A DNA stretch of 55,835 bases from Paracoccaceae bacterium (GTDB taxonomy: Bacteria > Pseudomonadota > Alphaproteobacteria > Rhodobacterales > Rhodobacteraceae), in the NCBI GenBank assembly GCA_019911965.1, contig JAIOJF010000057.1:1-55835 (forward strand), in the 5' to 3' direction. The notes below the pieces were generated by a model. It did not search any database, was not told where the DNA came from, and worked only from the letters and a program-made list of their open reading frames with translations. The position numbers and the translations under genes are program-made. This document shows positions 1 through 55,835 of this stretch, in pieces. Within the stretch, counting starts at the first letter, position 1; each line of letters opens with the position of its first letter.

Positions 1-41
1 GCCAGTAGCGAAAGCGCAGCGGTGTCGTTATTGTTCGTCAT
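1..41 (-). CDS. Start of an unknown gene, cut by the window edge
   Basis: On the minus strand an AAGGAGA Shine-Dalgarno box (complement of about 49-55) stands about 7 nt before an ATG (39-41). The frame then stays open to the edge and encodes MTNNNDTAALSLL. Only 13 codons are visible, so no function can be given. It is divergent from the gene starting near 74. The strong ribosome-binding site is the main evidence that this is a real start. Confidence 0.6.
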   Translation of the reverse strand, partial: MTNNNDTAALSLL

Positions 42-73
42 AGCGTGATCTCCTTGGCGGTTGCTGCCGCCTG

Positions 74-1255
74 TTGGGTGGGTTCAAGTCACCCGGAGAT
101 TACGCCACCTTCAAATTTCCACCACCTTCGCGACACGACCATACAGTCAAACTGGCGAAAAAGACATACAGCGCGCGCAGTGCCGTTGAGCAAGCCTTGC
201 GTGGCATCAACGACGCAGGCGTATTTGCGGAGGCTGCGAGTTCGGTGAGCCAGCTGCAAAAACAGTGGAATGAGATCAAGGGCGTTGACCACTACAGCGA
301 ACAGATAACGACACAGCAAGACGCAATGAACGCGTTGTCGGTGCCGGGCATGGAGGATCACTTGTCCGTTCTGACCGGCGCGGCCAGCGCATTCGACCGT
401 TTAAAGACTGAATATAGCGCCGTCGCCGAGGTGCAAAAGCATTCCCTTGGTGGCATTCCTGACGGCTATTTAGGCCATCTGACCGGCGCTCAAAGCGCGG
501 TGTCGCGGATGATGGAAGAAATGCGCGAGCATCACCGTTTGATGTTCCAACAAGTGGATTTGTTCGCGCATATGCGGCGATCTATCAAAGCGGTTTCCTC
601 AATTGATCTGAATAGCGTCCTGAACATTCCTAGGATGGAATCATTCTATGCTGGGCTGGGCATTGACCGCATCGGGCAGGCATTTGCAGCCGCTGACGCT
701 GCTAGCGTTCTGGGCCTCAAGCCAGCTTTCAACGACGAAGTGCGCTCTGTCACGTCCCTCATAAATGAACAGATTTCCATGTTTGGCGCAGCGCAAGAGG
801 CTGCGTCAGCGGCAATTGGGTTTGACCTTTCCGATAAGCTAGAAGTGATGCTGGCGCGTAGTATCGCTGCACAAGAAGCGCTACTACAAGAACATCGTGA
901 AGCGACAAACGACAGCAAAGATGAAGCGGCATTCCATCGCCGGAATGCGACGATTTCCATTATCATCAATATTCTAATGTTCCTTATGGCCATAGCGCTG
1001 CAAATCGAAGAACGCATTGCCGACCGTGATACAGCGGTGCGGGCAAATACTGAAGCGCTACAACATATGCAGCAATCCTTTGACGGCATGGCATCTCAGC
1101 TTGAAAAAATGCAGGAACATCAGGAGACCACATCAACGGCAGACCAAGCTGCGGATCGAGAGATTGCAGATATTCTTAGGGGCATTGCGGCGACGTTGGC
1201 AGAGCAAGCTGAGACACAACGAGCTGCGCCCGAGCACGGTCACAGCAATGATTAA
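74..1255 (+). CDS. Unknown protein with one membrane segment and coiled coils
   Basis: Open frame of 393 codons. I do not recognise the family. The protein is Ala/Gln/Glu-rich and predicted mostly helical. One strongly hydrophobic segment lies around residues 298-316, followed by a charged, heptad-like tail to the C-terminus. That suggests a membrane-anchored coiled-coil protein with a large N-terminal domain of about 290 residues. The start is uncertain: the first in-frame candidate is TTG at 74, an in-frame stop lies at 41-43, and there is no clear ribosome-binding site, so a later start is possible. It may be cargo of the island. Confidence 0.65.
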   Translation: MGGFKSPGDYATFKFPPPSRHDHTVKLAKKTYSARSAVEQALRGINDAGVFAEAASSVSQLQKQWNEIKGVDHYSEQITTQQDAMNALSVPGMEDHLSVLTGAASAFDRLKTEYSAVAEVQKHSLGGIPDGYLGHLTGAQSAVSRMMEEMREHHRLMFQQVDLFAHMRRSIKAVSSIDLNSVLNIPRMESFYAGLGIDRIGQAFAAADAASVLGLKPAFNDEVRSVTSLINEQISMFGAAQEAASAAIGFDLSDKLEVMLARSIAAQEALLQEHREATNDSKDEAAFHRRNATISIIINILMFLMAIALQIEERIADRDTAVRANTEALQHMQQSFDGMASQLEKMQEHQETTSTADQAADREIADILRGIAATLAEQAETQRAAPEHGHSND

Positions 1256-1677
1256 GTTGGCCCCAAGGCGTGCCGAACTGGCAGCTTACGTCCCGCCATT
1301 CCAATGCAGCCGGACCAAACGGCGTTAAAACGAATCGCGGTTTTGGGGTTGTTGTGGTCGCCAGTCGGAGCAATGTGCTTAACTGCCCTGCCCTGCGGAC
1401 CAGATGCCGCGCGATCGATCAACTTACGCTTTGAGGAAGCTGCGTAGTAACGTAGACGCTTGCGACGAATGGTAGGCACGGGCCGTAAGCAACGAAAGTC
1501 ATATATGCAAAAGTCGCCGATATGCTATAGTTCCACTGCTTCCGCAGTGCTTCCGTGACAAAAAACACTCCGCCAAAACTGATAGGTGGCGCACTTGCTG
1601 ATCTTGCCTAGCGGTTCGTAGTAGAAATTGTCATAACCCGAACGACTTGCGACAGCGTATCGTCCGTGTACAAAAGA
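1256..1677. other. Gap of about 420 bp without a supported gene
   Basis: Only short frames without ribosome-binding sites or recognisable protein features occur here. An AT-rich stretch with a TATGCTATAG-like sequence near 1520-1530 could be a promoter, but no plausible gene follows it on the plus strand. I see nothing firm in this gap. Confidence 0.4.
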
Positions 1678-1708
1678 AGACCCCGCCCTATGCGGGCGAG
1701 GTGTTTTT
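1678..1708. terminator. Hairpin terminator, probably bidirectional
   Basis: A GC-rich hairpin (CGCCC, short loop, GGGCG, near 1684-1698) is followed by a T run on the plus side (1703-1707) and by GGGTCTTCTTTT when read on the minus strand. It sits directly behind the TGA of the minus-strand gene ending at 1708, so it should end that operon. Confidence 0.65.
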
Positions 1709-2052
1709 CAAAAAAGCTGCATCTGCGCATCTCCGGGATTCGCAATTCCGAGCACTTGACGCGCCATAGCCACGGTTCTGGCTCCGGTATACAGAGGCTC
1801 TTCAGTTATATGATTGACAATGTGCCAACCGCCCCAAATTTTCAGGCCGGAACCCTGATATGTGACAGACAAGCGGCCAGGGCCGCAGCAGCCTCCAAAA
1901 ATGCCCAAGATATCTTCAAGAACGGCACAAAGTTCGGCATCGTGCATTCCAGCGGCAATATTATTGGCATATCGCGAGGACAAACCGCGTGTTGCCAGCC
2001 GAAAAATTTCAAGCCTGTCAGTCTGGCTGAGTGGTTTTTGACATAACGCCAT
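1708..2052 (-). CDS. Small unknown protein coupled to the DUF3768 gene
   Basis: A 114-aa soluble protein that I do not recognise. Its ATG overlaps the stop of the upstream DUF3768 gene (TGATG), so the two are translationally coupled. The stop is followed at once by a hairpin terminator. The sequence is protein-like, with two Cys-containing helical stretches and a Gly-rich centre. Its function is presumably tied to its DUF3768 partner, but that is inference. Confidence 0.75.
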   Translation of the reverse strand: MALCQKPLSQTDRLEIFRLATRGLSSRYANNIAAGMHDAELCAVLEDILGIFGGCCGPGRLSVTYQGSGLKIWGGWHIVNHITEEPLYTGARTVAMARQVLGIANPGDAQMQLF

Positions 2053-2399
2053 CAGTATTCACTGGCCAGAAAAACGGTCAAAACTCGGAAGGTCTGGGCT
2101 GGGTCGCTGGGATCGTTCGAACCGTAGATCAAGTCAGGGTCATAGTAGTCGAATTTCCAGTATACCTTTAAGCCTTCGAAATTAAAGTTGCCGAAGTCAT
2201 GTTCCTTGTGGGGGTCATTGTCGTCAGAAAAAGCGTCAAAATCCCGGACAAGCGCCACGAGTTCGGCGGGGTTTCGGCCCTTCTCAATGGCGTAATTGAG
2301 AAGGCCTGTCGTAAAGATCATTTTTCCCGGTATCGTCGCGTCGCCTTTGCGCATGCGGTCATTCAGGTCCCGGATTACGTTAGTTTTTGTTGTCGCCAT
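2052..2399 (-). CDS. DUF3768 family protein
   Basis: A 115-aa protein matching my recollection of DUF3768: an N-terminal RDLNDRMR helix, then NDPHKEHDFGNF (about residues 61-72), WKFDYYD near 81-87, and a C-terminal RVLTVFLASEY. The family is common on alphaproteobacterial plasmids and islands, and its biochemical role is unknown. The start is supported by an AGAGGA box about 8 nt upstream. A perfect 8-bp hairpin lies in the leader just before that box. It overlaps and is probably coupled to the next gene (1708-2052). Confidence 0.85.
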   Translation of the reverse strand: MATTKTNVIRDLNDRMRKGDATIPGKMIFTTGLLNYAIEKGRNPAELVALVRDFDAFSDDNDPHKEHDFGNFNFEGLKVYWKFDYYDPDLIYGSNDPSDPAQTFRVLTVFLASEY

Positions 2400-2423
2400 T
2401 TTCGTGTCCTCTTTTTCACGACA

Positions 2424-2442
2424 CGCCCGAACAATTCGGGCG
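2424..2442. promoter_or_regulatory. Leader hairpin before the DUF3768 gene
   Basis: CGCCCGAA and TTCGGGCG form a perfect 8-bp stem with a 3-nt loop, about 20 nt upstream of the ribosome-binding site of the minus-strand DUF3768 gene. It has no T run, so it looks more like a leader structure or operator than a terminator. A shorter, similarly placed hairpin precedes the zinc-ribbon gene at 8099. Confidence 0.4.
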
Positions 2443-2540
2443 CATCGCTCAAAAGACGACGACGGCGATCAGCCAGTGGTGGGTTTAGAAGGCGCGGCTA
2501 ACCTTCGAAAGTCTGGCACTGACTCCAGTATAGCAAACAA

Positions 2541-2566
2541 AAGGCCCGCAAGCTGGCGGGCTTTGT
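2541..2566 (-). terminator. Terminator behind the DUF2958 gene
   Basis: The arms GCCCGC and GCGGGC flank a short loop (about 2543-2561). Read on the minus strand the hairpin is followed by CCTTTTGTTTG. It lies about 30 bp behind the stop of the minus-strand gene at 2596. Confidence 0.7.
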
Positions 2567-2595
2567 TGTTGATCGATGGTTGGTCGACCGATGAC

Positions 2596-2925
2596 TTAGT
2601 CGAGGGTGGAGATGTAGGTTTCAAGTGTCTTGCATGTCTTGAAGTGAAGGTCGCGCTCGACCGGCAGACCAAGTCTACCGCGCAAACACTGTAATTCGTT
2701 CAGGGATACATAGCCATATTCCGGAAAACCAACGCCTAAATCGCACCAGCCAAACAATCGCAAATCATCTCCCCAGGGCTCAGCGGACACCAAGACCCAT
2801 GTGGCGGCGGCATCGGGCGTGAACAGCCGCACGACTGGCGTTAAGGAAAGCTCGGTTGCTCCGTTGTCTATCGCATTTCCGTTGGCCAGAAGTTTCCTCT
2901 CAATGTTTTTTGTTAGTAATTTCAT
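2596..2925 (-). CDS. DUF2958 family protein
   Basis: A 109-aa protein with the DUF2958 pattern: an MKLLTKNIERKLLANG start, then PVVRLFTPDAAATWVL, LFGWCDLGVGFPEYGYVSL and RGRLGLPVERDLHF towards the C-terminus. The frame is open further upstream, but I start at the second ATG of an ATGATG pair because the family begins with MKLL. No good ribosome-binding site is seen. The family is frequent on proteobacterial plasmids and islands beside replication and antirestriction genes, and its function is unknown. A hairpin terminator follows. Confidence 0.85.
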   Translation of the reverse strand: MKLLTKNIERKLLANGNAIDNGATELSLTPVVRLFTPDAAATWVLVSAEPWGDDLRLFGWCDLGVGFPEYGYVSLNELQCLRGRLGLPVERDLHFKTCKTLETYISTLD

Positions 2926-3080
2926 CATAAGTGGTTGTGTTTTCACTTTGTTAATCCGCAGAATTCTTGCTTCTGCGTTAGCAGGGCAACTACCCGCCTG
3001 TGGTTTTGATGTCATAGGAAGTGGACATGAACTTGACGACAAAACGGGGTGGGTAAAATGGGCCTGCCGCAGAGGGAAAA

Positions 3081-4037
3081 TCAGGATATTTGTCTGGGGA
3101 GTTGGCTCAAAAACCGGGTGAGGTCGCTTTGATCATTGACCCCGAGACGCTTATAGATTTCGCAAAACATTTCCCGCACGCTTTGTGGTCTCATTTTGTG
3201 CGCAGCAGCCACCTGCGCCAAACTGTTGCCTTGCGCGAAGCATTCCAGCAATTCCAACTGACGCGAGGTTAATCCGTGGGTGGCTGCAAGCGGAGCGATC
3301 AACGGAATTGAAGGTGACTGAGATATGATTGTGATCAGAGCGATGGGATCTTGAATTCCAACATCCGAATTCGGCATTGGCGAAGGCGTGATGACCGCCA
3401 TGAGCGTTTCATTGCTGCAGCCATCATCTACCCGCATATAATTGATTTGGTTTGACGCGATTGTATCGTCAATCAACGCCTTCAACTTCTGATTTCGATT
3501 GCTGTGGGTCAATCCAATCCCGCCGGTTGGTTTGAAAAATGCCGGGTGTGAGTTCAGAAGTTCAACCGCCATTTTATTCGCTTCGAGCAATTGGGCACCA
3601 CGTTCGACCACAAACATTGGTTTCGCAAAGTGCTCGGCATAATGCAGAACGGCCAAAACGGATTCGAGCTTTACACTTTCAATATCTGCAAGACTCTCGT
3701 TGTTGATTGATTGGATGGTCTGAGACATCAGAAGGTTGTGCTTGGTCTCATCGAAAGATCGTCTGCGGAAACTGCCGCAATCCGTTTGGGCTGTTTGCTT
3801 TCGATGAAGGGTTGTCGTCAGTTCGCAGTGATTGTCAGTCAATGCCGCAGGCCAAGAAAACCCAACTGCCTCAAACGTCCATCCATCTTGATCAAGAGAA
3901 ATGGCACACTCGTCCGAACCGGATTCAATCGAATATTGTACTGACACGGACTGCATGTCGTTTGCGCCCGATTCAGCTTGAAGCATGATCAGCACAACAG
4001 CCCGCACAGGCGCTCTGGAATCGTCGTGCTTTCCCAT
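3081..4037 (-). CDS. LuxR-family transcription regulator (HTH at C-terminus)
   Basis: The last 60 residues form a GerE/LuxR DNA-binding domain: LTSRQLELLECFAQGNSL, then the recognition region around MRPQSVREMFCEIYKRLGV. Ahead of it is a region resembling the PAS-like part of such regulators (FVVERGAQLLEANKMAVELL). No typical N-terminal sensor domain is recognised. The start is uncertain: the ATG at 4037 gives 318 aa with a weak ribosome-binding site, while an internal ATG at 3728 gives 215 aa. A perfect inverted repeat lies 36 bp upstream, between this gene and the divergent gene at 4146, and could be its operator. Confidence 0.75.
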   Translation of the reverse strand: MGKHDDSRAPVRAVVLIMLQAESGANDMQSVSVQYSIESGSDECAISLDQDGWTFEAVGFSWPAALTDNHCELTTTLHRKQTAQTDCGSFRRRSFDETKHNLLMSQTIQSINNESLADIESVKLESVLAVLHYAEHFAKPMFVVERGAQLLEANKMAVELLNSHPAFFKPTGGIGLTHSNRNQKLKALIDDTIASNQINYMRVDDGCSNETLMAVITPSPMPNSDVGIQDPIALITIISQSPSIPLIAPLAATHGLTSRQLELLECFAQGNSLAQVAAAHKMRPQSVREMFCEIYKRLGVNDQSDLTRFLSQLPRQIS

Positions 4038-4072
4038 CGTGAAAGCCTGCTCGATAAAAATTAATGCGTCAC

Positions 4073-4086
4073 CCTACACCTGTAGG
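4073..4086. promoter_or_regulatory. Inverted repeat, possible LuxR-type operator
   Basis: CCTACA-CC-TGTAGG is a perfect 6+6 dyad in the divergent intergenic region between the LuxR-type regulator and the gene at 4146. Part of it (ACCTGTAGG) matches half of the classic lux box. Binding by the neighbouring regulator is inferred. Confidence 0.45.
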
Positions 4087-4145
4087 TGGATAAAAATACA
4101 AGAAAGCTACTCATTAAGTAGTGCGTAATCTGGGGGAGAAAGTAA

Positions 4146-4535
4146 ATGAAATTCGAAGTACGCAACAAAAGGGAACAGCGCGAAGGGCTCGTGTTCAAGT
4201 CAACGGTCTATTACTGCAACGTGCGGATCGAGTTGACCGACGACGAGTTAGAGGCGCTGGCTGCACTCGCAAAAACCAGAGATTGGAAAGATGTCCCAAT
4301 TGGACAAATCAAGATTAACGAAACGCACGACTCCACAGTGACGGTGGCAAGCTTCTATGGCACCTGCAAGAAAGGGAAGGGCGTTTGGGAACGTGGAATT
4401 CGGGCGCTGTCACCTGAGGATAGCGTCCTGCAAATCGAAGCCATCAAAGACATTGCCAAATTGGCCAAAGAGGCGATCAGCAATCGACAATTTGCCCTGA
4501 ACGCGACGATGGAAGAGACTTCAGAGGAAATCTGA
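4146..4535 (+). CDS. Unknown 129-aa protein
   Basis: A clear GGGGAGA ribosome-binding site lies 7 nt before the ATG. The protein is soluble, rich in Lys and Glu, with no recognised domain. The N-terminal half looks beta-rich (KSTVYYCNVRIELTDDE) and the C-terminal part helical. It is followed after 4 bp by a membrane protein gene and probably forms an operon with it. Both are divergent from the LuxR-type gene and may be its targets. Confidence 0.8.
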   Translation: MKFEVRNKREQREGLVFKSTVYYCNVRIELTDDELEALAALAKTRDWKDVPIGQIKINETHDSTVTVASFYGTCKKGKGVWERGIRALSPEDSVLQIEAIKDIAKLAKEAISNRQFALNATMEETSEEI

Positions 4536-4539
4536 GCCC

Positions 4540-5310
4540 ATGACTGATCTGCAAGCCATTGGTCGGATATTTATCGGTGTCGCTATTATCGTGGGCCTGT
4601 TTGCCTTTGGCTACATTTTCGTGTTCGTCATTCTACCAGTGTCTGTGCTGGTTCTTGCGATCGATTTCAGCATGCGATATCGCTACAATGCAAAGCTTCA
4701 GGCGCTGATTGAGAAGGGTGGGCTGACCAAAACCCCTAAACTCGACAGTTTTGAGGTGCGCCTGCATGAGGGTAAGATCTTGATTGGCTGGAAGGCGGAT
4801 CTACCCAATGGCGCGACGCTTAGCATCTACCGGTTGGAGGGCAGTGCTAAGGGCACTGTCGCCGATATCGAGGAAAACGGCGAGTGCCTTTTATCAACGA
4901 CGCTGGAAATGACGGATCGGATGGATAACATCCTGATAGACCACGATGCCCCGGATGGGGTTCTTTACTATGTTCCAACAATATTTGGTGAATCGATCGA
5001 AGAGCGCCCGCTGGACTATAGCTTCCTGGATTTTTTCAAGGATGTGAAATTCAGCACCCGTAAGTCGGATATCTGGGTGAGGGGGCAAGGGGTGCGGCTG
5101 GAATACCAACGCGAACCTGCGGTTTTGCCCGACGGTAGGGACGAGGCCGTGAAGATGGCCGACGACATCCTGCAATCTATGCGGGAGAGAAAGAAGAGGG
5201 AGTTCGAGCTAGACGCGGCTGTCGAGCGGATCAGGCAAAGCCCCGATCTGTCAGACGCGGAAAAAGAGGAGGCCGTCGAACTTCTTGAAACGCACGCTGT
5301 GGCGCAATGA
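4540..5310 (+). CDS. Unknown membrane-anchored protein
   Basis: 256 aa. Residues about 9-42 are a long hydrophobic stretch that can form two membrane helices. The rest is soluble: a beta-rich middle (residues about 70-190, containing an SIYRLEGSAKGT-like strand pattern) and a charged helical C-terminus. It has no recognised family. It lies 4 bp after the gene at 4146 and is probably co-transcribed. A hairpin with a T run on the opposite strand follows the stop. Confidence 0.8.
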   Translation: MTDLQAIGRIFIGVAIIVGLFAFGYIFVFVILPVSVLVLAIDFSMRYRYNAKLQALIEKGGLTKTPKLDSFEVRLHEGKILIGWKADLPNGATLSIYRLEGSAKGTVADIEENGECLLSTTLEMTDRMDNILIDHDAPDGVLYYVPTIFGESIEERPLDYSFLDFFKDVKFSTRKSDIWVRGQGVRLEYQREPAVLPDGRDEAVKMADDILQSMRERKKREFELDAAVERIRQSPDLSDAEKEEAVELLETHAVAQ

Positions 5311-5337
5311 AAAAACCCGGCACTATCTGCGCCGGGC
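5311..5337 (-). terminator. Terminator of the convergent minus-strand gene
   Basis: CCCGGC (5316-5321) and GCCGGG (5330-5335) form a hairpin. Read on the minus strand it is followed by six T residues, so it best serves the gene ending at 5352. It may also stop plus-strand transcripts ending at 5310. Confidence 0.65.
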
Positions 5338-5351
5338 TCTCAAGAGTACCT

Positions 5352-5726
5352 TCAATCCCGCGTGGCTTGTTTGAATGCAATCAAAGCATCCGCGAGATAG
5401 TCCAGAGTGGACTGATCACGATCCGGCATATGCACAAGGTTATGGTCCCAAGCAGTGATGCAATTGTCGATCGCCGTTGTCAGGTGCACGCGAGCTTGCG
5501 GATGCCTGACCCAAGAACAGCGGGTATCAGAGCCAGTGATGATGTCGCGAAACAGCGTAGCAAAGTCGTGCCCGGTTTCCAGCCGGGCAATGCGGACACG
5601 CACGTCCGGCATGTCGGCGTGCCAGTCGCCCGCGAACATCAACAACATCCGCAAATAGCTATAGCGCCCATGCGGAGCAAACCCTTTGGTTTGCTGAAAC
5701 ATCGGTGCAGTCAAAAGAACAGTCAT
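5352..5726 (-). CDS. Unknown 124-aa protein
   Basis: The start at 5726 is chosen because GGGAG lies 6 nt upstream; an in-frame ATG further up (5753) lacks such a site. The protein starts MTVLLTAPMFQQTKGFAP and has a His/Asp/Arg-rich centre, with no recognised motif. A T-rich hairpin terminator follows. It is divergent from the ATPase gene at 5804. Confidence 0.7.
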   Translation of the reverse strand: MTVLLTAPMFQQTKGFAPHGRYSYLRMLLMFAGDWHADMPDVRVRIARLETGHDFATLFRDIITGSDTRCSWVRHPQARVHLTTAIDNCITAWDHNLVHMPDRDQSTLDYLADALIAFKQATRD

Positions 5727-5803
5727 TGGAATCTCCCAATCCATTTCGAGCAAGGGGAGCCGGATCGGCGATCAGGCTCCAGCCTGCCCGCAAGGGGCGG
5801 GAT

Positions 5804-7519
5804 GTGAGGAAAATTGTACCACGAATTCAACGGTTGTCACGCCATAGGCAGGATCTGGTTCTTGGCACGGTTCCACATGACGTGATGAATGCCTTCGGAA
5901 AAATCATGGTAACGCCTGAAATCATCGCGCCCGAGAAAGCCCGTCAACGCCATATGCATATTGTGGGGTCGAACGGTTCGGGCAAGAGCAGGTTCATGCG
6001 TACCCTCATCCAACAGGATATCCGTGAGGGGCGGGGGCTCTGCTTGATCGATCCTCATGGCACCCAGTGCGAGGACATTCTGAAATGGCTCGCAAATCAG
6101 CCGCGTCTCGCCAAGCACCGAAAGGTACGGTATTTTAAGATCGGCGATGGGGAAGAATGCGTTGCGTTCAATCCACTTCGGATCGCTGACCCTCGGCACG
6201 CACACGCTACTGCCACTCGGGTGGCCGATGCGATCGGGCGTCTGTTCAGCGACGAGGAATTACGCCACCAACCCAGAACCCATGAAGTCCTGGTGCTGTT
6301 GCTGATCACTTTGGCGGAGCACAATCTGACGCTGGCGGACTATCCGCTGTTTCTCAATCCGCGACATCGCCCGGACGTCGAGCACTTAATCGAAAGTCTT
6401 CACAATACCAAAGCGAAAGATCAGTGGAATATCCTGGCGCGGTACAAGGACAATGAATTCACTGAGTATGTGTCCAGCGTTTCACGGCGCTTGTTCACCT
6501 TGATGTCGAACCCAATCATCGGATCGATCTTCTCGCAAAAAACCGCTACGATTGATCTGCGGAAGGCGATGGATGAAGGCGAGATCCTACTCTTCAATCT
6601 TCGTGATACTGAAATTTTTGATGGCGATTCAGCGCAGCTTTTTGGTCTGTTGCTGATTTCCAATCTGTTCAGCCAATCCAAGCTAAGAGGGAACTCACAG
6701 CCCTATTTTCTTTATCTTGATGAAGCACATCGGTTTCTGTCTGGCAGTAATCTTTCTGAGATTTTTGAAGAATGTCGCAAGTACGGGCTTCACATGATTC
6801 TCGCGCACCAGAACCTAGGCCAGTTGCGGGATGCGGGGGAGAGGGTGTTTTCGACGGTGATCAACGAAGCAGAAGTAAAGGCAGTTTTCTCGATCCGCGA
6901 GCCAGAAGATGCCACGTATCTGGTCAGACTGCTCTATCGTGGCGGCAGCATTGATCCCAATCGCGTCAAGGATGTGCTGACCAAGCCGACGGTAGTGGGG
7001 TACACGATCGGTTATCTCGAAAGCCAGTCGCATTCTTCCAGCAAGATGAAGGGCTCCGGAAACAATGCGCTTTCTGGCACGTCTATCAGCCTGACACCGG
7101 ATTTGTTTTGGAGAGGCCCGCAGGTACAATTGGGTCAGGTCACAAACAACGCCAAGACGGCACTTGATACGGATGCTGAAGGATCAGCACGAGCAAGTAC
7201 GCGGGCGCAAACGCTCATGCCTCAGATGGAAGAGAGACCGGGTGGGACTTGGACGATCGAAGAGCAGGTCTTCGTGCTGGCAGATGAGTTGGCCAGTCTG
7301 CCAACCCAACACGGTGTGATCAGCATCGGCGGAAGAGTCTGTCTGAAATTCCGCGCCCTGAATGCGCCAGATGAGACCATTACTAAGCCAAAACTTCACG
7401 CCTACTTAGCTCGTCTATCTGAAGACAACCCATATCTGGCACCCGTCGAGCGGCACATCCTGAAGGTTCCTAACCGCCCGAAAAAAGCCTTGGCGGAAGA
7501 TCCTAACTTTCTGGAATAA
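5804..7519 (+). CDS. FtsK/HerA/VirD4-type ATPase
   Basis: 571 aa from a GTG start. GTG 5804 is chosen for the AGGGGCGGG stretch just upstream; the frame is open back to 5705. Walker A GSNGSGKSR is at about residues 55-63, and Walker B LYLDEAHRF near 305-312, with ECRKYGLHMILAHQNLGQL behind it as in TraG/VirD4-like and HerA-like DNA pumps. No N-terminal membrane segments are seen, so it is a soluble form. It is similar in layout to the ATPase at 16702. In this island it may move or load DNA during transfer or replication, working with the Replic_Relax protein at 8357. A role in defence is an alternative. Confidence 0.8.
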   Translation: MRKIVPRIQRLSRHRQDLVLGTVPHDVMNAFGKIMVTPEIIAPEKARQRHMHIVGSNGSGKSRFMRTLIQQDIREGRGLCLIDPHGTQCEDILKWLANQPRLAKHRKVRYFKIGDGEECVAFNPLRIADPRHAHATATRVADAIGRLFSDEELRHQPRTHEVLVLLLITLAEHNLTLADYPLFLNPRHRPDVEHLIESLHNTKAKDQWNILARYKDNEFTEYVSSVSRRLFTLMSNPIIGSIFSQKTATIDLRKAMDEGEILLFNLRDTEIFDGDSAQLFGLLLISNLFSQSKLRGNSQPYFLYLDEAHRFLSGSNLSEIFEECRKYGLHMILAHQNLGQLRDAGERVFSTVINEAEVKAVFSIREPEDATYLVRLLYRGGSIDPNRVKDVLTKPTVVGYTIGYLESQSHSSSKMKGSGNNALSGTSISLTPDLFWRGPQVQLGQVTNNAKTALDTDAEGSARASTRAQTLMPQMEERPGGTWTIEEQVFVLADELASLPTQHGVISIGGRVCLKFRALNAPDETITKPKLHAYLARLSEDNPYLAPVERHILKVPNRPKKALAEDPNFLE

Positions 7520-7604
7520 CCGGTTAGGGAAGGGCAATTTGACAAAACCGGCAAAGTGTCGTGGAATATATCTCTTACGACAAATGTAAAATAGTGAACT
7601 CAAA

Positions 7605-7871
7605 ATGAAAATATTTATTTGATGTTGTTTAACATTGATGATGGCGACCGCCGCATTTGGACATGAGATCAAGTTTCAGCCCGGAAATTATCTTTGGAAT
7701 TTCAAGGGTGGCTGTGGCTATCTGACCGTCGGGAAAAAAGTGGCCTATATCTGGGACAAAGATTGTGATGGCGGCAAAGACTAGGTTTGGAAAATAGTTC
7801 AAATCGGCGGCTAAGATATCTTGGTTTTCAAAGGCTTCAACAGGGCTGTCTTCAAAAGAATCAATAAATAG
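7605..7871 (+). pseudogene. Decayed gene for a small exported protein (three nonsense codons)
   Basis: From ATG 7605 the frame reads MKIFI, TGA, then CCLTLMMATAAFGHEIKF, a good signal peptide if the TGA were TGG. It continues through GGCGYLTVGKKVAYIWDKD to a TAG at 7782. Then comes VWKIVQIGG, a TAA, and DILVFKGFNRAVFKRINK up to TAG 7869. All three stop codons thus occur in one protein-like frame of about 88 codons with no frameshift. The simplest reading is a pseudogene of a small secreted protein. Only 48 codons (7638-7784) could still be made, without a ribosome-binding site. The rest of 7520-8030 shows nothing firm. Confidence 0.5.
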
Positions 7872-8030
7872 CGCCAAGCCCAAAACTTTAGCTTTTCTCC
7901 CCTAGGCAGTGGTTCCTACCAAGGATCGCTTTGAAGAATGGTAAAAGAAGCGCGCGCCTATTTGTAGATTCCAAGCTGGCGATGACTGAGTGCCTCAAGG
8001 CGATAAGCAGATCTATAATATAGATTGGTA

Positions 8031-8039
8031 TGGTATAAT
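8031..8039 (+). promoter_or_regulatory. Extended -10 promoter of the zinc-ribbon gene
   Basis: TGGTATAAT fits the extended -10 consensus TGnTATAAT, and no good -35 is seen. It lies 60 bp before the start at 8099. The same nine bases occur before the primase gene at 18640-18648. Confidence 0.5.
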
Positions 8040-8098
8040 TTTTCCACCTTCGTTGGATGCGCCCGAGATCGCCTCGGACGTGACCAGCGGAGGAAGTT

Positions 8099-8311
8099 AT
8101 GGAAAAGTCGGTTGAAAGTGATCAAGACCATGAATGCGTGATTGGTGCGGTTCCGACCTGCCCTGACTGTGGATCGGACAATGTCGTAAAGGATGCCTGG
8201 GCCTATTGGGATCCGGATGTTGGAGCTTGGTGCCTGAGAACAGTTTTTGATATGTGCTGCTGCGATGAGTGCGGCAAGGAAATGACGCCGCTTTGGCGCA
8301 AAGCCGAGTAA
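8099..8311 (+). CDS. Small zinc-ribbon protein
   Basis: 70 aa, with GGAGGAA about 4 nt before the ATG. CPDCGSDN (residues about 21-28) and a second Cys cluster, CCCDECGKE (about 53-61), form a likely four-Cys zinc site, with WAYWDPDVGAWCL between them. Similar small proteins are common on alphaproteobacterial plasmids and islands, and their function is unknown. A short leader hairpin precedes the ribosome-binding site and a strong terminator follows. Confidence 0.8.
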   Translation: MEKSVESDQDHECVIGAVPTCPDCGSDNVVKDAWAYWDPDVGAWCLRTVFDMCCCDECGKEMTPLWRKAE

Positions 8312-8332
8312 TAAACTGTTTAGGCTGACAAG

Positions 8333-8358
8333 GGCCACCTACGTTTGGTGGCCTTTTT
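8333..8358 (+). terminator. Strong terminator between convergent genes
   Basis: GGCCACC and GGTGGCC form a perfect 7-bp stem (8333-8353) followed by TTTTTATT. It ends the zinc-ribbon gene. On the minus strand it is also followed by a weaker T-containing stretch behind the gene ending at 8357. Confidence 0.85.
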
Positions 8359-9325
8359 ATTGCTGGAAAATCGACGCGGTCTTCCCTGTTCCGTCCGTCC
8401 AGACGTCAGCAATTTCCAAGGATCCCGGAAACGGATGTTTGACCTTAAACAAGAACATCCCAGCAGGCGCCGATTGGGCGACCTCATTCTTAAACGCAGT
8501 TCGCATGGTCCCGATCCGTTCTGTCGATGTGGTCAGCGTTAGAACCCGAAAGTTCTTTATCCCAAACTGTTCGGTGTGAAGTTTGCGCTCGTATGTATCG
8601 GCGTAGGAATGCAATTTGCGGGCAAATGAGGTTTGTGAAATATCTCGCCGCGTGATTGGCATGGTGCCCCGGTCAATCTCAACCATAAAATAGGCCTTGT
8701 TCTTCCCTTCTGGCCTGTCGATGTAGTGCAACCCAAAAAGGGCGTCTGGCACGATCGCAATATCATGCCATTGATCGTGCCAGTTCACGCGTGTTGCCCA
8801 GCGAAAGGGGTGTTTTTTCCGTTGTGTCGCTTCCGGCGCGCCTGTCAGAATGTCGTCTTTTGAGATCAACCGGATGTTCCCTGCCCTGCGGCAGGTCAGC
8901 TCAATTCCCACCATGAAATCGGCAATGCCAAGTGTGTGCTCGACGAATTTCTCTTTCACACGCCGGTTTTTTTCTGTCCAATAAATGTCTGGCAATCGTA
9001 GCTGAAACCTGTTGGCAAGAAGGTTGGCCCCTTCATTCCCAAGCGCATAAACCATTGGTCGTTTTTCCGCGTATGACATAGACAACATCTGTGCCTTCGG
9101 ACGGTCGATGAATTTGGCATCGAAAAGCTCACGGAGGCGTCGTGATAAGCCTTGACGGCTTGTAGTATCTGTCAGGGCTGCTAGGTGGTCTGTTGTGAGA
9201 AAGCGGTATTGCTCGAGATATCTTAGAACATATCCATCCCTTTCAGTGAGCTGGATGGTTCTTGATCGGGCGCGCTGAAATCGCGATCTTTTTTTTGACA
9301 TACTTCGATTATATCGCATCGCCAA
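8357..9325 (-). CDS. Replic_Relax-family protein (winged helix)
   Basis: Up to 322 aa. After a basic N-terminus comes a winged-helix part: DGYVLRYLEQYRFLTTDHLA, then TSRQGLSRRLRELFDAKFI and VYALGNEGANLLA (about residues 33-110). The body contains KFVEHTLGIADFMVGIEL and YFMVEIDRGTMPI, as in plasmid replication-relaxation proteins (PF13814), which are linked to plasmid replication and DNA relaxation. It should act on island DNA together with a VirD4/HerA-type ATPase. The start is uncertain: ATG 9325 or ATG 9301 (SKKRSRFQ). A TATAAT at 9308-9313 would make the 9301 start leaderless. Confidence 0.8.
   Translation of the reverse strand: MAMRYNRSMSKKRSRFQRARSRTIQLTERDGYVLRYLEQYRFLTTDHLAALTDTTSRQGLSRRLRELFDAKFIDRPKAQMLSMSYAEKRPMVYALGNEGANLLANRFQLRLPDIYWTEKNRRVKEKFVEHTLGIADFMVGIELTCRRAGNIRLISKDDILTGAPEATQRKKHPFRWATRVNWHDQWHDIAIVPDALFGLHYIDRPEGKNKAYFMVEIDRGTMPITRRDISQTSFARKLHSYADTYERKLHTEQFGIKNFRVLTLTTSTERIGTMRTAFKNEVAQSAPAGMFLFKVKHPFPGSLEIADVWTDGTGKTASIFQQ
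9308..9313 (-). promoter_or_regulatory. Possible -10 box for a leaderless transcript
   Basis: On the minus strand TATAAT lies so that transcription would start at about 9301, the first base of the second candidate ATG of the Replic_Relax gene. No ribosome-binding site precedes that ATG. No -35 is evident. Confidence 0.3.
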
Positions 9326-9605
9326 ATTTGTCGGCCACCAACATGTGTTGACTTTGTTCGAAAGCTCAGCCTCACGAGTGACCGCGACGCGAATTGTTTC
9401 GGGACGTCTGTGTAACCGCAGTATGCAATCCTTTCATTTAGAAAAAGAATGCGGTTGAGAAGACGGAAACCGGGCCTTCGCTGCTCCTGCGAACATGAAC
9501 ACGGCAAAAGGCCAAAGCGGACCTCCGTACCCGGATCTCTCCACATTCTTGCTGCAATGGGTTGCGGTAAGTGCTAGCTTCTAGAAAAACATAGGAAATC
9601 TCGAT

Positions 9606-12600
9606 TTGAGTAGTGAAATCGCAAGCCAGGGCAGCTTATTTACTTCCGACTTTTTGACCGAGTCCATTCAGGATGTTTCGGAGTGGAACACGCTTGGCGA
9701 TGCTGATCTCGAAAATTTTGGTGAGAGCATTCGTGGTCATTTCGATAGCTTTCCAATTACTCAAACACCGAATGAAAGCCAGACAGAAGACGATCTGATC
9801 TGGCCAATTCTTGAAGCGCTTGGCTGGACAGAATCGCTGCGTCAGCAAAACCTGTCACCAAAGGGACGCGAAGACGTGCCCGATGGTCTGTTGTTTGAAA
9901 GCGTTGAAACCAAGGCTAAGGCGAACGGCTTCCCCGAAGAGTGGAAGCGCTACGAGTTCGGCCGCGCCGTGGTCGAATCCAAAAGATGGGCGCGCCCTCT
10001 CGATCGCCGATCCGGCCGACGCGGAGAAGAAACTGCTCCATCCACCCAGATGCTTCGTTATTTGCGTCGTATCGACGACATCACAGGCGGCTCGCTCCGA
10101 TGGGGCATTCTGACCAATGGCTCTAAATGGCGGCTCTACTTTTCAGGCGCACGGTCTGTGTCTGAGCAATTCTTCGAGCTCGACATTGCCGCGATCCTCG
10201 ACCTGCCAGGGCACAATGACGGGCTCTTTGCCCTCAATGAGGCTGATCGTCGTCACTGGTTGAAGGTCTTCTTGCTGATCTTTCGGTGTGAGGCATTCGT
10301 GCCTGCGGGCGCTGATCCCCGCACATTCCACGAAAAAGCCCTCGAAGAAGGGAAATTCTACGAAGAGCGCGTTGCCGAGGACCTCTCAAACAAGGTTTTC
10401 GGGGAAGTGTTTCCCGATCTTGTGCGCGCGATCGTCAAGGCCGCGCCCGAGGCCGATCTACAGGCCGTGCGTGAAGCAGCCCTTATCCTGCTCTACCGTC
10501 TCTTGTTCATCCTTTATGCCGAAGACCGTGATCTCTTGCCGGTCAAGGACACGCGCTATGACGATTACGGGTTGCGCAACAGGGTGCGCCTCGATGTCAA
10601 AGAACGCAAAGACAAGAACGATGTCTTCTCGGAAACCGCCGCGCGCTATTGGGGCGCGATGGCTGACCTTTTCATTGCAATCGACCAGGGGGACGCCTCG
10701 ATCGGCTTGCCGCCCTACAATGGCGGTCTCTTCGACCAGGAGCGCCATGCGATCCTGACCAATATCCGCATCCCCGATGCGGTCATGGCACGCGTGATCG
10801 ACGCCCTGTCCTTCGAGGTGACGCCGGACGGGCGCAAATACATCAACTACCGCAATCTTTCGGTGCAGCAGCTTGGCTCGATTTATGAGCGGCTTCTCGA
10901 ATATGAGGTGACGCGCGACGGCGATGGCATCACCGTTCAGCCGAACATCTTCGCGCGCAAAGGATCGGGTAGTTACTACACGCCCGACGACTTGGTGCAG
11001 CTCATTCTCACCGAAACGCTTGAACCACTTGTCGAAGAACGCAAGCGTGCCTTCAGGGACAAGATCAGGGAACTGGAAGGCAGTACCCGCGCTGATGACC
11101 GCAAGATCGGGCAACTTCGCTTGCATGACCCCGCGACCGCGCTTCTTGACATGAAAATCTGCGACCCCGCCATGGGCTCTGGCCATTTCCTTGTGAGCCT
11201 TGTCGATTTTATGGCCGACCAAGTGATCACCGCCATGGCCGAGGCAGAGCTCGACGCGCCCGAGGAATGGGGCGACTATATTTCGCCGCTTGGCGAGCGG
11301 ATCGACACGATCCGCAACACGATCCTTGCCAATGCCGATGAACGTGACTGGACGATCGACGAGGAACAGCTCGACGACCGGCACATTATCCGCCGCATGG
11401 TGCTCAAGCGCTGCATCTATGGCGTGGACAAGAACCCAATGGCGGTGGAACTCGCCAAGGTCGCGCTTTGGCTGCACACTTTCACAGTCGGCGCGCCGCT
11501 TTCCTTCCTTGATCACCATCTTCGCTGTGGTGATAGCCTCTTTGGCTCATGGGTGAAGAAGGGCATCGACAAGGCGGCAACCTATGGCACGCCGCTCTTG
11601 CTGCATGAACCAATGAAGCGCGCCCTGCGGGCAGCCTCAAAGATGCAGATCGTCGAAGGGCTGACAGACGCCGAGATTGCTGAGGCGCACCGATCGGCTG
11701 ATGTGTTTGCCGAGGTTGAGGACATGACAGCGCCGCTCGATGCGCTGCTAAAGCTGATCCATGCGATCGACTGGCTCGACATCAAAGGCAAGGAAAAGAA
11801 GACCGCGCTGCAAGCCTTCTTCGATGGCGAATTTGGTGATCCGCTTGATATCGTCTTGGGCAGGCGAAAGCTCACACGGCCCAGGGCAAAGGCAGCGGAC
11901 GAAACTCTAAAGGGCCGCATGAGCGCTGCCGAAAAGTTCGATCTGTTCTCCGACATTTTTGCTCAAGCGCAAATGCTCATCGCCGAGGAAAACTTCCTCA
12001 ACTGGCAAGTGACCTTCCCTGGCATCTGGTCAGAGTGGGAAGAAGACGAATTGACTGGCGGGTTTCATGCCGTGATCGGCAACCCGCCATGGGACGTGAT
12101 GGAATTCGAGGAAGTCTCTTGGTTTGCGGCTCGTAATCAAGCGATTGCGCTTGAGCAGACTGATGCCAAGAGGAAAAAGAAGGTCGAAAAACTGAAGAAT
12201 GCTGACGATCCACTATATCGCCTTTACCAGATTGCGGCGCAACGGGTCGCAGCCGGAGCAAAGCTGGCGCGGTCTATAGGTAGCGACTACAGCATGCTCA
12301 ATTCGGGAAAGCTAAATCTTTACAAGCTCTTCACTGAACGCGCATCCAATTTGGTCGGGTCTAGCGGTGTAGTTGGATTTCTTGTGCCTACGGGTATCGC
12401 AACGGACAAGTATGCCGCAAAGTTTTTTAGCTCAGTGGCGACGTCAGGTAGGATAATCGCGCTGTATGATTTCGAAAACCGCCGACCGAGATACAATCTT
12501 GGATTGTTTTTTCCAGATATCGATCCCAGAGAAAAGTTCAGCGTCTTCGTGTTCTCTGCGATGGAAACACCAGATGCGGCGCGATGCGCTTTCTTTCTCC

Positions 12601-13760
12601 AACATGTCGATGAGTTGCAACAACCTGATGTGCTTTTTGAGCTCACAGCTTCCGATTTTTCTAGCGTGAATCCGAACACAGGAACGGCCCCGATCTTTCG
12701 AAAGCGGAGAGACGCGGAGCTCACAACGGCAATATACTCGCGCCTACCGATCGTGGCGCGGCACGGCACAGAAGAATCTTTGCGCCAGTGGCCTGTTACC
12801 TTCTCTCAGATGTTGAACATGACCAATGCCTCGGAGCTTTTTCGATCTAAGGATGAGTTGCGGGATGTCGAGAAAGCGTATCCGATCGGGGAAAACAAAT
12901 TTCAAAATTCAGAGGGCGTTTGGGTGCCTCTTTATGAGGGAAAAGTCGTTCAAGCGTTTGATCATCGCGCTTCAGACATCGTGATCAACGCAGAAAACCT
13001 TTATCGTCCAGGCCAACAAGAAGAAATTGGCCCAGAAGAAAAATCCAGCCCTGACAGATACCCAGAGGCACGCCACTACATCTTGGACGACGGTTCTTGG
13101 TGGCCTCAAGCGGGTGATCAGTGGATCATTGGATTCAAGGACGTAACGTCCTCTACAAATGCTCGCACTATGATTGCCGCACTTAATCCCCGTTGTGGCG
13201 CAGGCCACACCCTGCCGGTGTTGTTCTTCGACGAGCCAGTAAAAGGTCGGGCTGAGATAGCGTCACGGATTGTGGCAAATTTGAATGCGCTTCCGTTCGA
13301 CTATGTAGCACGCCAGAAGGTACAGAAGAACCACTTTTCCAACTACATTCTTGAACAACTTCCGGTTGTTTCGTTGGAGCAGTTCACAAATGTTCGGTTT
13401 GGCAAAAAGACCGCTGCAGAGATCGTGTGCCAAGCGGTTCTTGAACTAACCTACACCGCTCATGACATGGCTCCGTTTGCGCAAGACATGGGATATGTGG
13501 ACGATACGGGAGCTGTGAAACCGCCCTTCGCCTGGGACGAAGAACGCCGTCTTATGCTGCGTGCGAAGCTCGATGCCGTTTTCTTCCATTTGTACGGGAT
13601 CACCGACCGCGACGATATTCGCTATATCTACTCGACCTTTCCAACTGTTGAACGCGAAGAGAAGGCAGCCTATGGCGGCAAATACCGCTCTTGCGAGCTG
13701 TGTCTCGCCTACATGAACGCGCTCGCCTCCGGAAATCCTGACGCTGAGATCAGGTTATGA
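9606..13760 (+). CDS. Type IIG-like restriction nuclease-methyltransferase
   Basis: 1384 aa from a TTG start with AGGAAA upstream. The N-terminus resembles a Type I HsdR-like nuclease: VPDGLLF (D93), AVVESKRW (E124, K126) and QMLRY (QxxxY, 148-152), a PD-(D/E)xK site. GSYYTPDDL (about 457-465) opens an N6-adenine methyltransferase with motif I DPAMGSGHF (about 519-527) and motif IV NPPW (about 825-828). The C-terminal third should hold the target-recognition part. Restriction and modification are thus fused in one chain, as in Eco57I-like and PglX-like enzymes. Its last 4 bp overlap the SIR2 gene, and the HerA gene follows 8 bp after that. It probably marks and senses DNA for a three-gene defence system. 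Confidence 0.85.
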   Translation: MSSEIASQGSLFTSDFLTESIQDVSEWNTLGDADLENFGESIRGHFDSFPITQTPNESQTEDDLIWPILEALGWTESLRQQNLSPKGREDVPDGLLFESVETKAKANGFPEEWKRYEFGRAVVESKRWARPLDRRSGRRGEETAPSTQMLRYLRRIDDITGGSLRWGILTNGSKWRLYFSGARSVSEQFFELDIAAILDLPGHNDGLFALNEADRRHWLKVFLLIFRCEAFVPAGADPRTFHEKALEEGKFYEERVAEDLSNKVFGEVFPDLVRAIVKAAPEADLQAVREAALILLYRLLFILYAEDRDLLPVKDTRYDDYGLRNRVRLDVKERKDKNDVFSETAARYWGAMADLFIAIDQGDASIGLPPYNGGLFDQERHAILTNIRIPDAVMARVIDALSFEVTPDGRKYINYRNLSVQQLGSIYERLLEYEVTRDGDGITVQPNIFARKGSGSYYTPDDLVQLILTETLEPLVEERKRAFRDKIRELEGSTRADDRKIGQLRLHDPATALLDMKICDPAMGSGHFLVSLVDFMADQVITAMAEAELDAPEEWGDYISPLGERIDTIRNTILANADERDWTIDEEQLDDRHIIRRMVLKRCIYGVDKNPMAVELAKVALWLHTFTVGAPLSFLDHHLRCGDSLFGSWVKKGIDKAATYGTPLLLHEPMKRALRAASKMQIVEGLTDAEIAEAHRSADVFAEVEDMTAPLDALLKLIHAIDWLDIKGKEKKTALQAFFDGEFGDPLDIVLGRRKLTRPRAKAADETLKGRMSAAEKFDLFSDIFAQAQMLIAEENFLNWQVTFPGIWSEWEEDELTGGFHAVIGNPPWDVMEFEEVSWFAARNQAIALEQTDAKRKKKVEKLKNADDPLYRLYQIAAQRVAAGAKLARSIGSDYSMLNSGKLNLYKLFTERASNLVGSSGVVGFLVPTGIATDKYAAKFFSSVATSGRIIALYDFENRRPRYNLGLFFPDIDPREKFSVFVFSAMETPDAARCAFFLQHVDELQQPDVLFELTASDFSSVNPNTGTAPIFRKRRDAELTTAIYSRLPIVARHGTEESLRQWPVTFSQMLNMTNASELFRSKDELRDVEKAYPIGENKFQNSEGVWVPLYEGKVVQAFDHRASDIVINAENLYRPGQQEEIGPEEKSSPDRYPEARHYILDDGSWWPQAGDQWIIGFKDVTSSTNARTMIAALNPRCGAGHTLPVLFFDEPVKGRAEIASRIVANLNALPFDYVARQKVQKNHFSNYILEQLPVVSLEQFTNVRFGKKTAAEIVCQAVLELTYTAHDMAPFAQDMGYVDDTGAVKPPFAWDEERRLMLRAKLDAVFFHLYGITDRDDIRYIYSTFPTVEREEKAAYGGKYRSCELCLAYMNALASGNPDAEIRL

Positions 13761-14794
13761 ACGAAGAAGAAAAAATCATTGAGAGGGTAGCAACGGTAGC
13801 CCAAGGCTGCTTTCAGCAACATCCAGTCGTTATTTTGGGCAGCGGGGCATCAGTCGTTCATGGCCTACGAGGTATGGGTGATCTTGCCCAGTATCTTCGA
13901 GACCACATCGAACTTGATGACGGTGAAGAAACCGATACTTGGCTGCTAATTAGAACGGCTTTGGCGGAAGGTGATGGCCTTGAAGAAGCTCTGTTGAAAA
14001 CTGCTGCACCGCTGAGTCTTGTTGAGAAGATTGTAGCTCTTACTTGGCAAGCCATTGCAGAGGATGACCTTGCTTTGATGGCGCGAGCAGCACGTGGGCA
14101 GGAGCATTTCAGTCTGTCGGATTTGCTTCAGGGAATGTTTAAGAGCACTCATATGGTCACAAATATTGTGACCCCAAATTATGACCGTGTAGCGGAGTAT
14201 GCGTCTGACATAGCGGGATATTTTCACGCAACAGGTTTTGCACCAGGCATCATTCGAAACCGTGAGGGCGGCGATCCAGTATCAATTCGACGAGGCGCGC
14301 ATGCGGCAAGGACGGTCAGAATATGGAAGGTTCATGGTTCGCTCGATTGGTTTGCGGACAACGCCGGTCGCGTCGTATCCTTGCCGATTGCAGAACGGTT
14401 GCCAGAGGGTTTTGAGCCGTTAATCGTGACGCCAGGTGTCAGCAAGTATGAGCGAACGCATGACGAGCCTTTTCGGTCTGCCATCCAAGGAGCAGACAGA
14501 GCGCTGGATCAAGCGGCTTCCTTTCTCTGTGTCGGCTACGGCTTTCGTGATCGGCACATTCAGCCGAAAATCGTCGATAAGTGCAGGCAACGGAATGTTC
14601 CAATCGTGATATTGGCGCGCACACTCACGGATGAAGCCAAAAGGTTCCTCGCCGACAGTGCAGGGCAAGCATATATGGCGCTTGAGAAGGACGGCGAAGG
14701 AACTCGTGTGTTCCTCCCAGAGCATCCCGAAGGAATGAGCGTCGCTCAGCCCGAGCTCTGGTCGTTCGATAATTTTAACAAGATGGCTTTGTGA
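13757..14794 (+). CDS. SIR2-family protein (probable NADase effector)
   Basis: 345 aa. SIR2 hallmarks: ILGSGASV (28-32 GSGAS, the NAD-binding Gly loop), TPNYDR (about 139-144), VHGSLDWF (about 194-201, with the usual catalytic-site His), and CVGYGFRDRHI near 255-265. Its start overlaps the methyltransferase stop by 4 bp and the HerA gene follows after 8 bp, so all three are coupled. SIR2 proteins paired with HerA are known phage-defence NADases (SIR2-HerA type). Here a Type IIG-like enzyme is added. NADase activity in this protein is inferred from family and context. Confidence 0.85.
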   Translation: MNEEEKIIERVATVAQGCFQQHPVVILGSGASVVHGLRGMGDLAQYLRDHIELDDGEETDTWLLIRTALAEGDGLEEALLKTAAPLSLVEKIVALTWQAIAEDDLALMARAARGQEHFSLSDLLQGMFKSTHMVTNIVTPNYDRVAEYASDIAGYFHATGFAPGIIRNREGGDPVSIRRGAHAARTVRIWKVHGSLDWFADNAGRVVSLPIAERLPEGFEPLIVTPGVSKYERTHDEPFRSAIQGADRALDQAASFLCVGYGFRDRHIQPKIVDKCRQRNVPIVILARTLTDEAKRFLADSAGQAYMALEKDGEGTRVFLPEHPEGMSVAQPELWSFDNFNKMAL

Positions 14795-14802
14795 GGTTTT
14801 AG

Positions 14803-16554
14803 ATGGCAATTTTTGATTACGATGATGGTGAAGCGTTAGGGAAGATTATCGCCGTTGATACGGCAGTAGTCGTTGTGAGAGTTGATGAACTTGAGCGCCT
14901 AAAGCGAGTGCAGGTCAATCGACTGGTCGCACTTCAGAGCAGTAAGGCAGGGCAACATTTGGTTGGCGTGGTTTCACGGATCACACGTAGAGCACCCGAA
15001 GTTACGCCAGACGAGTCGGAAGTTGATCCAGATGAAGTCACTGAGTTGCCAGAGAATAACTTGGTGCGAGTTTCGTTGATTGGCACTTTGATCGACAAAC
15101 AGGGTATGCTCGAAAATATTTTCAGAAGAACACTTGAAACCGTACCTGAAATTGATGCCAATTGCTTTGCTCTTGAAGGCAAGCGTCTGACAGACTTCAT
15201 GCAAGTAATCTCGAACGTAACAGGTGACGGCCCGCAGCTAGAGCTTGGAAAATATACCCTTGATGAAAATGCCACCGCGTTTCTCAACGGGAACAGATTA
15301 TTTCAGCGCCATGCGGTGATTGTTGGCAGCACCGGTTCAGGTAAATCATATACGACAGCGCGTATGCTAGACCAGGTGGCCGCTTTAGATCAGGCCAACG
15401 CCATATTGTTCGATATTCATGGTGAATATAAGACGCTTGACGGTGAAGAGTTTCGACATTTGCGCGTAGCTGGCCCAGGTGATTTGGAGCACGATCAAGG
15501 GCTTGATGATGGCGTTCTCTATCTACCATACTGGCTTCTCGGTTATGAAGCTATGGTTTCGCTCTTTGTTGATCGCTCTGATCAGAACGCACCCAACCAA
15601 GCAATGGTGATGGCCAACAGCATTACGGATGCAAAGCGAAAGTATCTTGAGGACGGTAAACATGCGGAGGTTTTAGCGAATTTTACCGTTGATAGCCCTG
15701 TACCATTTCCGCTTCAGGCTGTGCTGGAACGTCTAAATTTTCTCGATACTGAGCGCGTCCCTGGCGCGAAGATCAACACTGACAAAGCGGGCGACTTTAA
15801 CGGAAAGTTAAGTCGTTTGATTGCCCGCTTTGAGGCAAAGCACATGGATCGCCGCTTAGGTTTCCTTTTTCAGCCTCATGCGGAATGTATGGAGATGGAG
15901 TGGTTGCCAAGGTTGGCACAAGCACTGACAGCAAGCAGAGGGACGCAACAAGACAAAAAAGGCGGCATAAAGATCATTGATTTCTCGGAAGTCCCTTCCG
16001 ACATCCTGCCTTTGATGGTCAGCCTGCTTGCGAGATTGGTTTTCAACATTACTCAGTGGACTCCAGTGGAAAAGCGCCACCCCGTTGCCTTGTTTTGCGA
16101 CGAGGCGCACCTTTATATTCCTGAGCGAGCGGGGCGCGATGGGGTCGATGACATATCCGTAGGTATCTTTGAGCGTCTGGCCAAAGAAGGCCGGAAATAT
16201 GGTGTTGGGCTCGTGGTCATTAGCCAGCGTCCTTCGGAGGTGAACAGGACAGTTCTAAGTCAGTGCAATAATGTGATCGCAATGCGCCTGACGAATGGCG
16301 ACGATCAGAGTGTTATCCGAAGGCTTTTGCCAGATAGCCTTGGCGGGTTTGGAGATCTGTTACCCGTTCTCGATGTTGGGGAAGCGTTGGTTGTTGGAGA
16401 CGCGAGTCTTTTGCCGACCAGAGTTCGCGTAGGAGAGCCGAGATACAAACCAAACAGCGCAACCATCGACTTCTGGGATCGTTGGGCGGGTGAGATGCCG
16501 GAATCTGATATTGCGGGGGCAGTGTTGTCTTGGAGGCGTCAAAGCGCGAGATAG
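14803..16554 (+). CDS. HerA-type DNA translocase ATPase
   Basis: 583 aa, with GAGG 8 nt upstream. The N-terminal 150 residues fit a HAS-barrel-like region. Walker A GSTGSGKS is at 175-182. ILFDIHGEYKTLDGEEF follows, typical of HerA, and Walker B LFCDEAHLYIPE is near 429-440. A glutamine-rich sensor region VVISQRPSEVNRTVLSQCNN near 475-495 follows. HerA proteins form hexameric DNA pumps, and in SIR2-HerA defence they form a complex with the SIR2 subunit. No NurA gene is present, which favours the defence role over a repair role. Confidence 0.9.
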   Translation: MAIFDYDDGEALGKIIAVDTAVVVVRVDELERLKRVQVNRLVALQSSKAGQHLVGVVSRITRRAPEVTPDESEVDPDEVTELPENNLVRVSLIGTLIDKQGMLENIFRRTLETVPEIDANCFALEGKRLTDFMQVISNVTGDGPQLELGKYTLDENATAFLNGNRLFQRHAVIVGSTGSGKSYTTARMLDQVAALDQANAILFDIHGEYKTLDGEEFRHLRVAGPGDLEHDQGLDDGVLYLPYWLLGYEAMVSLFVDRSDQNAPNQAMVMANSITDAKRKYLEDGKHAEVLANFTVDSPVPFPLQAVLERLNFLDTERVPGAKINTDKAGDFNGKLSRLIARFEAKHMDRRLGFLFQPHAECMEMEWLPRLAQALTASRGTQQDKKGGIKIIDFSEVPSDILPLMVSLLARLVFNITQWTPVEKRHPVALFCDEAHLYIPERAGRDGVDDISVGIFERLAKEGRKYGVGLVVISQRPSEVNRTVLSQCNNVIAMRLTNGDDQSVIRRLLPDSLGGFGDLLPVLDVGEALVVGDASLLPTRVRVGEPRYKPNSATIDFWDRWAGEMPESDIAGAVLSWRRQSAR

Positions 16555-16701
16555 TGGCGCGAGGAAGGCGTGCATAAATCAAGACTTGTGCACACTGACA
16601 CGGTATCGGCATCATCAATGGCTTGCCGCGATAGCGGCTTCGTCCATGGGCCGGTAACGTAGAATTTCTTCATCTTGCGAAATGACTGACATTTCCTGTA
16701 A

Positions 16702-17982
16702 CTATTCAGCCAACTTGCTTGCCAATGGTTTTTTGTCAGTCATCTTCTGAATTCTGAGCCTCGTGTGTGTATTTCGGATCACCCGCTCCGAGCTATTTGT
16801 CGAAATACTGCCGAATGGCACTCGCACCCGCTCCGGCTGAATTCGCTCGCCTCCATTTAGCGTAAGCGCCAGCGCCTCACCTCTACCAGTCGCCCGCAAA
16901 CTTGTGGCCGTAAACGGGTGCATTTCAACGGCAAGCTCCTCTGCATCTTTTCCGGAAAGCGCAAACAGCATCATTGTTCCAACGTTGCCAAGAATGGCGT
17001 GCTTGATGCGCACCGGAAGCTGATCAAGATATTGATGCGCAATGGTAATTGACAACCGATATTTTCTGGCCTCAGAAACGATTGAATCAAAGGCATCTGT
17101 GGTGAAGTTCTGGAACTCGTCGATATAGAGATAAAAATCTTCTCGCTCACTCTCGGGCACATTGGCGCGCCCCATTGCAGCCTGATAAAGCGAGCAGGTC
17201 AGCAGTGAACCAAGCAAATTGGTCATATCTTCCCCCAAAGCACCCTTTGAGAGATTAACGATCAGAATCTTGCGCCGGTCCATCATGAACCGCAGATCAA
17301 AGCTTTTCTTCGTCTGGCCCAGAATGTTGCGCATGACCGGGCTGCGCATGAATGCCCCGACTTTGTTCAAAATCGGCGCGACCACTTCGGCGCGCAGACG
17401 CGGGTCGTAGCTTGCAAACTCGTGCAGCCAAAAATCCCTGACAACCGGATCACGCACGTGTTTTAGCACATGACGTTGAAACGCCGGATCCGTCAACATC
17501 TTCGGGATGGCCAGAAACGTCATCGGCTTGCCTTCAGGGCTTTCCATCAAGGCCGCCAATGTATTGGCCAACACGTGCTCCATACGTGGCCCCCAACTTT
17601 CCCTCCAGATTGAACGGAGACTGGCAATAATATTTGAAACGGCCACGGGGCGCATTTCCTTTGGGATGCGCGCCAGTGGATTGAAGCCGATTGGGTGATC
17701 AAAGTCAGAAGGGTTGAAGTAGATCACATCCCGAATCCGAGATTTCGGAATGGCGTCGATGATCTCTTCTGCAAGATCGCCATGTGGGTCGATCAGGGCC
17801 ACGCCTTTTCCGGATTGGATGTCCTGAAGAATGCAGAATTTCAAAAACGTTGTTTTACCGCTACCGGTTTGCCCGATCACATATACATGACGTCGCCGAT
17901 CTTCTTTGGACAAGGTTAAAAGCTGATCGTTGACGGACGACGTCCGGTGTCCAAGGTGCAGCTGTTCTGTTTGATTATTCAT
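16702..17982 (-). CDS. VirD4/TraG-like conjugative ATPase, soluble form
   Basis: 426 aa. Walker A GQTGSGKT (37-44), then GVALIDPHGDLAEEIIDAIP, typical of coupling-protein-like ATPases. Walker B YLYIDEFQNFTT lies near 286-297 and ARKYRLSITIAHQYLDQL near 305-322. There is no N-terminal membrane anchor. It resembles the ATPase at 5804 more than the HerA at 14803. With the Replic_Relax protein and primase it could form the island's transfer or replication module. The start has no strong ribosome-binding site. Its leader contains a perfect 14-bp inverted repeat (17986-18062) and a likely promoter near 18076. Confidence 0.85.
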   Translation of the reverse strand: MNNQTEQLHLGHRTSSVNDQLLTLSKEDRRRHVYVIGQTGSGKTTFLKFCILQDIQSGKGVALIDPHGDLAEEIIDAIPKSRIRDVIYFNPSDFDHPIGFNPLARIPKEMRPVAVSNIIASLRSIWRESWGPRMEHVLANTLAALMESPEGKPMTFLAIPKMLTDPAFQRHVLKHVRDPVVRDFWLHEFASYDPRLRAEVVAPILNKVGAFMRSPVMRNILGQTKKSFDLRFMMDRRKILIVNLSKGALGEDMTNLLGSLLTCSLYQAAMGRANVPESEREDFYLYIDEFQNFTTDAFDSIVSEARKYRLSITIAHQYLDQLPVRIKHAILGNVGTMMLFALSGKDAEELAVEMHPFTATSLRATGRGEALALTLNGGERIQPERVRVPFGSISTNSSERVIRNTHTRLRIQKMTDKKPLASKLAE

Positions 17983-17985
17983 ACG

Positions 17986-18062
17986 CCGAAAGCAGCGCAG
18001 GGTTCATACTATCGACGGGTTATCGGTGAACTGCGACAGCAGATAGCGTGCGCTGCTTTCGG
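17986..18062. repeat. Perfect 14-bp inverted repeat in the ATPase leader
   Basis: CCGAAAGCAGCGCA (17986-17999) returns as its exact reverse complement at 18049-18062, with 49 bp between. It lies between the likely promoter (18076-18084) and the start (17982) of the minus-strand ATPase gene. It could be an operator pair, an RNA leader stem, or part of a transfer or replication origin. I cannot choose among these from sequence alone. Confidence 0.75.
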
Positions 18063-18075
18063 GGAGTGATATTCC

Positions 18076-18084
18076 ATTTTACCA
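18076..18084 (-). promoter_or_regulatory. Possible extended -10 promoter of the ATPase gene
   Basis: On the minus strand the sequence is TGGTAAAAT, one base from the TGGTATAAT seen twice elsewhere in this island (8031, 18640). It is placed so that the 14-bp inverted repeat falls in the transcribed leader. Confidence 0.4.
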
Positions 18085-18159
18085 TAATAAAAAAATGTGA
18101 ATCATGAGATTAACAGATCGAAATGTGATAACCCAACAACCACCTCAAGGAGTCCATCG

Positions 18160-18474
18160 TCACTGACAGGTTAGTTTTGCTTTTGCGGAGTTCTTGCCAT
18201 TTTGCCAAGTTGCATTGTAACCCTTTCCTGCAGCCTTCATCTCGACCGAAGCACCGCTGTTGCCTCCGACTACAAAGAGGAAATCTTTTCCGTTCTGGTA
18301 TACTTTCGATGTCCAACAGTCTTTTGCGAAACAGTATTCAATCTTGCCACCAAGCTTAAACTCGACCGATGTGCTAGTTTTCCCGTTCCATTTGCCAGAG
18401 CAGGTTTGGGCGGATAAAGTGGTGGGAAAACCCACCAACGCTAACGCAGAAATTACTATTGCCAATTTGTACAT
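18160..18474 (-). CDS. Small exported Cys-containing protein
   Basis: 104 aa from ATG 18474, chosen for the GGAG box 8 nt upstream and because it starts a signal peptide (MYKLAIVISALALVGF, cleavage likely after LSAQ). The mature part of about 81 residues is Gly/Lys-rich with four Cys (TCSGKW, EYCFAKDCW, LTCQ), enough for two disulfides in the periplasm. The family is not recognised. It lies upstream of the ATPase gene but about 180 bp away, probably as its own unit. The pseudogene at 7605 encodes a protein of the same general kind, without clear sequence identity. Confidence 0.75.
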   Translation of the reverse strand: MYKLAIVISALALVGFPTTLSAQTCSGKWNGKTSTSVEFKLGGKIEYCFAKDCWTSKVYQNGKDFLFVVGGNSGASVEMKAAGKGYNATWQNGKNSAKAKLTCQ

Positions 18475-18639
18475 CACCTTTTCTCCATTTGTAGTTTTCA
18501 ATCTAAACAAAGCAAAGCATGGTAGAGCGAGCAATCTACATTTTCAAGAGTCACGACGTCCGGACCCAGCCCGCCCTGTTTCCGAGGAGTGATGTTCAAT
18601 TTCAGCTTGGAGCCAAACAAGTGCGCCTTCCTTGAAACA

Positions 18640-18648
18640 TGGTATAAT
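18640..18648 (+). promoter_or_regulatory. Extended -10 promoter of the primase gene
   Basis: TGGTATAAT, identical to 8031-8039, lies 33 bp before the primase start. No convincing -35 is present, as expected for extended -10 promoters. Confidence 0.5.
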
Positions 18649-18680
18649 TCCGTGCCCCATCACAAAATGGAGCAATCAAT

Positions 18681-19772
18681 ATGACATGGGTAAATTTCCA
18701 AACCGTCCGGCAAGAGTTGGACTTTAATAACCTGCTTGCACATTACGGCTTTGATGCAAAGGCGAATGGCAAGCAACAAGTAAAGATCCACTGCCCTTTC
18801 CACGAAGACGCCAATCCCTCATGTGGGATCAACTTGGCCAAGAAGGTCTTTCATTGCTTTTCCTGCCAGGCGAAAGGCAACATCCTCGATTTCTTCGCAA
18901 TGATGGAGGGGCTCGATCCTTCCAAAACCCAGGACTTGAGGAAGGCTGCGCTGCTCGCGGTCGAAACCTTTGGAATCTATGGCGGGGCGCAGGAAAGCCG
19001 TTCCGGTGACCAGCCCAAGGCGAAACAAAAACAGCACGAGAAAGGGCAAAAACAGCGCCAAGAAGCCCTCCGTGACCTAAAGGGCATGGAGGCTCGACCT
19101 GATCCGGAGGCGGCCTCTCAAGAGGTTTCTGAACCGCCTGAGGAAAAGGAACAACCAATAAACGCGCCGTTAACCTTTGAACTGAAACTTGACACGCGGC
19201 ACGTCTCTCTTAGGGATCGTTCGATCCCTAAGAAACTCGTCGAGAAATTCGGGCTTGGCTATGCCAAGCGCGGCACCATGGCGGGAAGGATTTGTTTTCC
19301 GATCCACAATCAGGCGGGTGAGCTGATTGCCTATTCCGGGCGATGGGTGGATGGGGATTTGCCCCACGGCAAACCCCGATACCTTTTGCCGAAAGGGTTT
19401 GAGAAATCGCGAGTGCTGTACAACCTCAACCGCGTGGTCGCGGCGCGCGCGGAGGGGCGTACCACTAACGCGGTTGTAATCGTCGAAGGCTTCTGGTCTG
19501 TCCTTCGTCTTCACACGGAAGGTGTCCCGGTTGTTTCCACGTTCGGGGATTCTGTTTCGGACGCCCAGATCGATTTGCTCGTGCAAGCGGGCGTCGATCG
19601 GGTCGTCCTGATCTTTGATGGCGACGATGGAGGTCGCAAAGGAAGTGAACAAGCTTTGCCAGTTCTGGCATCGCGCTTGTTCGTGAAAACTGTCGCGCTT
19701 GCGGATGGCGTAAAGCCAGACACAATGAGCGAAGAACTTGTGAACGATCTGCCCCGCTACGTTCGTAGCTGA
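18681..19772 (+). CDS. CHC2 zinc finger-Toprim DNA primase
   Basis: 363 aa, with GGAG about 8 nt before the ATG. The N-terminal CHC2 finger has C38, H41, C59 and C62 (HCPFHEDANPSC ... FHCFSCQAKGN). After a charged linker (about 115-160), a DnaG-like core begins with VSLRDRSIPKKL. The Toprim domain has VVIVEGFWSV (Glu near 270) and LIFDGDDGGRKGSEQAL (Asp cluster near 313-316). It lacks the DnaG C-terminal helicase-binding domain, as in plasmid and phage primases. It should prime replication of the island or its transferred strand. A strong terminator and a highly folded region follow. Confidence 0.9.
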   Translation: MTWVNFQTVRQELDFNNLLAHYGFDAKANGKQQVKIHCPFHEDANPSCGINLAKKVFHCFSCQAKGNILDFFAMMEGLDPSKTQDLRKAALLAVETFGIYGGAQESRSGDQPKAKQKQHEKGQKQRQEALRDLKGMEARPDPEAASQEVSEPPEEKEQPINAPLTFELKLDTRHVSLRDRSIPKKLVEKFGLGYAKRGTMAGRICFPIHNQAGELIAYSGRWVDGDLPHGKPRYLLPKGFEKSRVLYNLNRVVAARAEGRTTNAVVIVEGFWSVLRLHTEGVPVVSTFGDSVSDAQIDLLVQAGVDRVVLIFDGDDGGRKGSEQALPVLASRLFVKTVALADGVKPDTMSEELVNDLPRYVRS

Positions 19773-19790
19773 CTGGGGCAGAGCCGTTCG

Positions 19791-19818
19791 GGGTCTTGGG
19801 CAACCAAGACCCTTTTTT
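19791..19818 (+). terminator. Strong terminator of the primase gene
   Basis: GGGTCTTGG and CCAAGACCC form a 9-bp stem with a short loop (19791-19812) followed by TTTTTT (19813-19818). It lies 18 bp behind the stop codon. Confidence 0.9.
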
Positions 19819-19822
19819 GTTT

Positions 19823-20084
19823 CCTCCGTATTCAACGGAGGGAACGTTCAACCGCGGGGCCTTCGCCCCGATGTCGGTTGAACTCGTAAAGCCCCCGATT
19901 GTCGTCGAGCCGAAATCCGCCCAAGACAGCCCGACACGTCTGTGTCGTTGGCTGTCTTGGAAAGCGGTTTCGTGCATCGCGACCCAATGGCTGTGACTGG
20001 TGCGCAGGCGTTAGACCGCAACCGTAGTTCCGGAGGTAAGAAGCAGACATTGGGTCGCGATGTAAATCGCAGACAATCGGGGGC
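19823..20084. other. Highly folded non-coding region (candidate structured RNA or replication site)
   Basis: Several exact or near-exact stems nest here. Hairpin A pairs 19823-19829 with 19835-19841 (7 bp). Hairpin B pairs 19846-19854 with 19875-19883 (9 bp), then 19855-19860 with 19865-19870 (6 bp). An outer stem pairs 19891-19903 with 20072-20084 (13 bp, exact). Inside it hairpin C pairs 19921-19931 with 19950-19960 (11 bp) plus a 6-bp tip and a CGAAA/TTTCG base. Hairpin D pairs 19973-19989 with 20048-20064 (17 bp, one G-T). Such density cannot be chance. Strand and function are open: structured RNA, primase-recognised initiation site, or an orphan retron-like RNA (no reverse transcriptase seen). 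Confidence 0.75.
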
Positions 20085-20303
20085 AATTATTTCCCGCCCT
20101 ATCAACGCGATAGACTGATATGGAGGGGATACTTACTAGGGTGTATGGTTCACATACCCCCTGGAACCGTTGGATTTCGCTAGAAATGCACGCTTTGGAA
20201 GTTTGAGGTGCAATTGCGCGAAAACTTACACATTTTGCTACACAGTTGCAGACAATTGTCTATAACATGTTGTTTCTTATTATTTATTATCTTGTCATAT
20301 GGT
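20085..20303. other. Non-coding end of the island
   Basis: No gene is seen. A hairpin near 20139-20162 (GGG-T-GTATG with CATACCCC) is present. The last 80 bp before the tRNA fragment are AT-rich, as is common for the arm regions of integrase attachment sites. Confidence 0.4.
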
Positions 20304-20350
20304 GACTGAAAATCCTCGTGTCGGTGGTTCAAATCCGCCCCCGGGCACCA
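20304..20350 (+). other. Attachment site: 3' end of tRNA-Phe (GAA)
   Basis: The 47 bp run from the anticodon stem to the encoded CCA: loop CTGAAAA (anticodon GAA), T arm GGTGG-TTCAAAT-CCGCC, acceptor strand CCCGGGC and ACCA. The 5' half of the tRNA is missing, and the upstream bases (GGT) no longer pair fully with the 3' anticodon stem. This is therefore a duplicated 3' end, the classic scar of tRNA-targeted integration. A displaced partial tRNA of other origin is less likely. Confidence 0.85.
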
Positions 20351-20633
20351 TTTACTCATTACACCCTGCCCCGATGGCGTTTTATCGTGCCGCGCCTGTG
20401 GTCCGACGGCGTTTGCGATCTGCCGGGCATCGTCCTGTTCGGATTGGTTCTGTTGCCTGGATGCGGGCAGAGGGCAGGTTGTCGTTCGTCAAACTCAGAA
20501 ACTCCAACCTCGGGGATTTGTAATATGCAATGGAAATGGCGCTGTTCACCTCAAGCAATGTGAAGCGGCGACCGGCCGACGCACATCGGGCCGGCAACGA
20601 AGCCGTCTTCAGGCGGATCGCAACCGCAAATCC

Positions 20634-22262
20634 CTAAATCCGCATGCGCGGCACGGTGTTGGGGTCCAGCTTCAGTTCGACGAGGATCGGCCCGGTCCGC
20701 GACCCGATCGCCTCGATCGCCGTTTCCAGGTCCGCCGGTGAAGTCACCTGCACACCCTCGCCACCCATCGCCTTTGCCACCTCGGCAAATGACGGCCAGT
20801 TGAATTCGGTGATCGCGGTGTCCATCTGCCGGTCCTTCATCTGGATATGCTCGGCCCCGTAGGCGGAATCATTGCAGAGGATGACGATCAGGTCGCAATT
20901 CGTGCGGACCGCCGTGTTGAACTCGTTCGCGCCCCCCATCATGAAACCGCCATCGCCGATGAACAGCACCACCGGGCGGGCGGGATCGCCATGCGCGGCG
21001 CCGATGGCCTGCTGCATGCCCTGGCCGACAGCCGCGAAATTGTCGGTCATGTGAAAGCTGTTGGGATCGGGAACGCCGATACGGCACCAGACTTCGGTGA
21101 TGTAGCGCCCGCCATCCGTCAACACGATCCGGTTCTGCGGCAATGCTTCGTTCAGGCGATCCAGTGCATATTCAAAATTGATGCAGCCGCCTGTCGATTT
21201 GTTCGGATCGCCCTTTGGATGGATGGCAATGTCCGCCGAGTGCAGTTCCGGGGCAAATCCCGATGGCGGGATTTCCGCCTCGTCCAGCCAGTACTGGATA
21301 TTGTTCGCGGTCTGCCCCGCATCGGCCATCAACACCGCGTCCGGCTGGAAGAAGGTGCCGATATCGGACGGCTCCTGATTGATCAGCACAACCCGCTTGC
21401 CATCCATGAGCTTGCCGCGATCGGTGGTGAGGAAATGCAGCCAGGCCCCGAACACGATCACGCAATCGGCCTTGTCGATGACCTCGTAGGCCCGGTCGGT
21501 GCTGAGAGTGCCGAAATAGCCGATATTGTAAGGGTGGCCGGCAAACAGGCCGGTGCCTTTCAACGTCGTCGCCAGCGGGGCCTCAAGACGTTCCGCCAGC
21601 GCGATCAGATCGTCCTTGGCCGACGCCGCCCCGGCACCGGCCAGGATCAGCGGGCGCCTGGCCGAGGCGATCATGCCGATCGCCTTTTCATGGATCGGGC
21701 CGTCCGTGACAACGCCTTGCGCACGCTCGACCGGGAACACGATCCTGCGGTGCTTGACTTCCGCCCACATGAAATCGGACGGGATATTCACCACGATGGG
21801 CCGGCGTTCCGCGCGTGCGCGGTAAAACGCGGTTGCAACATCGCGCGCGGCGGTTTCAGGGGATTTGACCTGCTCGAACCCGGCCCCGGTGGCCTTGACC
21901 AACTCGCGCTGGTCGATGTTCTGGGGGTGGAAGGGAACGGTCACCGGCGTGTCGCCGCACAAAAGGATGATCGCACGCCGCGCGACCACGCCTTCGCGAA
22001 GCGCGGTGATGCAATTGGTCAGGCCGGGCCCCTGCGTGACGGTGGCAACGCCGACCTTGCCCGAGGCTTGCGCATAGGCCAGCGCCATAAGGACCGAACC
22101 GCCCTCATGCACCGCCGCCACAAACTTGCCGCCACAGCCGGTGACGAAATGATTGGCCAGGAACAGGTTGGCATCGCCGACCAGCCCGAACATCGTGTCG
22201 ATCCCGTGGTCCTGCACGGATTGCGCAATGGACTGGTGCATGTAGGTGGTCTGGTCAGGCAT
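20634..22262 (-). CDS. Thiamine-pyrophosphate enzyme, acetolactate synthase-like
   Basis: 542 aa from ATG 22262 (GGAAG about 6 nt upstream). It has the three-domain layout of the decarboxylase/acetolactate synthase family. The N-terminal domain has the catalytic Glu in AVHEGGSV and the loop TQGPGLTN. The central domain contains LILAGAGAAS. The C-terminal TPP site has GDGGFMMGGANEF, with Asn in ILCNDSAYG. The substrate cannot be assigned: the family includes acetolactate synthases and several 2-oxoacid or acyl-CoA lyases. It lies beside the liv-type operon but is separated from it by about 410 bp, so it may be a separate unit serving the same pathway. Confidence 0.85.
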   Translation of the reverse strand: MPDQTTYMHQSIAQSVQDHGIDTMFGLVGDANLFLANHFVTGCGGKFVAAVHEGGSVLMALAYAQASGKVGVATVTQGPGLTNCITALREGVVARRAIILLCGDTPVTVPFHPQNIDQRELVKATGAGFEQVKSPETAARDVATAFYRARAERRPIVVNIPSDFMWAEVKHRRIVFPVERAQGVVTDGPIHEKAIGMIASARRPLILAGAGAASAKDDLIALAERLEAPLATTLKGTGLFAGHPYNIGYFGTLSTDRAYEVIDKADCVIVFGAWLHFLTTDRGKLMDGKRVVLINQEPSDIGTFFQPDAVLMADAGQTANNIQYWLDEAEIPPSGFAPELHSADIAIHPKGDPNKSTGGCINFEYALDRLNEALPQNRIVLTDGGRYITEVWCRIGVPDPNSFHMTDNFAAVGQGMQQAIGAAHGDPARPVVLFIGDGGFMMGGANEFNTAVRTNCDLIVILCNDSAYGAEHIQMKDRQMDTAITEFNWPSFAEVAKAMGGEGVQVTSPADLETAIEAIGSRTGPILVELKLDPNTVPRMRI

Positions 22263-22674
22263 TCGGATCTTCCGCACAAAACAGGTTCATGCCGCAACCG
22301 GCACGATTTGGAATGTTCTTCTGGATGACTTTGCCCACCAAGGCAACATAAGGCTGCGGGCGGGCGGTCATCCTTTGCATTCGCCCTCGTCGATCCAGCC
22401 TGCTGATTGCACCGCGACCCGGGTTTTCCGACCGGCCAGCATTTCAGAATTGCCCATCGGCGGCCGGAAGGTGAGTCAGCGGGCAAAACCGATAGCGCGG
22501 TCGTCGCATCCAAGCCTGGATGCAGGATCGCGGCGATCAGCCCCTGCATCCTGAAACGGCGCTGGATCAGCCACGCATCTTCAATCCCTGACCGCATCGC
22601 GGCATAAGGAACTCGCTCCAGTCCCCGCATCTCCGCCGGGGCTATTGCCGGGCCGAGACCGGAAAACCGCGATG
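22263..22674. other. Gap of about 410 bp without a supported gene
   Basis: Open frames exist on both strands, but none has a ribosome-binding site or recognisable protein features. It probably holds the promoter of the minus-strand TPP enzyme gene. Confidence 0.4.
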
Positions 22675-23376
22675 TCAGACCGTCAGGTAGGCATCGCGGA
22701 TTTCCGGTTTAGCATTCAGATCGTCAAACGAGCCGACATATTTGCCGGTGCCGCTTTCGATGATCACGGCCTTGACGGCGACGATCTGGGCGAAATGCAG
22801 GTTCTGCTCGGAAATCAGAACCGTAAGCCCCTCTTCCTTGAGTTGAAGGATCACATTGGCCATCTGCTCGACCAGCAGCGGCGCGATGCCTTCGGAAGGC
22901 TCGTCCAGCAGGATCAGGCGCGGATTTCCCATCAGGGTTCGTGCGATCGTCAGCATCTGCTGCTCGCCGCCCGACAATTCCTTGCCCCGGTTCTGGCGGC
23001 GTTCGGCAAGGTTCGGGAACATGTCGAACAGCATGTCCAGCGTCCAGGTCACGGCCCCTTCGCGGGACGGCTGGCGACCAACCTCAAGGTTTTCCAGGAC
23101 CGTCAGGTCGGTAAAAATCCGCCGGTCCTCCGGCACATATCCAAGCCCCATCTTGGCCACCCGATGCGACGGCATCCCGGTGATATCCTCACCCAGAAAC
23201 GTGACCTTGCCGGTCTTCGGCGTGACGATCTGCATGATGGATTTCATCGTGGTCGATTTACCGGCACCGTTGCGCCCCAGAAGCGACACGACCTCGGAGC
23301 GTTCAACGCTGAGACTGAGGTCATTCAGGACATGCGCCTTGCCGTAAAAGCTGTTGATTGCGGTCAGCTCAAGCAT
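22675..23376 (-). CDS. livF: Branched-chain-type ABC transporter ATPase (LivF)
   Basis: 233 aa. Walker A GRNGAGKST, signature LSGGEQQM, Walker B LILLDEPSEG and the LivF-like LVEQMANVILQL follow in order. The start at 23376 overlaps the livG stop by 8 bp, so the two are coupled. It is the last gene of the leftward operon. It should power uptake of the substrate bound by the protein at 26091. Confidence 0.9.
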   Translation of the reverse strand: MLELTAINSFYGKAHVLNDLSLSVERSEVVSLLGRNGAGKSTTMKSIMQIVTPKTGKVTFLGEDITGMPSHRVAKMGLGYVPEDRRIFTDLTVLENLEVGRQPSREGAVTWTLDMLFDMFPNLAERRQNRGKELSGGEQQMLTIARTLMGNPRLILLDEPSEGIAPLLVEQMANVILQLKEEGLTVLISEQNLHFAQIVAVKAVIIESGTGKYVGSFDDLNAKPEIRDAYLTV

Positions 23377-24151
23377 TGATACTGCCCTCCTCGGACTTCT
23401 TGTAGAGTTGGCCGCCGCCAAGATAGACTTCCTGCACATGGGTATTGTTGCGAATTTCCGCAGCGGTCCCCTCGGCGATCAGTCTGCCGCGGTTCAGCAC
23501 CATGATCCGGTGCGCATGGCCAAACACCACATCCATATCGTGTTCGGTGAACAGCACGCTGATACCGCGGTCGCGTACGATACTGGCGGTCAGTTGCATC
23601 AGTGCAAGACGTTCCTTGGGGGCCATGCCGGCGGTTGGTTCATCCATCAGCAGAAGATCCGGCTCATGGCAGAGCGCGATGGCCAGTTCCAGCCGCTTCA
23701 GATCGCCATAGGCCAGAACCGCCGCATGGCGGTCGGCCTGATCCTGCATCCCGACCGTTTCCAGAAAGCCTAGCGCCTGATCGCGGAACAGCTTGTGCGC
23801 ATAGGGTCTGAACGAGAAAATCCGGTGGTTGTGCGACATGAGCGCCACCTGCACGTTTTCCACCACCGTCATCGACTGATAGGTCGCGGTGATCTGGAAG
23901 GTACGGCCAACGCCCTTGCGCCAGATGACCCTGGGTGCCAGGCGGGTGATGTTTTCGCCCCGCAGGAAAACCGCGCCCGACGTCGGTTTCAATTGCCCCA
24001 TCATCATGTTGAAACAGGTGCTTTTACCGGCCCCGTTGGGACCGATCATCGCCAGCAATTCACCCTGTTTCAGGCTGAAGTTGACGTCATCCACCGCCTT
24101 GATCGCACCGAAATGCTTGCTGAGATGCTCAACCCGAAGAACCTCGGTCAT
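23369..24151 (-). CDS. livG: Branched-chain-type ABC transporter ATPase (LivG)
   Basis: 260 aa. Walker A GPNGAGKST, a LivG-type signature VLAYGDLKRLELAIAL in place of LSGGQ, and Walker B LLLMDEPTAGM. GGAGG precedes the ATG. It overlaps the permease gene by 4 bp and livF by 8 bp. It pairs with LivF on the inner face of the membrane. Confidence 0.9.
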   Translation of the reverse strand: MTEVLRVEHLSKHFGAIKAVDDVNFSLKQGELLAMIGPNGAGKSTCFNMMMGQLKPTSGAVFLRGENITRLAPRVIWRKGVGRTFQITATYQSMTVVENVQVALMSHNHRIFSFRPYAHKLFRDQALGFLETVGMQDQADRHAAVLAYGDLKRLELAIALCHEPDLLLMDEPTAGMAPKERLALMQLTASIVRDRGISVLFTEHDMDVVFGHAHRIMVLNRGRLIAEGTAAEIRNNTHVQEVYLGGGQLYKKSEEGSINA

Positions 24152-26010
24152 ACTTCACCCTCCGGTCTGTTGATTCTGCCAAAGCTCTCACGGGCCTTGC
24201 GCAGCGAGCCGACGATGCCTTCGGGTGCCAGAATGACCACACCGATGATCAAAAGGCCCAGCGCCATTCGCCAGTATTCAAAGCGGGTCAGGAAATCCTT
24301 CACGGTTTCAAGCGCCGCGCCGCCGACAACGCCGCCGGACAGGGTTTTGACGCCGCCGAGGAAGACCACGATCAACGCATCGAACGACCGTGCGATTTCA
24401 AGCTCCGACGGAAAGATCGAGCCCTTGGAGAACACGAACAATCCGCCCGCAACCCCGGCCATCGCACCGGCAAATGTGAAAGCGGCCCACTGAACGCGTT
24501 TGGTGTGGATACCCATTGCCTCGGCCTGGCGGGCGCTGTCACGCGCGGCGCGCAGACCGTAGCCAAAAGGCGAATGCGCGGCGTGGCGCAGCAACAGGAT
24601 ACCACCAACGCCGACGATCAGCGTCAGGTAATAATAGACGGTGGTATCATTCAGCCAGTCCGAGGGCCAGATATTGACCAGCCCGTCATCGCCGCCGGTA
24701 AATGCGCCCCACTGGTAGACCAGCGACCACAGCAATTGTGCGAAGGCCATCGTCAGCATGGCAAAGTAAACCCCGGTCAGCCGGATACACAGCCAGCCGA
24801 TGATCACCGCCGCCATCGCCGCCCCGACCGGCGCAAGCATCAGCGCGAATTCCATCGGGGTTTCGGAATACGTCACGATCAGCGCCGCAACATAGGCACC
24901 GCCGCCAAAAAACGCAGCATGGCCAAACGATACCAGGCCACCGACGCCCAGGATGAAATGCAGGCTGGCCGCGAACAGACAGAAGATCACGACATCGGTA
25001 ATCAGGACCATGCTGAAGGTGGAGCCGTAGAACGGCACCAGCGCCAGCACGAACAGGAAGGCGGCAACCATCAGCCGGGCGTTCAGGCCAGCCGGTTTGA
25101 AGGGCCTCTCGACCTCGCCGACCTGGCCGTGTTCACCGGCGACCTCTTCGCGCCCGAACAGCCCGTAGGGCCTGATCATCAGGACCACGGCCATCACCAC
25201 GAACATCAGCACCAGTGTCGATTGCGGAATATAGGTGACCCCGAACACGTTCAGCACCGAGATCAGCACCGCCGCCAGATAGGCACCCGGCAGAGACCCC
25301 ATGCCGCCAATGACGACCACCACGAAAATCGAGGCAAGAATGTTGAAATCCATCATCAGGTCGGCACCGCCCTTGGGCAGTTGAATGGCCCCGCCGAGGC
25401 CGGCCAGCGCCGCGCCAAGGAAGAACACGCCGGTAAACAGCCAGGTCTGGTTGACACCAAGCGCACTGACCATCTCGCGGTCCTGCGTGGCGGCACGTAC
25501 CAGAATGCCGACACGGGTCTTGGTGATCAGATACCACAGCGCCAGCGCGACAAACGGCGTGATGACGATCAGCGCGATATCATAGGTCGGAACCGGTTCG
25601 CCCATGATGCGGATCACACCCTTCAGGCCGGGCGCGCGCGGGCCGAGCATATCTTCAGCCCCCCAGATCATCAGCGCCAGGTCCTGAATGACAAGAATGA
25701 CGCCAAAGGTGGCCACCAGTTGGAAAAGCTCAGGCGCGCGATAGATCGGCCGCAGAACCAGCAATTCGACCACCACGCCGATCACGCCCACGACAATTGC
25801 GGCCAGCAGCATCGCCACCCAGAAGCCGACCATGCCGGGCAATATCTGCAACAGCGAATAGCCGACAAAGGCACCGAGCATGTAAAACGACCCGTGTGCA
25901 AAATTCACGATCCGCGTAACGCCAAAGATCAGCGACAAACCGGATGCCACCATGAACAGCGCGCCTGCATTCGCCAATCCGGTCAGCAGTTGTGCAATGA
26001 ACAGACCCAT
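24148..26010 (-). CDS. Fused LivH-LivM permease
   Basis: 620 aa carrying both permease halves in one chain. Residues 1-290 are LivH-like (ASGLSLIFGVTRIVNFAHG), then comes a hydrophilic linker (about 295-320), then a LivM-like half with GLVSFGHAAFFGGGAYVAAL near 370. Many membrane helices occur in each half. Most transporters of this family use two separate proteins. A GAGGCGG box precedes the start. It is preceded in the operon by the binding-protein gene and a GC-rich hairpin. Confidence 0.9.
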   Translation of the reverse strand: MGLFIAQLLTGLANAGALFMVASGLSLIFGVTRIVNFAHGSFYMLGAFVGYSLLQILPGMVGFWVAMLLAAIVVGVIGVVVELLVLRPIYRAPELFQLVATFGVILVIQDLALMIWGAEDMLGPRAPGLKGVIRIMGEPVPTYDIALIVITPFVALALWYLITKTRVGILVRAATQDREMVSALGVNQTWLFTGVFFLGAALAGLGGAIQLPKGGADLMMDFNILASIFVVVVIGGMGSLPGAYLAAVLISVLNVFGVTYIPQSTLVLMFVVMAVVLMIRPYGLFGREEVAGEHGQVGEVERPFKPAGLNARLMVAAFLFVLALVPFYGSTFSMVLITDVVIFCLFAASLHFILGVGGLVSFGHAAFFGGGAYVAALIVTYSETPMEFALMLAPVGAAMAAVIIGWLCIRLTGVYFAMLTMAFAQLLWSLVYQWGAFTGGDDGLVNIWPSDWLNDTTVYYYLTLIVGVGGILLLRHAAHSPFGYGLRAARDSARQAEAMGIHTKRVQWAAFTFAGAMAGVAGGLFVFSKGSIFPSELEIARSFDALIVVFLGGVKTLSGGVVGGAALETVKDFLTRFEYWRMALGLLIIGVVILAPEGIVGSLRKARESFGRINRPEGEV

Positions 26011-26049
26011 ATTACCGCCTCATCTGGAGTATATTGATTGTCTGGAAAT

Positions 26050-26082
26050 GATGCCGGGCCGGTTCTCGCCCAGCCCGGCATC
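26050..26082 (-). terminator. Intercistronic hairpin behind the binding-protein gene
   Basis: GATGCCGGGC (26050-26059) and GCCCGGCATC (26073-26082) form an exact 10-bp stem between the binding-protein stop and the permease start. The T run is weak, so it probably attenuates or stabilises the upstream message, giving more binding protein than permease. Confidence 0.6.
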
Positions 26083-26090
26083 ACGTTTTC

Positions 26091-27296
26091 TCAGTTGCCG
26101 CCGCGCCGTTTGGCGACTTCTTCATCGCTCGGCAGGTAATCGGCACCTTCGAGATATTCCCAGTCGACCATCACGCCGGCACCATCGCGCAGCGCGGTCT
26201 TGCCGACAAAGGCACCCATTGTTGCCTGATGGTCCTGGCTGCGGAACTTGATCTCGCCAACCGGGGTCGACACCATGAGGTCTGCGAAAGCAACGCGCAG
26301 CGCCTCGGTATCGGTGGACCCGGCCTTTTCAATCAGCGCCGCTATCGTCTGCACCGACATGTAGCCAACCAGCGATCCGATGCCGGGGCGCTCGTTCCAG
26401 CGTGCCATGTAGGCATCGACGAACACCTTGTTCGGACCTTCGGTGAAATCGTACCAGGGATAGCCGGTCACGACCCAGCCTTCGGGGGCTTCGTCTTTCA
26501 GGGGATCCAGGTATTCCGGCTCGCCCGAAAGCAGGCTGAACACCGCGCGGCCTTCAAACAATCCGCGGGTATTGCCCTCGCGGACGAACTTCGCCAGGTC
26601 GCCGCCGAAGGTCACGTTGAAGATGGCGTCGGGCTTGGCGCGCTCGATGGCCTGCACTTCGGCACCGGCGTCGATCTTGAACAGGGCCGGCCATTGCTCG
26701 GTCACGAATTCCACGTTCGGGTTGATCGCCATCAGCGCTTCCTTGAAGGCTTTGACCGCGTCCTTGCCGTAGGCATAGTTCGGTGCGATGGTTGCCCATC
26801 TCGTAGCACCGGTCTTGGCCGCTGCACCGGCCAGCATGGCCGCCTGCATGTAGGTCGATGTGCGCAGGCGGAAGGTGTAGGCGTTGCCGCTTTCCCAGAC
26901 CAGCGCATCGGCCAGCGGTTCGGACGCCAGATAGACGTATTTCTTTTCCGCCGCCAGCGACGACAGCGCCAGCCCGACATGGCTGAGGATCGAGCCTGCC
27001 AGCATGACGGTTCCGTCGCGGGTCATCAGTTCTTCAGCGATCTTGATCGCTTCGCCGGGATCGCCCTGGTCATCGCGGAAGATGAATTCCAGGTCCTTGC
27101 CCAGAACGCCGCCGCTGCCGTTGATTTCCTCAAGCGCCAGCTCGATGCCGTTCTTGTATGGCTCGGCAAAGGCGGCCATGCGCTTGTAGTGATTGATTTC
27201 GCCAATCTTGATGCTTTCGGCCGAAGCGGCATTTGCCGCCCCAAAGCCGATCAAGGCTCCGGCGATCAGTCCGATTGTTGTCATCACCAGTTTCAT
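26091..27296 (-). CDS. Periplasmic substrate-binding protein of the ABC transporter
   Basis: 401 aa, with AGGAGG directly before the ATG. A signal peptide (MKLVMTTIGLIAGALIGFGA, cleavage near ANAASA) leads into a LivJ-type type I periplasmic binding protein (IKIGEINHYKRMAAFAEPY, INGSGGVLGKDLEFIFRDDQ). The ligand is not evident: this family binds amino acids, amides, aromatic and aliphatic acids. Its place among acyl-CoA genes suggests an organic acid or amide as substrate. Confidence 0.9.
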   Translation of the reverse strand: MKLVMTTIGLIAGALIGFGAANAASAESIKIGEINHYKRMAAFAEPYKNGIELALEEINGSGGVLGKDLEFIFRDDQGDPGEAIKIAEELMTRDGTVMLAGSILSHVGLALSSLAAEKKYVYLASEPLADALVWESGNAYTFRLRTSTYMQAAMLAGAAAKTGATRWATIAPNYAYGKDAVKAFKEALMAINPNVEFVTEQWPALFKIDAGAEVQAIERAKPDAIFNVTFGGDLAKFVREGNTRGLFEGRAVFSLLSGEPEYLDPLKDEAPEGWVVTGYPWYDFTEGPNKVFVDAYMARWNERPGIGSLVGYMSVQTIAALIEKAGSTDTEALRVAFADLMVSTPVGEIKFRSQDHQATMGAFVGKTALRDGAGVMVDWEYLEGADYLPSDEEVAKRRGGN

Positions 27297-27370
27297 TTTA
27301 ACCTCCTGTTGAATGAAAGTGTGGTCGGTCGGGTAGTCAGGTAGTCAGTCCATATCTCCCTGTTTGGCGG

Positions 27371-28165
27371 TTACCTGAATTGCGCGACACCGCCCTTGAG
27401 GACGGTTGCGTTTTCCGTGGCCGCGTTGAAAAACACCTGCTCGTTCTGGCGTGTCGCAGACATCACCACCACCTCTCCGGGCAGAACCGGTGCCGCCAGG
27501 CGCGCGCTCAGATTGATCAGGTCGCATGGATGAGCCCCTGCCGCCCCGGCAACCGCGCGGGCGGCAATGCCAAGCGTGCACAGGCCATGCAGGATGGGCC
27601 GCTCGAAGCCGTTGGCCCTGGCGACCTCCGGGTCGATATGGATCGGATGCATATCGCCGGTCAGACGATAGATCGCCGCCTGATTGGCCCAGGTGGCGTA
27701 GCTTTCGCTCCAGTCCGCCGCCTCGACCTCGGCGCTTGCCGAAGCAGGACCGCGCTCACCGCCCCAGCCGCCGCGACCGGGCAGGAAAATGCCGTAGCTG
27801 GCCGAGAAATATTCGCACTCGGCCACGATATCGACCATCGTCGCGCGGCCCTTGTCCCAGACCCCGGCAACACGGCCCGTCATCTCGAAATCGCCCTGTC
27901 TGGGCAGTGCTTTGTGAACCTGCAATTCCTGCGACGCATGCAGCGACATCTTGCGGTCATAGGCACCGAGATCACCGGCCTTTTCCACCGCCCAGAGGCC
28001 AAGCGCGGTGCCGAAACTCGGCAGCACGCGAAGGTCGCGCTCGTAGGTCAGATCAAGCGCATCAGGCTCCGCGCCGACGGACAGCGCATAAAGGATCGCG
28101 GTTTCGCTGGCATAGGTGACCCGGTGCTTGCCGAGGTCATGGCCGATCAGATCACTGAACTGCAT
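27371..28165 (-). CDS. MaoC-type enoyl-CoA hydratase
   Basis: 264 aa from ATG 28165 (GGAGA upstream). Two hot-dog halves are present. The C-terminal half has the hydratase-2 motif YRLTGDMHPIHIDPEVA followed by GFERPILHGLCTLG, with the catalytic Asp/His. The N-terminal half resembles FAS1-like dehydratase domains. It should hydrate a 2-enoyl-CoA, giving the (R)-3-hydroxyacyl-CoA. It overlaps the enoyl-CoA hydratase gene by 14 bp. Two hydratases of opposite fold in one operon suggest two successive hydration steps. Confidence 0.85.
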   Translation of the reverse strand: MQFSDLIGHDLGKHRVTYASETAILYALSVGAEPDALDLTYERDLRVLPSFGTALGLWAVEKAGDLGAYDRKMSLHASQELQVHKALPRQGDFEMTGRVAGVWDKGRATMVDIVAECEYFSASYGIFLPGRGGWGGERGPASASAEVEAADWSESYATWANQAAIYRLTGDMHPIHIDPEVARANGFERPILHGLCTLGIAARAVAGAAGAHPCDLINLSARLAAPVLPGEVVVMSATRQNEQVFFNAATENATVLKGGVAQFR

Positions 28166-28949
28166 CTGGGGTCTCCGGTTTCTTGAGTTCCTTGCCTTGG
28201 GCATCGGCCCCCAGTCGGGCCTTTATGGCAAGGACTGCTTCTTTTCGTGCATCCGTGGTCAGAAGTTGAATGTAGCGTTCACGCCAGGCCGCCATATCGG
28301 CGCGCCCGCCTTCAAGCTCGACCAGCAATCGCTTGGTTGCGGCAGCCGCCGCGGCATCGGTTTTCGCCGCCAGATCGCCAAGCTCCCGGGCACGGCGTTC
28401 GATATCGCCGGATTTGACAATTTCGCCAACAAGCCCGGCGCGGCGTGCGCCCTTGGCGGAAAACCTCTCGCCCAGCACCATCAGCCGCGTCAGGGTCTCG
28501 GCGCTGAAGCGTGCCCGCAGCAAGGCGATGGCGTCCGGTTTGTACAACAGGCCAAGGCGGGTAGCGGGCACCTGAAAACAGGCGTCACGCTCCGCAATGC
28601 GCAGATCCGCCGACAGGGCCAGTTCAACCGCGGCACCCATGCAGGGCCCCTCGATCAACGCTGCCACAGGCAAGGGGCAGGCGCGTAACAGATCACCGAT
28701 TTCCGCCGTCAGGCGATCATAGGCCACGTCCCTTTCGGTGCCGGTAATATCGGCCAGATCGGCCCCGGCACTGAAGGTGCCACCGGCGCCCCGCAGGAAC
28801 ACGATGCGGATGTCGGCTTGCATCGGTGCATTCAACGCTGCCTTCAGGTCGGTCAGCAACGCCACCGACAACGCGTTTCTGCGCCCCGGATTGTCCATCG
28901 TCAGCCAGAGGGCCGAACCGGTCTGCGCGCGATGAACCCGACCACCCAT
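28152..28949 (-). CDS. Enoyl-CoA hydratase/isomerase (crotonase family)
   Basis: 265 aa from ATG 28949, which overlaps the amidase stop (TGATG). Crotonase features: a GTFSAGADLADI oxyanion loop and EGPCMGAAVELALSADLRIA. The usual second catalytic Glu position is not obvious (VPATRLGLLYKPDA), so it may be an isomerase or another crotonase-type enzyme rather than a plain hydratase. It acts on a CoA ester, presumably from the ligase at 32929. Confidence 0.85.
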   Translation of the reverse strand: MGGRVHRAQTGSALWLTMDNPGRRNALSVALLTDLKAALNAPMQADIRIVFLRGAGGTFSAGADLADITGTERDVAYDRLTAEIGDLLRACPLPVAALIEGPCMGAAVELALSADLRIAERDACFQVPATRLGLLYKPDAIALLRARFSAETLTRLMVLGERFSAKGARRAGLVGEIVKSGDIERRARELGDLAAKTDAAAAAATKRLLVELEGGRADMAAWRERYIQLLTTDARKEAVLAIKARLGADAQGKELKKPETPDAVQ

Positions 28950-30361
28950 CAGGAACCTGCCATCGCTGCAGCTACCGGCAATTGCCAACGGGTTTTCAAC
29001 GGGGTGAGGTCAAACCCAAGGGCCTCCTCGAAATCCTCGCAAAGGTTCAGCAGGGCCTCATCCTGCCCTTGCCTCATCACCACCTGCAGGCCAACCGGCA
29101 TATCATCCACCAGCCCGCAGGGAAGCGATGCGGCAGGCGTGCCGGCCACGTTGAACGGAGCCGTGAACGGAAATGCGCCCCAAAGCTCGCTGACCTGCTG
29201 GCCTTCGATTTCAAGCGGGCGCTGGCCGATCGGAAAGGCCGGGACCGAATTGGTGGGCGTCACGATTGCGTCGAACTCGCTCAGATAGGCATCGAATCTG
29301 TCACGATAGGACACCAGCAGCTTTTTCGCCTGCTCGATCTCCTGATCGCTCAGCGATTTTGCCGCCTCCAGCGTGACCCGCTCGTAATCGGTCAACTCGT
29401 TCAGGTCCTGATCCAGATACTGGCCACGCTCGCGCAGCTCGTCAAAAAGAACCAACGGGCCGAACACGTCTTTCCAGCCGGCAACGGGGACATCCGCCTC
29501 GATCAACTCGTGGCCGCTCTGGCCAAGCCGCTGCACCGTGCGCGCGAACATCTCCTGAACCCCGGCACTGACGGGGCGGCCTTCGGGTGCGGCGCAGACG
29601 GCGATTTTCAGGCCGCGACCGCTGGTTTTGCGCGCAAACGACCGATCCGCCAGAACGTTCAGCAAACGCCTTGCATCATCCACCGACCGTGCCAGCGGGC
29701 CGGGGCAGACGAACGCATCCATCGCACCGCCGCCGCCTTCGTCCTTCACCAGCCCGAAGGACGGCTTGAAGCCGAAAACGCCGCTGAAACCGGCGGGAAT
29801 GCGGATCGAGCCACCGCCATCCGATCCCAGCCCGACCGAAACCAGCCCTGCCGCAACAGACGATGCCGCGCCGCCGCTGGAACCACCCGATGTGCGCGAG
29901 GTATCCCAGGCATTGGTGGTATCGGGGCCAAGCAGGTTGTCGGTAGTGGCGGATTGCCCGAATTCGGCGGTGTTGGTCTTGCCGGTCATCACCGCGCCCG
30001 ATGCCCGGATGCGTTTGGCGGTGCCGGTATCCTGCGTGCTGATGTGATCGCGGTATTTCAGCGACCCATAAGTGGTCAGGTAGCCCTTGACCTCGAACGC
30101 GTCCTTGATCGAAACCGGCACGCCGGCCAGGGGGCCGGCAGTATGGTTGCGATAGGCACGTTCAGCCGCCTCGGCCTGGGTTCTGGCAAGATCGCTCATG
30201 CGGGTGACATAGACGTTCATGTCGGAATTGAACGCATCCGCGCGGGCCTCGGCCTCGTTGAATACCTCAACCGGCGACAGGGACCTGTCGCGGTAGGCGG
30301 CAATCAGTTTGGCAATCGGCCAGTAAAGCGGGCTGTCATCTGCACGGGCGGTATCAGGCAT
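28949..30361 (-). CDS. Amidase signature family hydrolase
   Basis: 470 aa from ATG 30361, which overlaps the SDR stop by 8 bp. The Ser-cisSer-Lys triad is visible: K86 in VSIKDAF, S161 in TSGGSSGGAAS and S185 in SDGGGSIRIPA. Such enzymes cleave carboxamides to acids and ammonia. In this operon it could release the acid that the ligase then activates, or open a lactam. The substrate is unknown. Confidence 0.9.
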   Translation of the reverse strand: MPDTARADDSPLYWPIAKLIAAYRDRSLSPVEVFNEAEARADAFNSDMNVYVTRMSDLARTQAEAAERAYRNHTAGPLAGVPVSIKDAFEVKGYLTTYGSLKYRDHISTQDTGTAKRIRASGAVMTGKTNTAEFGQSATTDNLLGPDTTNAWDTSRTSGGSSGGAASSVAAGLVSVGLGSDGGGSIRIPAGFSGVFGFKPSFGLVKDEGGGGAMDAFVCPGPLARSVDDARRLLNVLADRSFARKTSGRGLKIAVCAAPEGRPVSAGVQEMFARTVQRLGQSGHELIEADVPVAGWKDVFGPLVLFDELRERGQYLDQDLNELTDYERVTLEAAKSLSDQEIEQAKKLLVSYRDRFDAYLSEFDAIVTPTNSVPAFPIGQRPLEIEGQQVSELWGAFPFTAPFNVAGTPAASLPCGLVDDMPVGLQVVMRQGQDEALLNLCEDFEEALGFDLTPLKTRWQLPVAAAMAGS

Positions 30362-31112
30362 GAGGGAACACCCCGCCGGAAATACCGTAGGTTTCGCCGG
30401 TGATGTAGCCGGCCTTGTCGCTGGCCAGGAACGACACGAGGTTCGCCACGTCCTGCGGTTCACCCACTCGTCCGACGAAGGAGCGGTTTTGCGCGTAACC
30501 GTCAAAGAATTCCTTGGGGTAAATCTTGCGCAGGAAGTCGTTGTAGATCAGGCCGGGGGCCACCGCGTTGACACGGATACCGTGCTTGCCGTTTTCCGCC
30601 GCCGCCACCCGTGTCAGCGCCATCACCGCCGCCTTGGCCGCCGCATAGGCCGAGCCATGCTCGACCGAACATTCCCAGGCACCAATGGACGAGATGTTGA
30701 TGATGTTGCCACCGCCCTGCCGGATCATGTACGGCAAGGCAAAGCGCATGGCGTAAAACGTGCCGTTCAGGTCGATATCCAGGCTTTTATGCCATGTTTC
30801 CAACGACATTTCCGACACCGGCTCGATCTTGTTGAACCCGGCATTGTTGACCAGAACATCGAGGCTGCCGAACCGTTCGGCAACCTCGTTCATCACGGTT
30901 TCAACCCGCTTGGCATCGGTCACGTCCAGATGCATGCCGATAACCTCGGCACCGGTCTCCCCGGCGATCCGCTCGGCATATTCCTGACAACGGCGTTCAT
31001 GCGCATCGGTGACCACCACGCGCATGCCGTCTGCGGCCAGTTGACTGGCGATGGCAGAGCCGATGCCGACGCCGGCTGCGGCGGTGACCAGGGCAGTTCT
31101 TGTTTTCGTCAT
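30354..31112 (-). CDS. Short-chain dehydrogenase/reductase
   Basis: 252 aa. The N-terminal dinucleotide site reads TAAAGVGIGSAIA, then NNAGFNK, the catalytic Ser in INISSIGAWE and YAAAK (YxxxK). The C-terminal end fits classical SDRs. It probably oxidises a hydroxyacyl-CoA or alcohol intermediate with NAD(P). It lies between the LLM oxidoreductase and the amidase in the leftward operon. Confidence 0.9.
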   Translation of the reverse strand: MTKTRTALVTAAAGVGIGSAIASQLAADGMRVVVTDAHERRCQEYAERIAGETGAEVIGMHLDVTDAKRVETVMNEVAERFGSLDVLVNNAGFNKIEPVSEMSLETWHKSLDIDLNGTFYAMRFALPYMIRQGGGNIINISSIGAWECSVEHGSAYAAAKAAVMALTRVAAAENGKHGIRVNAVAPGLIYNDFLRKIYPKEFFDGYAQNRSFVGRVGEPQDVANLVSFLASDKAGYITGETYGISGGVFPHA

Positions 31113-31136
31113 GTCACGTTTCCGATTGCCAAGGGG

Positions 31137-32150
31137 TTACTTCTTGCCTGTCACGCGCGGGATCACTTCGTTTGCGAAGGTCTCCAGCCGCTGCCTGCGT
31201 CCGCCGGAATGCAAGGGGAAGGTGATCCGGTCGATATCGCAATTATCCGAGATTTCCTTGATCCGCCCGACGCAGTAATCCACGTCACCTGCAATCGCCA
31301 CGGTCTGGGTCCATTCGTCGGTGACGACATCCTGATGCCCGGCATGCAGCGACAGGTGCTTTTCAAAATGGTAATTGGCCATCACATCATCCCAGAGCTT
31401 CTTGTATTTTTCCCAGCCCGGCGGGATTTCCTTCCACTCGGTGAAGGTCGCGGCCTGCGTTGCCGCCCAGGAGCGAACATCGTCAAGCGCGTCTATCTGG
31501 TTGTCACGCACGCTGGTGGTGCACATGAAATCAATGTCGATCTCGGAACGGTCACGCCCGGCGGCCTTCAGCCCCTCGTAGATATATTCCAGTTGCCAGT
31601 TGATCAGATCGACATCCGCGGCGCCCATCAGGATGGCGCCATCGGCGACTTCGCCGGCCAGCTTCAGAATGCGCGGCTGGGTCACCGCCAGGTAGATCGG
31701 GATCTGCCGGTCGGCCATTGCGAAACTCATCTTGTGGCCGTCGATTTCCACTTCTTCGCCGCGGAACATGCCCTTCAGCGCCAGGATACCCTCGCGCAGT
31801 TCGGAGATTTTCGAGGGGCGCTGCCCGATCGAGTTCACCGCGACCCAGCCGGCACCAAGCCCGACCATAGCGCGACCATCGGACAATTCATCAACCGCCG
31901 CATGGCCACAGGCCGTGACCGAAGGGTGGCGGGTTTTCAGATTGGTGACTGCGGTGCCGATCTGCAGGTTCTTGGTCGCCATCGCCGTCACGTTCATCGT
32001 GGCATAGATGTCCTTCATCCCAAGCTGATGGTCGATGTACCAGATATTCTCGAATCCCAGATCATCAATCAGCGTCGCCATCTCGGCAACATTCTTCAGC
32101 GGCTCGCGCGGGCTTACGCCCCGGGAAATCCCAAATCTGGTGACCATCAT
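31137..32150 (-). CDS. LLM/Mer-type oxidoreductase, probably F420-dependent
   Basis: 337 aa. It has the luciferase-like TIM-barrel pattern of the Mer branch: FGISRGVSPREPLKNVAE at the N-terminus, LQIGTAVTNLKTRHPSV, GRAMVGLGAGWVAVNSIG and PIYLAVTQPRILKLAGEVAD. This branch includes methylene-tetrahydromethanopterin reductase and many F420H2-using reductases; others use FMN. F420 use is inferred because all F420 synthesis genes lie just across the shared regulator. The start overlaps the hydrolase stop by 4 bp. It may reduce an enoyl-type or ring double bond in the pathway. Confidence 0.8.
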   Translation of the reverse strand: MMVTRFGISRGVSPREPLKNVAEMATLIDDLGFENIWYIDHQLGMKDIYATMNVTAMATKNLQIGTAVTNLKTRHPSVTACGHAAVDELSDGRAMVGLGAGWVAVNSIGQRPSKISELREGILALKGMFRGEEVEIDGHKMSFAMADRQIPIYLAVTQPRILKLAGEVADGAILMGAADVDLINWQLEYIYEGLKAAGRDRSEIDIDFMCTTSVRDNQIDALDDVRSWAATQAATFTEWKEIPPGWEKYKKLWDDVMANYHFEKHLSLHAGHQDVVTDEWTQTVAIAGDVDYCVGRIKEISDNCDIDRITFPLHSGGRRQRLETFANEVIPRVTGKK

Positions 32151-32932
32151 GTACCTTTCCGTATAGCTTGTTGAATGGTTGCGGAATACAAGGCGGGCTG
32201 ATCGACACTCATCAGATGGCCTGCATCCGGAATTTCGTGATATGCGGCGTCCGGCAGTTCGGCGCAGATCATGTCTGCCGCCTTCTTCGGGCAGAACGCA
32301 TCCTTTTCGCCGCCGATCACCGTGACCGGCACCGATATATCGGCCAGCAAAGGCGTCAGCGAAGAATCCGCCAGCGCGATCATCGCCCGCGCGGCGTTGA
32401 TATAGCCGCCGCCGTCACCAACCGCCGCCAGGCGCTGCGCGGCGACGGCATCAATATCGGCGTGCTGGCGGACAAGTTGCGATGCGGTGTCGCTGGCAAG
32501 GCCCTTGTCGAACATCGCCCGGTCGTCCTGCAATTGGCCGATCCTTTGCTGGAAGAACCCGACCGCCGCACGCCCCACCTTGGACGAGGTGCCGACGACA
32601 ATCGCGTGGGTCACCAGATCAGGGCGTTTTGCCGCCGCCCACAGCACCACAGTGCCGCCAAGCGAAAAGCCGATACAGGCCGCAGGCCCGGTGACGTTTT
32701 CCAGAAACGCGATCAGATCACGCCCAAGCTGTTCCAGCGTGTTGTCCGGCTGGCCCAGACTGGTCCGGCCGTGGCCGCGCAGATCATAGGCATAGCTTTC
32801 GATACCCGTCAGGTCACCCTGCAGGTTGGCCCAGCTTCGGTGATCTTCTGCCAGGCCGTGAATGAACACCGCGGGCACGCCCTTGCCGGCCTTGTGGTAG
32901 TTTACCTCGATATCGCGCAGGCGGACCTTCAT
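32147..32932 (-). CDS. Alpha/beta hydrolase
   Basis: 261 aa from ATG 32932, overlapping the ligase stop by 4 bp. The nucleophile elbow is GFSLGG, with the oxyanion part near FIHGLAEDHRSW, the acid in GGEKDAFCP and the His in PDAGHLMS. Such enzymes hydrolyse esters, thioesters, lactones or C-C bonds. A ring-opening or thioesterase step in the pathway is possible. Confidence 0.85.
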   Translation of the reverse strand: MKVRLRDIEVNYHKAGKGVPAVFIHGLAEDHRSWANLQGDLTGIESYAYDLRGHGRTSLGQPDNTLEQLGRDLIAFLENVTGPAACIGFSLGGTVVLWAAAKRPDLVTHAIVVGTSSKVGRAAVGFFQQRIGQLQDDRAMFDKGLASDTASQLVRQHADIDAVAAQRLAAVGDGGGYINAARAMIALADSSLTPLLADISVPVTVIGGEKDAFCPKKAADMICAELPDAAYHEIPDAGHLMSVDQPALYSATIQQAIRKGT

Positions 32933-34608
32933 TGTCCCTGCCCCTTCGCGGCCAGCGTGCTTTCCAGCCATTGGCGGACATCGTTCTTGCGTATCTTGCC
33001 TGCCGGTGTTGTCGGCATCTCGTCGATATAGAACACGAATTCGGGCCAGTGCTGCTTGGCCAGGCCATGCTCACCCGCAAAGCGCGTGACATCTTCCAGG
33101 CTCAGCCGGGTTTCAGAAGGGCCGAATACGGCGCAAATCCGTTCGCCCAGCCGGTCATCCGGGTAGCCGATCACGGCCACGCTGGTTACATCGGCATGCG
33201 ATGCCAGGACATCCTCGATCGGAACCGGCGAGATGTTCACGCCGCCCCGGATGATCAGATCCTTGCTGCGCCCGGTGATGCGGATATAGCCGTCCTCGTC
33301 CATCACCGCCCGGTCGCCGACGAAAAAGAAACCTTCCTTGTCAAACAGCGCCTCGTTCAGTTCCGGCTGGTTGTAATAGCCGTAGAACAGCGCCGGGCCG
33401 CGTACCGTCAGATCGCCTTCGCAACCGGGTCCGGCGGGCTTGCCGGCCTCATCCAGAATGACAATCTCCAGCCCGTCCGAGGCACATCCGGCTGTCTGAT
33501 GCCGCTTGACGGTGGAACTGGTTCCAGGGATCGAGGTGGTATAACCGCCTTCGGTCATTCCCCAGAGCACGGTAACGTAGGTATTGGGAAATTCGCGATC
33601 CGCGCGCTCCAGAAGCGCCGGCGGCACCTGCGCACCGCCACAAAGGAAATACCTGAGCGAATTCAGCTTGGGCAGCGGGCCGGTCTGCTTCAGGTCGATC
33701 AGGTCTTTCAGGAACGGCGTCGCTGCAGCGGTATAGGTGCAGCCGAATTGTTCGATCATCTGCACGGCCTCGGCGGCGTTCCATTTCTGCTGCAGGATCA
33801 GCGGCAACCCGAAATAAAGCGACATCCGCGCGCCATGAATCGCCCCGACCGAATGACCAAGCGGCGAGCCCATGAAGATCGAGCCGCCCGGCACCAGATC
33901 GAACCGGGATGCCATCGTTTCATGGAAGGCATTCAGGCTGTCCTGACTGTGCATCACCGCCTTGGGCATGCCGGTGGTGGACGAGGTGAACATGATGTGG
34001 TCAAGATCGGGATCGCTGACCTTGACGGCGGGATTTGCCGACGAATTCGCCGACCATTCCAGCGCACCGCTGCCGGAAATCTTCAGCACGTCAACCCGGT
34101 GATCGGCACTATCGGCGGCGTGTTTCAGCACCGGGCCAAGATCAAAGCCACCGAAAACATCCGTTCCCACCAGGCACCGCGCAGAGACCAGATTGACGAC
34201 ATGGGCCAGCATCCTGGCATCGGTTTTCAGTGGAATATTGGCCGGGATCGCCCCCGACAGGCGAATCGCAAGATGCATGACTTGCCATTCGACCCAATTG
34301 GGAAGCACGATGATAACGACATCATTCGGCGCGATTCCACGCTCCTTCAGCAGGGCAGCCATCGCTCTGGCTTCTGCCATGAGCTTGGCATTGGTGAATT
34401 TTCTGCCCCGGTCATCAACCAGCGCAAGGCGATCCGGGTTCTCTTCGGCAAAAGCCTGAAAGCGCTCGATAATACTGCCTTTGCCCCACCAGCCATTGCG
34501 CCTGTAGGCAGCCTTTGGAGAGGTGCCTTCTTCTGCGTCTGCGCGATTCTGTTTCAGGCCTTGAAGCATCCGGGTTTCCAACAGCGACTCGACTATTCGT
34601 GCCGCCAT
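32929..34608 (-). CDS. Adenylate-forming acyl-CoA ligase
   Basis: 559 aa. Motifs of the class I adenylate-forming family are present: FTSSTTGMPKAVMHS (P-loop), WGMTEGGY, GDRAVMDEDGYIRITGRSKD and the C-terminal catalytic Lys in TPAGKIRK. It resembles cyclohexanecarboxylate- and medium-chain-type CoA ligases, but the acid cannot be named. It is the first gene of the leftward operon and starts 140 bp from the TetR start. The exact start is unsure because no clear ribosome-binding site precedes ATG 34608 or ATG 34569. Confidence 0.9.
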   Translation of the reverse strand: MAARIVESLLETRMLQGLKQNRADAEEGTSPKAAYRRNGWWGKGSIIERFQAFAEENPDRLALVDDRGRKFTNAKLMAEARAMAALLKERGIAPNDVVIIVLPNWVEWQVMHLAIRLSGAIPANIPLKTDARMLAHVVNLVSARCLVGTDVFGGFDLGPVLKHAADSADHRVDVLKISGSGALEWSANSSANPAVKVSDPDLDHIMFTSSTTGMPKAVMHSQDSLNAFHETMASRFDLVPGGSIFMGSPLGHSVGAIHGARMSLYFGLPLILQQKWNAAEAVQMIEQFGCTYTAAATPFLKDLIDLKQTGPLPKLNSLRYFLCGGAQVPPALLERADREFPNTYVTVLWGMTEGGYTTSIPGTSSTVKRHQTAGCASDGLEIVILDEAGKPAGPGCEGDLTVRGPALFYGYYNQPELNEALFDKEGFFFVGDRAVMDEDGYIRITGRSKDLIIRGGVNISPVPIEDVLASHADVTSVAVIGYPDDRLGERICAVFGPSETRLSLEDVTRFAGEHGLAKQHWPEFVFYIDEMPTTPAGKIRKNDVRQWLESTLAAKGQGQ

Positions 34609-34641
34609 AGTACGGCATCTTTTGGCAAAAACAATACCTAC

Positions 34642-34659
34642 GTCACTTTTTAAAATGAC
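34642..34659. promoter_or_regulatory. Imperfect palindrome, likely TetR operator
   Basis: GTCACTTTTTAAAATGAC is an 18-bp palindrome with two mismatched pairs, centred in the divergent region. GACGTCGC and CGTCACTTTT follow further right (about 34660-34694), giving a second half-site-like copy. Its position would let the TetR protein repress both operons. Confidence 0.55.
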
Positions 34660-34748
34660 TGACGTCGCTTTTTTGTGAGGTTCGCGTCACTTTTATGTTG
34701 CCAATCGAAAAACCCGCACTAGAATTGGCCTATCAAAGGAGAACCGCC

Positions 34749-35399
34749 GTGGCAGATGCGCCGATCACACCCAAAGGCAAGCAGACCAGGAAAAAGCTGA
34801 TCGCAGCCGCCCGCCGGGTGATGGCGCGTGAAGGCTACTCGCAGATGCGCATGGCGGATGTCGCCGTCGAGGCCGGTCTGTCCCTGGGCGCGCTGTACCG
34901 CTACTTCGCCAACAAGGAAGATCTGTTCGCGACGCTGGTCGGTGATATCCACCAGGATCTCTACAGCCAGAGCGTTGCCCGCGACGTGGACTTCGCCCGC
35001 GAGCCGTACCGCGCACTTTACGTCAGCAACAAGGGTTACCTGACCCATTATTCCGAAAACCGTGACGTCCTGAAAGTGCTGATGGAGGTGATGACGGTCG
35101 ATGCGCAGTTCCTCGATATCTGGTGGAACATGCGCCAGCGCCATATCTTGCGGTTCCTGAGCGCCATGAGGCGGTATCACCGCTCGATCCATCTGGATGA
35201 AAAACTGGCCCAGCGCCAATGCGAGGCGGTGGTCTCGATGGTCGAAATGAGCGCCTATGCCTGGTTCGCCCAGGACAGGCTGAATGACGAAACCATCTCG
35301 ATCGACGACGCGACCCGCGTTGTCACCGACATCTGGTACAACACCTTTTTCAAGTCCGGCACCGGCGAAATGGCAGTGATGCTGGAGGCGTCTCGATGA
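34749..35399 (+). CDS. TetR-family regulator of the catabolic and F420 operons
   Basis: 216 aa. The GTG at 34749 is chosen as start because AAAGGAG lies 7 nt upstream; an in-frame ATG at 34695 would overlap the operator region. The HTH is near residues 30-52 (MADVAVEAGLSLGALYRYF). The C-terminal ligand domain is family-typical in length. Its stop overlaps the next frame (ATGA). Sitting between the two divergent operons, it probably represses both until an acyl-CoA or substrate-type ligand is present. That role is inferred. Confidence 0.9.
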   Translation: MADAPITPKGKQTRKKLIAAARRVMAREGYSQMRMADVAVEAGLSLGALYRYFANKEDLFATLVGDIHQDLYSQSVARDVDFAREPYRALYVSNKGYLTHYSENRDVLKVLMEVMTVDAQFLDIWWNMRQRHILRFLSAMRRYHRSIHLDEKLAQRQCEAVVSMVEMSAYAWFAQDRLNDETISIDDATRVVTDIWYNTFFKSGTGEMAVMLEASR

Positions 35400-35806
35400 A
35401 AACCGCGGACCTGGAAGATGCCGGACAGATCGAGGCCATTGGCGCAGGTAATCCACTGAATCCTGCGATTTTGCCGTCGGCCATGATCCTGGCAGATACC
35501 GACTTGCCCGTCGGCAATCCGATGGCTGTGAAGGCAGGCAAGCGTCAGCGCTGCGGCGCAATTATCGACGGGATTGATATTCAAGATGCAAACAGCCGAC
35601 TTGAAGTGCCGGTGCCCAAGGTCAATACCCTGATGAAAACCTGTGCAAACCGCCACCGGCTGGCGCTGGATATACCGGCATTTGCTGATCAGATCGGGGG
35701 TAAAGCCATGCTGTTTTCATCTGCCGAACCCGCCGACATCTGGTTCAGCACCTTTTTCAAAGGCGAAGCCAGCTTCCCGGCATCGCAGCAGGAGGCATCC
35801 CAGTGA
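35396..35806 (+). pseudogene. Possible remnant: ketopantoate-reductase-like piece with a TetR-like tail
   Basis: An open frame of 136 codons overlaps tetR (ATGA) and the next gene (GTGA), so it may be translated. Residues about 57-85 (GAIIDGIDIQDANSR, VPVPKVNTL) resemble the C-terminal domain of ketopantoate reductases. The end, ADIWFSTFFKGEA, matches the TetR end TDIWYNTFFKSGT. The last 74 bp look like a diverged copy of the last 74 bp of tetR. This suggests insertion of a gene fragment with duplication of the junction. It could instead be a small functional protein. Confidence 0.45.
35733..35806 (+). repeat. Diverged 74-bp direct copy of the tetR 3' end
   Basis: 35733-35806 aligns without gaps to 35326-35399. 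The first 28 bp differ at two positions, and roughly 70% match overall by my hand count. Both copies end in a GGAGG box and a stop codon overlapping the next start, so the duplication copied the translational-coupling junction itself. Confidence 0.65.
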
Positions 35807-37122
35807 AAGACGAAGTTATCAAGAAGGCCGACCTGATTCAGGAACGGGTGACGCGGGTGTCCGAACGCTATCAGCATCTGCTGAGCGAGGCCGAAGATGC
35901 CCATGAATGGGCCTTTGCCTGGCGTACCGAGGTAAACCGTGGCGGTTTTCGTGCGGTTGATTTCCTGATGGATGCGATCGTCGATCCGGGGCGCTGCATC
36001 GGCTGCGCCTCCTGTGTCACTATCTGCCCGGTGGACGTGTTCGACTATGTCGATGAAAAGCCGGTGGATACCCGTGAATCCGCCTGCGTGCATTGCGTGC
36101 TTTGTGCCGAGGCCTGCCCGGTTCTGCGACCGGCGGACAATGATCTTGGCGATAGCCTCAGCATTCATCAGCCCTCGAAGGATGAGGGCTACGGGCCTTA
36201 TTCCTACGCCTGCTATTCGCGTACGACCGATGCGGAAATCCTGGAATACGCGCAGGATGGCGGCATGGTGTCCACGCTGTTGCTGCACGGGTTTGAAAAG
36301 GGAACGCTGAAAGGTGCCGTTCTTGGCGACGTGACCGAGGAAAACAGGCAGATCGGCCGCCCGAAACTGGCCCGGAACCGCGAAGAGGTGCTGGCCTGCG
36401 CCGGTTCGCGCTATACCTATTCGCCCAATACCCTGGCCCTGCAGGAGGCTCTGCGCGACAAGGTCGGCCCGCTGGCGGTGGTCGGGGTTCCCTGTCAGGT
36501 GGACGGCGTGCGGTTGCAGCAGAATTCCTCGGTCCGGCTGGGGCCGGTCACCTGGTACAAGCGCAACATCACGCTGGTGATCGGGCTGTTCTGCTCGGAA
36601 TCCTTCACCCATGAAAGCATCCAGAAACTGGGCGGGATTCTCGATGTCGCACCCGAGCGGATCAAGAACATCAACATCAAGGGCAAGGTGGTGGTGACGC
36701 TGGATGACGGTGAAATCCTGACAACCTCGCTGAAGAAATACCGCGAATGGGCGCGGCCTGCCTGCCTGTACTGCCTGGATTACGGCGCGGAAAATTCCGA
36801 CATCGCGGCGGGTGGTATCGGCCTTGACGGCTGGACCTATACACTGGTGCGCACCGAGGCCGGGCACCGCGCCTTTCAGGCGGCGATCAAGGATGGCTGG
36901 CTGGAAACCCGCCCGCTGGAAGATGAACCACGCGGCGAATTCCTGATGAAAAAGCTGTCAGCCGACAAGAAGCTGAACCGCCCGCTGCCGGCACAGATGC
37001 CCAGCCTGGCCGAGCGCAAGGCACTGAACTACCTCGACCCGAAGACGTTTTACACCAAAGGGCCAGGCGCGCCGGTAACCGATGACAACGCCACCCCGAA
37101 CAAGGATGGAGGCGACAAATGA
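35803..37122 (+). CDS. FrhB-like F420-reducing subunit with two [4Fe-4S] clusters
   Basis: 439 aa from a GTG start with CAGGAGG 7 nt upstream. An N-terminal ferredoxin part has C65, C68, C71, C75 and C95, C98, C101, C105 (CIGCASCVTICP, CVHCVLCAEACP). An FrhB-type domain follows: DGGMVSTLLLHGFEKGTLKG, VGVPCQVDGVRLQ, GLFCSESFTHESI and a further Cys pair in PACLYCLDYGAENSD. FrhB proteins exchange electrons between iron-sulfur clusters, flavin and F420. It overlaps the KorA-like gene by 4 bp. It should pass electrons from the KorAB enzyme to F420. Confidence 0.85.
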   Translation: MKDEVIKKADLIQERVTRVSERYQHLLSEAEDAHEWAFAWRTEVNRGGFRAVDFLMDAIVDPGRCIGCASCVTICPVDVFDYVDEKPVDTRESACVHCVLCAEACPVLRPADNDLGDSLSIHQPSKDEGYGPYSYACYSRTTDAEILEYAQDGGMVSTLLLHGFEKGTLKGAVLGDVTEENRQIGRPKLARNREEVLACAGSRYTYSPNTLALQEALRDKVGPLAVVGVPCQVDGVRLQQNSSVRLGPVTWYKRNITLVIGLFCSESFTHESIQKLGGILDVAPERIKNINIKGKVVVTLDDGEILTTSLKKYREWARPACLYCLDYGAENSDIAAGGIGLDGWTYTLVRTEAGHRAFQAAIKDGWLETRPLEDEPRGEFLMKKLSADKKLNRPLPAQMPSLAERKALNYLDPKTFYTKGPGAPVTDDNATPNKDGGDK

Positions 37123-38897
37123 CCATTTCCGCAAAGCTGGATGATCTGACCATCATGGTGGCCGGGCAGGGCGGCGACGGCTCGTTGACCGTGATGAACG
37201 TGCTGAGCGAGCTGTTCGGGCGTCGCGGCTATCACCTTTACAAGTCCCGCAACGTCGCGTCGCGGATCAAGGGTGGCATTGCCGCTGCACAGATGCGCGC
37301 CAGTGTCATTTCGCGCGGCTGCACCGGCGATCAGATTGATCTTGTGGTGGCCTTCGATCAGGAAGCCGTGACCAATGTCGGCGCGGATCTGTCGCCGGAC
37401 GCCGTGGTGGTGTTCGACAGTTCCGACAAACCGCTTGACCGGCGCAACCTGGCTGACAGCGTTCGTGTGATCGAAATTCCGTTCGGTCGCTACGCCGTGC
37501 GCGATCTGCGCCGCGACCTGTTCAAGAACTCGATGAGCTTCGGCGTGATCTCGCAACTGATGAACATAGATCAGGACGAGGCCGAGGATTGCTTGCGCCA
37601 CACCCTGCATCGCCTGCCGGAACGCGTCCTTCTGCCCAATATCGACAGCTTCGCCGATGGCCGCAAATTCGCCCTGGCGGACAAGATCGCCTCGGGCGGC
37701 TATCCCTGGCATCTGGAACGCGTGACCCGCGCGAAACACCTGATGATCAACGGCAATGATGCGATTGCCTTTGGCTTCATGGCCGCCGGTGGCCGGTTCT
37801 TCTGCGGCTATCCGATCACGCCGGCGACCGAAATCCTGGAATGGCTGCAAAAACACCTGCCCGCGATGGGCGGCGTGGCCATGCAGGCCGAGGATGAACT
37901 GGCCGCCATCAACATCGCCCTTGGTGCCGCGATGACCGGCGTGCGCACCATGACCGCAACCTCCAGCCCCGGCTTTTCGCTGATGGCCGAGGGTATCAGC
38001 CATTCCGGTTCGGCGGAAATCCCGCTGGTGATCACCAACAGCCAGCGCGCCGGGCCGTCCACCGGAATGCCGACCAAGCCCGAGCAAAGCGACATTGCCA
38101 TGATGATCCACTGTGGCAACGGCGAGTTTCCGCGTGTGGTTCTTGCACCGGGCGATCCGGGCGACTGCTTCAAGATCGGTGCCGCGGCAACCAATCTGGC
38201 ACAGCGCATTCAGGGCCCCGTTATCATCGCTGTCGATCAGGCGGTTGCGCAGGATGCACGCTCGGTAACGCCGTTTGATCTGGAAGCGGTGGAGCCGCAT
38301 GACGGTGCTCGGATGAGCGAGGACGCGCTGCAAGCGATGGCAACCTACCGGCGCTATGAACTGAACCCGAGCGGCGTTTCGCCCTGGGCGGTTCCGGGCA
38401 CCAAGGGCGGAATGAGCCTTGTTACCGGCAATGAACGCAACGAATGGGGCCTGGTAACCACGGTTCCGGCCAAGCGCCGCGAAATGATGGAAAAACGCGC
38501 CGCCAAGATCGACCATGTGCGTGCTGATCTGCCAAAGGGCATCAGGGGCGGCGATCGTGCGGCAAGGGTCGGCATCATTGGCTGCGGCATGCAATCGGGC
38601 GTCATCGCCGAGGCAAGCGAGCGGCTGAATGCTCGCGGAACACCCGTGCAATACCTGCAGGTGCGGACCCTGTGGCCGGTGCTGGACGAAACCGCCGAGT
38701 TCATCCGAAGCTGCGATCATGTCTATGTCGTGGAACATAACGGCGAGGGCCAGTTGGCGCATCTGCTGGACGGGCACGGCGCATTCGGCAACCTGCGTTC
38801 CCTGACGAAAAACGACGGTGTGCCGTTCCGCTGTGCCGATCTGGTTCGGCATATTGCCACCTTTGAAGCCAATACCATGCACGGAGATGCGGCATGA
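37119..38897 (+). CDS. 2-oxoacid oxidoreductase, fused gamma-alpha subunit (KorA-like)
   Basis: 592 aa, with GGAGG upstream. Residues 1-190 form the gamma domain (MVAGQGGDGSLTVMNVL). From about 205 the alpha domain begins, with GYPITPATEILEW, MQAEDELAAINIALGAAMTG, TATSSPGFSLMAEGI and AGPSTGMPTKPEQSDI, all typical of KorA-type enzymes. Such enzymes oxidatively decarboxylate 2-oxoacids to acyl-CoA and need an electron acceptor. The subunit has no ferredoxin domain, so the FrhB-like neighbour with two clusters is the likely partner. It overlaps both neighbours by 4 bp. Confidence 0.9.
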   Translation: MTISAKLDDLTIMVAGQGGDGSLTVMNVLSELFGRRGYHLYKSRNVASRIKGGIAAAQMRASVISRGCTGDQIDLVVAFDQEAVTNVGADLSPDAVVVFDSSDKPLDRRNLADSVRVIEIPFGRYAVRDLRRDLFKNSMSFGVISQLMNIDQDEAEDCLRHTLHRLPERVLLPNIDSFADGRKFALADKIASGGYPWHLERVTRAKHLMINGNDAIAFGFMAAGGRFFCGYPITPATEILEWLQKHLPAMGGVAMQAEDELAAINIALGAAMTGVRTMTATSSPGFSLMAEGISHSGSAEIPLVITNSQRAGPSTGMPTKPEQSDIAMMIHCGNGEFPRVVLAPGDPGDCFKIGAAATNLAQRIQGPVIIAVDQAVAQDARSVTPFDLEAVEPHDGARMSEDALQAMATYRRYELNPSGVSPWAVPGTKGGMSLVTGNERNEWGLVTTVPAKRREMMEKRAAKIDHVRADLPKGIRGGDRAARVGIIGCGMQSGVIAEASERLNARGTPVQYLQVRTLWPVLDETAEFIRSCDHVYVVEHNGEGQLAHLLDGHGAFGNLRSLTKNDGVPFRCADLVRHIATFEANTMHGDAA

Positions 38898-39754
38898 CCA
38901 TCACCTTCACCCCATCCCACCCGATCTGGTGCGCGGGATGCGGCCATTTCGGCGTCAAGAACGCGATCGTGAATGCGCTTGCCGCGATTGACCAGCCGGC
39001 GCATGACACAATGGTTCTGGCGGGGATCGGCTGCTCCGGCACGATCCAGAACAATATCGATTCTTACGGCTATCATGCCCTTCACGGGCGGGTTCTGCCG
39101 ACAGCCCTGGGCGTGAAACTGGCCAATCCCGACCTGATGGTGATCGCCGCCGGTGGCGATGGCGACGGCTATGCCATCGGTGCGGGGCATCTGGTGCATG
39201 CGTTCAAGCGCAACCCGAGCGTTGTCTATGTCCTGATGAACAACGGCATCTACGGGCTGACCAAGGGCCAGCGTTCCCCCACCGCCGAACAGATCGACCC
39301 GACCACCGAGCGCAGCATCGACGGTATCTCGCTTGGCCTGTCGATCCCCGGCTCCAGCTTTCTGGCGCGTGCCTATAGCGGTGCCGCCGATCAGTTGAAT
39401 GCGGTAATGGTTGCCGCGCTTCAACATGCCGCTGCCGGGCGCGGCTTTGCCTTTGTCGAGGTGATGTCGCCTTGCGTGACTTACAATGACACCTATGCCG
39501 ACTGGTCAGGCCGGGTCACGGATGTGACCGCAATGGAAGGCTATGATCCCACAAGCCGCATTGCTGCGTTTTCCACGGTTCACACGCTTGCCGAACAGGG
39601 CCGGATTCCGACCGGGCTGATCTATCAAAGCGATGCGCCGTCCTACGAATCCGCCTGGAAAAAGGAAGGCTTCAACGTGCCTGCGCGGATTGATGTGTCA
39701 CGCTCCATTCACCAGAACAGCTATTCCAGCATCATGGAAAAATATGCCTTCTGA
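38894..39754 (+). CDS. 2-oxoacid oxidoreductase beta subunit (KorB-like)
   Basis: 286 aa, with GGAG upstream. It starts with HPIWCAGCGHFGVKNAI (C13 and C16 as iron-sulfur ligands). The TPP site has GGDGDGYAIGAGHL (about 87-100) and MNNGIYGLTKGQ. It forms the catalytic core with the KorA-like protein. The 2-oxoacid is not known. Oxidative decarboxylation yields an acyl-CoA and two electrons at low potential, enough for F420. Confidence 0.9.
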   Translation: MTITFTPSHPIWCAGCGHFGVKNAIVNALAAIDQPAHDTMVLAGIGCSGTIQNNIDSYGYHALHGRVLPTALGVKLANPDLMVIAAGGDGDGYAIGAGHLVHAFKRNPSVVYVLMNNGIYGLTKGQRSPTAEQIDPTTERSIDGISLGLSIPGSSFLARAYSGAADQLNAVMVAALQHAAAGRGFAFVEVMSPCVTYNDTYADWSGRVTDVTAMEGYDPTSRIAAFSTVHTLAEQGRIPTGLIYQSDAPSYESAWKKEGFNVPARIDVSRSIHQNSYSSIMEKYAF

Positions 39755-39788
39755 GGCAGGGATGTTCACTGGATAAGGGTTGCCGGAC

Positions 39789-40763
39789 ATGACGCCTGCC
39801 GGAAGTGGGAAGACATCTTCACCAAAGGTTCTGGCGCTGAGCGGTGGCATCGGCGGGGCCAAGCTGGACCTTGGGCTGTATCATGTGCTGGACCCCTGGG
39901 ACCTGGCCATCGTGGCCAATACCGGCGATGATTTCGAGCATCTGGGCCTGACCATCTGCCCCGATCTGGACACCATCATGTACACCCTGTCGGCAACCTC
40001 GGACGAGGCAAAGGGCTGGGGCCGCAAGGACGAAACATGGGCCTGCCTTGAGCAACTGAAGGCGCTTGGCGGCAGTTCCTGGTTCGGATTGGGTGACAAG
40101 GATCTGGCAGTGCACCTGTACCGCAGCGCCTTGCTGCGCGAAGGCAAATCCCTGGGCGAGATCACCGCCAGCCTGTTTGCCCGCTTCGGCGTCAAGGCAC
40201 ATGTCCTGCCAATGGCGGATCAGGCAGTCGGCACCATCATCCACACGAGGGATGGCCGGGACCTGCCGTTTCAGCACTACTTCGTCAAGGAAAGATGCGC
40301 CCCCGAAATTACCGGGTTTACCTATCAGGGTGCACAAACCGCAAAGCCCCCGGCGGCATTGCTGGATATCATCCGGAGCGGCGATCTGCGTGCCGTGATC
40401 GTCGCCCCGTCAAACCCGTTTGTCAGCATCAACCCGATCCTGTCGGTGCCCGGCATCAGGGCCGCCCTTGCCGCCAGCAATATACCGGTTGTCGCCGTCA
40501 GCCCGCTGATCGGTGGCGCTGCCGTCAAAGGCCCTCTGGCCCGGATGCTGGTGGAAATGGGACTGCCTGCGACCAATCGTTCGATTGCGGATCAATACAA
40601 GGGGCTGTTGTCGGGCATGGTGATCGACACCACCGACAAGGGCGATGCCGATACCCTGCAAGATCTGCCGGTGCTGGCGGTCAACACCCTGATGAACAGC
40701 CTTGAAGACCGCATGCGTCTGGCACAGGATGTGCTGGAATTCGCTGATCGACTGAGGGAGTAA
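39789..40763 (+). CDS. cofD: CofD, phospholactate-type transferase of F420 synthesis
   Basis: 324 aa from ATG 39789; an in-frame TTG at 39780 is too close to the AAGGG box. Family motifs: LALSGGIGGAKLDLGL, NTGDDFEHLGLTICPDLDT, WFGLGDKDLAVHLYR and APSNPFVSINPIL. CofD joins the activated 2-phospholactate, phosphoenolpyruvate or 3-phosphoglycerate moiety made by CofC to the deazaflavin FO, giving F420-0 or a variant of it. It starts 34 bp after the KorB-like gene and leads a set of four cofactor genes. Confidence 0.95.
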   Translation: MTPAGSGKTSSPKVLALSGGIGGAKLDLGLYHVLDPWDLAIVANTGDDFEHLGLTICPDLDTIMYTLSATSDEAKGWGRKDETWACLEQLKALGGSSWFGLGDKDLAVHLYRSALLREGKSLGEITASLFARFGVKAHVLPMADQAVGTIIHTRDGRDLPFQHYFVKERCAPEITGFTYQGAQTAKPPAALLDIIRSGDLRAVIVAPSNPFVSINPILSVPGIRAALAASNIPVVAVSPLIGGAAVKGPLARMLVEMGLPATNRSIADQYKGLLSGMVIDTTDKGDADTLQDLPVLAVNTLMNSLEDRMRLAQDVLEFADRLRE

Positions 40764-40767
40764 TATC

Positions 40768-41511
40768 ATCTCTGCGTCTTCCGTCGAACTACTGGCCATA
40801 CCGGATTTTCCGCGCGTCACACCGGGCGATGATCTGGCCGCCCATATCGCGAATTTCCCGCTGCAGCAGCACGATATCGTTGTTCTGGCGCAAAAGATCG
40901 TATCGAAGGCCGAAGGCCGGATCGTCGATCTGGCTTCGGTAACGCCCGATGCCCGCGCCATCGAGGTTGCCGCCAAAACCGAAAAAGACCCGCGCCTTGT
41001 CCAACTGGTGCTGGAGGAATCGGCGGACATCATGCGCGCGAAACCCGGCCTTCTGATTACAAGGCACCGGCTGGGGTTCATCATGGCCAATGCCGGGATT
41101 GATGCCTCGAATGTCGGGCGGCCCGGCGCGGTGATATTGCTGCCGGTCGATCCCGATGCATCGGCCCGCCGGATCGCGGCGGACCTGAAACGCCTGACCG
41201 GGCATGATATCGGCGTGATCATCACCGATAGCTGGGGGCGGCCCTGGCGTCTGGGCACAACGGGTTTTGCCATCGGCCAAAGTGGCCCGCCCGCCGTCCG
41301 GGACATGCGCGGCGTCACCGATATGGATGGCAGGATTCTGGAAACCACCGTGATCGGCACCGGCGATGAACTTGCGGCGGCGGCCTCGCTTTTGATGGGA
41401 CAGGCGGCCGAGGCAAAACCCGCCATCGTCATTCGCGGGTTCGTATACGAGGACAGTACCGATACTGCCGCCGCCCTCATCCGCCCGGCTGAAGGAGACC
41501 TGTTTCAATGA
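40768..41511 (+). CDS. cofE: CofE, F420-0:gamma-glutamyl ligase, without a normal start codon
   Basis: 247 aa if read from ATC 40768. Conserved CofE residues are in frame from the first codons: VELLAIPDFPRVTPGDDL, VVLAQKIVSKAEGR, GFIMANAGIDASNV and ITDSWGRPWRLGTTG. Between an in-frame TGA at 40753 and GTG 41008 there is no ATG, GTG or TTG. Starting at 41008 would remove the conserved first third. GAGGGAG ends 7 nt before ATC 40768, so an ATC start coupled to the cofD stop is the best reading; a sequence error or mutation is the alternative. It lacks the FMN-reductase domain fused in mycobacterial FbiB. It adds glutamates to F420-0. Confidence 0.85.
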   Translation: MSASSVELLAIPDFPRVTPGDDLAAHIANFPLQQHDIVVLAQKIVSKAEGRIVDLASVTPDARAIEVAAKTEKDPRLVQLVLEESADIMRAKPGLLITRHRLGFIMANAGIDASNVGRPGAVILLPVDPDASARRIAADLKRLTGHDIGVIITDSWGRPWRLGTTGFAIGQSGPPAVRDMRGVTDMDGRILETTVIGTGDELAAAASLLMGQAAEAKPAIVIRGFVYEDSTDTAAALIRPAEGDLFQ

Positions 41512-42194
41512 AACCGAACCTCTGGGCCGTGGTGCCTGTCAAATCCTTTGGCAGCGCAAAATCGCGGTTATCCGCCCTGCTCACGGAAAAACAGCGCGAA
41601 GCCCTGTCGCTGGCGATGCTGTCCGACGTGCTGGTCGCCCTGTCCGGGGTCAGCCGGCTTGCGGGCGTCATGGTGGTAACGAATGAACCCGACGCTATCG
41701 GCCTGGCCCGGCAATTCGGCGCCTCGGTGATGGCGGACGAGAATACCAGCGGCCCGTCGGCGGCGATTCAGGCGGCGATCAGCGAACTGCGCCTCAAGGG
41801 ATGTACCGGAATACTGGCGCTGATGGGGGATTTGCCGCTGATTACCGGCACCGATATCGACCGCTTGCTGAGCGCGCATCAGGGCGATTGCGCGGTGACG
41901 CTTGCGCCATCCGGCAACCGGCTTGGCACCAATGCCGCGTTTTGCACGCCGCCGGGGATCATCCCGCTGACATTCAACGGCCGCGGGTTGGCCGACCATC
42001 TGTCGGCGGCACGGCAGGCGGGGGCCGAAACGCATGTGCTCGATATGCCGTCAGTGGCGCTCGATCTTGATCTGCCCGAGGATGTCGCCTCGCTGCTGGA
42101 CACCCGATCAGATTGCAGAACCCGCGCCTTCATCCTTGATCTTGTCGATAGCGGTCAGATTCCGCAGATCCCGCAACACCAGAAAACCGGATAG
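41508..42194 (+). CDS. cofC: CofC, guanylyltransferase of F420 synthesis
   Basis: 228 aa, with AGGAG upstream, overlapping cofE by 4 bp. Motifs: WAVVPVKSFGSAKSRL (nucleotide-binding start), NTSGPSAAIQAA, LALMGDLPLIT and NRLGTNAAF. It activates a three-carbon phospho-acid with GTP for CofD. Whether the acid is 2-phospholactate, phosphoenolpyruvate or 3-phosphoglycerate cannot be told here. The absence of an FbiB-type reductase domain makes a phosphoenolpyruvate route less simple. Confidence 0.9.
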   Translation: MKPNLWAVVPVKSFGSAKSRLSALLTEKQREALSLAMLSDVLVALSGVSRLAGVMVVTNEPDAIGLARQFGASVMADENTSGPSAAIQAAISELRLKGCTGILALMGDLPLITGTDIDRLLSAHQGDCAVTLAPSGNRLGTNAAFCTPPGIIPLTFNGRGLADHLSAARQAGAETHVLDMPSVALDLDLPEDVASLLDTRSDCRTRAFILDLVDSGQIPQIPQHQKTG

Positions 42195-42202
42195 GGCACC
42201 GC

Positions 42203-44578
42203 ATGAAAGACTTCAAACTGACCGCAGCCGGATCCACTGGTCGCCTGAGCGGCGCAGATGCGCTTGGCCTTGTCGCCGCGACGGGCACTGAACTGGAAGA
42301 CCTGATGCTGGTCGCCGCCAGCTTGCGGGATCAGGGCCACGGCGATTGCATCAGCTATTCGCGCAATGTGTTCGTGCCGTTAACCAAGCTTTGCCGCGAT
42401 GTCTGCCATTACTGCACGTTTTCGCGCGTGTCGCCAAATACCGGCGCCGCTTATCTCACACCCGACGAGGTGCTGGAGATCGCCCGTCAGGGGGCGCAGC
42501 AGGATTGCAAGGAATTGCTGTTCACCCTCGGCGACAAGCCGGAACTGCGCTATCAGGCGGCGCGTGACGAACTGGCCAGACTGGGCCATGCCACAACGAT
42601 ATCCTATCTGGTCGAGGTTGCCGGGCTGGTACAGCGCGAAACCGGATTGCTGGTGCATGTCAATCCCGGCGTCGCCACCGAGGCGGAAATGGCCGCGCTC
42701 CGGCAGGTCTCGGTATCGCAGGGCATGATGCTGGAAAGCCTGTCCGAGCGGCTATGCGCCAAGGGCGGGCCGCATTTCGGATCGCCCGACAAATACCCGG
42801 CGGCGCGGCTTGAGGTGCTGGAGGCCGCCGGGCGCTTGAAAATCCCGTTCACCAGCGGCCTTCTGATCGGCATCGGCGAGACCCGCGCCGAACGGATCGA
42901 GGCCCTGCTAGCCTTGCGCGATCTGAACGACCGCCACGGCCATATCCAGGAACTGATCATCCAGAATTTCAAGCCGAAGGCGAATACGCGGATGGCCAGC
43001 CATCCCGAGCCGGACGCGGATGAGCTGATCTGGACCATCGCCATCGCGCGGCTGATGTTCGGCGAGGCGATGAATATCCAGGCCCCGCCAAACCTGTTGC
43101 CCGGCAATCCCGGCCGCATTCTGGACGCCGGCATCAACGATTGGGGCGGTGTCTCGCCGGTGACGCCGGATTTCGTCAACCCCGAGGCACCCTGGCCGCA
43201 TCTGGACCAGCTTGCCCTTGATACCGCGAAGGCGGGCAAGGTGCTTGTCGAACGTCTGGCCGTCTATCCGCCTTATGTTCTGGATGCCGATACCTGGCAG
43301 GACAAGGCAAGCGCCGGGCTGGTCCGCGCCAACTCCGACGCCGAAGGCATGGCGCGCAGCGGTTCGTGGTATTCCGGCAAAACGCTGGACGGGAACCTGC
43401 CGCTTGCGGAATTCAAGGCTGGCCCCGGTGGCTGGCTGCACCGCCAACGCCCGCTGTCGCAAATCCTTGCCAGGGCCGAAAAAGGCGACTTGCTGAACAA
43501 TGAAGACGTGTCCGCCCTGCTGACCGCCCGCGGCGGCGACGTGAAAACCATCTGCAAGGCGGCGGATGATTTCCGCAAGACCATTGCAGGCGACGTCATC
43601 ACCTATGTCGTCAACCGCAACATCAACTACACCAATATCTGCAACTACCGCTGTACCTTCTGCGCGTTTTCCAAGGGCAAGACGCACGAGGACCTGCGCG
43701 GCAAGCCATATCTTCACGGGGCCAATGCCATTGTCGAAATGGCCTCAGAAGGCGTCAACAAGGGCGCGACCGAGGTTTGCCTGCAGGGCGGCATCCACCC
43801 CGATTACACCGGCGATACCTATCTGGGCCATTGCGGTGCCATCAAGCGGGCCTATCCCGATCTGCATATCCACGCCTTTTCACCACTGGAAATCTGGCAC
43901 GGGGCGCAATCGAACAAGGTTTCGGTGCGCGAATTTCTGGAACAGTTGAAGGCGCTGGGGCTGGGCTCGTTGCCGGGGACCGCCGCCGAGATACTGGATG
44001 ACGAGGTTCGCGCGGTGATCTGCCCGGACAAGCTTGATTCCGCGACATGGCTTCAGATCGTGAAAACCGCGCATGAGGTCGGCATTCCAACCACCGCGAC
44101 CATCATGTTCGGGCATGTGGAAAAACCCCACCACATCGCCCGGCATCTGCTGAAGCTGCGCGATCTGCAGATCGAGACTGGTGGGTTCACCGAACTGGTG
44201 CCGCTGCCCTTCGTGCATATGGAATCGCCGATGGCGCTGAAAGGCCAGTCACGGCGCGGCCCGACCTTTCGCGAGGCTTTGCTGGTCCATGCCGCCGCGC
44301 GTATCGCGCTCTTCCCGCATTTCCGGAATATCCAGACCTCATGGACGAAAATGGGGGTTGAAGGCGCGCGTGAATGCCTGAATGCCGGGGCCAACGATCT
44401 TGGCGGCACCTTGATGAGCGAAAGCATTTCGCGCGCTGCCGGGGCCGAACATGGCCAGGAATTCACGCCGGACAACATTGTCCGCTTCGTCGAAAGCATG
44501 GGCCGGATCGCACAACAGCGCAACACGCTGTACGGACGGGTTGATGGGCACATTCTGGCGGCAGCGGCAGCGGAATAG
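42203..44578 (+). CDS. fbiC: FbiC, FO synthase (fused CofG-CofH)
   Basis: 791 aa with two radical-SAM domains. The first has CxxxCxxC at C64, C68 and C71 (CRDVCHYCTFSR, CofG half). The second has C480, C484 and C487 (CNYRCTFCAFSKGK, CofH half). ELIIQNFKPKANTRM and GGIHPDYTGDTYLGH fit the two halves. The enzyme makes the deazaflavin FO from tyrosine and the flavin precursor 5-amino-6-ribitylamino-uracil. The fused form is best known from actinobacteria; archaea and cyanobacteria use separate genes. It starts 8 bp after cofC and ends the cofactor set. Confidence 0.95.
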   Translation: MKDFKLTAAGSTGRLSGADALGLVAATGTELEDLMLVAASLRDQGHGDCISYSRNVFVPLTKLCRDVCHYCTFSRVSPNTGAAYLTPDEVLEIARQGAQQDCKELLFTLGDKPELRYQAARDELARLGHATTISYLVEVAGLVQRETGLLVHVNPGVATEAEMAALRQVSVSQGMMLESLSERLCAKGGPHFGSPDKYPAARLEVLEAAGRLKIPFTSGLLIGIGETRAERIEALLALRDLNDRHGHIQELIIQNFKPKANTRMASHPEPDADELIWTIAIARLMFGEAMNIQAPPNLLPGNPGRILDAGINDWGGVSPVTPDFVNPEAPWPHLDQLALDTAKAGKVLVERLAVYPPYVLDADTWQDKASAGLVRANSDAEGMARSGSWYSGKTLDGNLPLAEFKAGPGGWLHRQRPLSQILARAEKGDLLNNEDVSALLTARGGDVKTICKAADDFRKTIAGDVITYVVNRNINYTNICNYRCTFCAFSKGKTHEDLRGKPYLHGANAIVEMASEGVNKGATEVCLQGGIHPDYTGDTYLGHCGAIKRAYPDLHIHAFSPLEIWHGAQSNKVSVREFLEQLKALGLGSLPGTAAEILDDEVRAVICPDKLDSATWLQIVKTAHEVGIPTTATIMFGHVEKPHHIARHLLKLRDLQIETGGFTELVPLPFVHMESPMALKGQSRRGPTFREALLVHAAARIALFPHFRNIQTSWTKMGVEGARECLNAGANDLGGTLMSESISRAAGAEHGQEFTPDNIVRFVESMGRIAQQRNTLYGRVDGHILAAAAAE

Positions 44579-44593
44579 CGCTGTCAGCACCGG

Positions 44594-45751
44594 CTATTGA
44601 GGGCTGGTCGCGTCCGGCAGCGCGATGCTTTTCAGAATGTCATCGGCGCCGATATCCGGCGACGGCGGATAAATCCGCGAGCGGTTGATAAGCTGCTTGC
44701 GGTCCTTCCCCTCAGCGCCGGTCAACTCGACCTCGCGGTCCCAGCCACGGGTAAAGACAGCGCCCCAGGGCCCAAGGTCCAGACAGGTGACGTAAACGTC
44801 CTGGCGATAGGGCCGCGTCGGCTGGCCAGCAAGGTCACGCATGGCGTTGCATCCGGCGTAGCGCCCCAGCACCAAGGCGTGCTGGCAGGTCATCTGCGCC
44901 GGATGCTGGCCGTCGGTCAGGGCATGAACGGTATCGCCCGCGGCAAAGACATTGGGCGCGGTGGCCACGCGAAGATCGGGATCGGAGCGCACACGGCCCA
45001 GATCATCCCGCTCGCCCCCCAAGGACCGCACAAGCGGGCTGGCTTCCAGCCCCACGGTCAGAACGACGGCATCGGCCGGTATGCGTTCGCCGCCCTCCAG
45101 CACCGCCCCGTCGCGGGCTATTTCCCGGATTCTCTGGCCGAATTTCGTCTTGATCCGGCTGGCGGCAAGCGCCTCGGCGATCAGGGTGGCAAGCGGTTCG
45201 CTCATGGCTCCGGTCGGATTGTCCTTGGCATCGACAAGCGTGATCCCCGCCCCTTCGCCAAGGCGGGTGCGCAGTTCCGTGGCCAGTTCCAGCCCGGTCA
45301 GGCCCGCCCCGACGACGACGATTTCCGCCCTGGCGCCAAGCCCGGCCAATCGCGCATCCAAGGTGCGCGACTCCGCGAATGTGTCGATCGAATGCGCATG
45401 TTCGGCAGCACCGGGAACCGGCAGGGCGCGCATCCGGCTGCCTGTGGCCAGAACCGCGCGATCAAAGTCCAGCCACCGCTTGCCGCCCAGGTTTACGCGC
45501 CCGGCGGCAGGGTCCAGCCCCTCGATCTCGGCCAGTTCAAAATTCACGCCCAGCCTGTTCAGCAAGGGGCGCAAGGGGACCTGCATCTCGTCCAGCGCGC
45601 CTTCATAAAGACGCGGGCGGATCGTCAGAGCGGGATCACGGCTGACCAGCGTGATCGAAACCTCCGCCGCCCATTTGCGCCGTTCATGTTCGGCACTCAT
45701 CGCCGCCCAAAGACCGGCAAAGCCGCCACCCAGTATCACCAGCTTTTTCAC
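44594..45751 (-). CDS. NDH-2-like FAD/NAD oxidoreductase
   Basis: 385 aa from GTG 45751, chosen for the GGAGG box 8 nt upstream. Two dinucleotide folds: LVILGGGFAGLWAA at the N-terminus for FAD, IVVVGAGLTGLELATEL near 155 for NAD(P)H, and PNVFAAGDTVHAL for the second FAD contact. It resembles type II NADH dehydrogenases and related flavoproteins. A clear membrane anchor is not seen at the C-terminus. It is convergent with fbiC and divergent from the LysR gene, which may control it. A direct link with F420 is not shown. Confidence 0.85.
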   Translation of the reverse strand: MKKLVILGGGFAGLWAAMSAEHERRKWAAEVSITLVSRDPALTIRPRLYEGALDEMQVPLRPLLNRLGVNFELAEIEGLDPAAGRVNLGGKRWLDFDRAVLATGSRMRALPVPGAAEHAHSIDTFAESRTLDARLAGLGARAEIVVVGAGLTGLELATELRTRLGEGAGITLVDAKDNPTGAMSEPLATLIAEALAASRIKTKFGQRIREIARDGAVLEGGERIPADAVVLTVGLEASPLVRSLGGERDDLGRVRSDPDLRVATAPNVFAAGDTVHALTDGQHPAQMTCQHALVLGRYAGCNAMRDLAGQPTRPYRQDVYVTCLDLGPWGAVFTRGWDREVELTGAEGKDRKQLINRSRIYPPSPDIGADDILKSIALPDATSPQ

Positions 45752-45853
45752 TTGCCGACCTCCGGTCATGTTCATCTGACCTATCGTTGCCATTTGCGAA
45801 ATCGGAATGGTAGTACTAATATTGTAAGTTCTACTTGCAGGATCGCAAACAAC
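45752..45853. promoter_or_regulatory. Divergent promoter region with a weak dyad
   Basis: This 102-bp region separates the flavoprotein and LysR genes. GTAG and CTAC lie 17 bp apart (near 45811-45835) around an AT-rich centre. The divergent layout is typical for LysR-type control. Confidence 0.4.
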
Positions 45854-46741
45854 ATGCTCGCATGGGAAGACTATCGCCTGGTGTTGCATATCGCCCGCGC
45901 CAGAACGCTGAAACGCGCCGCCGAGGCGCTGGGGGTGACGCTGTCGACCGTGTTCCGCCGGTTGCAGCGGATCGAAAACGATCTTCGCCACCCGCTGTTC
46001 GATCGCTCGCCGGATGGCTACCTGCCCACCGAGCTTGGCGTCGAACTGGTGCGCGCCGCCGAGAAGATGGAACACGAGGCAATCATCGGCAGCCGTGCTT
46101 TCGCCGGGCATGAACACGCGATCAAGGGGCCGCTGCGTATAACCTCGACTGAAAGCCTGGCCACCTACTTTCTGGCGCCACTGGTCCCGCATTTCTGCCG
46201 CCACTACCCGGATGTCACCATCTCGGTGGAATCCTCGAACCGGGTCCTGAGCCTTGAGGACCGCGAGGCCGATATCGCCATCCGCCCCCGCCGCCCGAAG
46301 GAGCCTCACCTGGTCGGACGCCGCATCGGCGTTATCGACTGGGGTATCTACTGCGCCGAAGGCCAGTTCGACCAATATCGCGGCATCCGGGCGCTGGCGG
46401 ATATCGGCGATGCCGGGTTCCTGTCATGGGAGGCCAGCAAGTTCTCGGCCGGTTCGCGCGACTGGATCGAAACCCACCTGCCCAGTGTCCGGGTGCAGAT
46501 CGCCACCAACAGCCTGTCCACCGGCGCGGAGCTTTGCGCTGGCAGCGACATGCTTGCGGCACTTCCCTGTTTCCTGGGCGATAGCTGGCCGGGGTTGGTC
46601 CCGGTGCTGCGCCCGATCCCCGACGTGCAGGGTGAAATCTGGATCGTCATCCACGAAGACCTGCGCCGAAACGCGCGCGTGCGCGCGTTTCTGGACTTCA
46701 CCGCGAACCAGCCGCCGAATACCGGCTGGACCAAGGCCTGA
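45854..46741 (+). CDS. LysR-family regulator
   Basis: 295 aa. The N-terminal HTH is WEDYRLVLHIARARTLKRAA followed by LGVTLSTVFRRLQRIENDL. The effector domain follows (GPLRITSTESLATYFLAPLV ... DREADIAIRPRRP). It resembles the subgroup of AaeR/DsdC-like regulators with short linkers. The frame is open much further upstream through the divergent gene, but the HTH starts at ATG 45854, so this start is used. The target is probably the divergent flavoprotein gene. Confidence 0.9.
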   Translation: MLAWEDYRLVLHIARARTLKRAAEALGVTLSTVFRRLQRIENDLRHPLFDRSPDGYLPTELGVELVRAAEKMEHEAIIGSRAFAGHEHAIKGPLRITSTESLATYFLAPLVPHFCRHYPDVTISVESSNRVLSLEDREADIAIRPRRPKEPHLVGRRIGVIDWGIYCAEGQFDQYRGIRALADIGDAGFLSWEASKFSAGSRDWIETHLPSVRVQIATNSLSTGAELCAGSDMLAALPCFLGDSWPGLVPVLRPIPDVQGEIWIVIHEDLRRNARVRAFLDFTANQPPNTGWTKA

Positions 46742-46887
46742 TGCCGGGGCCAGGCCGCCAATTCGCCTTGCATTAAAAATTGAATCAATCTCGAATCTGT
46801 GTCTAATTATTTCGGTATTGAATTCCCAAGGCGCGATTTCCTGTTCGTCTGTTCAGGTTCTTCTGTGGGTGCAGAAGGGAGACTTGC

Positions 46888-48675
46888 TTGACCGTGCTAC
46901 GGAAAAAGGCAGTCGTCTTTGCCGCGTTGCTCGCGGGGTGGTCGCTTGCGGCCCATGGTACGGCCCAGGCCGAGATAATCGCCAGTCTCAAGTCCGGTTT
47001 CTGGGAAGGAGGAGTCGATGCCGACGCCTCGGGCAAGGTCAATCAATGCTTTCTCGCCGCGGAACAGGTCGACGAGCATTATTACGTCATCTTTCGATGG
47101 CAGGAAGACGGGCTTCACCTGACGCTTTATCGCGAAGACTGGGCGCTTGAACCCGGGCAAACCTTTCGTGCGCGCGTTCGCATCGACAGGAAACTTGACG
47201 TTGAAGTCCCCGGCTCCATCCTGAAGGCAAACCTGGTCGATTACGTACTCGGGCTGAACGCTGACGCCCGCAACGCCGTGATGGCCGGGTCCAGAATGAT
47301 CGTGGAAGGGCCGGTCGGCGAGCGGAATTTCCGCCTGACCGGCACGCGCAAGGTGGTCGAAACGCTGATCGAATGTGCCGACCGGTTCATGGAACCGGAA
47401 TCGGACGAGCCAGCGGACCCGACGCCAGAGGTCGCGCCGCAGGCTGAAACCCGGAATGACGATAGCCGCAGCAAGGATGCGGATTCGCCGGAAGTCGCTG
47501 AACAGGACGGAATGAATACCCTCGAAGGGGGTCAGCAGGCCTTCGATGCCGGGCAGTACGACCTTGCGCAGGCGCGCTGGTCTGCGGCCCTCGCCGGCGG
47601 AGACCTTCGCGCGGCAATATCGCTGGGCCAGGCGTATCAATCCGGTAGGTATTTCGATAAGGACGAGGCGCTGGCTGCGCAGCTTTTCAGACAGGCGGCG
47701 GATGGTGGCCTGGCCGAAGGGCATTACTGGTATGGCCGCGCACTGGAGTCCGGGGCCGGGCTTGCCGTCGATCCGGGCGGTGCCTGGGCGCAGATTGCCA
47801 AGGCGGCCGAGGGCGGGTACGTGCCTGCGCAGACCCGTATCGGCCATTTTCTGGAACATGGGGTCGGGCGGGCGGCGGACCCGATCGCCGCCACGGAATG
47901 GTACGCCGCTGCCGCCGAGAATGGCGATCCCGAGGCACAGTACCGGTTTGGGCTGGCGTTTCTGAACGGCCAGGGCATCGGGCAGGATGACGCATCCGCG
48001 CTCTACTGGTTCGACCGCGCGGCGTTGCAGGGTCATGAACACGCACAATACGAACTGGCGCAACTTGTCGTCCGCAGCGGCGCTGCGCCCGATCTGGAAG
48101 AAGCCTATCTGTGGTTTCGGCTGGCGGCAAACAGGGGCGTTTCGGCGGCAGAGGCGCGACTGTTGGACCTGAGGAAATCGGTCCGCCGTTCAAAAACGCT
48201 GGCGCTTGACCTCAAGGCCAAAAAATGGACGCCCGATCTTGAAACACAGGAGGTTCGGGTTGCCTCACCTTTGTTGCGTGCGGGGCCGATCTGGCAGGTG
48301 ACGATGTCGAATACCATGCCAGGCGATCCGGCAGCGGATGCGGAATGCCCGGGCGGGTTTGACGAACGCATGTCATTCAGGGTGCCATCGGGCGGCGGAC
48401 CCGTCAGCGATTTCAGCTACACGTTCAAGATGGATACACGGTTTTTCGGTGCGGGTTCCGATGCCTGCATCCATATCCGGCGCCACGGAGAACTGGTGGC
48501 GGGAGAGTACAGGAACGGGGTTCTTTCGCTTCAGGTCAGGGACTTCTCCGAAGGCTCGGATCAACCGGCAATCGTCGGTTACGAAGGACCATTGGGCAGC
48601 GACGGCACAGGTGAACTCTACAATACCGAACCACCGTTCTCCGGCCTGCGGATCAACGCCGAGGAGGTTCAATGA
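46888..48675 (+). CDS. Exported Sel1-repeat protein
   Basis: 595 aa from a TTG start with GGGAG 6 nt upstream. The signal peptide ends near AAHGTAQAE. A beta-rich part (about 30-165) and an acidic, Pro-rich linker (about 170-210) lead to about six Sel1/TPR-like repeats (for example AISLGQAYQSGRYFDKDEAL, AQYRFGLAFLNGQGIGQDDA) between about 215 and 430. A C-terminal beta domain contains MSFRVPSGGGPVSDFSYTF. It should be a periplasmic or surface scaffold. It overlaps the next gene by 4 bp, and that gene has a similar C-terminal domain. Confidence 0.8.
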   Translation: MTVLRKKAVVFAALLAGWSLAAHGTAQAEIIASLKSGFWEGGVDADASGKVNQCFLAAEQVDEHYYVIFRWQEDGLHLTLYREDWALEPGQTFRARVRIDRKLDVEVPGSILKANLVDYVLGLNADARNAVMAGSRMIVEGPVGERNFRLTGTRKVVETLIECADRFMEPESDEPADPTPEVAPQAETRNDDSRSKDADSPEVAEQDGMNTLEGGQQAFDAGQYDLAQARWSAALAGGDLRAAISLGQAYQSGRYFDKDEALAAQLFRQAADGGLAEGHYWYGRALESGAGLAVDPGGAWAQIAKAAEGGYVPAQTRIGHFLEHGVGRAADPIAATEWYAAAAENGDPEAQYRFGLAFLNGQGIGQDDASALYWFDRAALQGHEHAQYELAQLVVRSGAAPDLEEAYLWFRLAANRGVSAAEARLLDLRKSVRRSKTLALDLKAKKWTPDLETQEVRVASPLLRAGPIWQVTMSNTMPGDPAADAECPGGFDERMSFRVPSGGGPVSDFSYTFKMDTRFFGAGSDACIHIRRHGELVAGEYRNGVLSLQVRDFSEGSDQPAIVGYEGPLGSDGTGELYNTEPPFSGLRINAEEVQ

Positions 48676-51056
48676 AATATCTCCGCATTGCGATCATGCT
48701 GCTGTTCTGGGCAATCTTCGCCACCGCGTCACTGGCCGAGGGCGAACATCTTCTGGTGCGGCAGGTACTGGAAAAATTCGTCAAGGAAACCGGGCTTCAG
48801 ATTGTCGGCGTCGGGTCCTGGGTGACCGGTGAAAACTACAAGCCCGGTGTGTCGGATCACGACTTGCGGCTGGTCCTGCCGGAAGGAACGTCACCCGAAA
48901 AGGCGCGGCAAATCTGGGTCGAGGCGCGCGAAAAACTCAAGACTTCGATGGTTGATGCGTTCAGGAACCTGCCGGACAAGACATTCAAGACCAGCGATAT
49001 CCTGGCCAAGACGAACTTCTACCCACCGGATCAGATGATGGGCGGCGTTGTGGATATGAACAAGGCCTGGGAAACCTTCAAATCTGTCGATGCCTTTCCA
49101 AATCTCGCGGCCCAGCCCGACAAGGCGAAGATCGAAGCAGCAGAAGGCCTCTATGGGGCCGGGGCGAAGTCTTGGCGGCAAAGCTACGAGCTGGAAAAGG
49201 GCATCTGGCTCTATCCCGATCAGGCCGGAGGGGTCGCCACGGGGTCGGCCAAGACCGTGCACATCGCCGAAGGAATTGAGCGGCATTCAGCGTCGGGACT
49301 GGCGAATACCGGTCAGCAATGGATCGAGCACGCCTGGGACGAGCTTCGCCACGACAAGAACGGCAAGACCCTTGGCAAGTACCTTGAACGAATGACCGGC
49401 GATCTTGAGAAATCCATGAACCTCAGCGGAATGGCGAACAAACCCGGCTGGTTCAACGAGGCCGCCGAACTGGGCAGGCATCTGCAAAAGCACCCGGAAG
49501 ATTTCCTGAAATACGAAAGCAAGCTGAGCGCGCTTCTCCAGCAGGGATACAAGGAAGCCGCCATTGCAACGCAATACGCGGCGGCCGGGCCTGTCAAACG
49601 CGCCTATCTGGATGCGATCCAGCGTAGCTGCGCGGCAGGCAGCGCCGGGTGCATGATCGAAGACATCATGGAATTTGGCAAGAAGTTCGGTCAGAACCTC
49701 AACATGTCGCATGCCATGCAACTGGCGATGGTCGCGATGGACCTGGCGACGGTAGGCTCGACCAAGACGGAGGCCGAGCGGGCCGAAGCGATCTACAGCG
49801 CCATCGGTTTTTCGGTAAATCTGCCGGTCGGATTTGGCACCATCCTGGCAGAATACGGGCGCGACAAGGCCGAGGCATTCGGCGTGTCGCTGGTGTCGCA
49901 GTTTCAGGACGTTTGGGACATGATGGATGGCGTCTATTCCTCGACCGGAAGGTCCGGGACGGGCGAATATTCCTGGCCGATCGACCGCCTGTTGCGGGAC
50001 GTTCACACCGAAGAACAACTGAAGGCTGTCGTGCGTAAGGCATCGTTCCACGCATCCGAGCGCGGCTTCGGACAGGAACGGACCGGTGCACTGGACCGCA
50101 GGCTTGCCGACAAGCTTTTTGACAAGGCCTGGCCGGTGGTCCTTGCCGAATGGACGCGCCAGCGCACCATGATCGCCAATGCGCTGGATGAAGCGATGTT
50201 CAAACTCGCCGCCAAACCGATCACCCTCAGCTACAGCCCGAACCCGGCCTATATTGATCCGATTGGCGGCTCCGGCGCGACCGGGCAAAAATGGGCACCG
50301 CTGGATGTCGAGGTCAGCTATGGCGACAAGGACAAGCGGCTGGAAGCCGCGCTCGACTCCGTCCGCACCCTGATGGGCTTCATCGGCGAGACCAATGCCG
50401 GGGTCGCCACAGCCTCGATCCTGTGGGATGGCAAGGCCAGTTCCTCAACCATGATCCCCCGCAAATACACCTATGCCAAGCCCGGCGACTATCCCGTCAA
50501 TGCCGTGCTGCGTATCATGTCGACTGCCATAACCCACAGCGACGACACGCTTTTCGATCGCAGCGTCGATATCCCGGTCAGTATCCTGGTTCGGGTCATC
50601 CCGCCGGAAAAGAACCTGACCGATACGCGCACCGCATCTTTCGAGCGCATTGAACCACCGGTGACAAACGGCCGCGGTTGCGTAGATTTCAGCACCAGCC
50701 ACATGAAGTTCACGTTTCCCGTGCATGGTGGCGAAATCACGGATTTCGATTACTTCCTTGAATACCGCGCCTGCGCCGATGTTCAAATGGATGGTGGAGG
50801 GGGCTTCGGGATAACGATCTACGGAAAGTATGTCGGTACGAACGGGAAAGGCACCTTCGACGGCAAGGATGGCGGGAAGTTCCGTCTTACCTACAGCTTG
50901 GCCAGTACACTCAAAACCGGTTTTGGTGACGGCCCGACGACCAAGACCAGGACCGAGGCGCTGGACGTTCAGATCTGGGCAAGCGGCAAGGCGGAGGCCC
51001 GGGACCCCGAAGAACCGGATGATCCGATTACGGTGCTGACGTTCGAACCGTTTTGA
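48672..51056 (+). CDS. Exported protein with a nucleotidyltransferase-like N-terminal domain
   Basis: 794 aa, with GAGGAGG before the ATG. It has a signal peptide (MKYLRIAIMLLFWAIFATAS, cleavage near LAEG). Residues about 45-75 read GVGSWVTGENYKPGVSDHDL, close to the GS-x(n)-SDhD pattern of nucleotidyltransferases, which is odd for an exported protein because no nucleotide pool is expected outside. A long helical middle (about 150-480) follows, then PKD/Ig-like strands (about 515-655). The C-terminal beta domain (MKFTFPVHGGEITDFDYFLE) resembles that of the upstream Sel1 protein. The function is unknown; the two are probably co-expressed and may interact. Confidence 0.7.
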   Translation: MKYLRIAIMLLFWAIFATASLAEGEHLLVRQVLEKFVKETGLQIVGVGSWVTGENYKPGVSDHDLRLVLPEGTSPEKARQIWVEAREKLKTSMVDAFRNLPDKTFKTSDILAKTNFYPPDQMMGGVVDMNKAWETFKSVDAFPNLAAQPDKAKIEAAEGLYGAGAKSWRQSYELEKGIWLYPDQAGGVATGSAKTVHIAEGIERHSASGLANTGQQWIEHAWDELRHDKNGKTLGKYLERMTGDLEKSMNLSGMANKPGWFNEAAELGRHLQKHPEDFLKYESKLSALLQQGYKEAAIATQYAAAGPVKRAYLDAIQRSCAAGSAGCMIEDIMEFGKKFGQNLNMSHAMQLAMVAMDLATVGSTKTEAERAEAIYSAIGFSVNLPVGFGTILAEYGRDKAEAFGVSLVSQFQDVWDMMDGVYSSTGRSGTGEYSWPIDRLLRDVHTEEQLKAVVRKASFHASERGFGQERTGALDRRLADKLFDKAWPVVLAEWTRQRTMIANALDEAMFKLAAKPITLSYSPNPAYIDPIGGSGATGQKWAPLDVEVSYGDKDKRLEAALDSVRTLMGFIGETNAGVATASILWDGKASSSTMIPRKYTYAKPGDYPVNAVLRIMSTAITHSDDTLFDRSVDIPVSILVRVIPPEKNLTDTRTASFERIEPPVTNGRGCVDFSTSHMKFTFPVHGGEITDFDYFLEYRACADVQMDGGGGFGITIYGKYVGTNGKGTFDGKDGGKFRLTYSLASTLKTGFGDGPTTKTRTEALDVQIWASGKAEARDPEEPDDPITVLTFEPF

Positions 51057-51324
51057 CCATCGCCGGTTGCTTTGGCCCGGCTGTGGGTGGCGGATCGTCC
51101 TGCCGACAAGCCGAGGCGTATTGGTGGCCAAATGATTGTGCCATAGGGCGGTAAAGTTCAGCGTCTGTCGGCTTGGCATACATTTGGAAGCCGGTGTATG
51201 TCGCACCTCAACTGAGCCTGTTCCAGCGCGAGCCCCTGTTTTCTCTGGACTTTCGCAGTCAAATTCCGAACGCAAAAAGCCACCCAACGGCGGCGCGTAA
51301 GTCGCTGATACAATGCGGTGATTT

Positions 51325-51369
51325 TGGTTGCGGGGGTAGGATTTGAACCTACGACCTTCAGGTTATGAG
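51325..51369 (-). other. Attachment site: 3' half of tRNA-fMet (CAT)
   Basis: Read on the minus strand: loop CTCATAA (anticodon CAT), CCTGA, T arm GTAGG-TTCAAAT-CCTAC, acceptor CCCCGCA and ACCA, as in initiator tRNAs. The 5' side of the anticodon stem (GATGC) does not pair with CCTGA, so homology stops at 51369 and the 5' half is absent. This is the scar of integration into the 3' end of the tRNA. Confidence 0.85.
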
Positions 51370-51504
51370 GCATCCCGAGAGGTTCAAAATAGGTTCGTGA
51401 AATCAGTCTCTTAGAGGATTTTCAGGCTCGCGACGTCATCCACGTGTCGCACGGAGCAGACGTAAACGCTTGGGAATCCCGCGCAATCGTTCCACTTGGA
51501 CGTT

Positions 51505-51990
51505 CTACGTCGATGGCCACAACACGGTGCCGATCCACTGCCAGGGAACCTGCGCAAGAAACTGGAACCCGTGCACAAGCCCGAATACTACCGGCACCAG
51601 CACCTCGGTCTTGTGAAACGGCTTGTGCTTCTTTCCATCGCCGTCGACGTCGAGAATGTCCCACTCGTCCTTAAATGGGCTGACTGGCAAGTGCTCTTCG
51701 AGCGCGGTGATCACCTCGAACTTCGCGGCATTCAACGACTTGTAGCTCACCACCGCCCTGACCCACAGAAAGCAGATGGCGATCCCGGCCGCCGAAACGG
51801 CGAGAGTGCCCACATGCCCGAACTGCGACTGCGACAGGTAGGCAGCGCCTCCGATGATCGCCGTGTTCACGGTGAGATAGAAGGAATTTGCGGATTGGCG
51901 CCGTTGGCTCACACGGTCGGCCATCTCCACGAGCATCTTGTAGATCTCGAGGACGTCTTGGTCTGCTGGCTGTTTCTCGCCTGGCGACAC
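51505..51990 (-). CDS. Small membrane protein, partner of the TIR gene
   Basis: 161 aa from GTG 51990, with GGGAG 6 nt upstream, overlapping the end of the TIR gene. A helical start (DVLEIYKMLVEMADRVSQRR) leads to two or three membrane segments: YLTVNTAIIGGAAYL, TLAVSAAGIAICFLWV and a weaker one near the C-terminus (VLVPVVFGLVHGFQFLA). I do not know the family by name. Small membrane proteins paired with TIR proteins are plausible killing effectors in phage defence; this is inference. Confidence 0.75.
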   Translation of the reverse strand: MSPGEKQPADQDVLEIYKMLVEMADRVSQRRQSANSFYLTVNTAIIGGAAYLSQSQFGHVGTLAVSAAGIAICFLWVRAVVSYKSLNAAKFEVITALEEHLPVSPFKDEWDILDVDGDGKKHKPFHKTEVLVPVVFGLVHGFQFLAQVPWQWIGTVLWPST

Positions 51991-51992
51991 AC

Positions 51993-52412
51993 TTATCTCC
52001 CGTTTCCGAGCCGCCAGACGGCATTGATGATCGACTGCTTGTTCCAACCAACAGATTCACTGGCCGCACTCGCCACGACCGAGGACGCACGTTTCTGCGC
52101 CCACGGGTCAACTGCAACGATCGGCTTGCCGTAGAGCTTCGCTCCGTCGATCTCTTTCCTGATCCATTTGCTATGGTTGGCATACATGCCGGTGGGGATT
52201 ACCAGAACGTGGCTGTTGGCAATCCGTTCGTAGATTGCCTGTTGGAGCGTAGCGTCGTTCGGCGCGAAGTGAATCGGATTGTCCCGCGGCACCGAGGTGT
52301 TGAAGAAGCGTATGGGCTGATCATTGACAGACCATGCCTGTTCGAAAATCCATTCAGCGAGCCGCTCGTAGTGGCCAGAATAAGACCACGAATGACTGAT
52401 AAAGACGTTCAT
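51993..52412 (-). CDS. TIR/ThsB-like protein
   Basis: 139 aa with the MTH538/ThsB-type TIR pattern: MNVFISHSWSYSGHYERLAE, FFNTSVPRDNPIHF, ERIANSHVLVIPTGMYANHS, KWIRKEIDGAKLYGKPIVAV and VGWNKQSIINAVW. ThsB proteins sense phage and make a nucleotide signal that activates an effector. Here no ThsA is adjacent; a membrane protein gene is coupled instead. It is upstream of that gene on the same strand and lies between the integrase and the attachment site, a usual place for cargo. Confidence 0.85.
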   Translation of the reverse strand: MNVFISHSWSYSGHYERLAEWIFEQAWSVNDQPIRFFNTSVPRDNPIHFAPNDATLQQAIYERIANSHVLVIPTGMYANHSKWIRKEIDGAKLYGKPIVAVDPWAQKRASSVVASAASESVGWNKQSIINAVWRLGNGR

Positions 52413-52433
52413 GCCCGTTCCACCTGTTTCGGG

Positions 52434-53537
52434 TCATCCTAGCAGCTTGGCCTCGACCTCGGCCATGGCGTTCTGGTGGTCGGGCGATGGGAACAGGTGG
52501 CCGTAGCGCTCCATGGTCATCTGGATCGAGGAATGGCCCGCGAAGGTCATCACCTCCTTGATCGAGAAGCCCTGCTCGATCCAGAGAGACACCGCGAAAT
52601 GGCGCAGGTCGTGCCAGCGCAGCTTCACGCCGACGTCCTCCTGCAGCTTCCGGAACCGGGACTGCGTGTTGGTGTGCTGGAGGACGCCGCCGCGCGGGGC
52701 GGGGAAGACCAGCCCGAGATCGCTCTTCGGGCAGCGCAGTTTCCAGCGGCGCAGGGCGTTCAGCACCATCGGCCCGGCGGGGATGTCGCGATAGCCCGCG
52801 CGCGATTTCGGCTCGCCCATCTGGTTGTAGGCGTCGGCGCGCTGGCGCACGTAGACGAATCCCTTCTCGAAATCCACGTCCTGCCAGCGCAGGCCCCGCA
52901 GTTCCGAGGCGCGCAGGCCGGTCAGGGCCGAGACGATCAGGTGCGGTTTGAAGTCGTCATCGGCCGCCTCGATCAGCGCGCGGATCGTCTCCTTCGACGG
53001 CACCGGCGCCTTGTACTCGATCCGGCTCGACTTGATCACCCGCACGCCCTGTGCGGCGTTGGTGAAGAGCTGGCCGTTGTCGATGGCGTGGTCCAGCAGC
53101 AGCTTCAGCACCGAGAGCGCGCGGCGGGTCAGATGCTCGGACCGGCCGTTCAGCAGCAGTCGGTCCCGGAACTCGTTCACATGGCGGCGGGTCAGCTGGA
53201 CGATCAGCTTGTCCCCGATCCCGACCTCGGGAACCGTGATGTGCAACCGAACATAGTCGCTGTAGCCGCGGAGCGTGGATCGCTCCATCCGCCGCCCCGT
53301 CTTGCACCGGACCTCGCAATGGTCGAGCCACGCCTTCGCGGCGTCGGCCACGGTGATGCTCTCGCTGTCGGCCAGATAGGTGTTGTTGGCGACGAGCGAG
53401 CGGACCTTCACGAGATAGACGTCGGCGTCCTTCCGGCGTGGGAACAGCTTCGAGCGGCGCTTGCCGGCCTGGTCGGTGAAATCCAGCTGCCAGCGCACCA
53501 GGCCCGAGGGCAGTGTTCGCTTCCGGATCGTCGCCAT
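52434..53537 (-). CDS. Tyrosine recombinase (integrase)
   Basis: 367 aa from ATG 53537, with GAGGAAAA 6 nt upstream; the frame is open further up without support. Catalytic residues can be followed: Arg in ALTGLRASELRGL, Lys near SRAGYRDIP, HDLRH, the His in AGHSSIQ and the Tyr in MERYGHLF. The N-terminal part is an arm-binding and core-binding domain. It should integrate the island at the tRNA-fMet site located about 1.1 kb away. Confidence 0.95.
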   Translation of the reverse strand: MATIRKRTLPSGLVRWQLDFTDQAGKRRSKLFPRRKDADVYLVKVRSLVANNTYLADSESITVADAAKAWLDHCEVRCKTGRRMERSTLRGYSDYVRLHITVPEVGIGDKLIVQLTRRHVNEFRDRLLLNGRSEHLTRRALSVLKLLLDHAIDNGQLFTNAAQGVRVIKSSRIEYKAPVPSKETIRALIEAADDDFKPHLIVSALTGLRASELRGLRWQDVDFEKGFVYVRQRADAYNQMGEPKSRAGYRDIPAGPMVLNALRRWKLRCPKSDLGLVFPAPRGGVLQHTNTQSRFRKLQEDVGVKLRWHDLRHFAVSLWIEQGFSIKEVMTFAGHSSIQMTMERYGHLFPSPDHQNAMAEVEAKLLG

Positions 53538-53652
53538 CCGATTTTCCTCATTCCCGACAATGCGTTGAGCATCGTCAGCCTTCCGCATTGCCATCCTTCT
53601 TCCGGCATAGCGAGGCGAAACCGACCGCCTCGGAAGCCAGTAATGGATTTTT

Positions 53653-53702
53653 AGTCCGAAACCCTCTTGTGCGCCAGAGGTTTTGAACCTAAAGTCCGAA
53701 AC
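53653..53702. repeat. Two 10-bp direct repeats near the integrase promoter
   Basis: AGTCCGAAAC occurs at 53653-53662 and 53693-53702, 40 bp apart in the divergent region between the integrase and the gene at 53725. This spacing (about four helical turns) suits binding sites of an excisionase or regulator such as the one at 54387. Confidence 0.45.
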
Positions 53703-53724
53703 AAGCTCAGGAGACCCCGCCGCG

Positions 53725-54375
53725 ATGGCAAAGCTCAGCGACCTCATCCCCACCCTCGCGCAGGTGCTGCCGATGCCCGAGCAGACGGTGTCGGTGATCG
53801 CGCGCGCGCTGCGGAAGGAGCGGCTGATCTCCACCGGCGGGCGCGGGCCCGGCGCGGCCGACATGACGCCCGAGGACTGCGCCCGGCTGCTGCTCGCGAT
53901 AATGGCGGCCGATCAGGTGAAGGACGCGGTCGAGGCGTCGCAGCGGTTCTGGGAGTTCCCCGTCGAGGGCCTGCACAGCCAGGACACGATGCCCGATGAC
54001 GAGCAGGACGCGTGGCTGCCGCTGCCCGAGGCCATGCGGGCGCTGACGCAGGTTCGGACTTTCGGGGAGATGCTGGCCGGGCTGATCGCGGCGGCGCGGG
54101 ACGGTGCGCTCGACGCGGCGCTCGGCGGCGTGATGCTCCCCTTCATGAAGATCGAGGTCGAGCGGCGGTTCCACACCGCGTCCATCTCCCTCGCCGGGTC
54201 CAGCGACGGGCTGCTGCCCGACCGGACCGTGATGATCGCGAGCTTCGCGCCTCCGAAGGCGCAGCTGCGCAAGCTGATGGAGGCATCCGGATTTCACGAG
54301 GGCGGTGATGCGATGGTCACGTTCGCCGTCAGTCAGAGAACGATCATCGCGCTCGGCGCGCTGATCCGCACCTAG
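53725..54375 (+). CDS. Unknown 216-aa island protein
   Basis: The start is at ATG 53725 with GGAG upstream. The N-terminal part (AKLSDLIPTLAQVLPMPEQT ... SVIARALRKERLISTGGRG) looks like a winged-helix or HTH domain with a basic wing. The rest is helical with no known motif. It is divergent from the integrase and leads a plus-strand operon. It may be a DNA-binding regulator of the island; that is inferred. Confidence 0.75.
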   Translation: MAKLSDLIPTLAQVLPMPEQTVSVIARALRKERLISTGGRGPGAADMTPEDCARLLLAIMAADQVKDAVEASQRFWEFPVEGLHSQDTMPDDEQDAWLPLPEAMRALTQVRTFGEMLAGLIAAARDGALDAALGGVMLPFMKIEVERRFHTASISLAGSSDGLLPDRTVMIASFAPPKAQLRKLMEASGFHEGGDAMVTFAVSQRTIIALGALIRT

Positions 54376-54386
54376 GAGGACAGGAC

Positions 54387-54632
54387 ATGCAGGAGCATTT
54401 GCGGGCTGGACCCGCCACAGGAGAGGTTTGCCCGACGCTGGCCGAGGATTTGCTGCGGGGCGCGGACGCCATCGCGCTCTTCGTCTTCGGCGACGCGAAG
54501 GAGCGGCGGAAGGTCTACTACTACGCCAGCGAGGCCAAGGTGCGGATGCCCACGTTCCGCATGGGCAACGTGATCTGCGCGCGGAAATCGAAGCTGATTG
54601 GCTGGATCGAGCAGCAGGAGGCTGCGCGATGA
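54387..54632 (+). CDS. Small HTH protein, excisionase-like
   Basis: 81 aa, with AGGAGGACAGG before the ATG. The centre reads DAIALFVFGDAKERRKVYYY and the C-terminus FRMGNVICARKSKLIGWIEQ, the pattern of small winged DNA-binding proteins (AlpA/Xis-like) of integrated elements, which read a short helix then MGNVICARK. It could direct excision or regulate the integrase. It overlaps the next gene by 4 bp. Confidence 0.7.
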   Translation: MQEHLRAGPATGEVCPTLAEDLLRGADAIALFVFGDAKERRKVYYYASEAKVRMPTFRMGNVICARKSKLIGWIEQQEAAR

Positions 54633-54958
54633 GCGACTTCCGCGTCCCGCTTTCGACCGACGATCACGTCGTCATCGGCAATCGCCTTCGGGAGTGCCGC
54701 GACGCGCTGATGCACGTCATGACCTCGGCGGTGCCCGGCACCCTGACCTATCAGGAGGCCGACCGGTCCCTCGCCGCGCTCGACAGGCTCCGCGCCGAGC
54801 TCGAGCACGATCTGCGAGCCACCACGGCTTACGAGCGCGACCCGCGGCATCTCGCCGGCAAGGTCTACTACGGCTTCGTCCGGTTCGTCGGCAGCGGCGA
54901 CGGGCCGGAGGAGCACTGGAACGACGACTTCGCCGCTTGGGTCCTGGACGGGGAGTGA
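54629..54958 (+). CDS. Unknown 109-aa protein
   Basis: The ATG at 54629 overlaps the stop of the preceding gene by 4 bp; GCAGGAGG lies just upstream. The protein starts MSDFRVPLSTDDH and is helical, with a basic middle and acidic end; no domain is recognised. It is a member of the small-gene operon before the prim-pol gene. Confidence 0.65.
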   Translation: MSDFRVPLSTDDHVVIGNRLRECRDALMHVMTSAVPGTLTYQEADRSLAALDRLRAELEHDLRATTAYERDPRHLAGKVYYGFVRFVGSGDGPEEHWNDDFAAWVLDGE

Positions 54959-54961
54959 GCC

Positions 54962-55702
54962 ATGGAGGACGACATCCGTACGACCGAAGACATGGCCCAA
55001 GCCGAGGCGTCGGCGGATGCGTCCACTGGGGCGCCCGCCGTCGAGCTTGAGGATCCGACCGAACTGCGCCTGCAGCTGCACCGCCACGGCTATCGCCCGG
55101 TGCCGGTGCTGGGCGCGCATGTCGCGATGAAGGCCGCGGGCAAGCGGCCGATGATGAAGGGGTGGGAGACCGTCTGCGGCAGCGCCGATGAAGCCGAGAT
55201 CGCTCGCTGGACCAAGGCGCAGCGCAACTGCACCAACACCGGCCTGCTCTGCGGGACGCTGGTCGGCATCGACATCGACGTGCTCGACCATCAGCATGCC
55301 CACCGGGTGACCTGCATCGCGACCGAGATGCTCGGCATGACGCCCGCCTGCCGGATCGGGCGCGCGCCGAAGATCCTGCTGATCTTCCGGACGGACGAGC
55401 CCTTCGACAAGATCCAGACGTCCGAGTTCCACATGCTCGACGGCACGGTCGCGCGCGTCGAGATTCTGGCGACGGGGCAGCAGTTCGTCGCGTTCGGCAT
55501 CCACCCCGACACGAAGGCGCCCTACTACTGGCCCGAGTGCTCGCCGCTCGACGTGCCGCTGCACGCGCTGCCGCCGGTCACGAAGGACCGGTGCGCGGCG
55601 TTCATCGCGGCGGCCGAAAAGTATCTGCGCAAGGTCGGCGGCTACAGCACAGCCGACCGCCGCGAGATCGAGCGCGAGGGCCGCAAGGCCGCTGGGTGTT
55701 AA
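54962..55702 (+). pseudogene. Prim-pol gene interrupted by an insertion element
   Basis: The visible 246 codons form an archaeo-eukaryotic primase/polymerase domain: GKRPMMKGWE near 58-67, TGLLCGTLVGIDIDVL with the metal-binding DxD, and LATGQQFVAFGIHPD. In such replication proteins a helicase domain should follow. Here the frame ends at a TGT-TAA made by the first bases of the IS21-type end, so the protein is cut behind EIEREGRKAAG. It was probably the replication gene of the island. It belongs to the operon from 53725. Confidence 0.85.
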
Positions 55703-55835
55703 TTGCCACTGAGAATTGACCCGGCAGCGGCCAAAATTGCCACTGAGAACTGACCCATGTGCAACCTTGCCCCGGCTTGAACCAGCTGGGGGCATATGGA
55801 GTGATCGACATGGGATTTTTGAAGGTTATCAGGAC
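55697..55835 (+). mobile_element. Left end of an IS21-family element
   Basis: The element begins with TG (55697) and carries two copies of an ATTGCCACTGAGA(A/C)TGACCC-type repeat (55702-55722 and 55736-55756), as in the terminal repeats of IS21-like elements. The start of istA follows. It has inserted into the prim-pol gene. The other end lies outside the window. Confidence 0.75.
55801..55835 (+). CDS. istA: Start of the IS21 transposase (IstA), partial
   Basis: GTG 55801 (or ATG 55810) opens a frame VIDMGFLKVIR that runs off the window, matching the usual start of IstA-type proteins in this group. Only 11 codons are visible. An ATG at 55796 hits a stop at once. Confidence 0.65.
   Translation, partial: MIDMGFLKVIR

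Follow-up and report, generated by a model that had tools for sequence, protein, structure and literature searches.

A conserved 21.9-kb gene block predicted to combine synthesis, recharging and catabolic use of cofactor F420 with a TetR regulator

Organization of the block

The window, the whole stretch of 55,835 nucleotides that was analysed, contains a block of ~21.9 kb (22675-44577/44578) that is conserved in one other genome, L012. Gene families were assigned by comparison of Pfam and NCBIfam profiles against curated cut-offs, and these profile matches underlie the features below unless stated otherwise.

22675-23439, minus strand: LivF-like Liv-type ABC transporter ATPase, last gene of the block; 90% identical in the L012 genome
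23369-24151, minus strand: LivG-like Liv-type ABC transporter ATPase; also compared with L012
24148-26010, minus strand: fused permease, LivH+LivM-like
26091-27296, minus strand: periplasmic substrate-binding protein; 58% relative in L020
27371-28204, minus strand: MaoC-like hydratase
28152-28988, minus strand: enoyl-CoA hydratase/isomerase family; 5' end uncertain
28949-30505, minus strand: amidase-signature enzyme; 5' end uncertain
30354-31112, minus strand: short-chain dehydrogenase (SDR)
31137-32150, minus strand: Mer-like LLM oxidoreductase, candidate F420H2-dependent enzyme (profiles, PDB relatives); 98% in L012
32147-32971, minus strand: alpha/beta hydrolase, PcaD-like
32929-34608, minus strand: AMP-binding acyl-CoA ligase, at the head of the minus-strand operon
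34640-34694, no strand: three direct repeats RCGTCRCTTTT at 34640, 34662 and 34684 (22-bp spacing), candidate TetR operator
34749-35399, plus strand: TetR regulator, GTG start kept in L012, first gene of the cof operon (TetR_N)
35396-35806, plus strand: relic ORF of cofD 3'-end and tetR 3'-end fragments; no Pfam or NCBIfam match
35803-37122, plus strand: FrhB-type F420 oxidoreductase subunit with an N-terminal 2x[4Fe-4S] domain (also cysteines, PDB relatives)
37119-38897, plus strand: KorA, 2-oxoacid:acceptor oxidoreductase alpha, gamma-alpha fusion (also PDB relatives)
38894-39754, plus strand: KorB, 2-oxoacid:acceptor oxidoreductase beta (also PDB relatives)
39780-40763, plus strand: CofD, 2-phospho-L-lactate transferase
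40768-41511, plus strand: CofE, F420-0:glutamate ligase; non-standard start, ATC 40765 or 40768
41508-42194, plus strand: CofC guanylyltransferase; unusual substrate-site residues
42203-44578, plus strand: FbiC, CofG-CofH fusion

The plus strand carries one tight operon in the order tetR-frhB-korA-korB-cofD-cofE-cofC-fbiC, with intergenic gaps of -4 to +25 nt from tetR to fbiC. Divergent from it are the genes for an acyl-CoA ligase, a hydrolase, the Mer-like LLM, an SDR, an amidase, two hydratases and a Liv-type ABC transporter, with gaps of -152 to +24 nt from the ligase (ACS) to MaoC when the longest ORFs are taken. DNA similarity between the window and L012 begins at 22675 and ends at 44577, stopping at both edges. 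Because the block is conserved as a unit with sharp ends, its description as self-contained is better supported than when the original prediction was made, with the synthesis genes, a candidate F420 reductase and the Mer-like LLM all within the block kept by L012. The gene content and positions given at that time are also borne out by the Pfam and NCBIfam matches, including the placement of cofD, cofE, cofC and fbiC (which pass their NCBIfam cut-offs) behind a KorAB-FrhB set, and of an LLM/Mer-type gene among CoA-ester enzymes with their own ABC transporter.

Comparison with L012 gives dN/dS values of 0.022-0.258 for 15 genes (three ABC genes and TetR were left out); TetR is 87% identical at the amino acid level, with synonymous changes in 56 of 84 changed codons. 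No 10-nt direct repeat common to the two 400-nt block-end stretches was found, and one inverted 10-nt match is present between them. The contig ends without overlap and shows no sign of being circular. A TPP enzyme encoded at 20634-22277 was considered as a member of the system and rejected, as it lies beyond the part shared with L012, and in that genome the proteins it matches (26-29%) sit on other contigs.

The F420 biosynthesis set scores above curated cut-offs throughout: CofD with 294.1 bits (cut-off 257.45), CofE with 193.1 bits (180.65, scored on a 167-aa ORF that is without its N-terminus), CofC with 147 (105) and CofGH/FbiC with 1072 (1018). There is no ATG, GTG or TTG start for cofE upstream of 41008, and the gene is predicted to begin near ATC 40765/40768, where L012 has ATT/ATC. 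The CofC site has N and G in the window and L012 only, and G and S in the others. The genome has a single cofD. The ORF at 35396-35806 is rejected as an extra Kor/Frh subunit; it holds 3'-end fragments of cofD and tetR, its only match in a PDB search has E=0.55, and judged by these contents it is a relic patchwork and not a normal gene.

FrhB-KorAB, a candidate F420 reductase

Both the N and C domains of FrhB (PF04422, PF04432) are above curated cut-offs, with the protein scoring 184.8 bits against the frhB equivalog TIGR03289, below its cut-off of 331.5. Eight ferredoxin-type and four FrhB-domain cysteines are invariant in 20/20 aligned FrhB proteins (20 of the 29 FrhB sequences were aligned), and the latter four – C231, C264, C321 and C324 – align with cysteines of 6qgr and are presumably cluster ligands. 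The nine best PDB relatives are named as F420 enzymes and the tenth match is the chlorophyll reductase 5dqr, so the family includes members not named as F420 enzymes; we infer that the window FrhB uses F420. KorA passes TIGR03710 (554.3 bits, cut-off 482.75), has 6n2n as its nearest PDB relative, and shares the motif YPITP with all but one of 29 sequences (28/29), the sole miss being the truncated L024. KorB passes the Pfam TPP_enzyme_C and PFO_beta_C profiles, falls below the TIGR02177 cut-off (225.3 against 261.9 bits) and has 5b48 and 6n2n as its best PDB matches; the motif PCxTYN is present in 20/28.

In all 28 related loci, which come from several phyla, KorA lies directly 3' of FrhB, and KorB is next in 27 of them, L024 ending at a contig edge. 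The most likely route of F420 reduction is through a ferredoxin-FrhB subunit connected to KorAB, for which 2-oxoglutarate is probably the substrate. Against this reading, KOR enzymes are described as oxygen-labile (PMC12008989). A literature search, with subscription papers and preprints outside its scope, returned no recognisable description of FrhB with KorAB or of a 2-oxoacid:F420 enzyme in bacteria.

FrhB-KorAB co-occurs with cofD, with a cofD match in 27 of the 28 FrhB-KorAB genomes (22 of them above cut-off) and in 5 of 398 genomes in a phylum sample. At least one cof gene is present within the retrieved locus in 14 of 15 proteobacterial FrhB-KorAB loci and in 1 of 13 non-proteobacterial ones; 13 of the 28 loci have no cof gene nearby, 12 of these being outside Proteobacteria. 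Fno (TIGR01915) has no match at E<=0.01 in the genome of the window and is above cut-off in 2 of the 28 FrhB-KorAB genomes, a third scoring just below. A sample of 390 genomes from the order contains five other cofD carriers, and each of the five has Fno beside cofD, within 3 kb of it. FrhB-KorAB and Fno are not strictly exclusive, because one genome (G415) has Fno and no cofD match, and two (G416 and G417) have cofD together with Fno or near-Fno. All 28 FrhB-KorAB records are titled as MAGs, and absences may therefore be gaps.

TetR and its candidate operator

TetR has a TetR_N domain above the curated cut-off, and its start is most likely the GTG at 34749, because this is kept in L012 and the ATG at 34695 is not. 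A TetR gene had been placed between two divergent operons; the divergent layout holds, and tetR itself opens the cof operon. Joint regulation had been proposed from this layout and from a palindrome at 34642-34659. The layout fits, but the palindrome is rejected as an operator, since 119 of 300 shuffles reach its 7/8 arm matches and it is not conserved in L012. The three direct repeats form a better candidate: they are equalled by 0/300 shuffles at <=1 mismatch and by 4/300 at <=2, and 46 of the 55 positions at 34640-34694 are kept in L012, where the three-copy test on that genome alone reached only 2; the repeats are known from these two genomes. With the repeats placed in the divergent region that both operons share, the arrangement is compatible with joint control by TetR; its binding there and inducible expression are predictions.

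The catabolic operon

The LLM protein has a Bac_luciferase domain above the curated cut-off and scores below the Mer and TIGR03842 equivalog cut-offs (137-142 bits against 276-349). The ten best of its 15 PDB relatives are named as F420-dependent, and with dN/dS of 0.022 it is the most constrained of the 15 genes compared with L012; it is a candidate F420 enzyme. The genome encodes three further LLM proteins, of which two exceed FMN-type/MsnO8 cut-offs and the third exceeds no cut-off. Orthologues of the window LLM (37-39%) are present in 5 more of the 28 FrhB-KorAB genomes. Three of these five neighbourhoods have the LLM, hydrolase, hydratase, SDR and ligase together, a fourth has no ligase, and the fifth shows the LLM and hydratases only; with a cross-lineage similarity of 24-37% for the hydrolase, hydratase, SDR and ligase, the identity of the pathway stays unproven. 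A 61% relative of the fused permease adjoins FrhB-KorAB and cof genes in L020, and 30% relatives of the amidase lie behind FrhB-KorAB-cofDE in L013 and L015. No flavin reductase is present among the annotated block genes.

Genes for Moco hydroxylases occur in the retrieved stretches of L013, L015, L020, L063, L065 and L066, while L024, L026 and L028 have less similar ones (27-35%). L013, L015, L020, L063 and L066 are distant lineages. These neighbours hint at an N-heterocycle as substrate, and none of the annotated genes of the window block is a Moco hydroxylase. Glutamate-synthase-like and glutamine-synthetase-like genes, which we take to be linked to N-methylglutamate, adjoin the L012 block and hint weakly at an N-methyl substrate.

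Interpretation and alternatives

We think it fairly probable that these 21.9 kb form a transferable cassette for catabolism which also supplies the F420 cofactor it needs, with predicted recharging and TetR control; each enzymatic activity, electron route and substrate in what follows is deduced from the genes. The Liv-type ABC transporter would take up a carboxylic acid, which would then be converted to its CoA ester, and the Mer-like LLM would reduce this ester or a later intermediate using F420H2, with the product then hydrated, oxidised and hydrolysed by the hydratases, SDR, amidase and alpha/beta hydrolase; most simply, such a route would be the reductive ring opening of a cyclic or N-heterocyclic acid. 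F420 would be made by FbiC, CofC, CofD and CofE. KorAB would oxidatively decarboxylate a 2-oxoacid, probably 2-oxoglutarate, with electrons passing through the ferredoxin domain to the FrhB cluster and flavin and on to F420, and would thereby replace Fno. Bound to the direct repeats, TetR would keep both operons repressed until a metabolite of the pathway is present.

A rather unlikely alternative is that the two operons are inherited together without being co-regulated, with the cof operon constitutive and TetR controlling itself or only the catabolic operon. Layout alone cannot demonstrate induction, and repeats between both operons could act one-sidedly; on the other hand, tetR lies inside the cof operon with gaps of -4 to +25 nt, so control of the tetR promoter is control of cof. 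It is very improbable that the cof and catabolic operons adjoin only through joint capture, as neutral hitch-hikers: the entire block is in only one other genome, but LLM, amidase, transporter or Moco genes lie beside cof or FrhB-KorAB in L013, L015, L020, L063 and L066.

FrhB-type subunits are often reversible. Electrons could flow in another direction, with the LLM oxidising its substrate with F420, FrhB re-oxidising F420H2 and KorAB serving ferredoxin or general carbon metabolism, although we consider this improbable. Some F420 enzymes are bidirectional and F420-reducing dehydrogenases are found among LLHT enzymes, according to a review (PMC8498797), and outside Proteobacteria 12 of 13 FrhB-KorAB loci have no cof genes close by; against this stand the strongly reducing nature of 2-oxoacid oxidation, the fixed FrhB-KorA-KorB order in 27 loci and the lack of a detectable Fno to supply F420H2 in the genome of the window, so that an LLM acting as a reductase would need another source of F420H2. 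We would give equally little credence to the LLM being an FMN or other non-F420 enzyme, with F420 serving a different enzyme and the operons sharing a regulator and not a pathway. The LLM scores below all F420-family cut-offs, but its closest structural relatives, its constraint, the block's want of a flavin reductase gene and the tracking of its orthologue with the FrhB-KorAB lineage all argue for F420.

The F420 cassette, if correctly read, has a stronger novelty in FrhB-KorAB, the candidate F420 reductase, than in the self-contained block. According to a 2021 review (PMC8498797), no F420-reducing dehydrogenase had at that time been experimentally investigated in bacteria outside Actinobacteria, and predicted alphaproteobacterial F420 producers encode Fno and Fgd. 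There is perhaps an even chance that FrhB-KorAB is an undescribed bacterial 2-oxoacid:F420 oxidoreductase found in several phyla, and that the cassette – F420 synthesis, FrhB-KorAB, an LLM dependent on F420H2 and a switch based on TetR – transfers a whole cofactor economy to a recipient without F420. Such an enzyme would give F420 a further source of electrons, new to this cofactor, and a tie to central carbon metabolism, and synthesis, recharging and use in one cassette would illustrate a way for a rare cofactor to spread between genomes by transfer, in a compact test system. Bolder still are the suggestions that the pathway's own 2-oxoacid product recharges F420 and that the altered CofC site makes a modified F420.

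Comparison with known systems

PDB entries that rank among the best matches to the window FrhB include the F420-reducing CODH (8RIU) and formylmethanofuran dehydrogenase (8RJA) of Ca. Ethanoperedens thermophilum, in which an FrhB-like subunit with a ferredoxin domain, FeS and flavin on a CO2-forming oxidoreductase feeds F420 (PMC11493965); these are archaeal, and the partner is CODH or Fwd, whereas it is KorAB in the window. The FrhB of the F420-reducing NiFe hydrogenase, of the FrhB/FDRC family, shares the N and C domains and four aligned cysteines. FDRC is given for Euryarchaeota in Table 1 of PMC8498797, with hydrogenase, formate, quinone/methanophenazine or sulfite modules as partners. The 2-oxoacid:ferredoxin oxidoreductases (6n2n; 5b46-5b48) have homologues of KorA and KorB with YPITP and TPP motifs, but their named acceptor is ferredoxin or flavodoxin. 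We know of no FrhB subunit reported in these entries. The Mer and TIGR03842 LLM families provide the best profile matches of the window LLM, yet below equivalog cut-offs, and unlike them it sits among CoA-ester enzymes.

Plasmid cof clusters were compared from Sinorhizobium meliloti, Agrobacterium rubi, Leisingera, Croceicoccus, Aromatoleum and Paraburkholderia; the cofD genes of 39 plasmid records are all <60% identical to that of the window. An LLM gene is present in five of the six stretches, and several lie amid transport and catabolic genes, so a tie between F420 synthesis and catabolism is not special to the window locus. All six have npdG/Fno annotated, and, as far as gene content indicates, it is in having FrhB-KorAB in place of npdG/Fno that this locus differs from these six clusters.

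Results

Gene content and operon layout

Family searches bore out the genes originally called in the central block of contig G000:C38 (55,835 bases, the whole of it being the window; source genome 3.67 Mb). The plus strand encodes, in order, TetR, FrhB with an N-terminal ferredoxin domain, KorA, KorB, CofD, CofE, CofC and FbiC, separated by gaps of -4 to +25 nt. The divergent minus-strand genes overlap or nearly touch and encode an acyl-CoA ligase, an alpha/beta hydrolase, a Mer-like oxidoreductase (LLM), an SDR protein, an amidase, an enoyl-CoA hydratase and a MaoC hydratase; downstream of these enzymes, set off by gaps of 74 and 80 nt, lie binding-protein and Liv-type transporter genes.

22675-44578, both strands: block of two divergent operons
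31137-32150, minus: LLM gene
34640, 34662 and 34684: direct repeats, divergent region
34642-34659: palindrome, divergent region
34749, plus: GTG, most likely the TetR start
35396-35806, plus: short ORF
about 37040-37090, plus: C-terminus of FrhB
40765-41511, plus: cofE
41508-42194, plus: cofC

With its start most likely at GTG 34749, TetR leads the cof operon. A relative, L012 (titled as a Rhodobacteraceae MAG), is the one genome in which comparison of gene order recovered the full set in unchanged order, with protein identities of 77-98%. The short ORF falls outside that range (62%); it consists of pieces of the cofD and tetR 3' ends, occupies the same place in L012, and is interpreted as a recombination relic within the operon. 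In both genomes cofE lacks an ATG, GTG or TTG start and has ATC/ATT with GGGAG upstream, a sign of either an uncommon start codon or translational coupling, as far as the sequence suggests.

The block is sharply bounded

DNA alignment with L012 runs from 22675, where the last ABC gene ends, to 44577, a single base short of the fbiC end, with no similarity found outside these limits between the window and the fetched L012 stretches. The flanks differ: TPP-enzyme, primase, T4SS-like, LysR and integrase genes in the window, and different transport, LysR and dehydrogenase genes in L012. Values of dN/dS for 15 genes range from 0.022 to 0.258, with the minimum in the LLM. In a sample of 390 genomes of the order, cofD is present in six and absent from both other genomes of the same genus, and a single genome, the source itself, gives an LLM match at E<=1e-45. 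The block is accessory and, judged from the two genomes that carry it (the source and L012), seems to travel whole.

We note that window 5705-17982, with a GC content of 0.52 against 0.61 in the block, contains a Type IIG/DrmMI-like methylase adjoining a SIR2-HerA pair, with strong PADLOC model matches, as well as replication-relaxation and T4SS coupling-like genes.

FrhB-KorAB, a proposed stand-in for Fno

The source genome has no match to the F420 reductase NpdG/Fno at E<=0.01; in all five other cofD-bearing genomes of the order sample Fno scores above the cut-off and lies within 3 kb of cofD. Among 398 genomes sampled from the phylum, five have cofD and one, again the source genome, has this FrhB type. 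A single scan of genome contigs with query-derived patterns, which detects close relatives, returned 28 FrhB loci titled as Alpha- and Gammaproteobacteria, Acidimicrobiia and other actinobacteria, Chloroflexi, Myxococcota, Dadabacteria and Armatimonadetes. KorA follows FrhB in every one, and KorB follows KorA in 27, the miss being at a contig end. A cofD match at E<=1e-20 is found in 27 of the 28 genomes (22 above the cut-off), and Fno above the cut-off in two, with one more slightly under, although all 28 records are titled as MAGs, which weakens the Fno absences. The sole genome lacking a cofD match, G415, carries Fno, a combination perhaps due to an incomplete MAG. Thirteen loci, 12 of them outside Proteobacteria, have no cof gene nearby. 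The reductase is therefore likely to predate this cassette and to be more general than it.

An alignment of 20 of the 29 FrhB proteins collected shows no variation at eight ferredoxin-type and four FrhB-domain cysteines. In the PDB, FrhB matches best to an F420-reducing formylmethanofuran dehydrogenase subunit from an archaeon that oxidises ethane and to Frh beta subunits, and sixth to an F420-reducing CODH subunit; both F420-reducing enzymes of that archaeon figure in PMC11493965. A chlorophyll reductase (5dqr) is tenth, and F420 is accordingly a candidate acceptor. KorA is nearest to 6n2n in the PDB, and its YPITP motif is kept in 28/29. The simplest reading is a 2-oxoacid:F420 oxidoreductase, its proposed direction of electron flow, from 2-oxoacid to F420, resting on redox potentials.

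Past the FrhB domain is a C-terminal tail, PKTFYTKGPGAP, which most of the 20 relatives in the alignment share with minor variation; it is possibly a KorAB docking segment.

The LLM and its partners

The best ten of 15 PDB relatives of the LLM are named F420-dependent enzymes, with Mer at the top. Five further genomes of the 28 with FrhB-KorAB have orthologues of the LLM at 37-39%. Three of these five fetched neighbourhoods hold the LLM with hydrolase, hydratase, SDR and ligase genes together, one lacks the ligase, and one has the LLM and hydratases only; cofC and fbiC lie within the fetched stretch in two. Partner genes are just 24-37% alike across lineages, supporting the same families but leaving orthology unproven. 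Window and L012 cluster with L013-L015 in the FrhB-KorAB tree (support 0.997); L013 and L015 have FrhB-KorAB-cofDE followed by an amidase, and in L020 four transport proteins (58-64%) adjoin cof and FrhB-KorAB.

In the pathway we propose, CoA activation of an acid would precede F420H2-dependent reduction, then hydration, oxidation and hydrolysis. The set of families suggests a cyclic or N-heterocyclic acid as substrate, and Moco hydroxylase genes adjoining the relatives' genes point the same way.

Regulation

The divergent region contains three direct repeats of RCGTCRCTTTT at an exact 22-bp spacing, and neither strand of the window has a further copy. In L012 the three positions and the spacing are preserved, with two copies intact and a single departure from the pattern in the third. 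Three copies arose in 0/300 shuffles at <=1 mismatch and 4/300 at <=2; the test on L012 alone gives two copies at most. Identity to L012 is 46/55 in the repeat block and 64/91 in the rest of the region. The palindrome originally cited for joint regulation is ordinary, being equalled in 119/300 shuffles in a like test. Control of both operons by TetR is plausible. Overall, the original observation is upheld with corrections and its interpretation in part: the F420 system is self-contained, and its synthesis may be inducible.

Discussion

A site in CofC is diagnostic for substrate choice, according to PMC8764529. It reads FNGRG in the window and L012. Of the 26 readable CofC sequences besides that of the window, a number that includes L012, 23 have G-x-x-S; L032 and L070 deviate too. 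A modified F420 linker is possible in the window and L012.

Two plasmid clusters deserve mention. On a Leisingera plasmid (L010, 8247-22119), cof genes, npdG and a TIGR03842 LLM neighbour dihydropyrimidinase, hydrolase, aminotransferase, nucleobase symporter and transhydrogenase genes, which looks like F420-dependent reductive pyrimidine breakdown; one literature search brought up no recognisable account of such a pathway. An Agrobacterium rubi plasmid (L008, 12036-26274) has its cof genes and npdG bound to another gene set, with LLM, 5-oxoprolinase, carboxyltransferase and aminotransferase genes.

Beyond this locus, proteobacterial cof clusters on plasmids are likewise set among LLM and catabolic genes, and the pairing of F420 synthesis with its use is therefore a recurring pattern. 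The greatest novelty of this locus is a FrhB-KorAB module that probably stands in for Fno.
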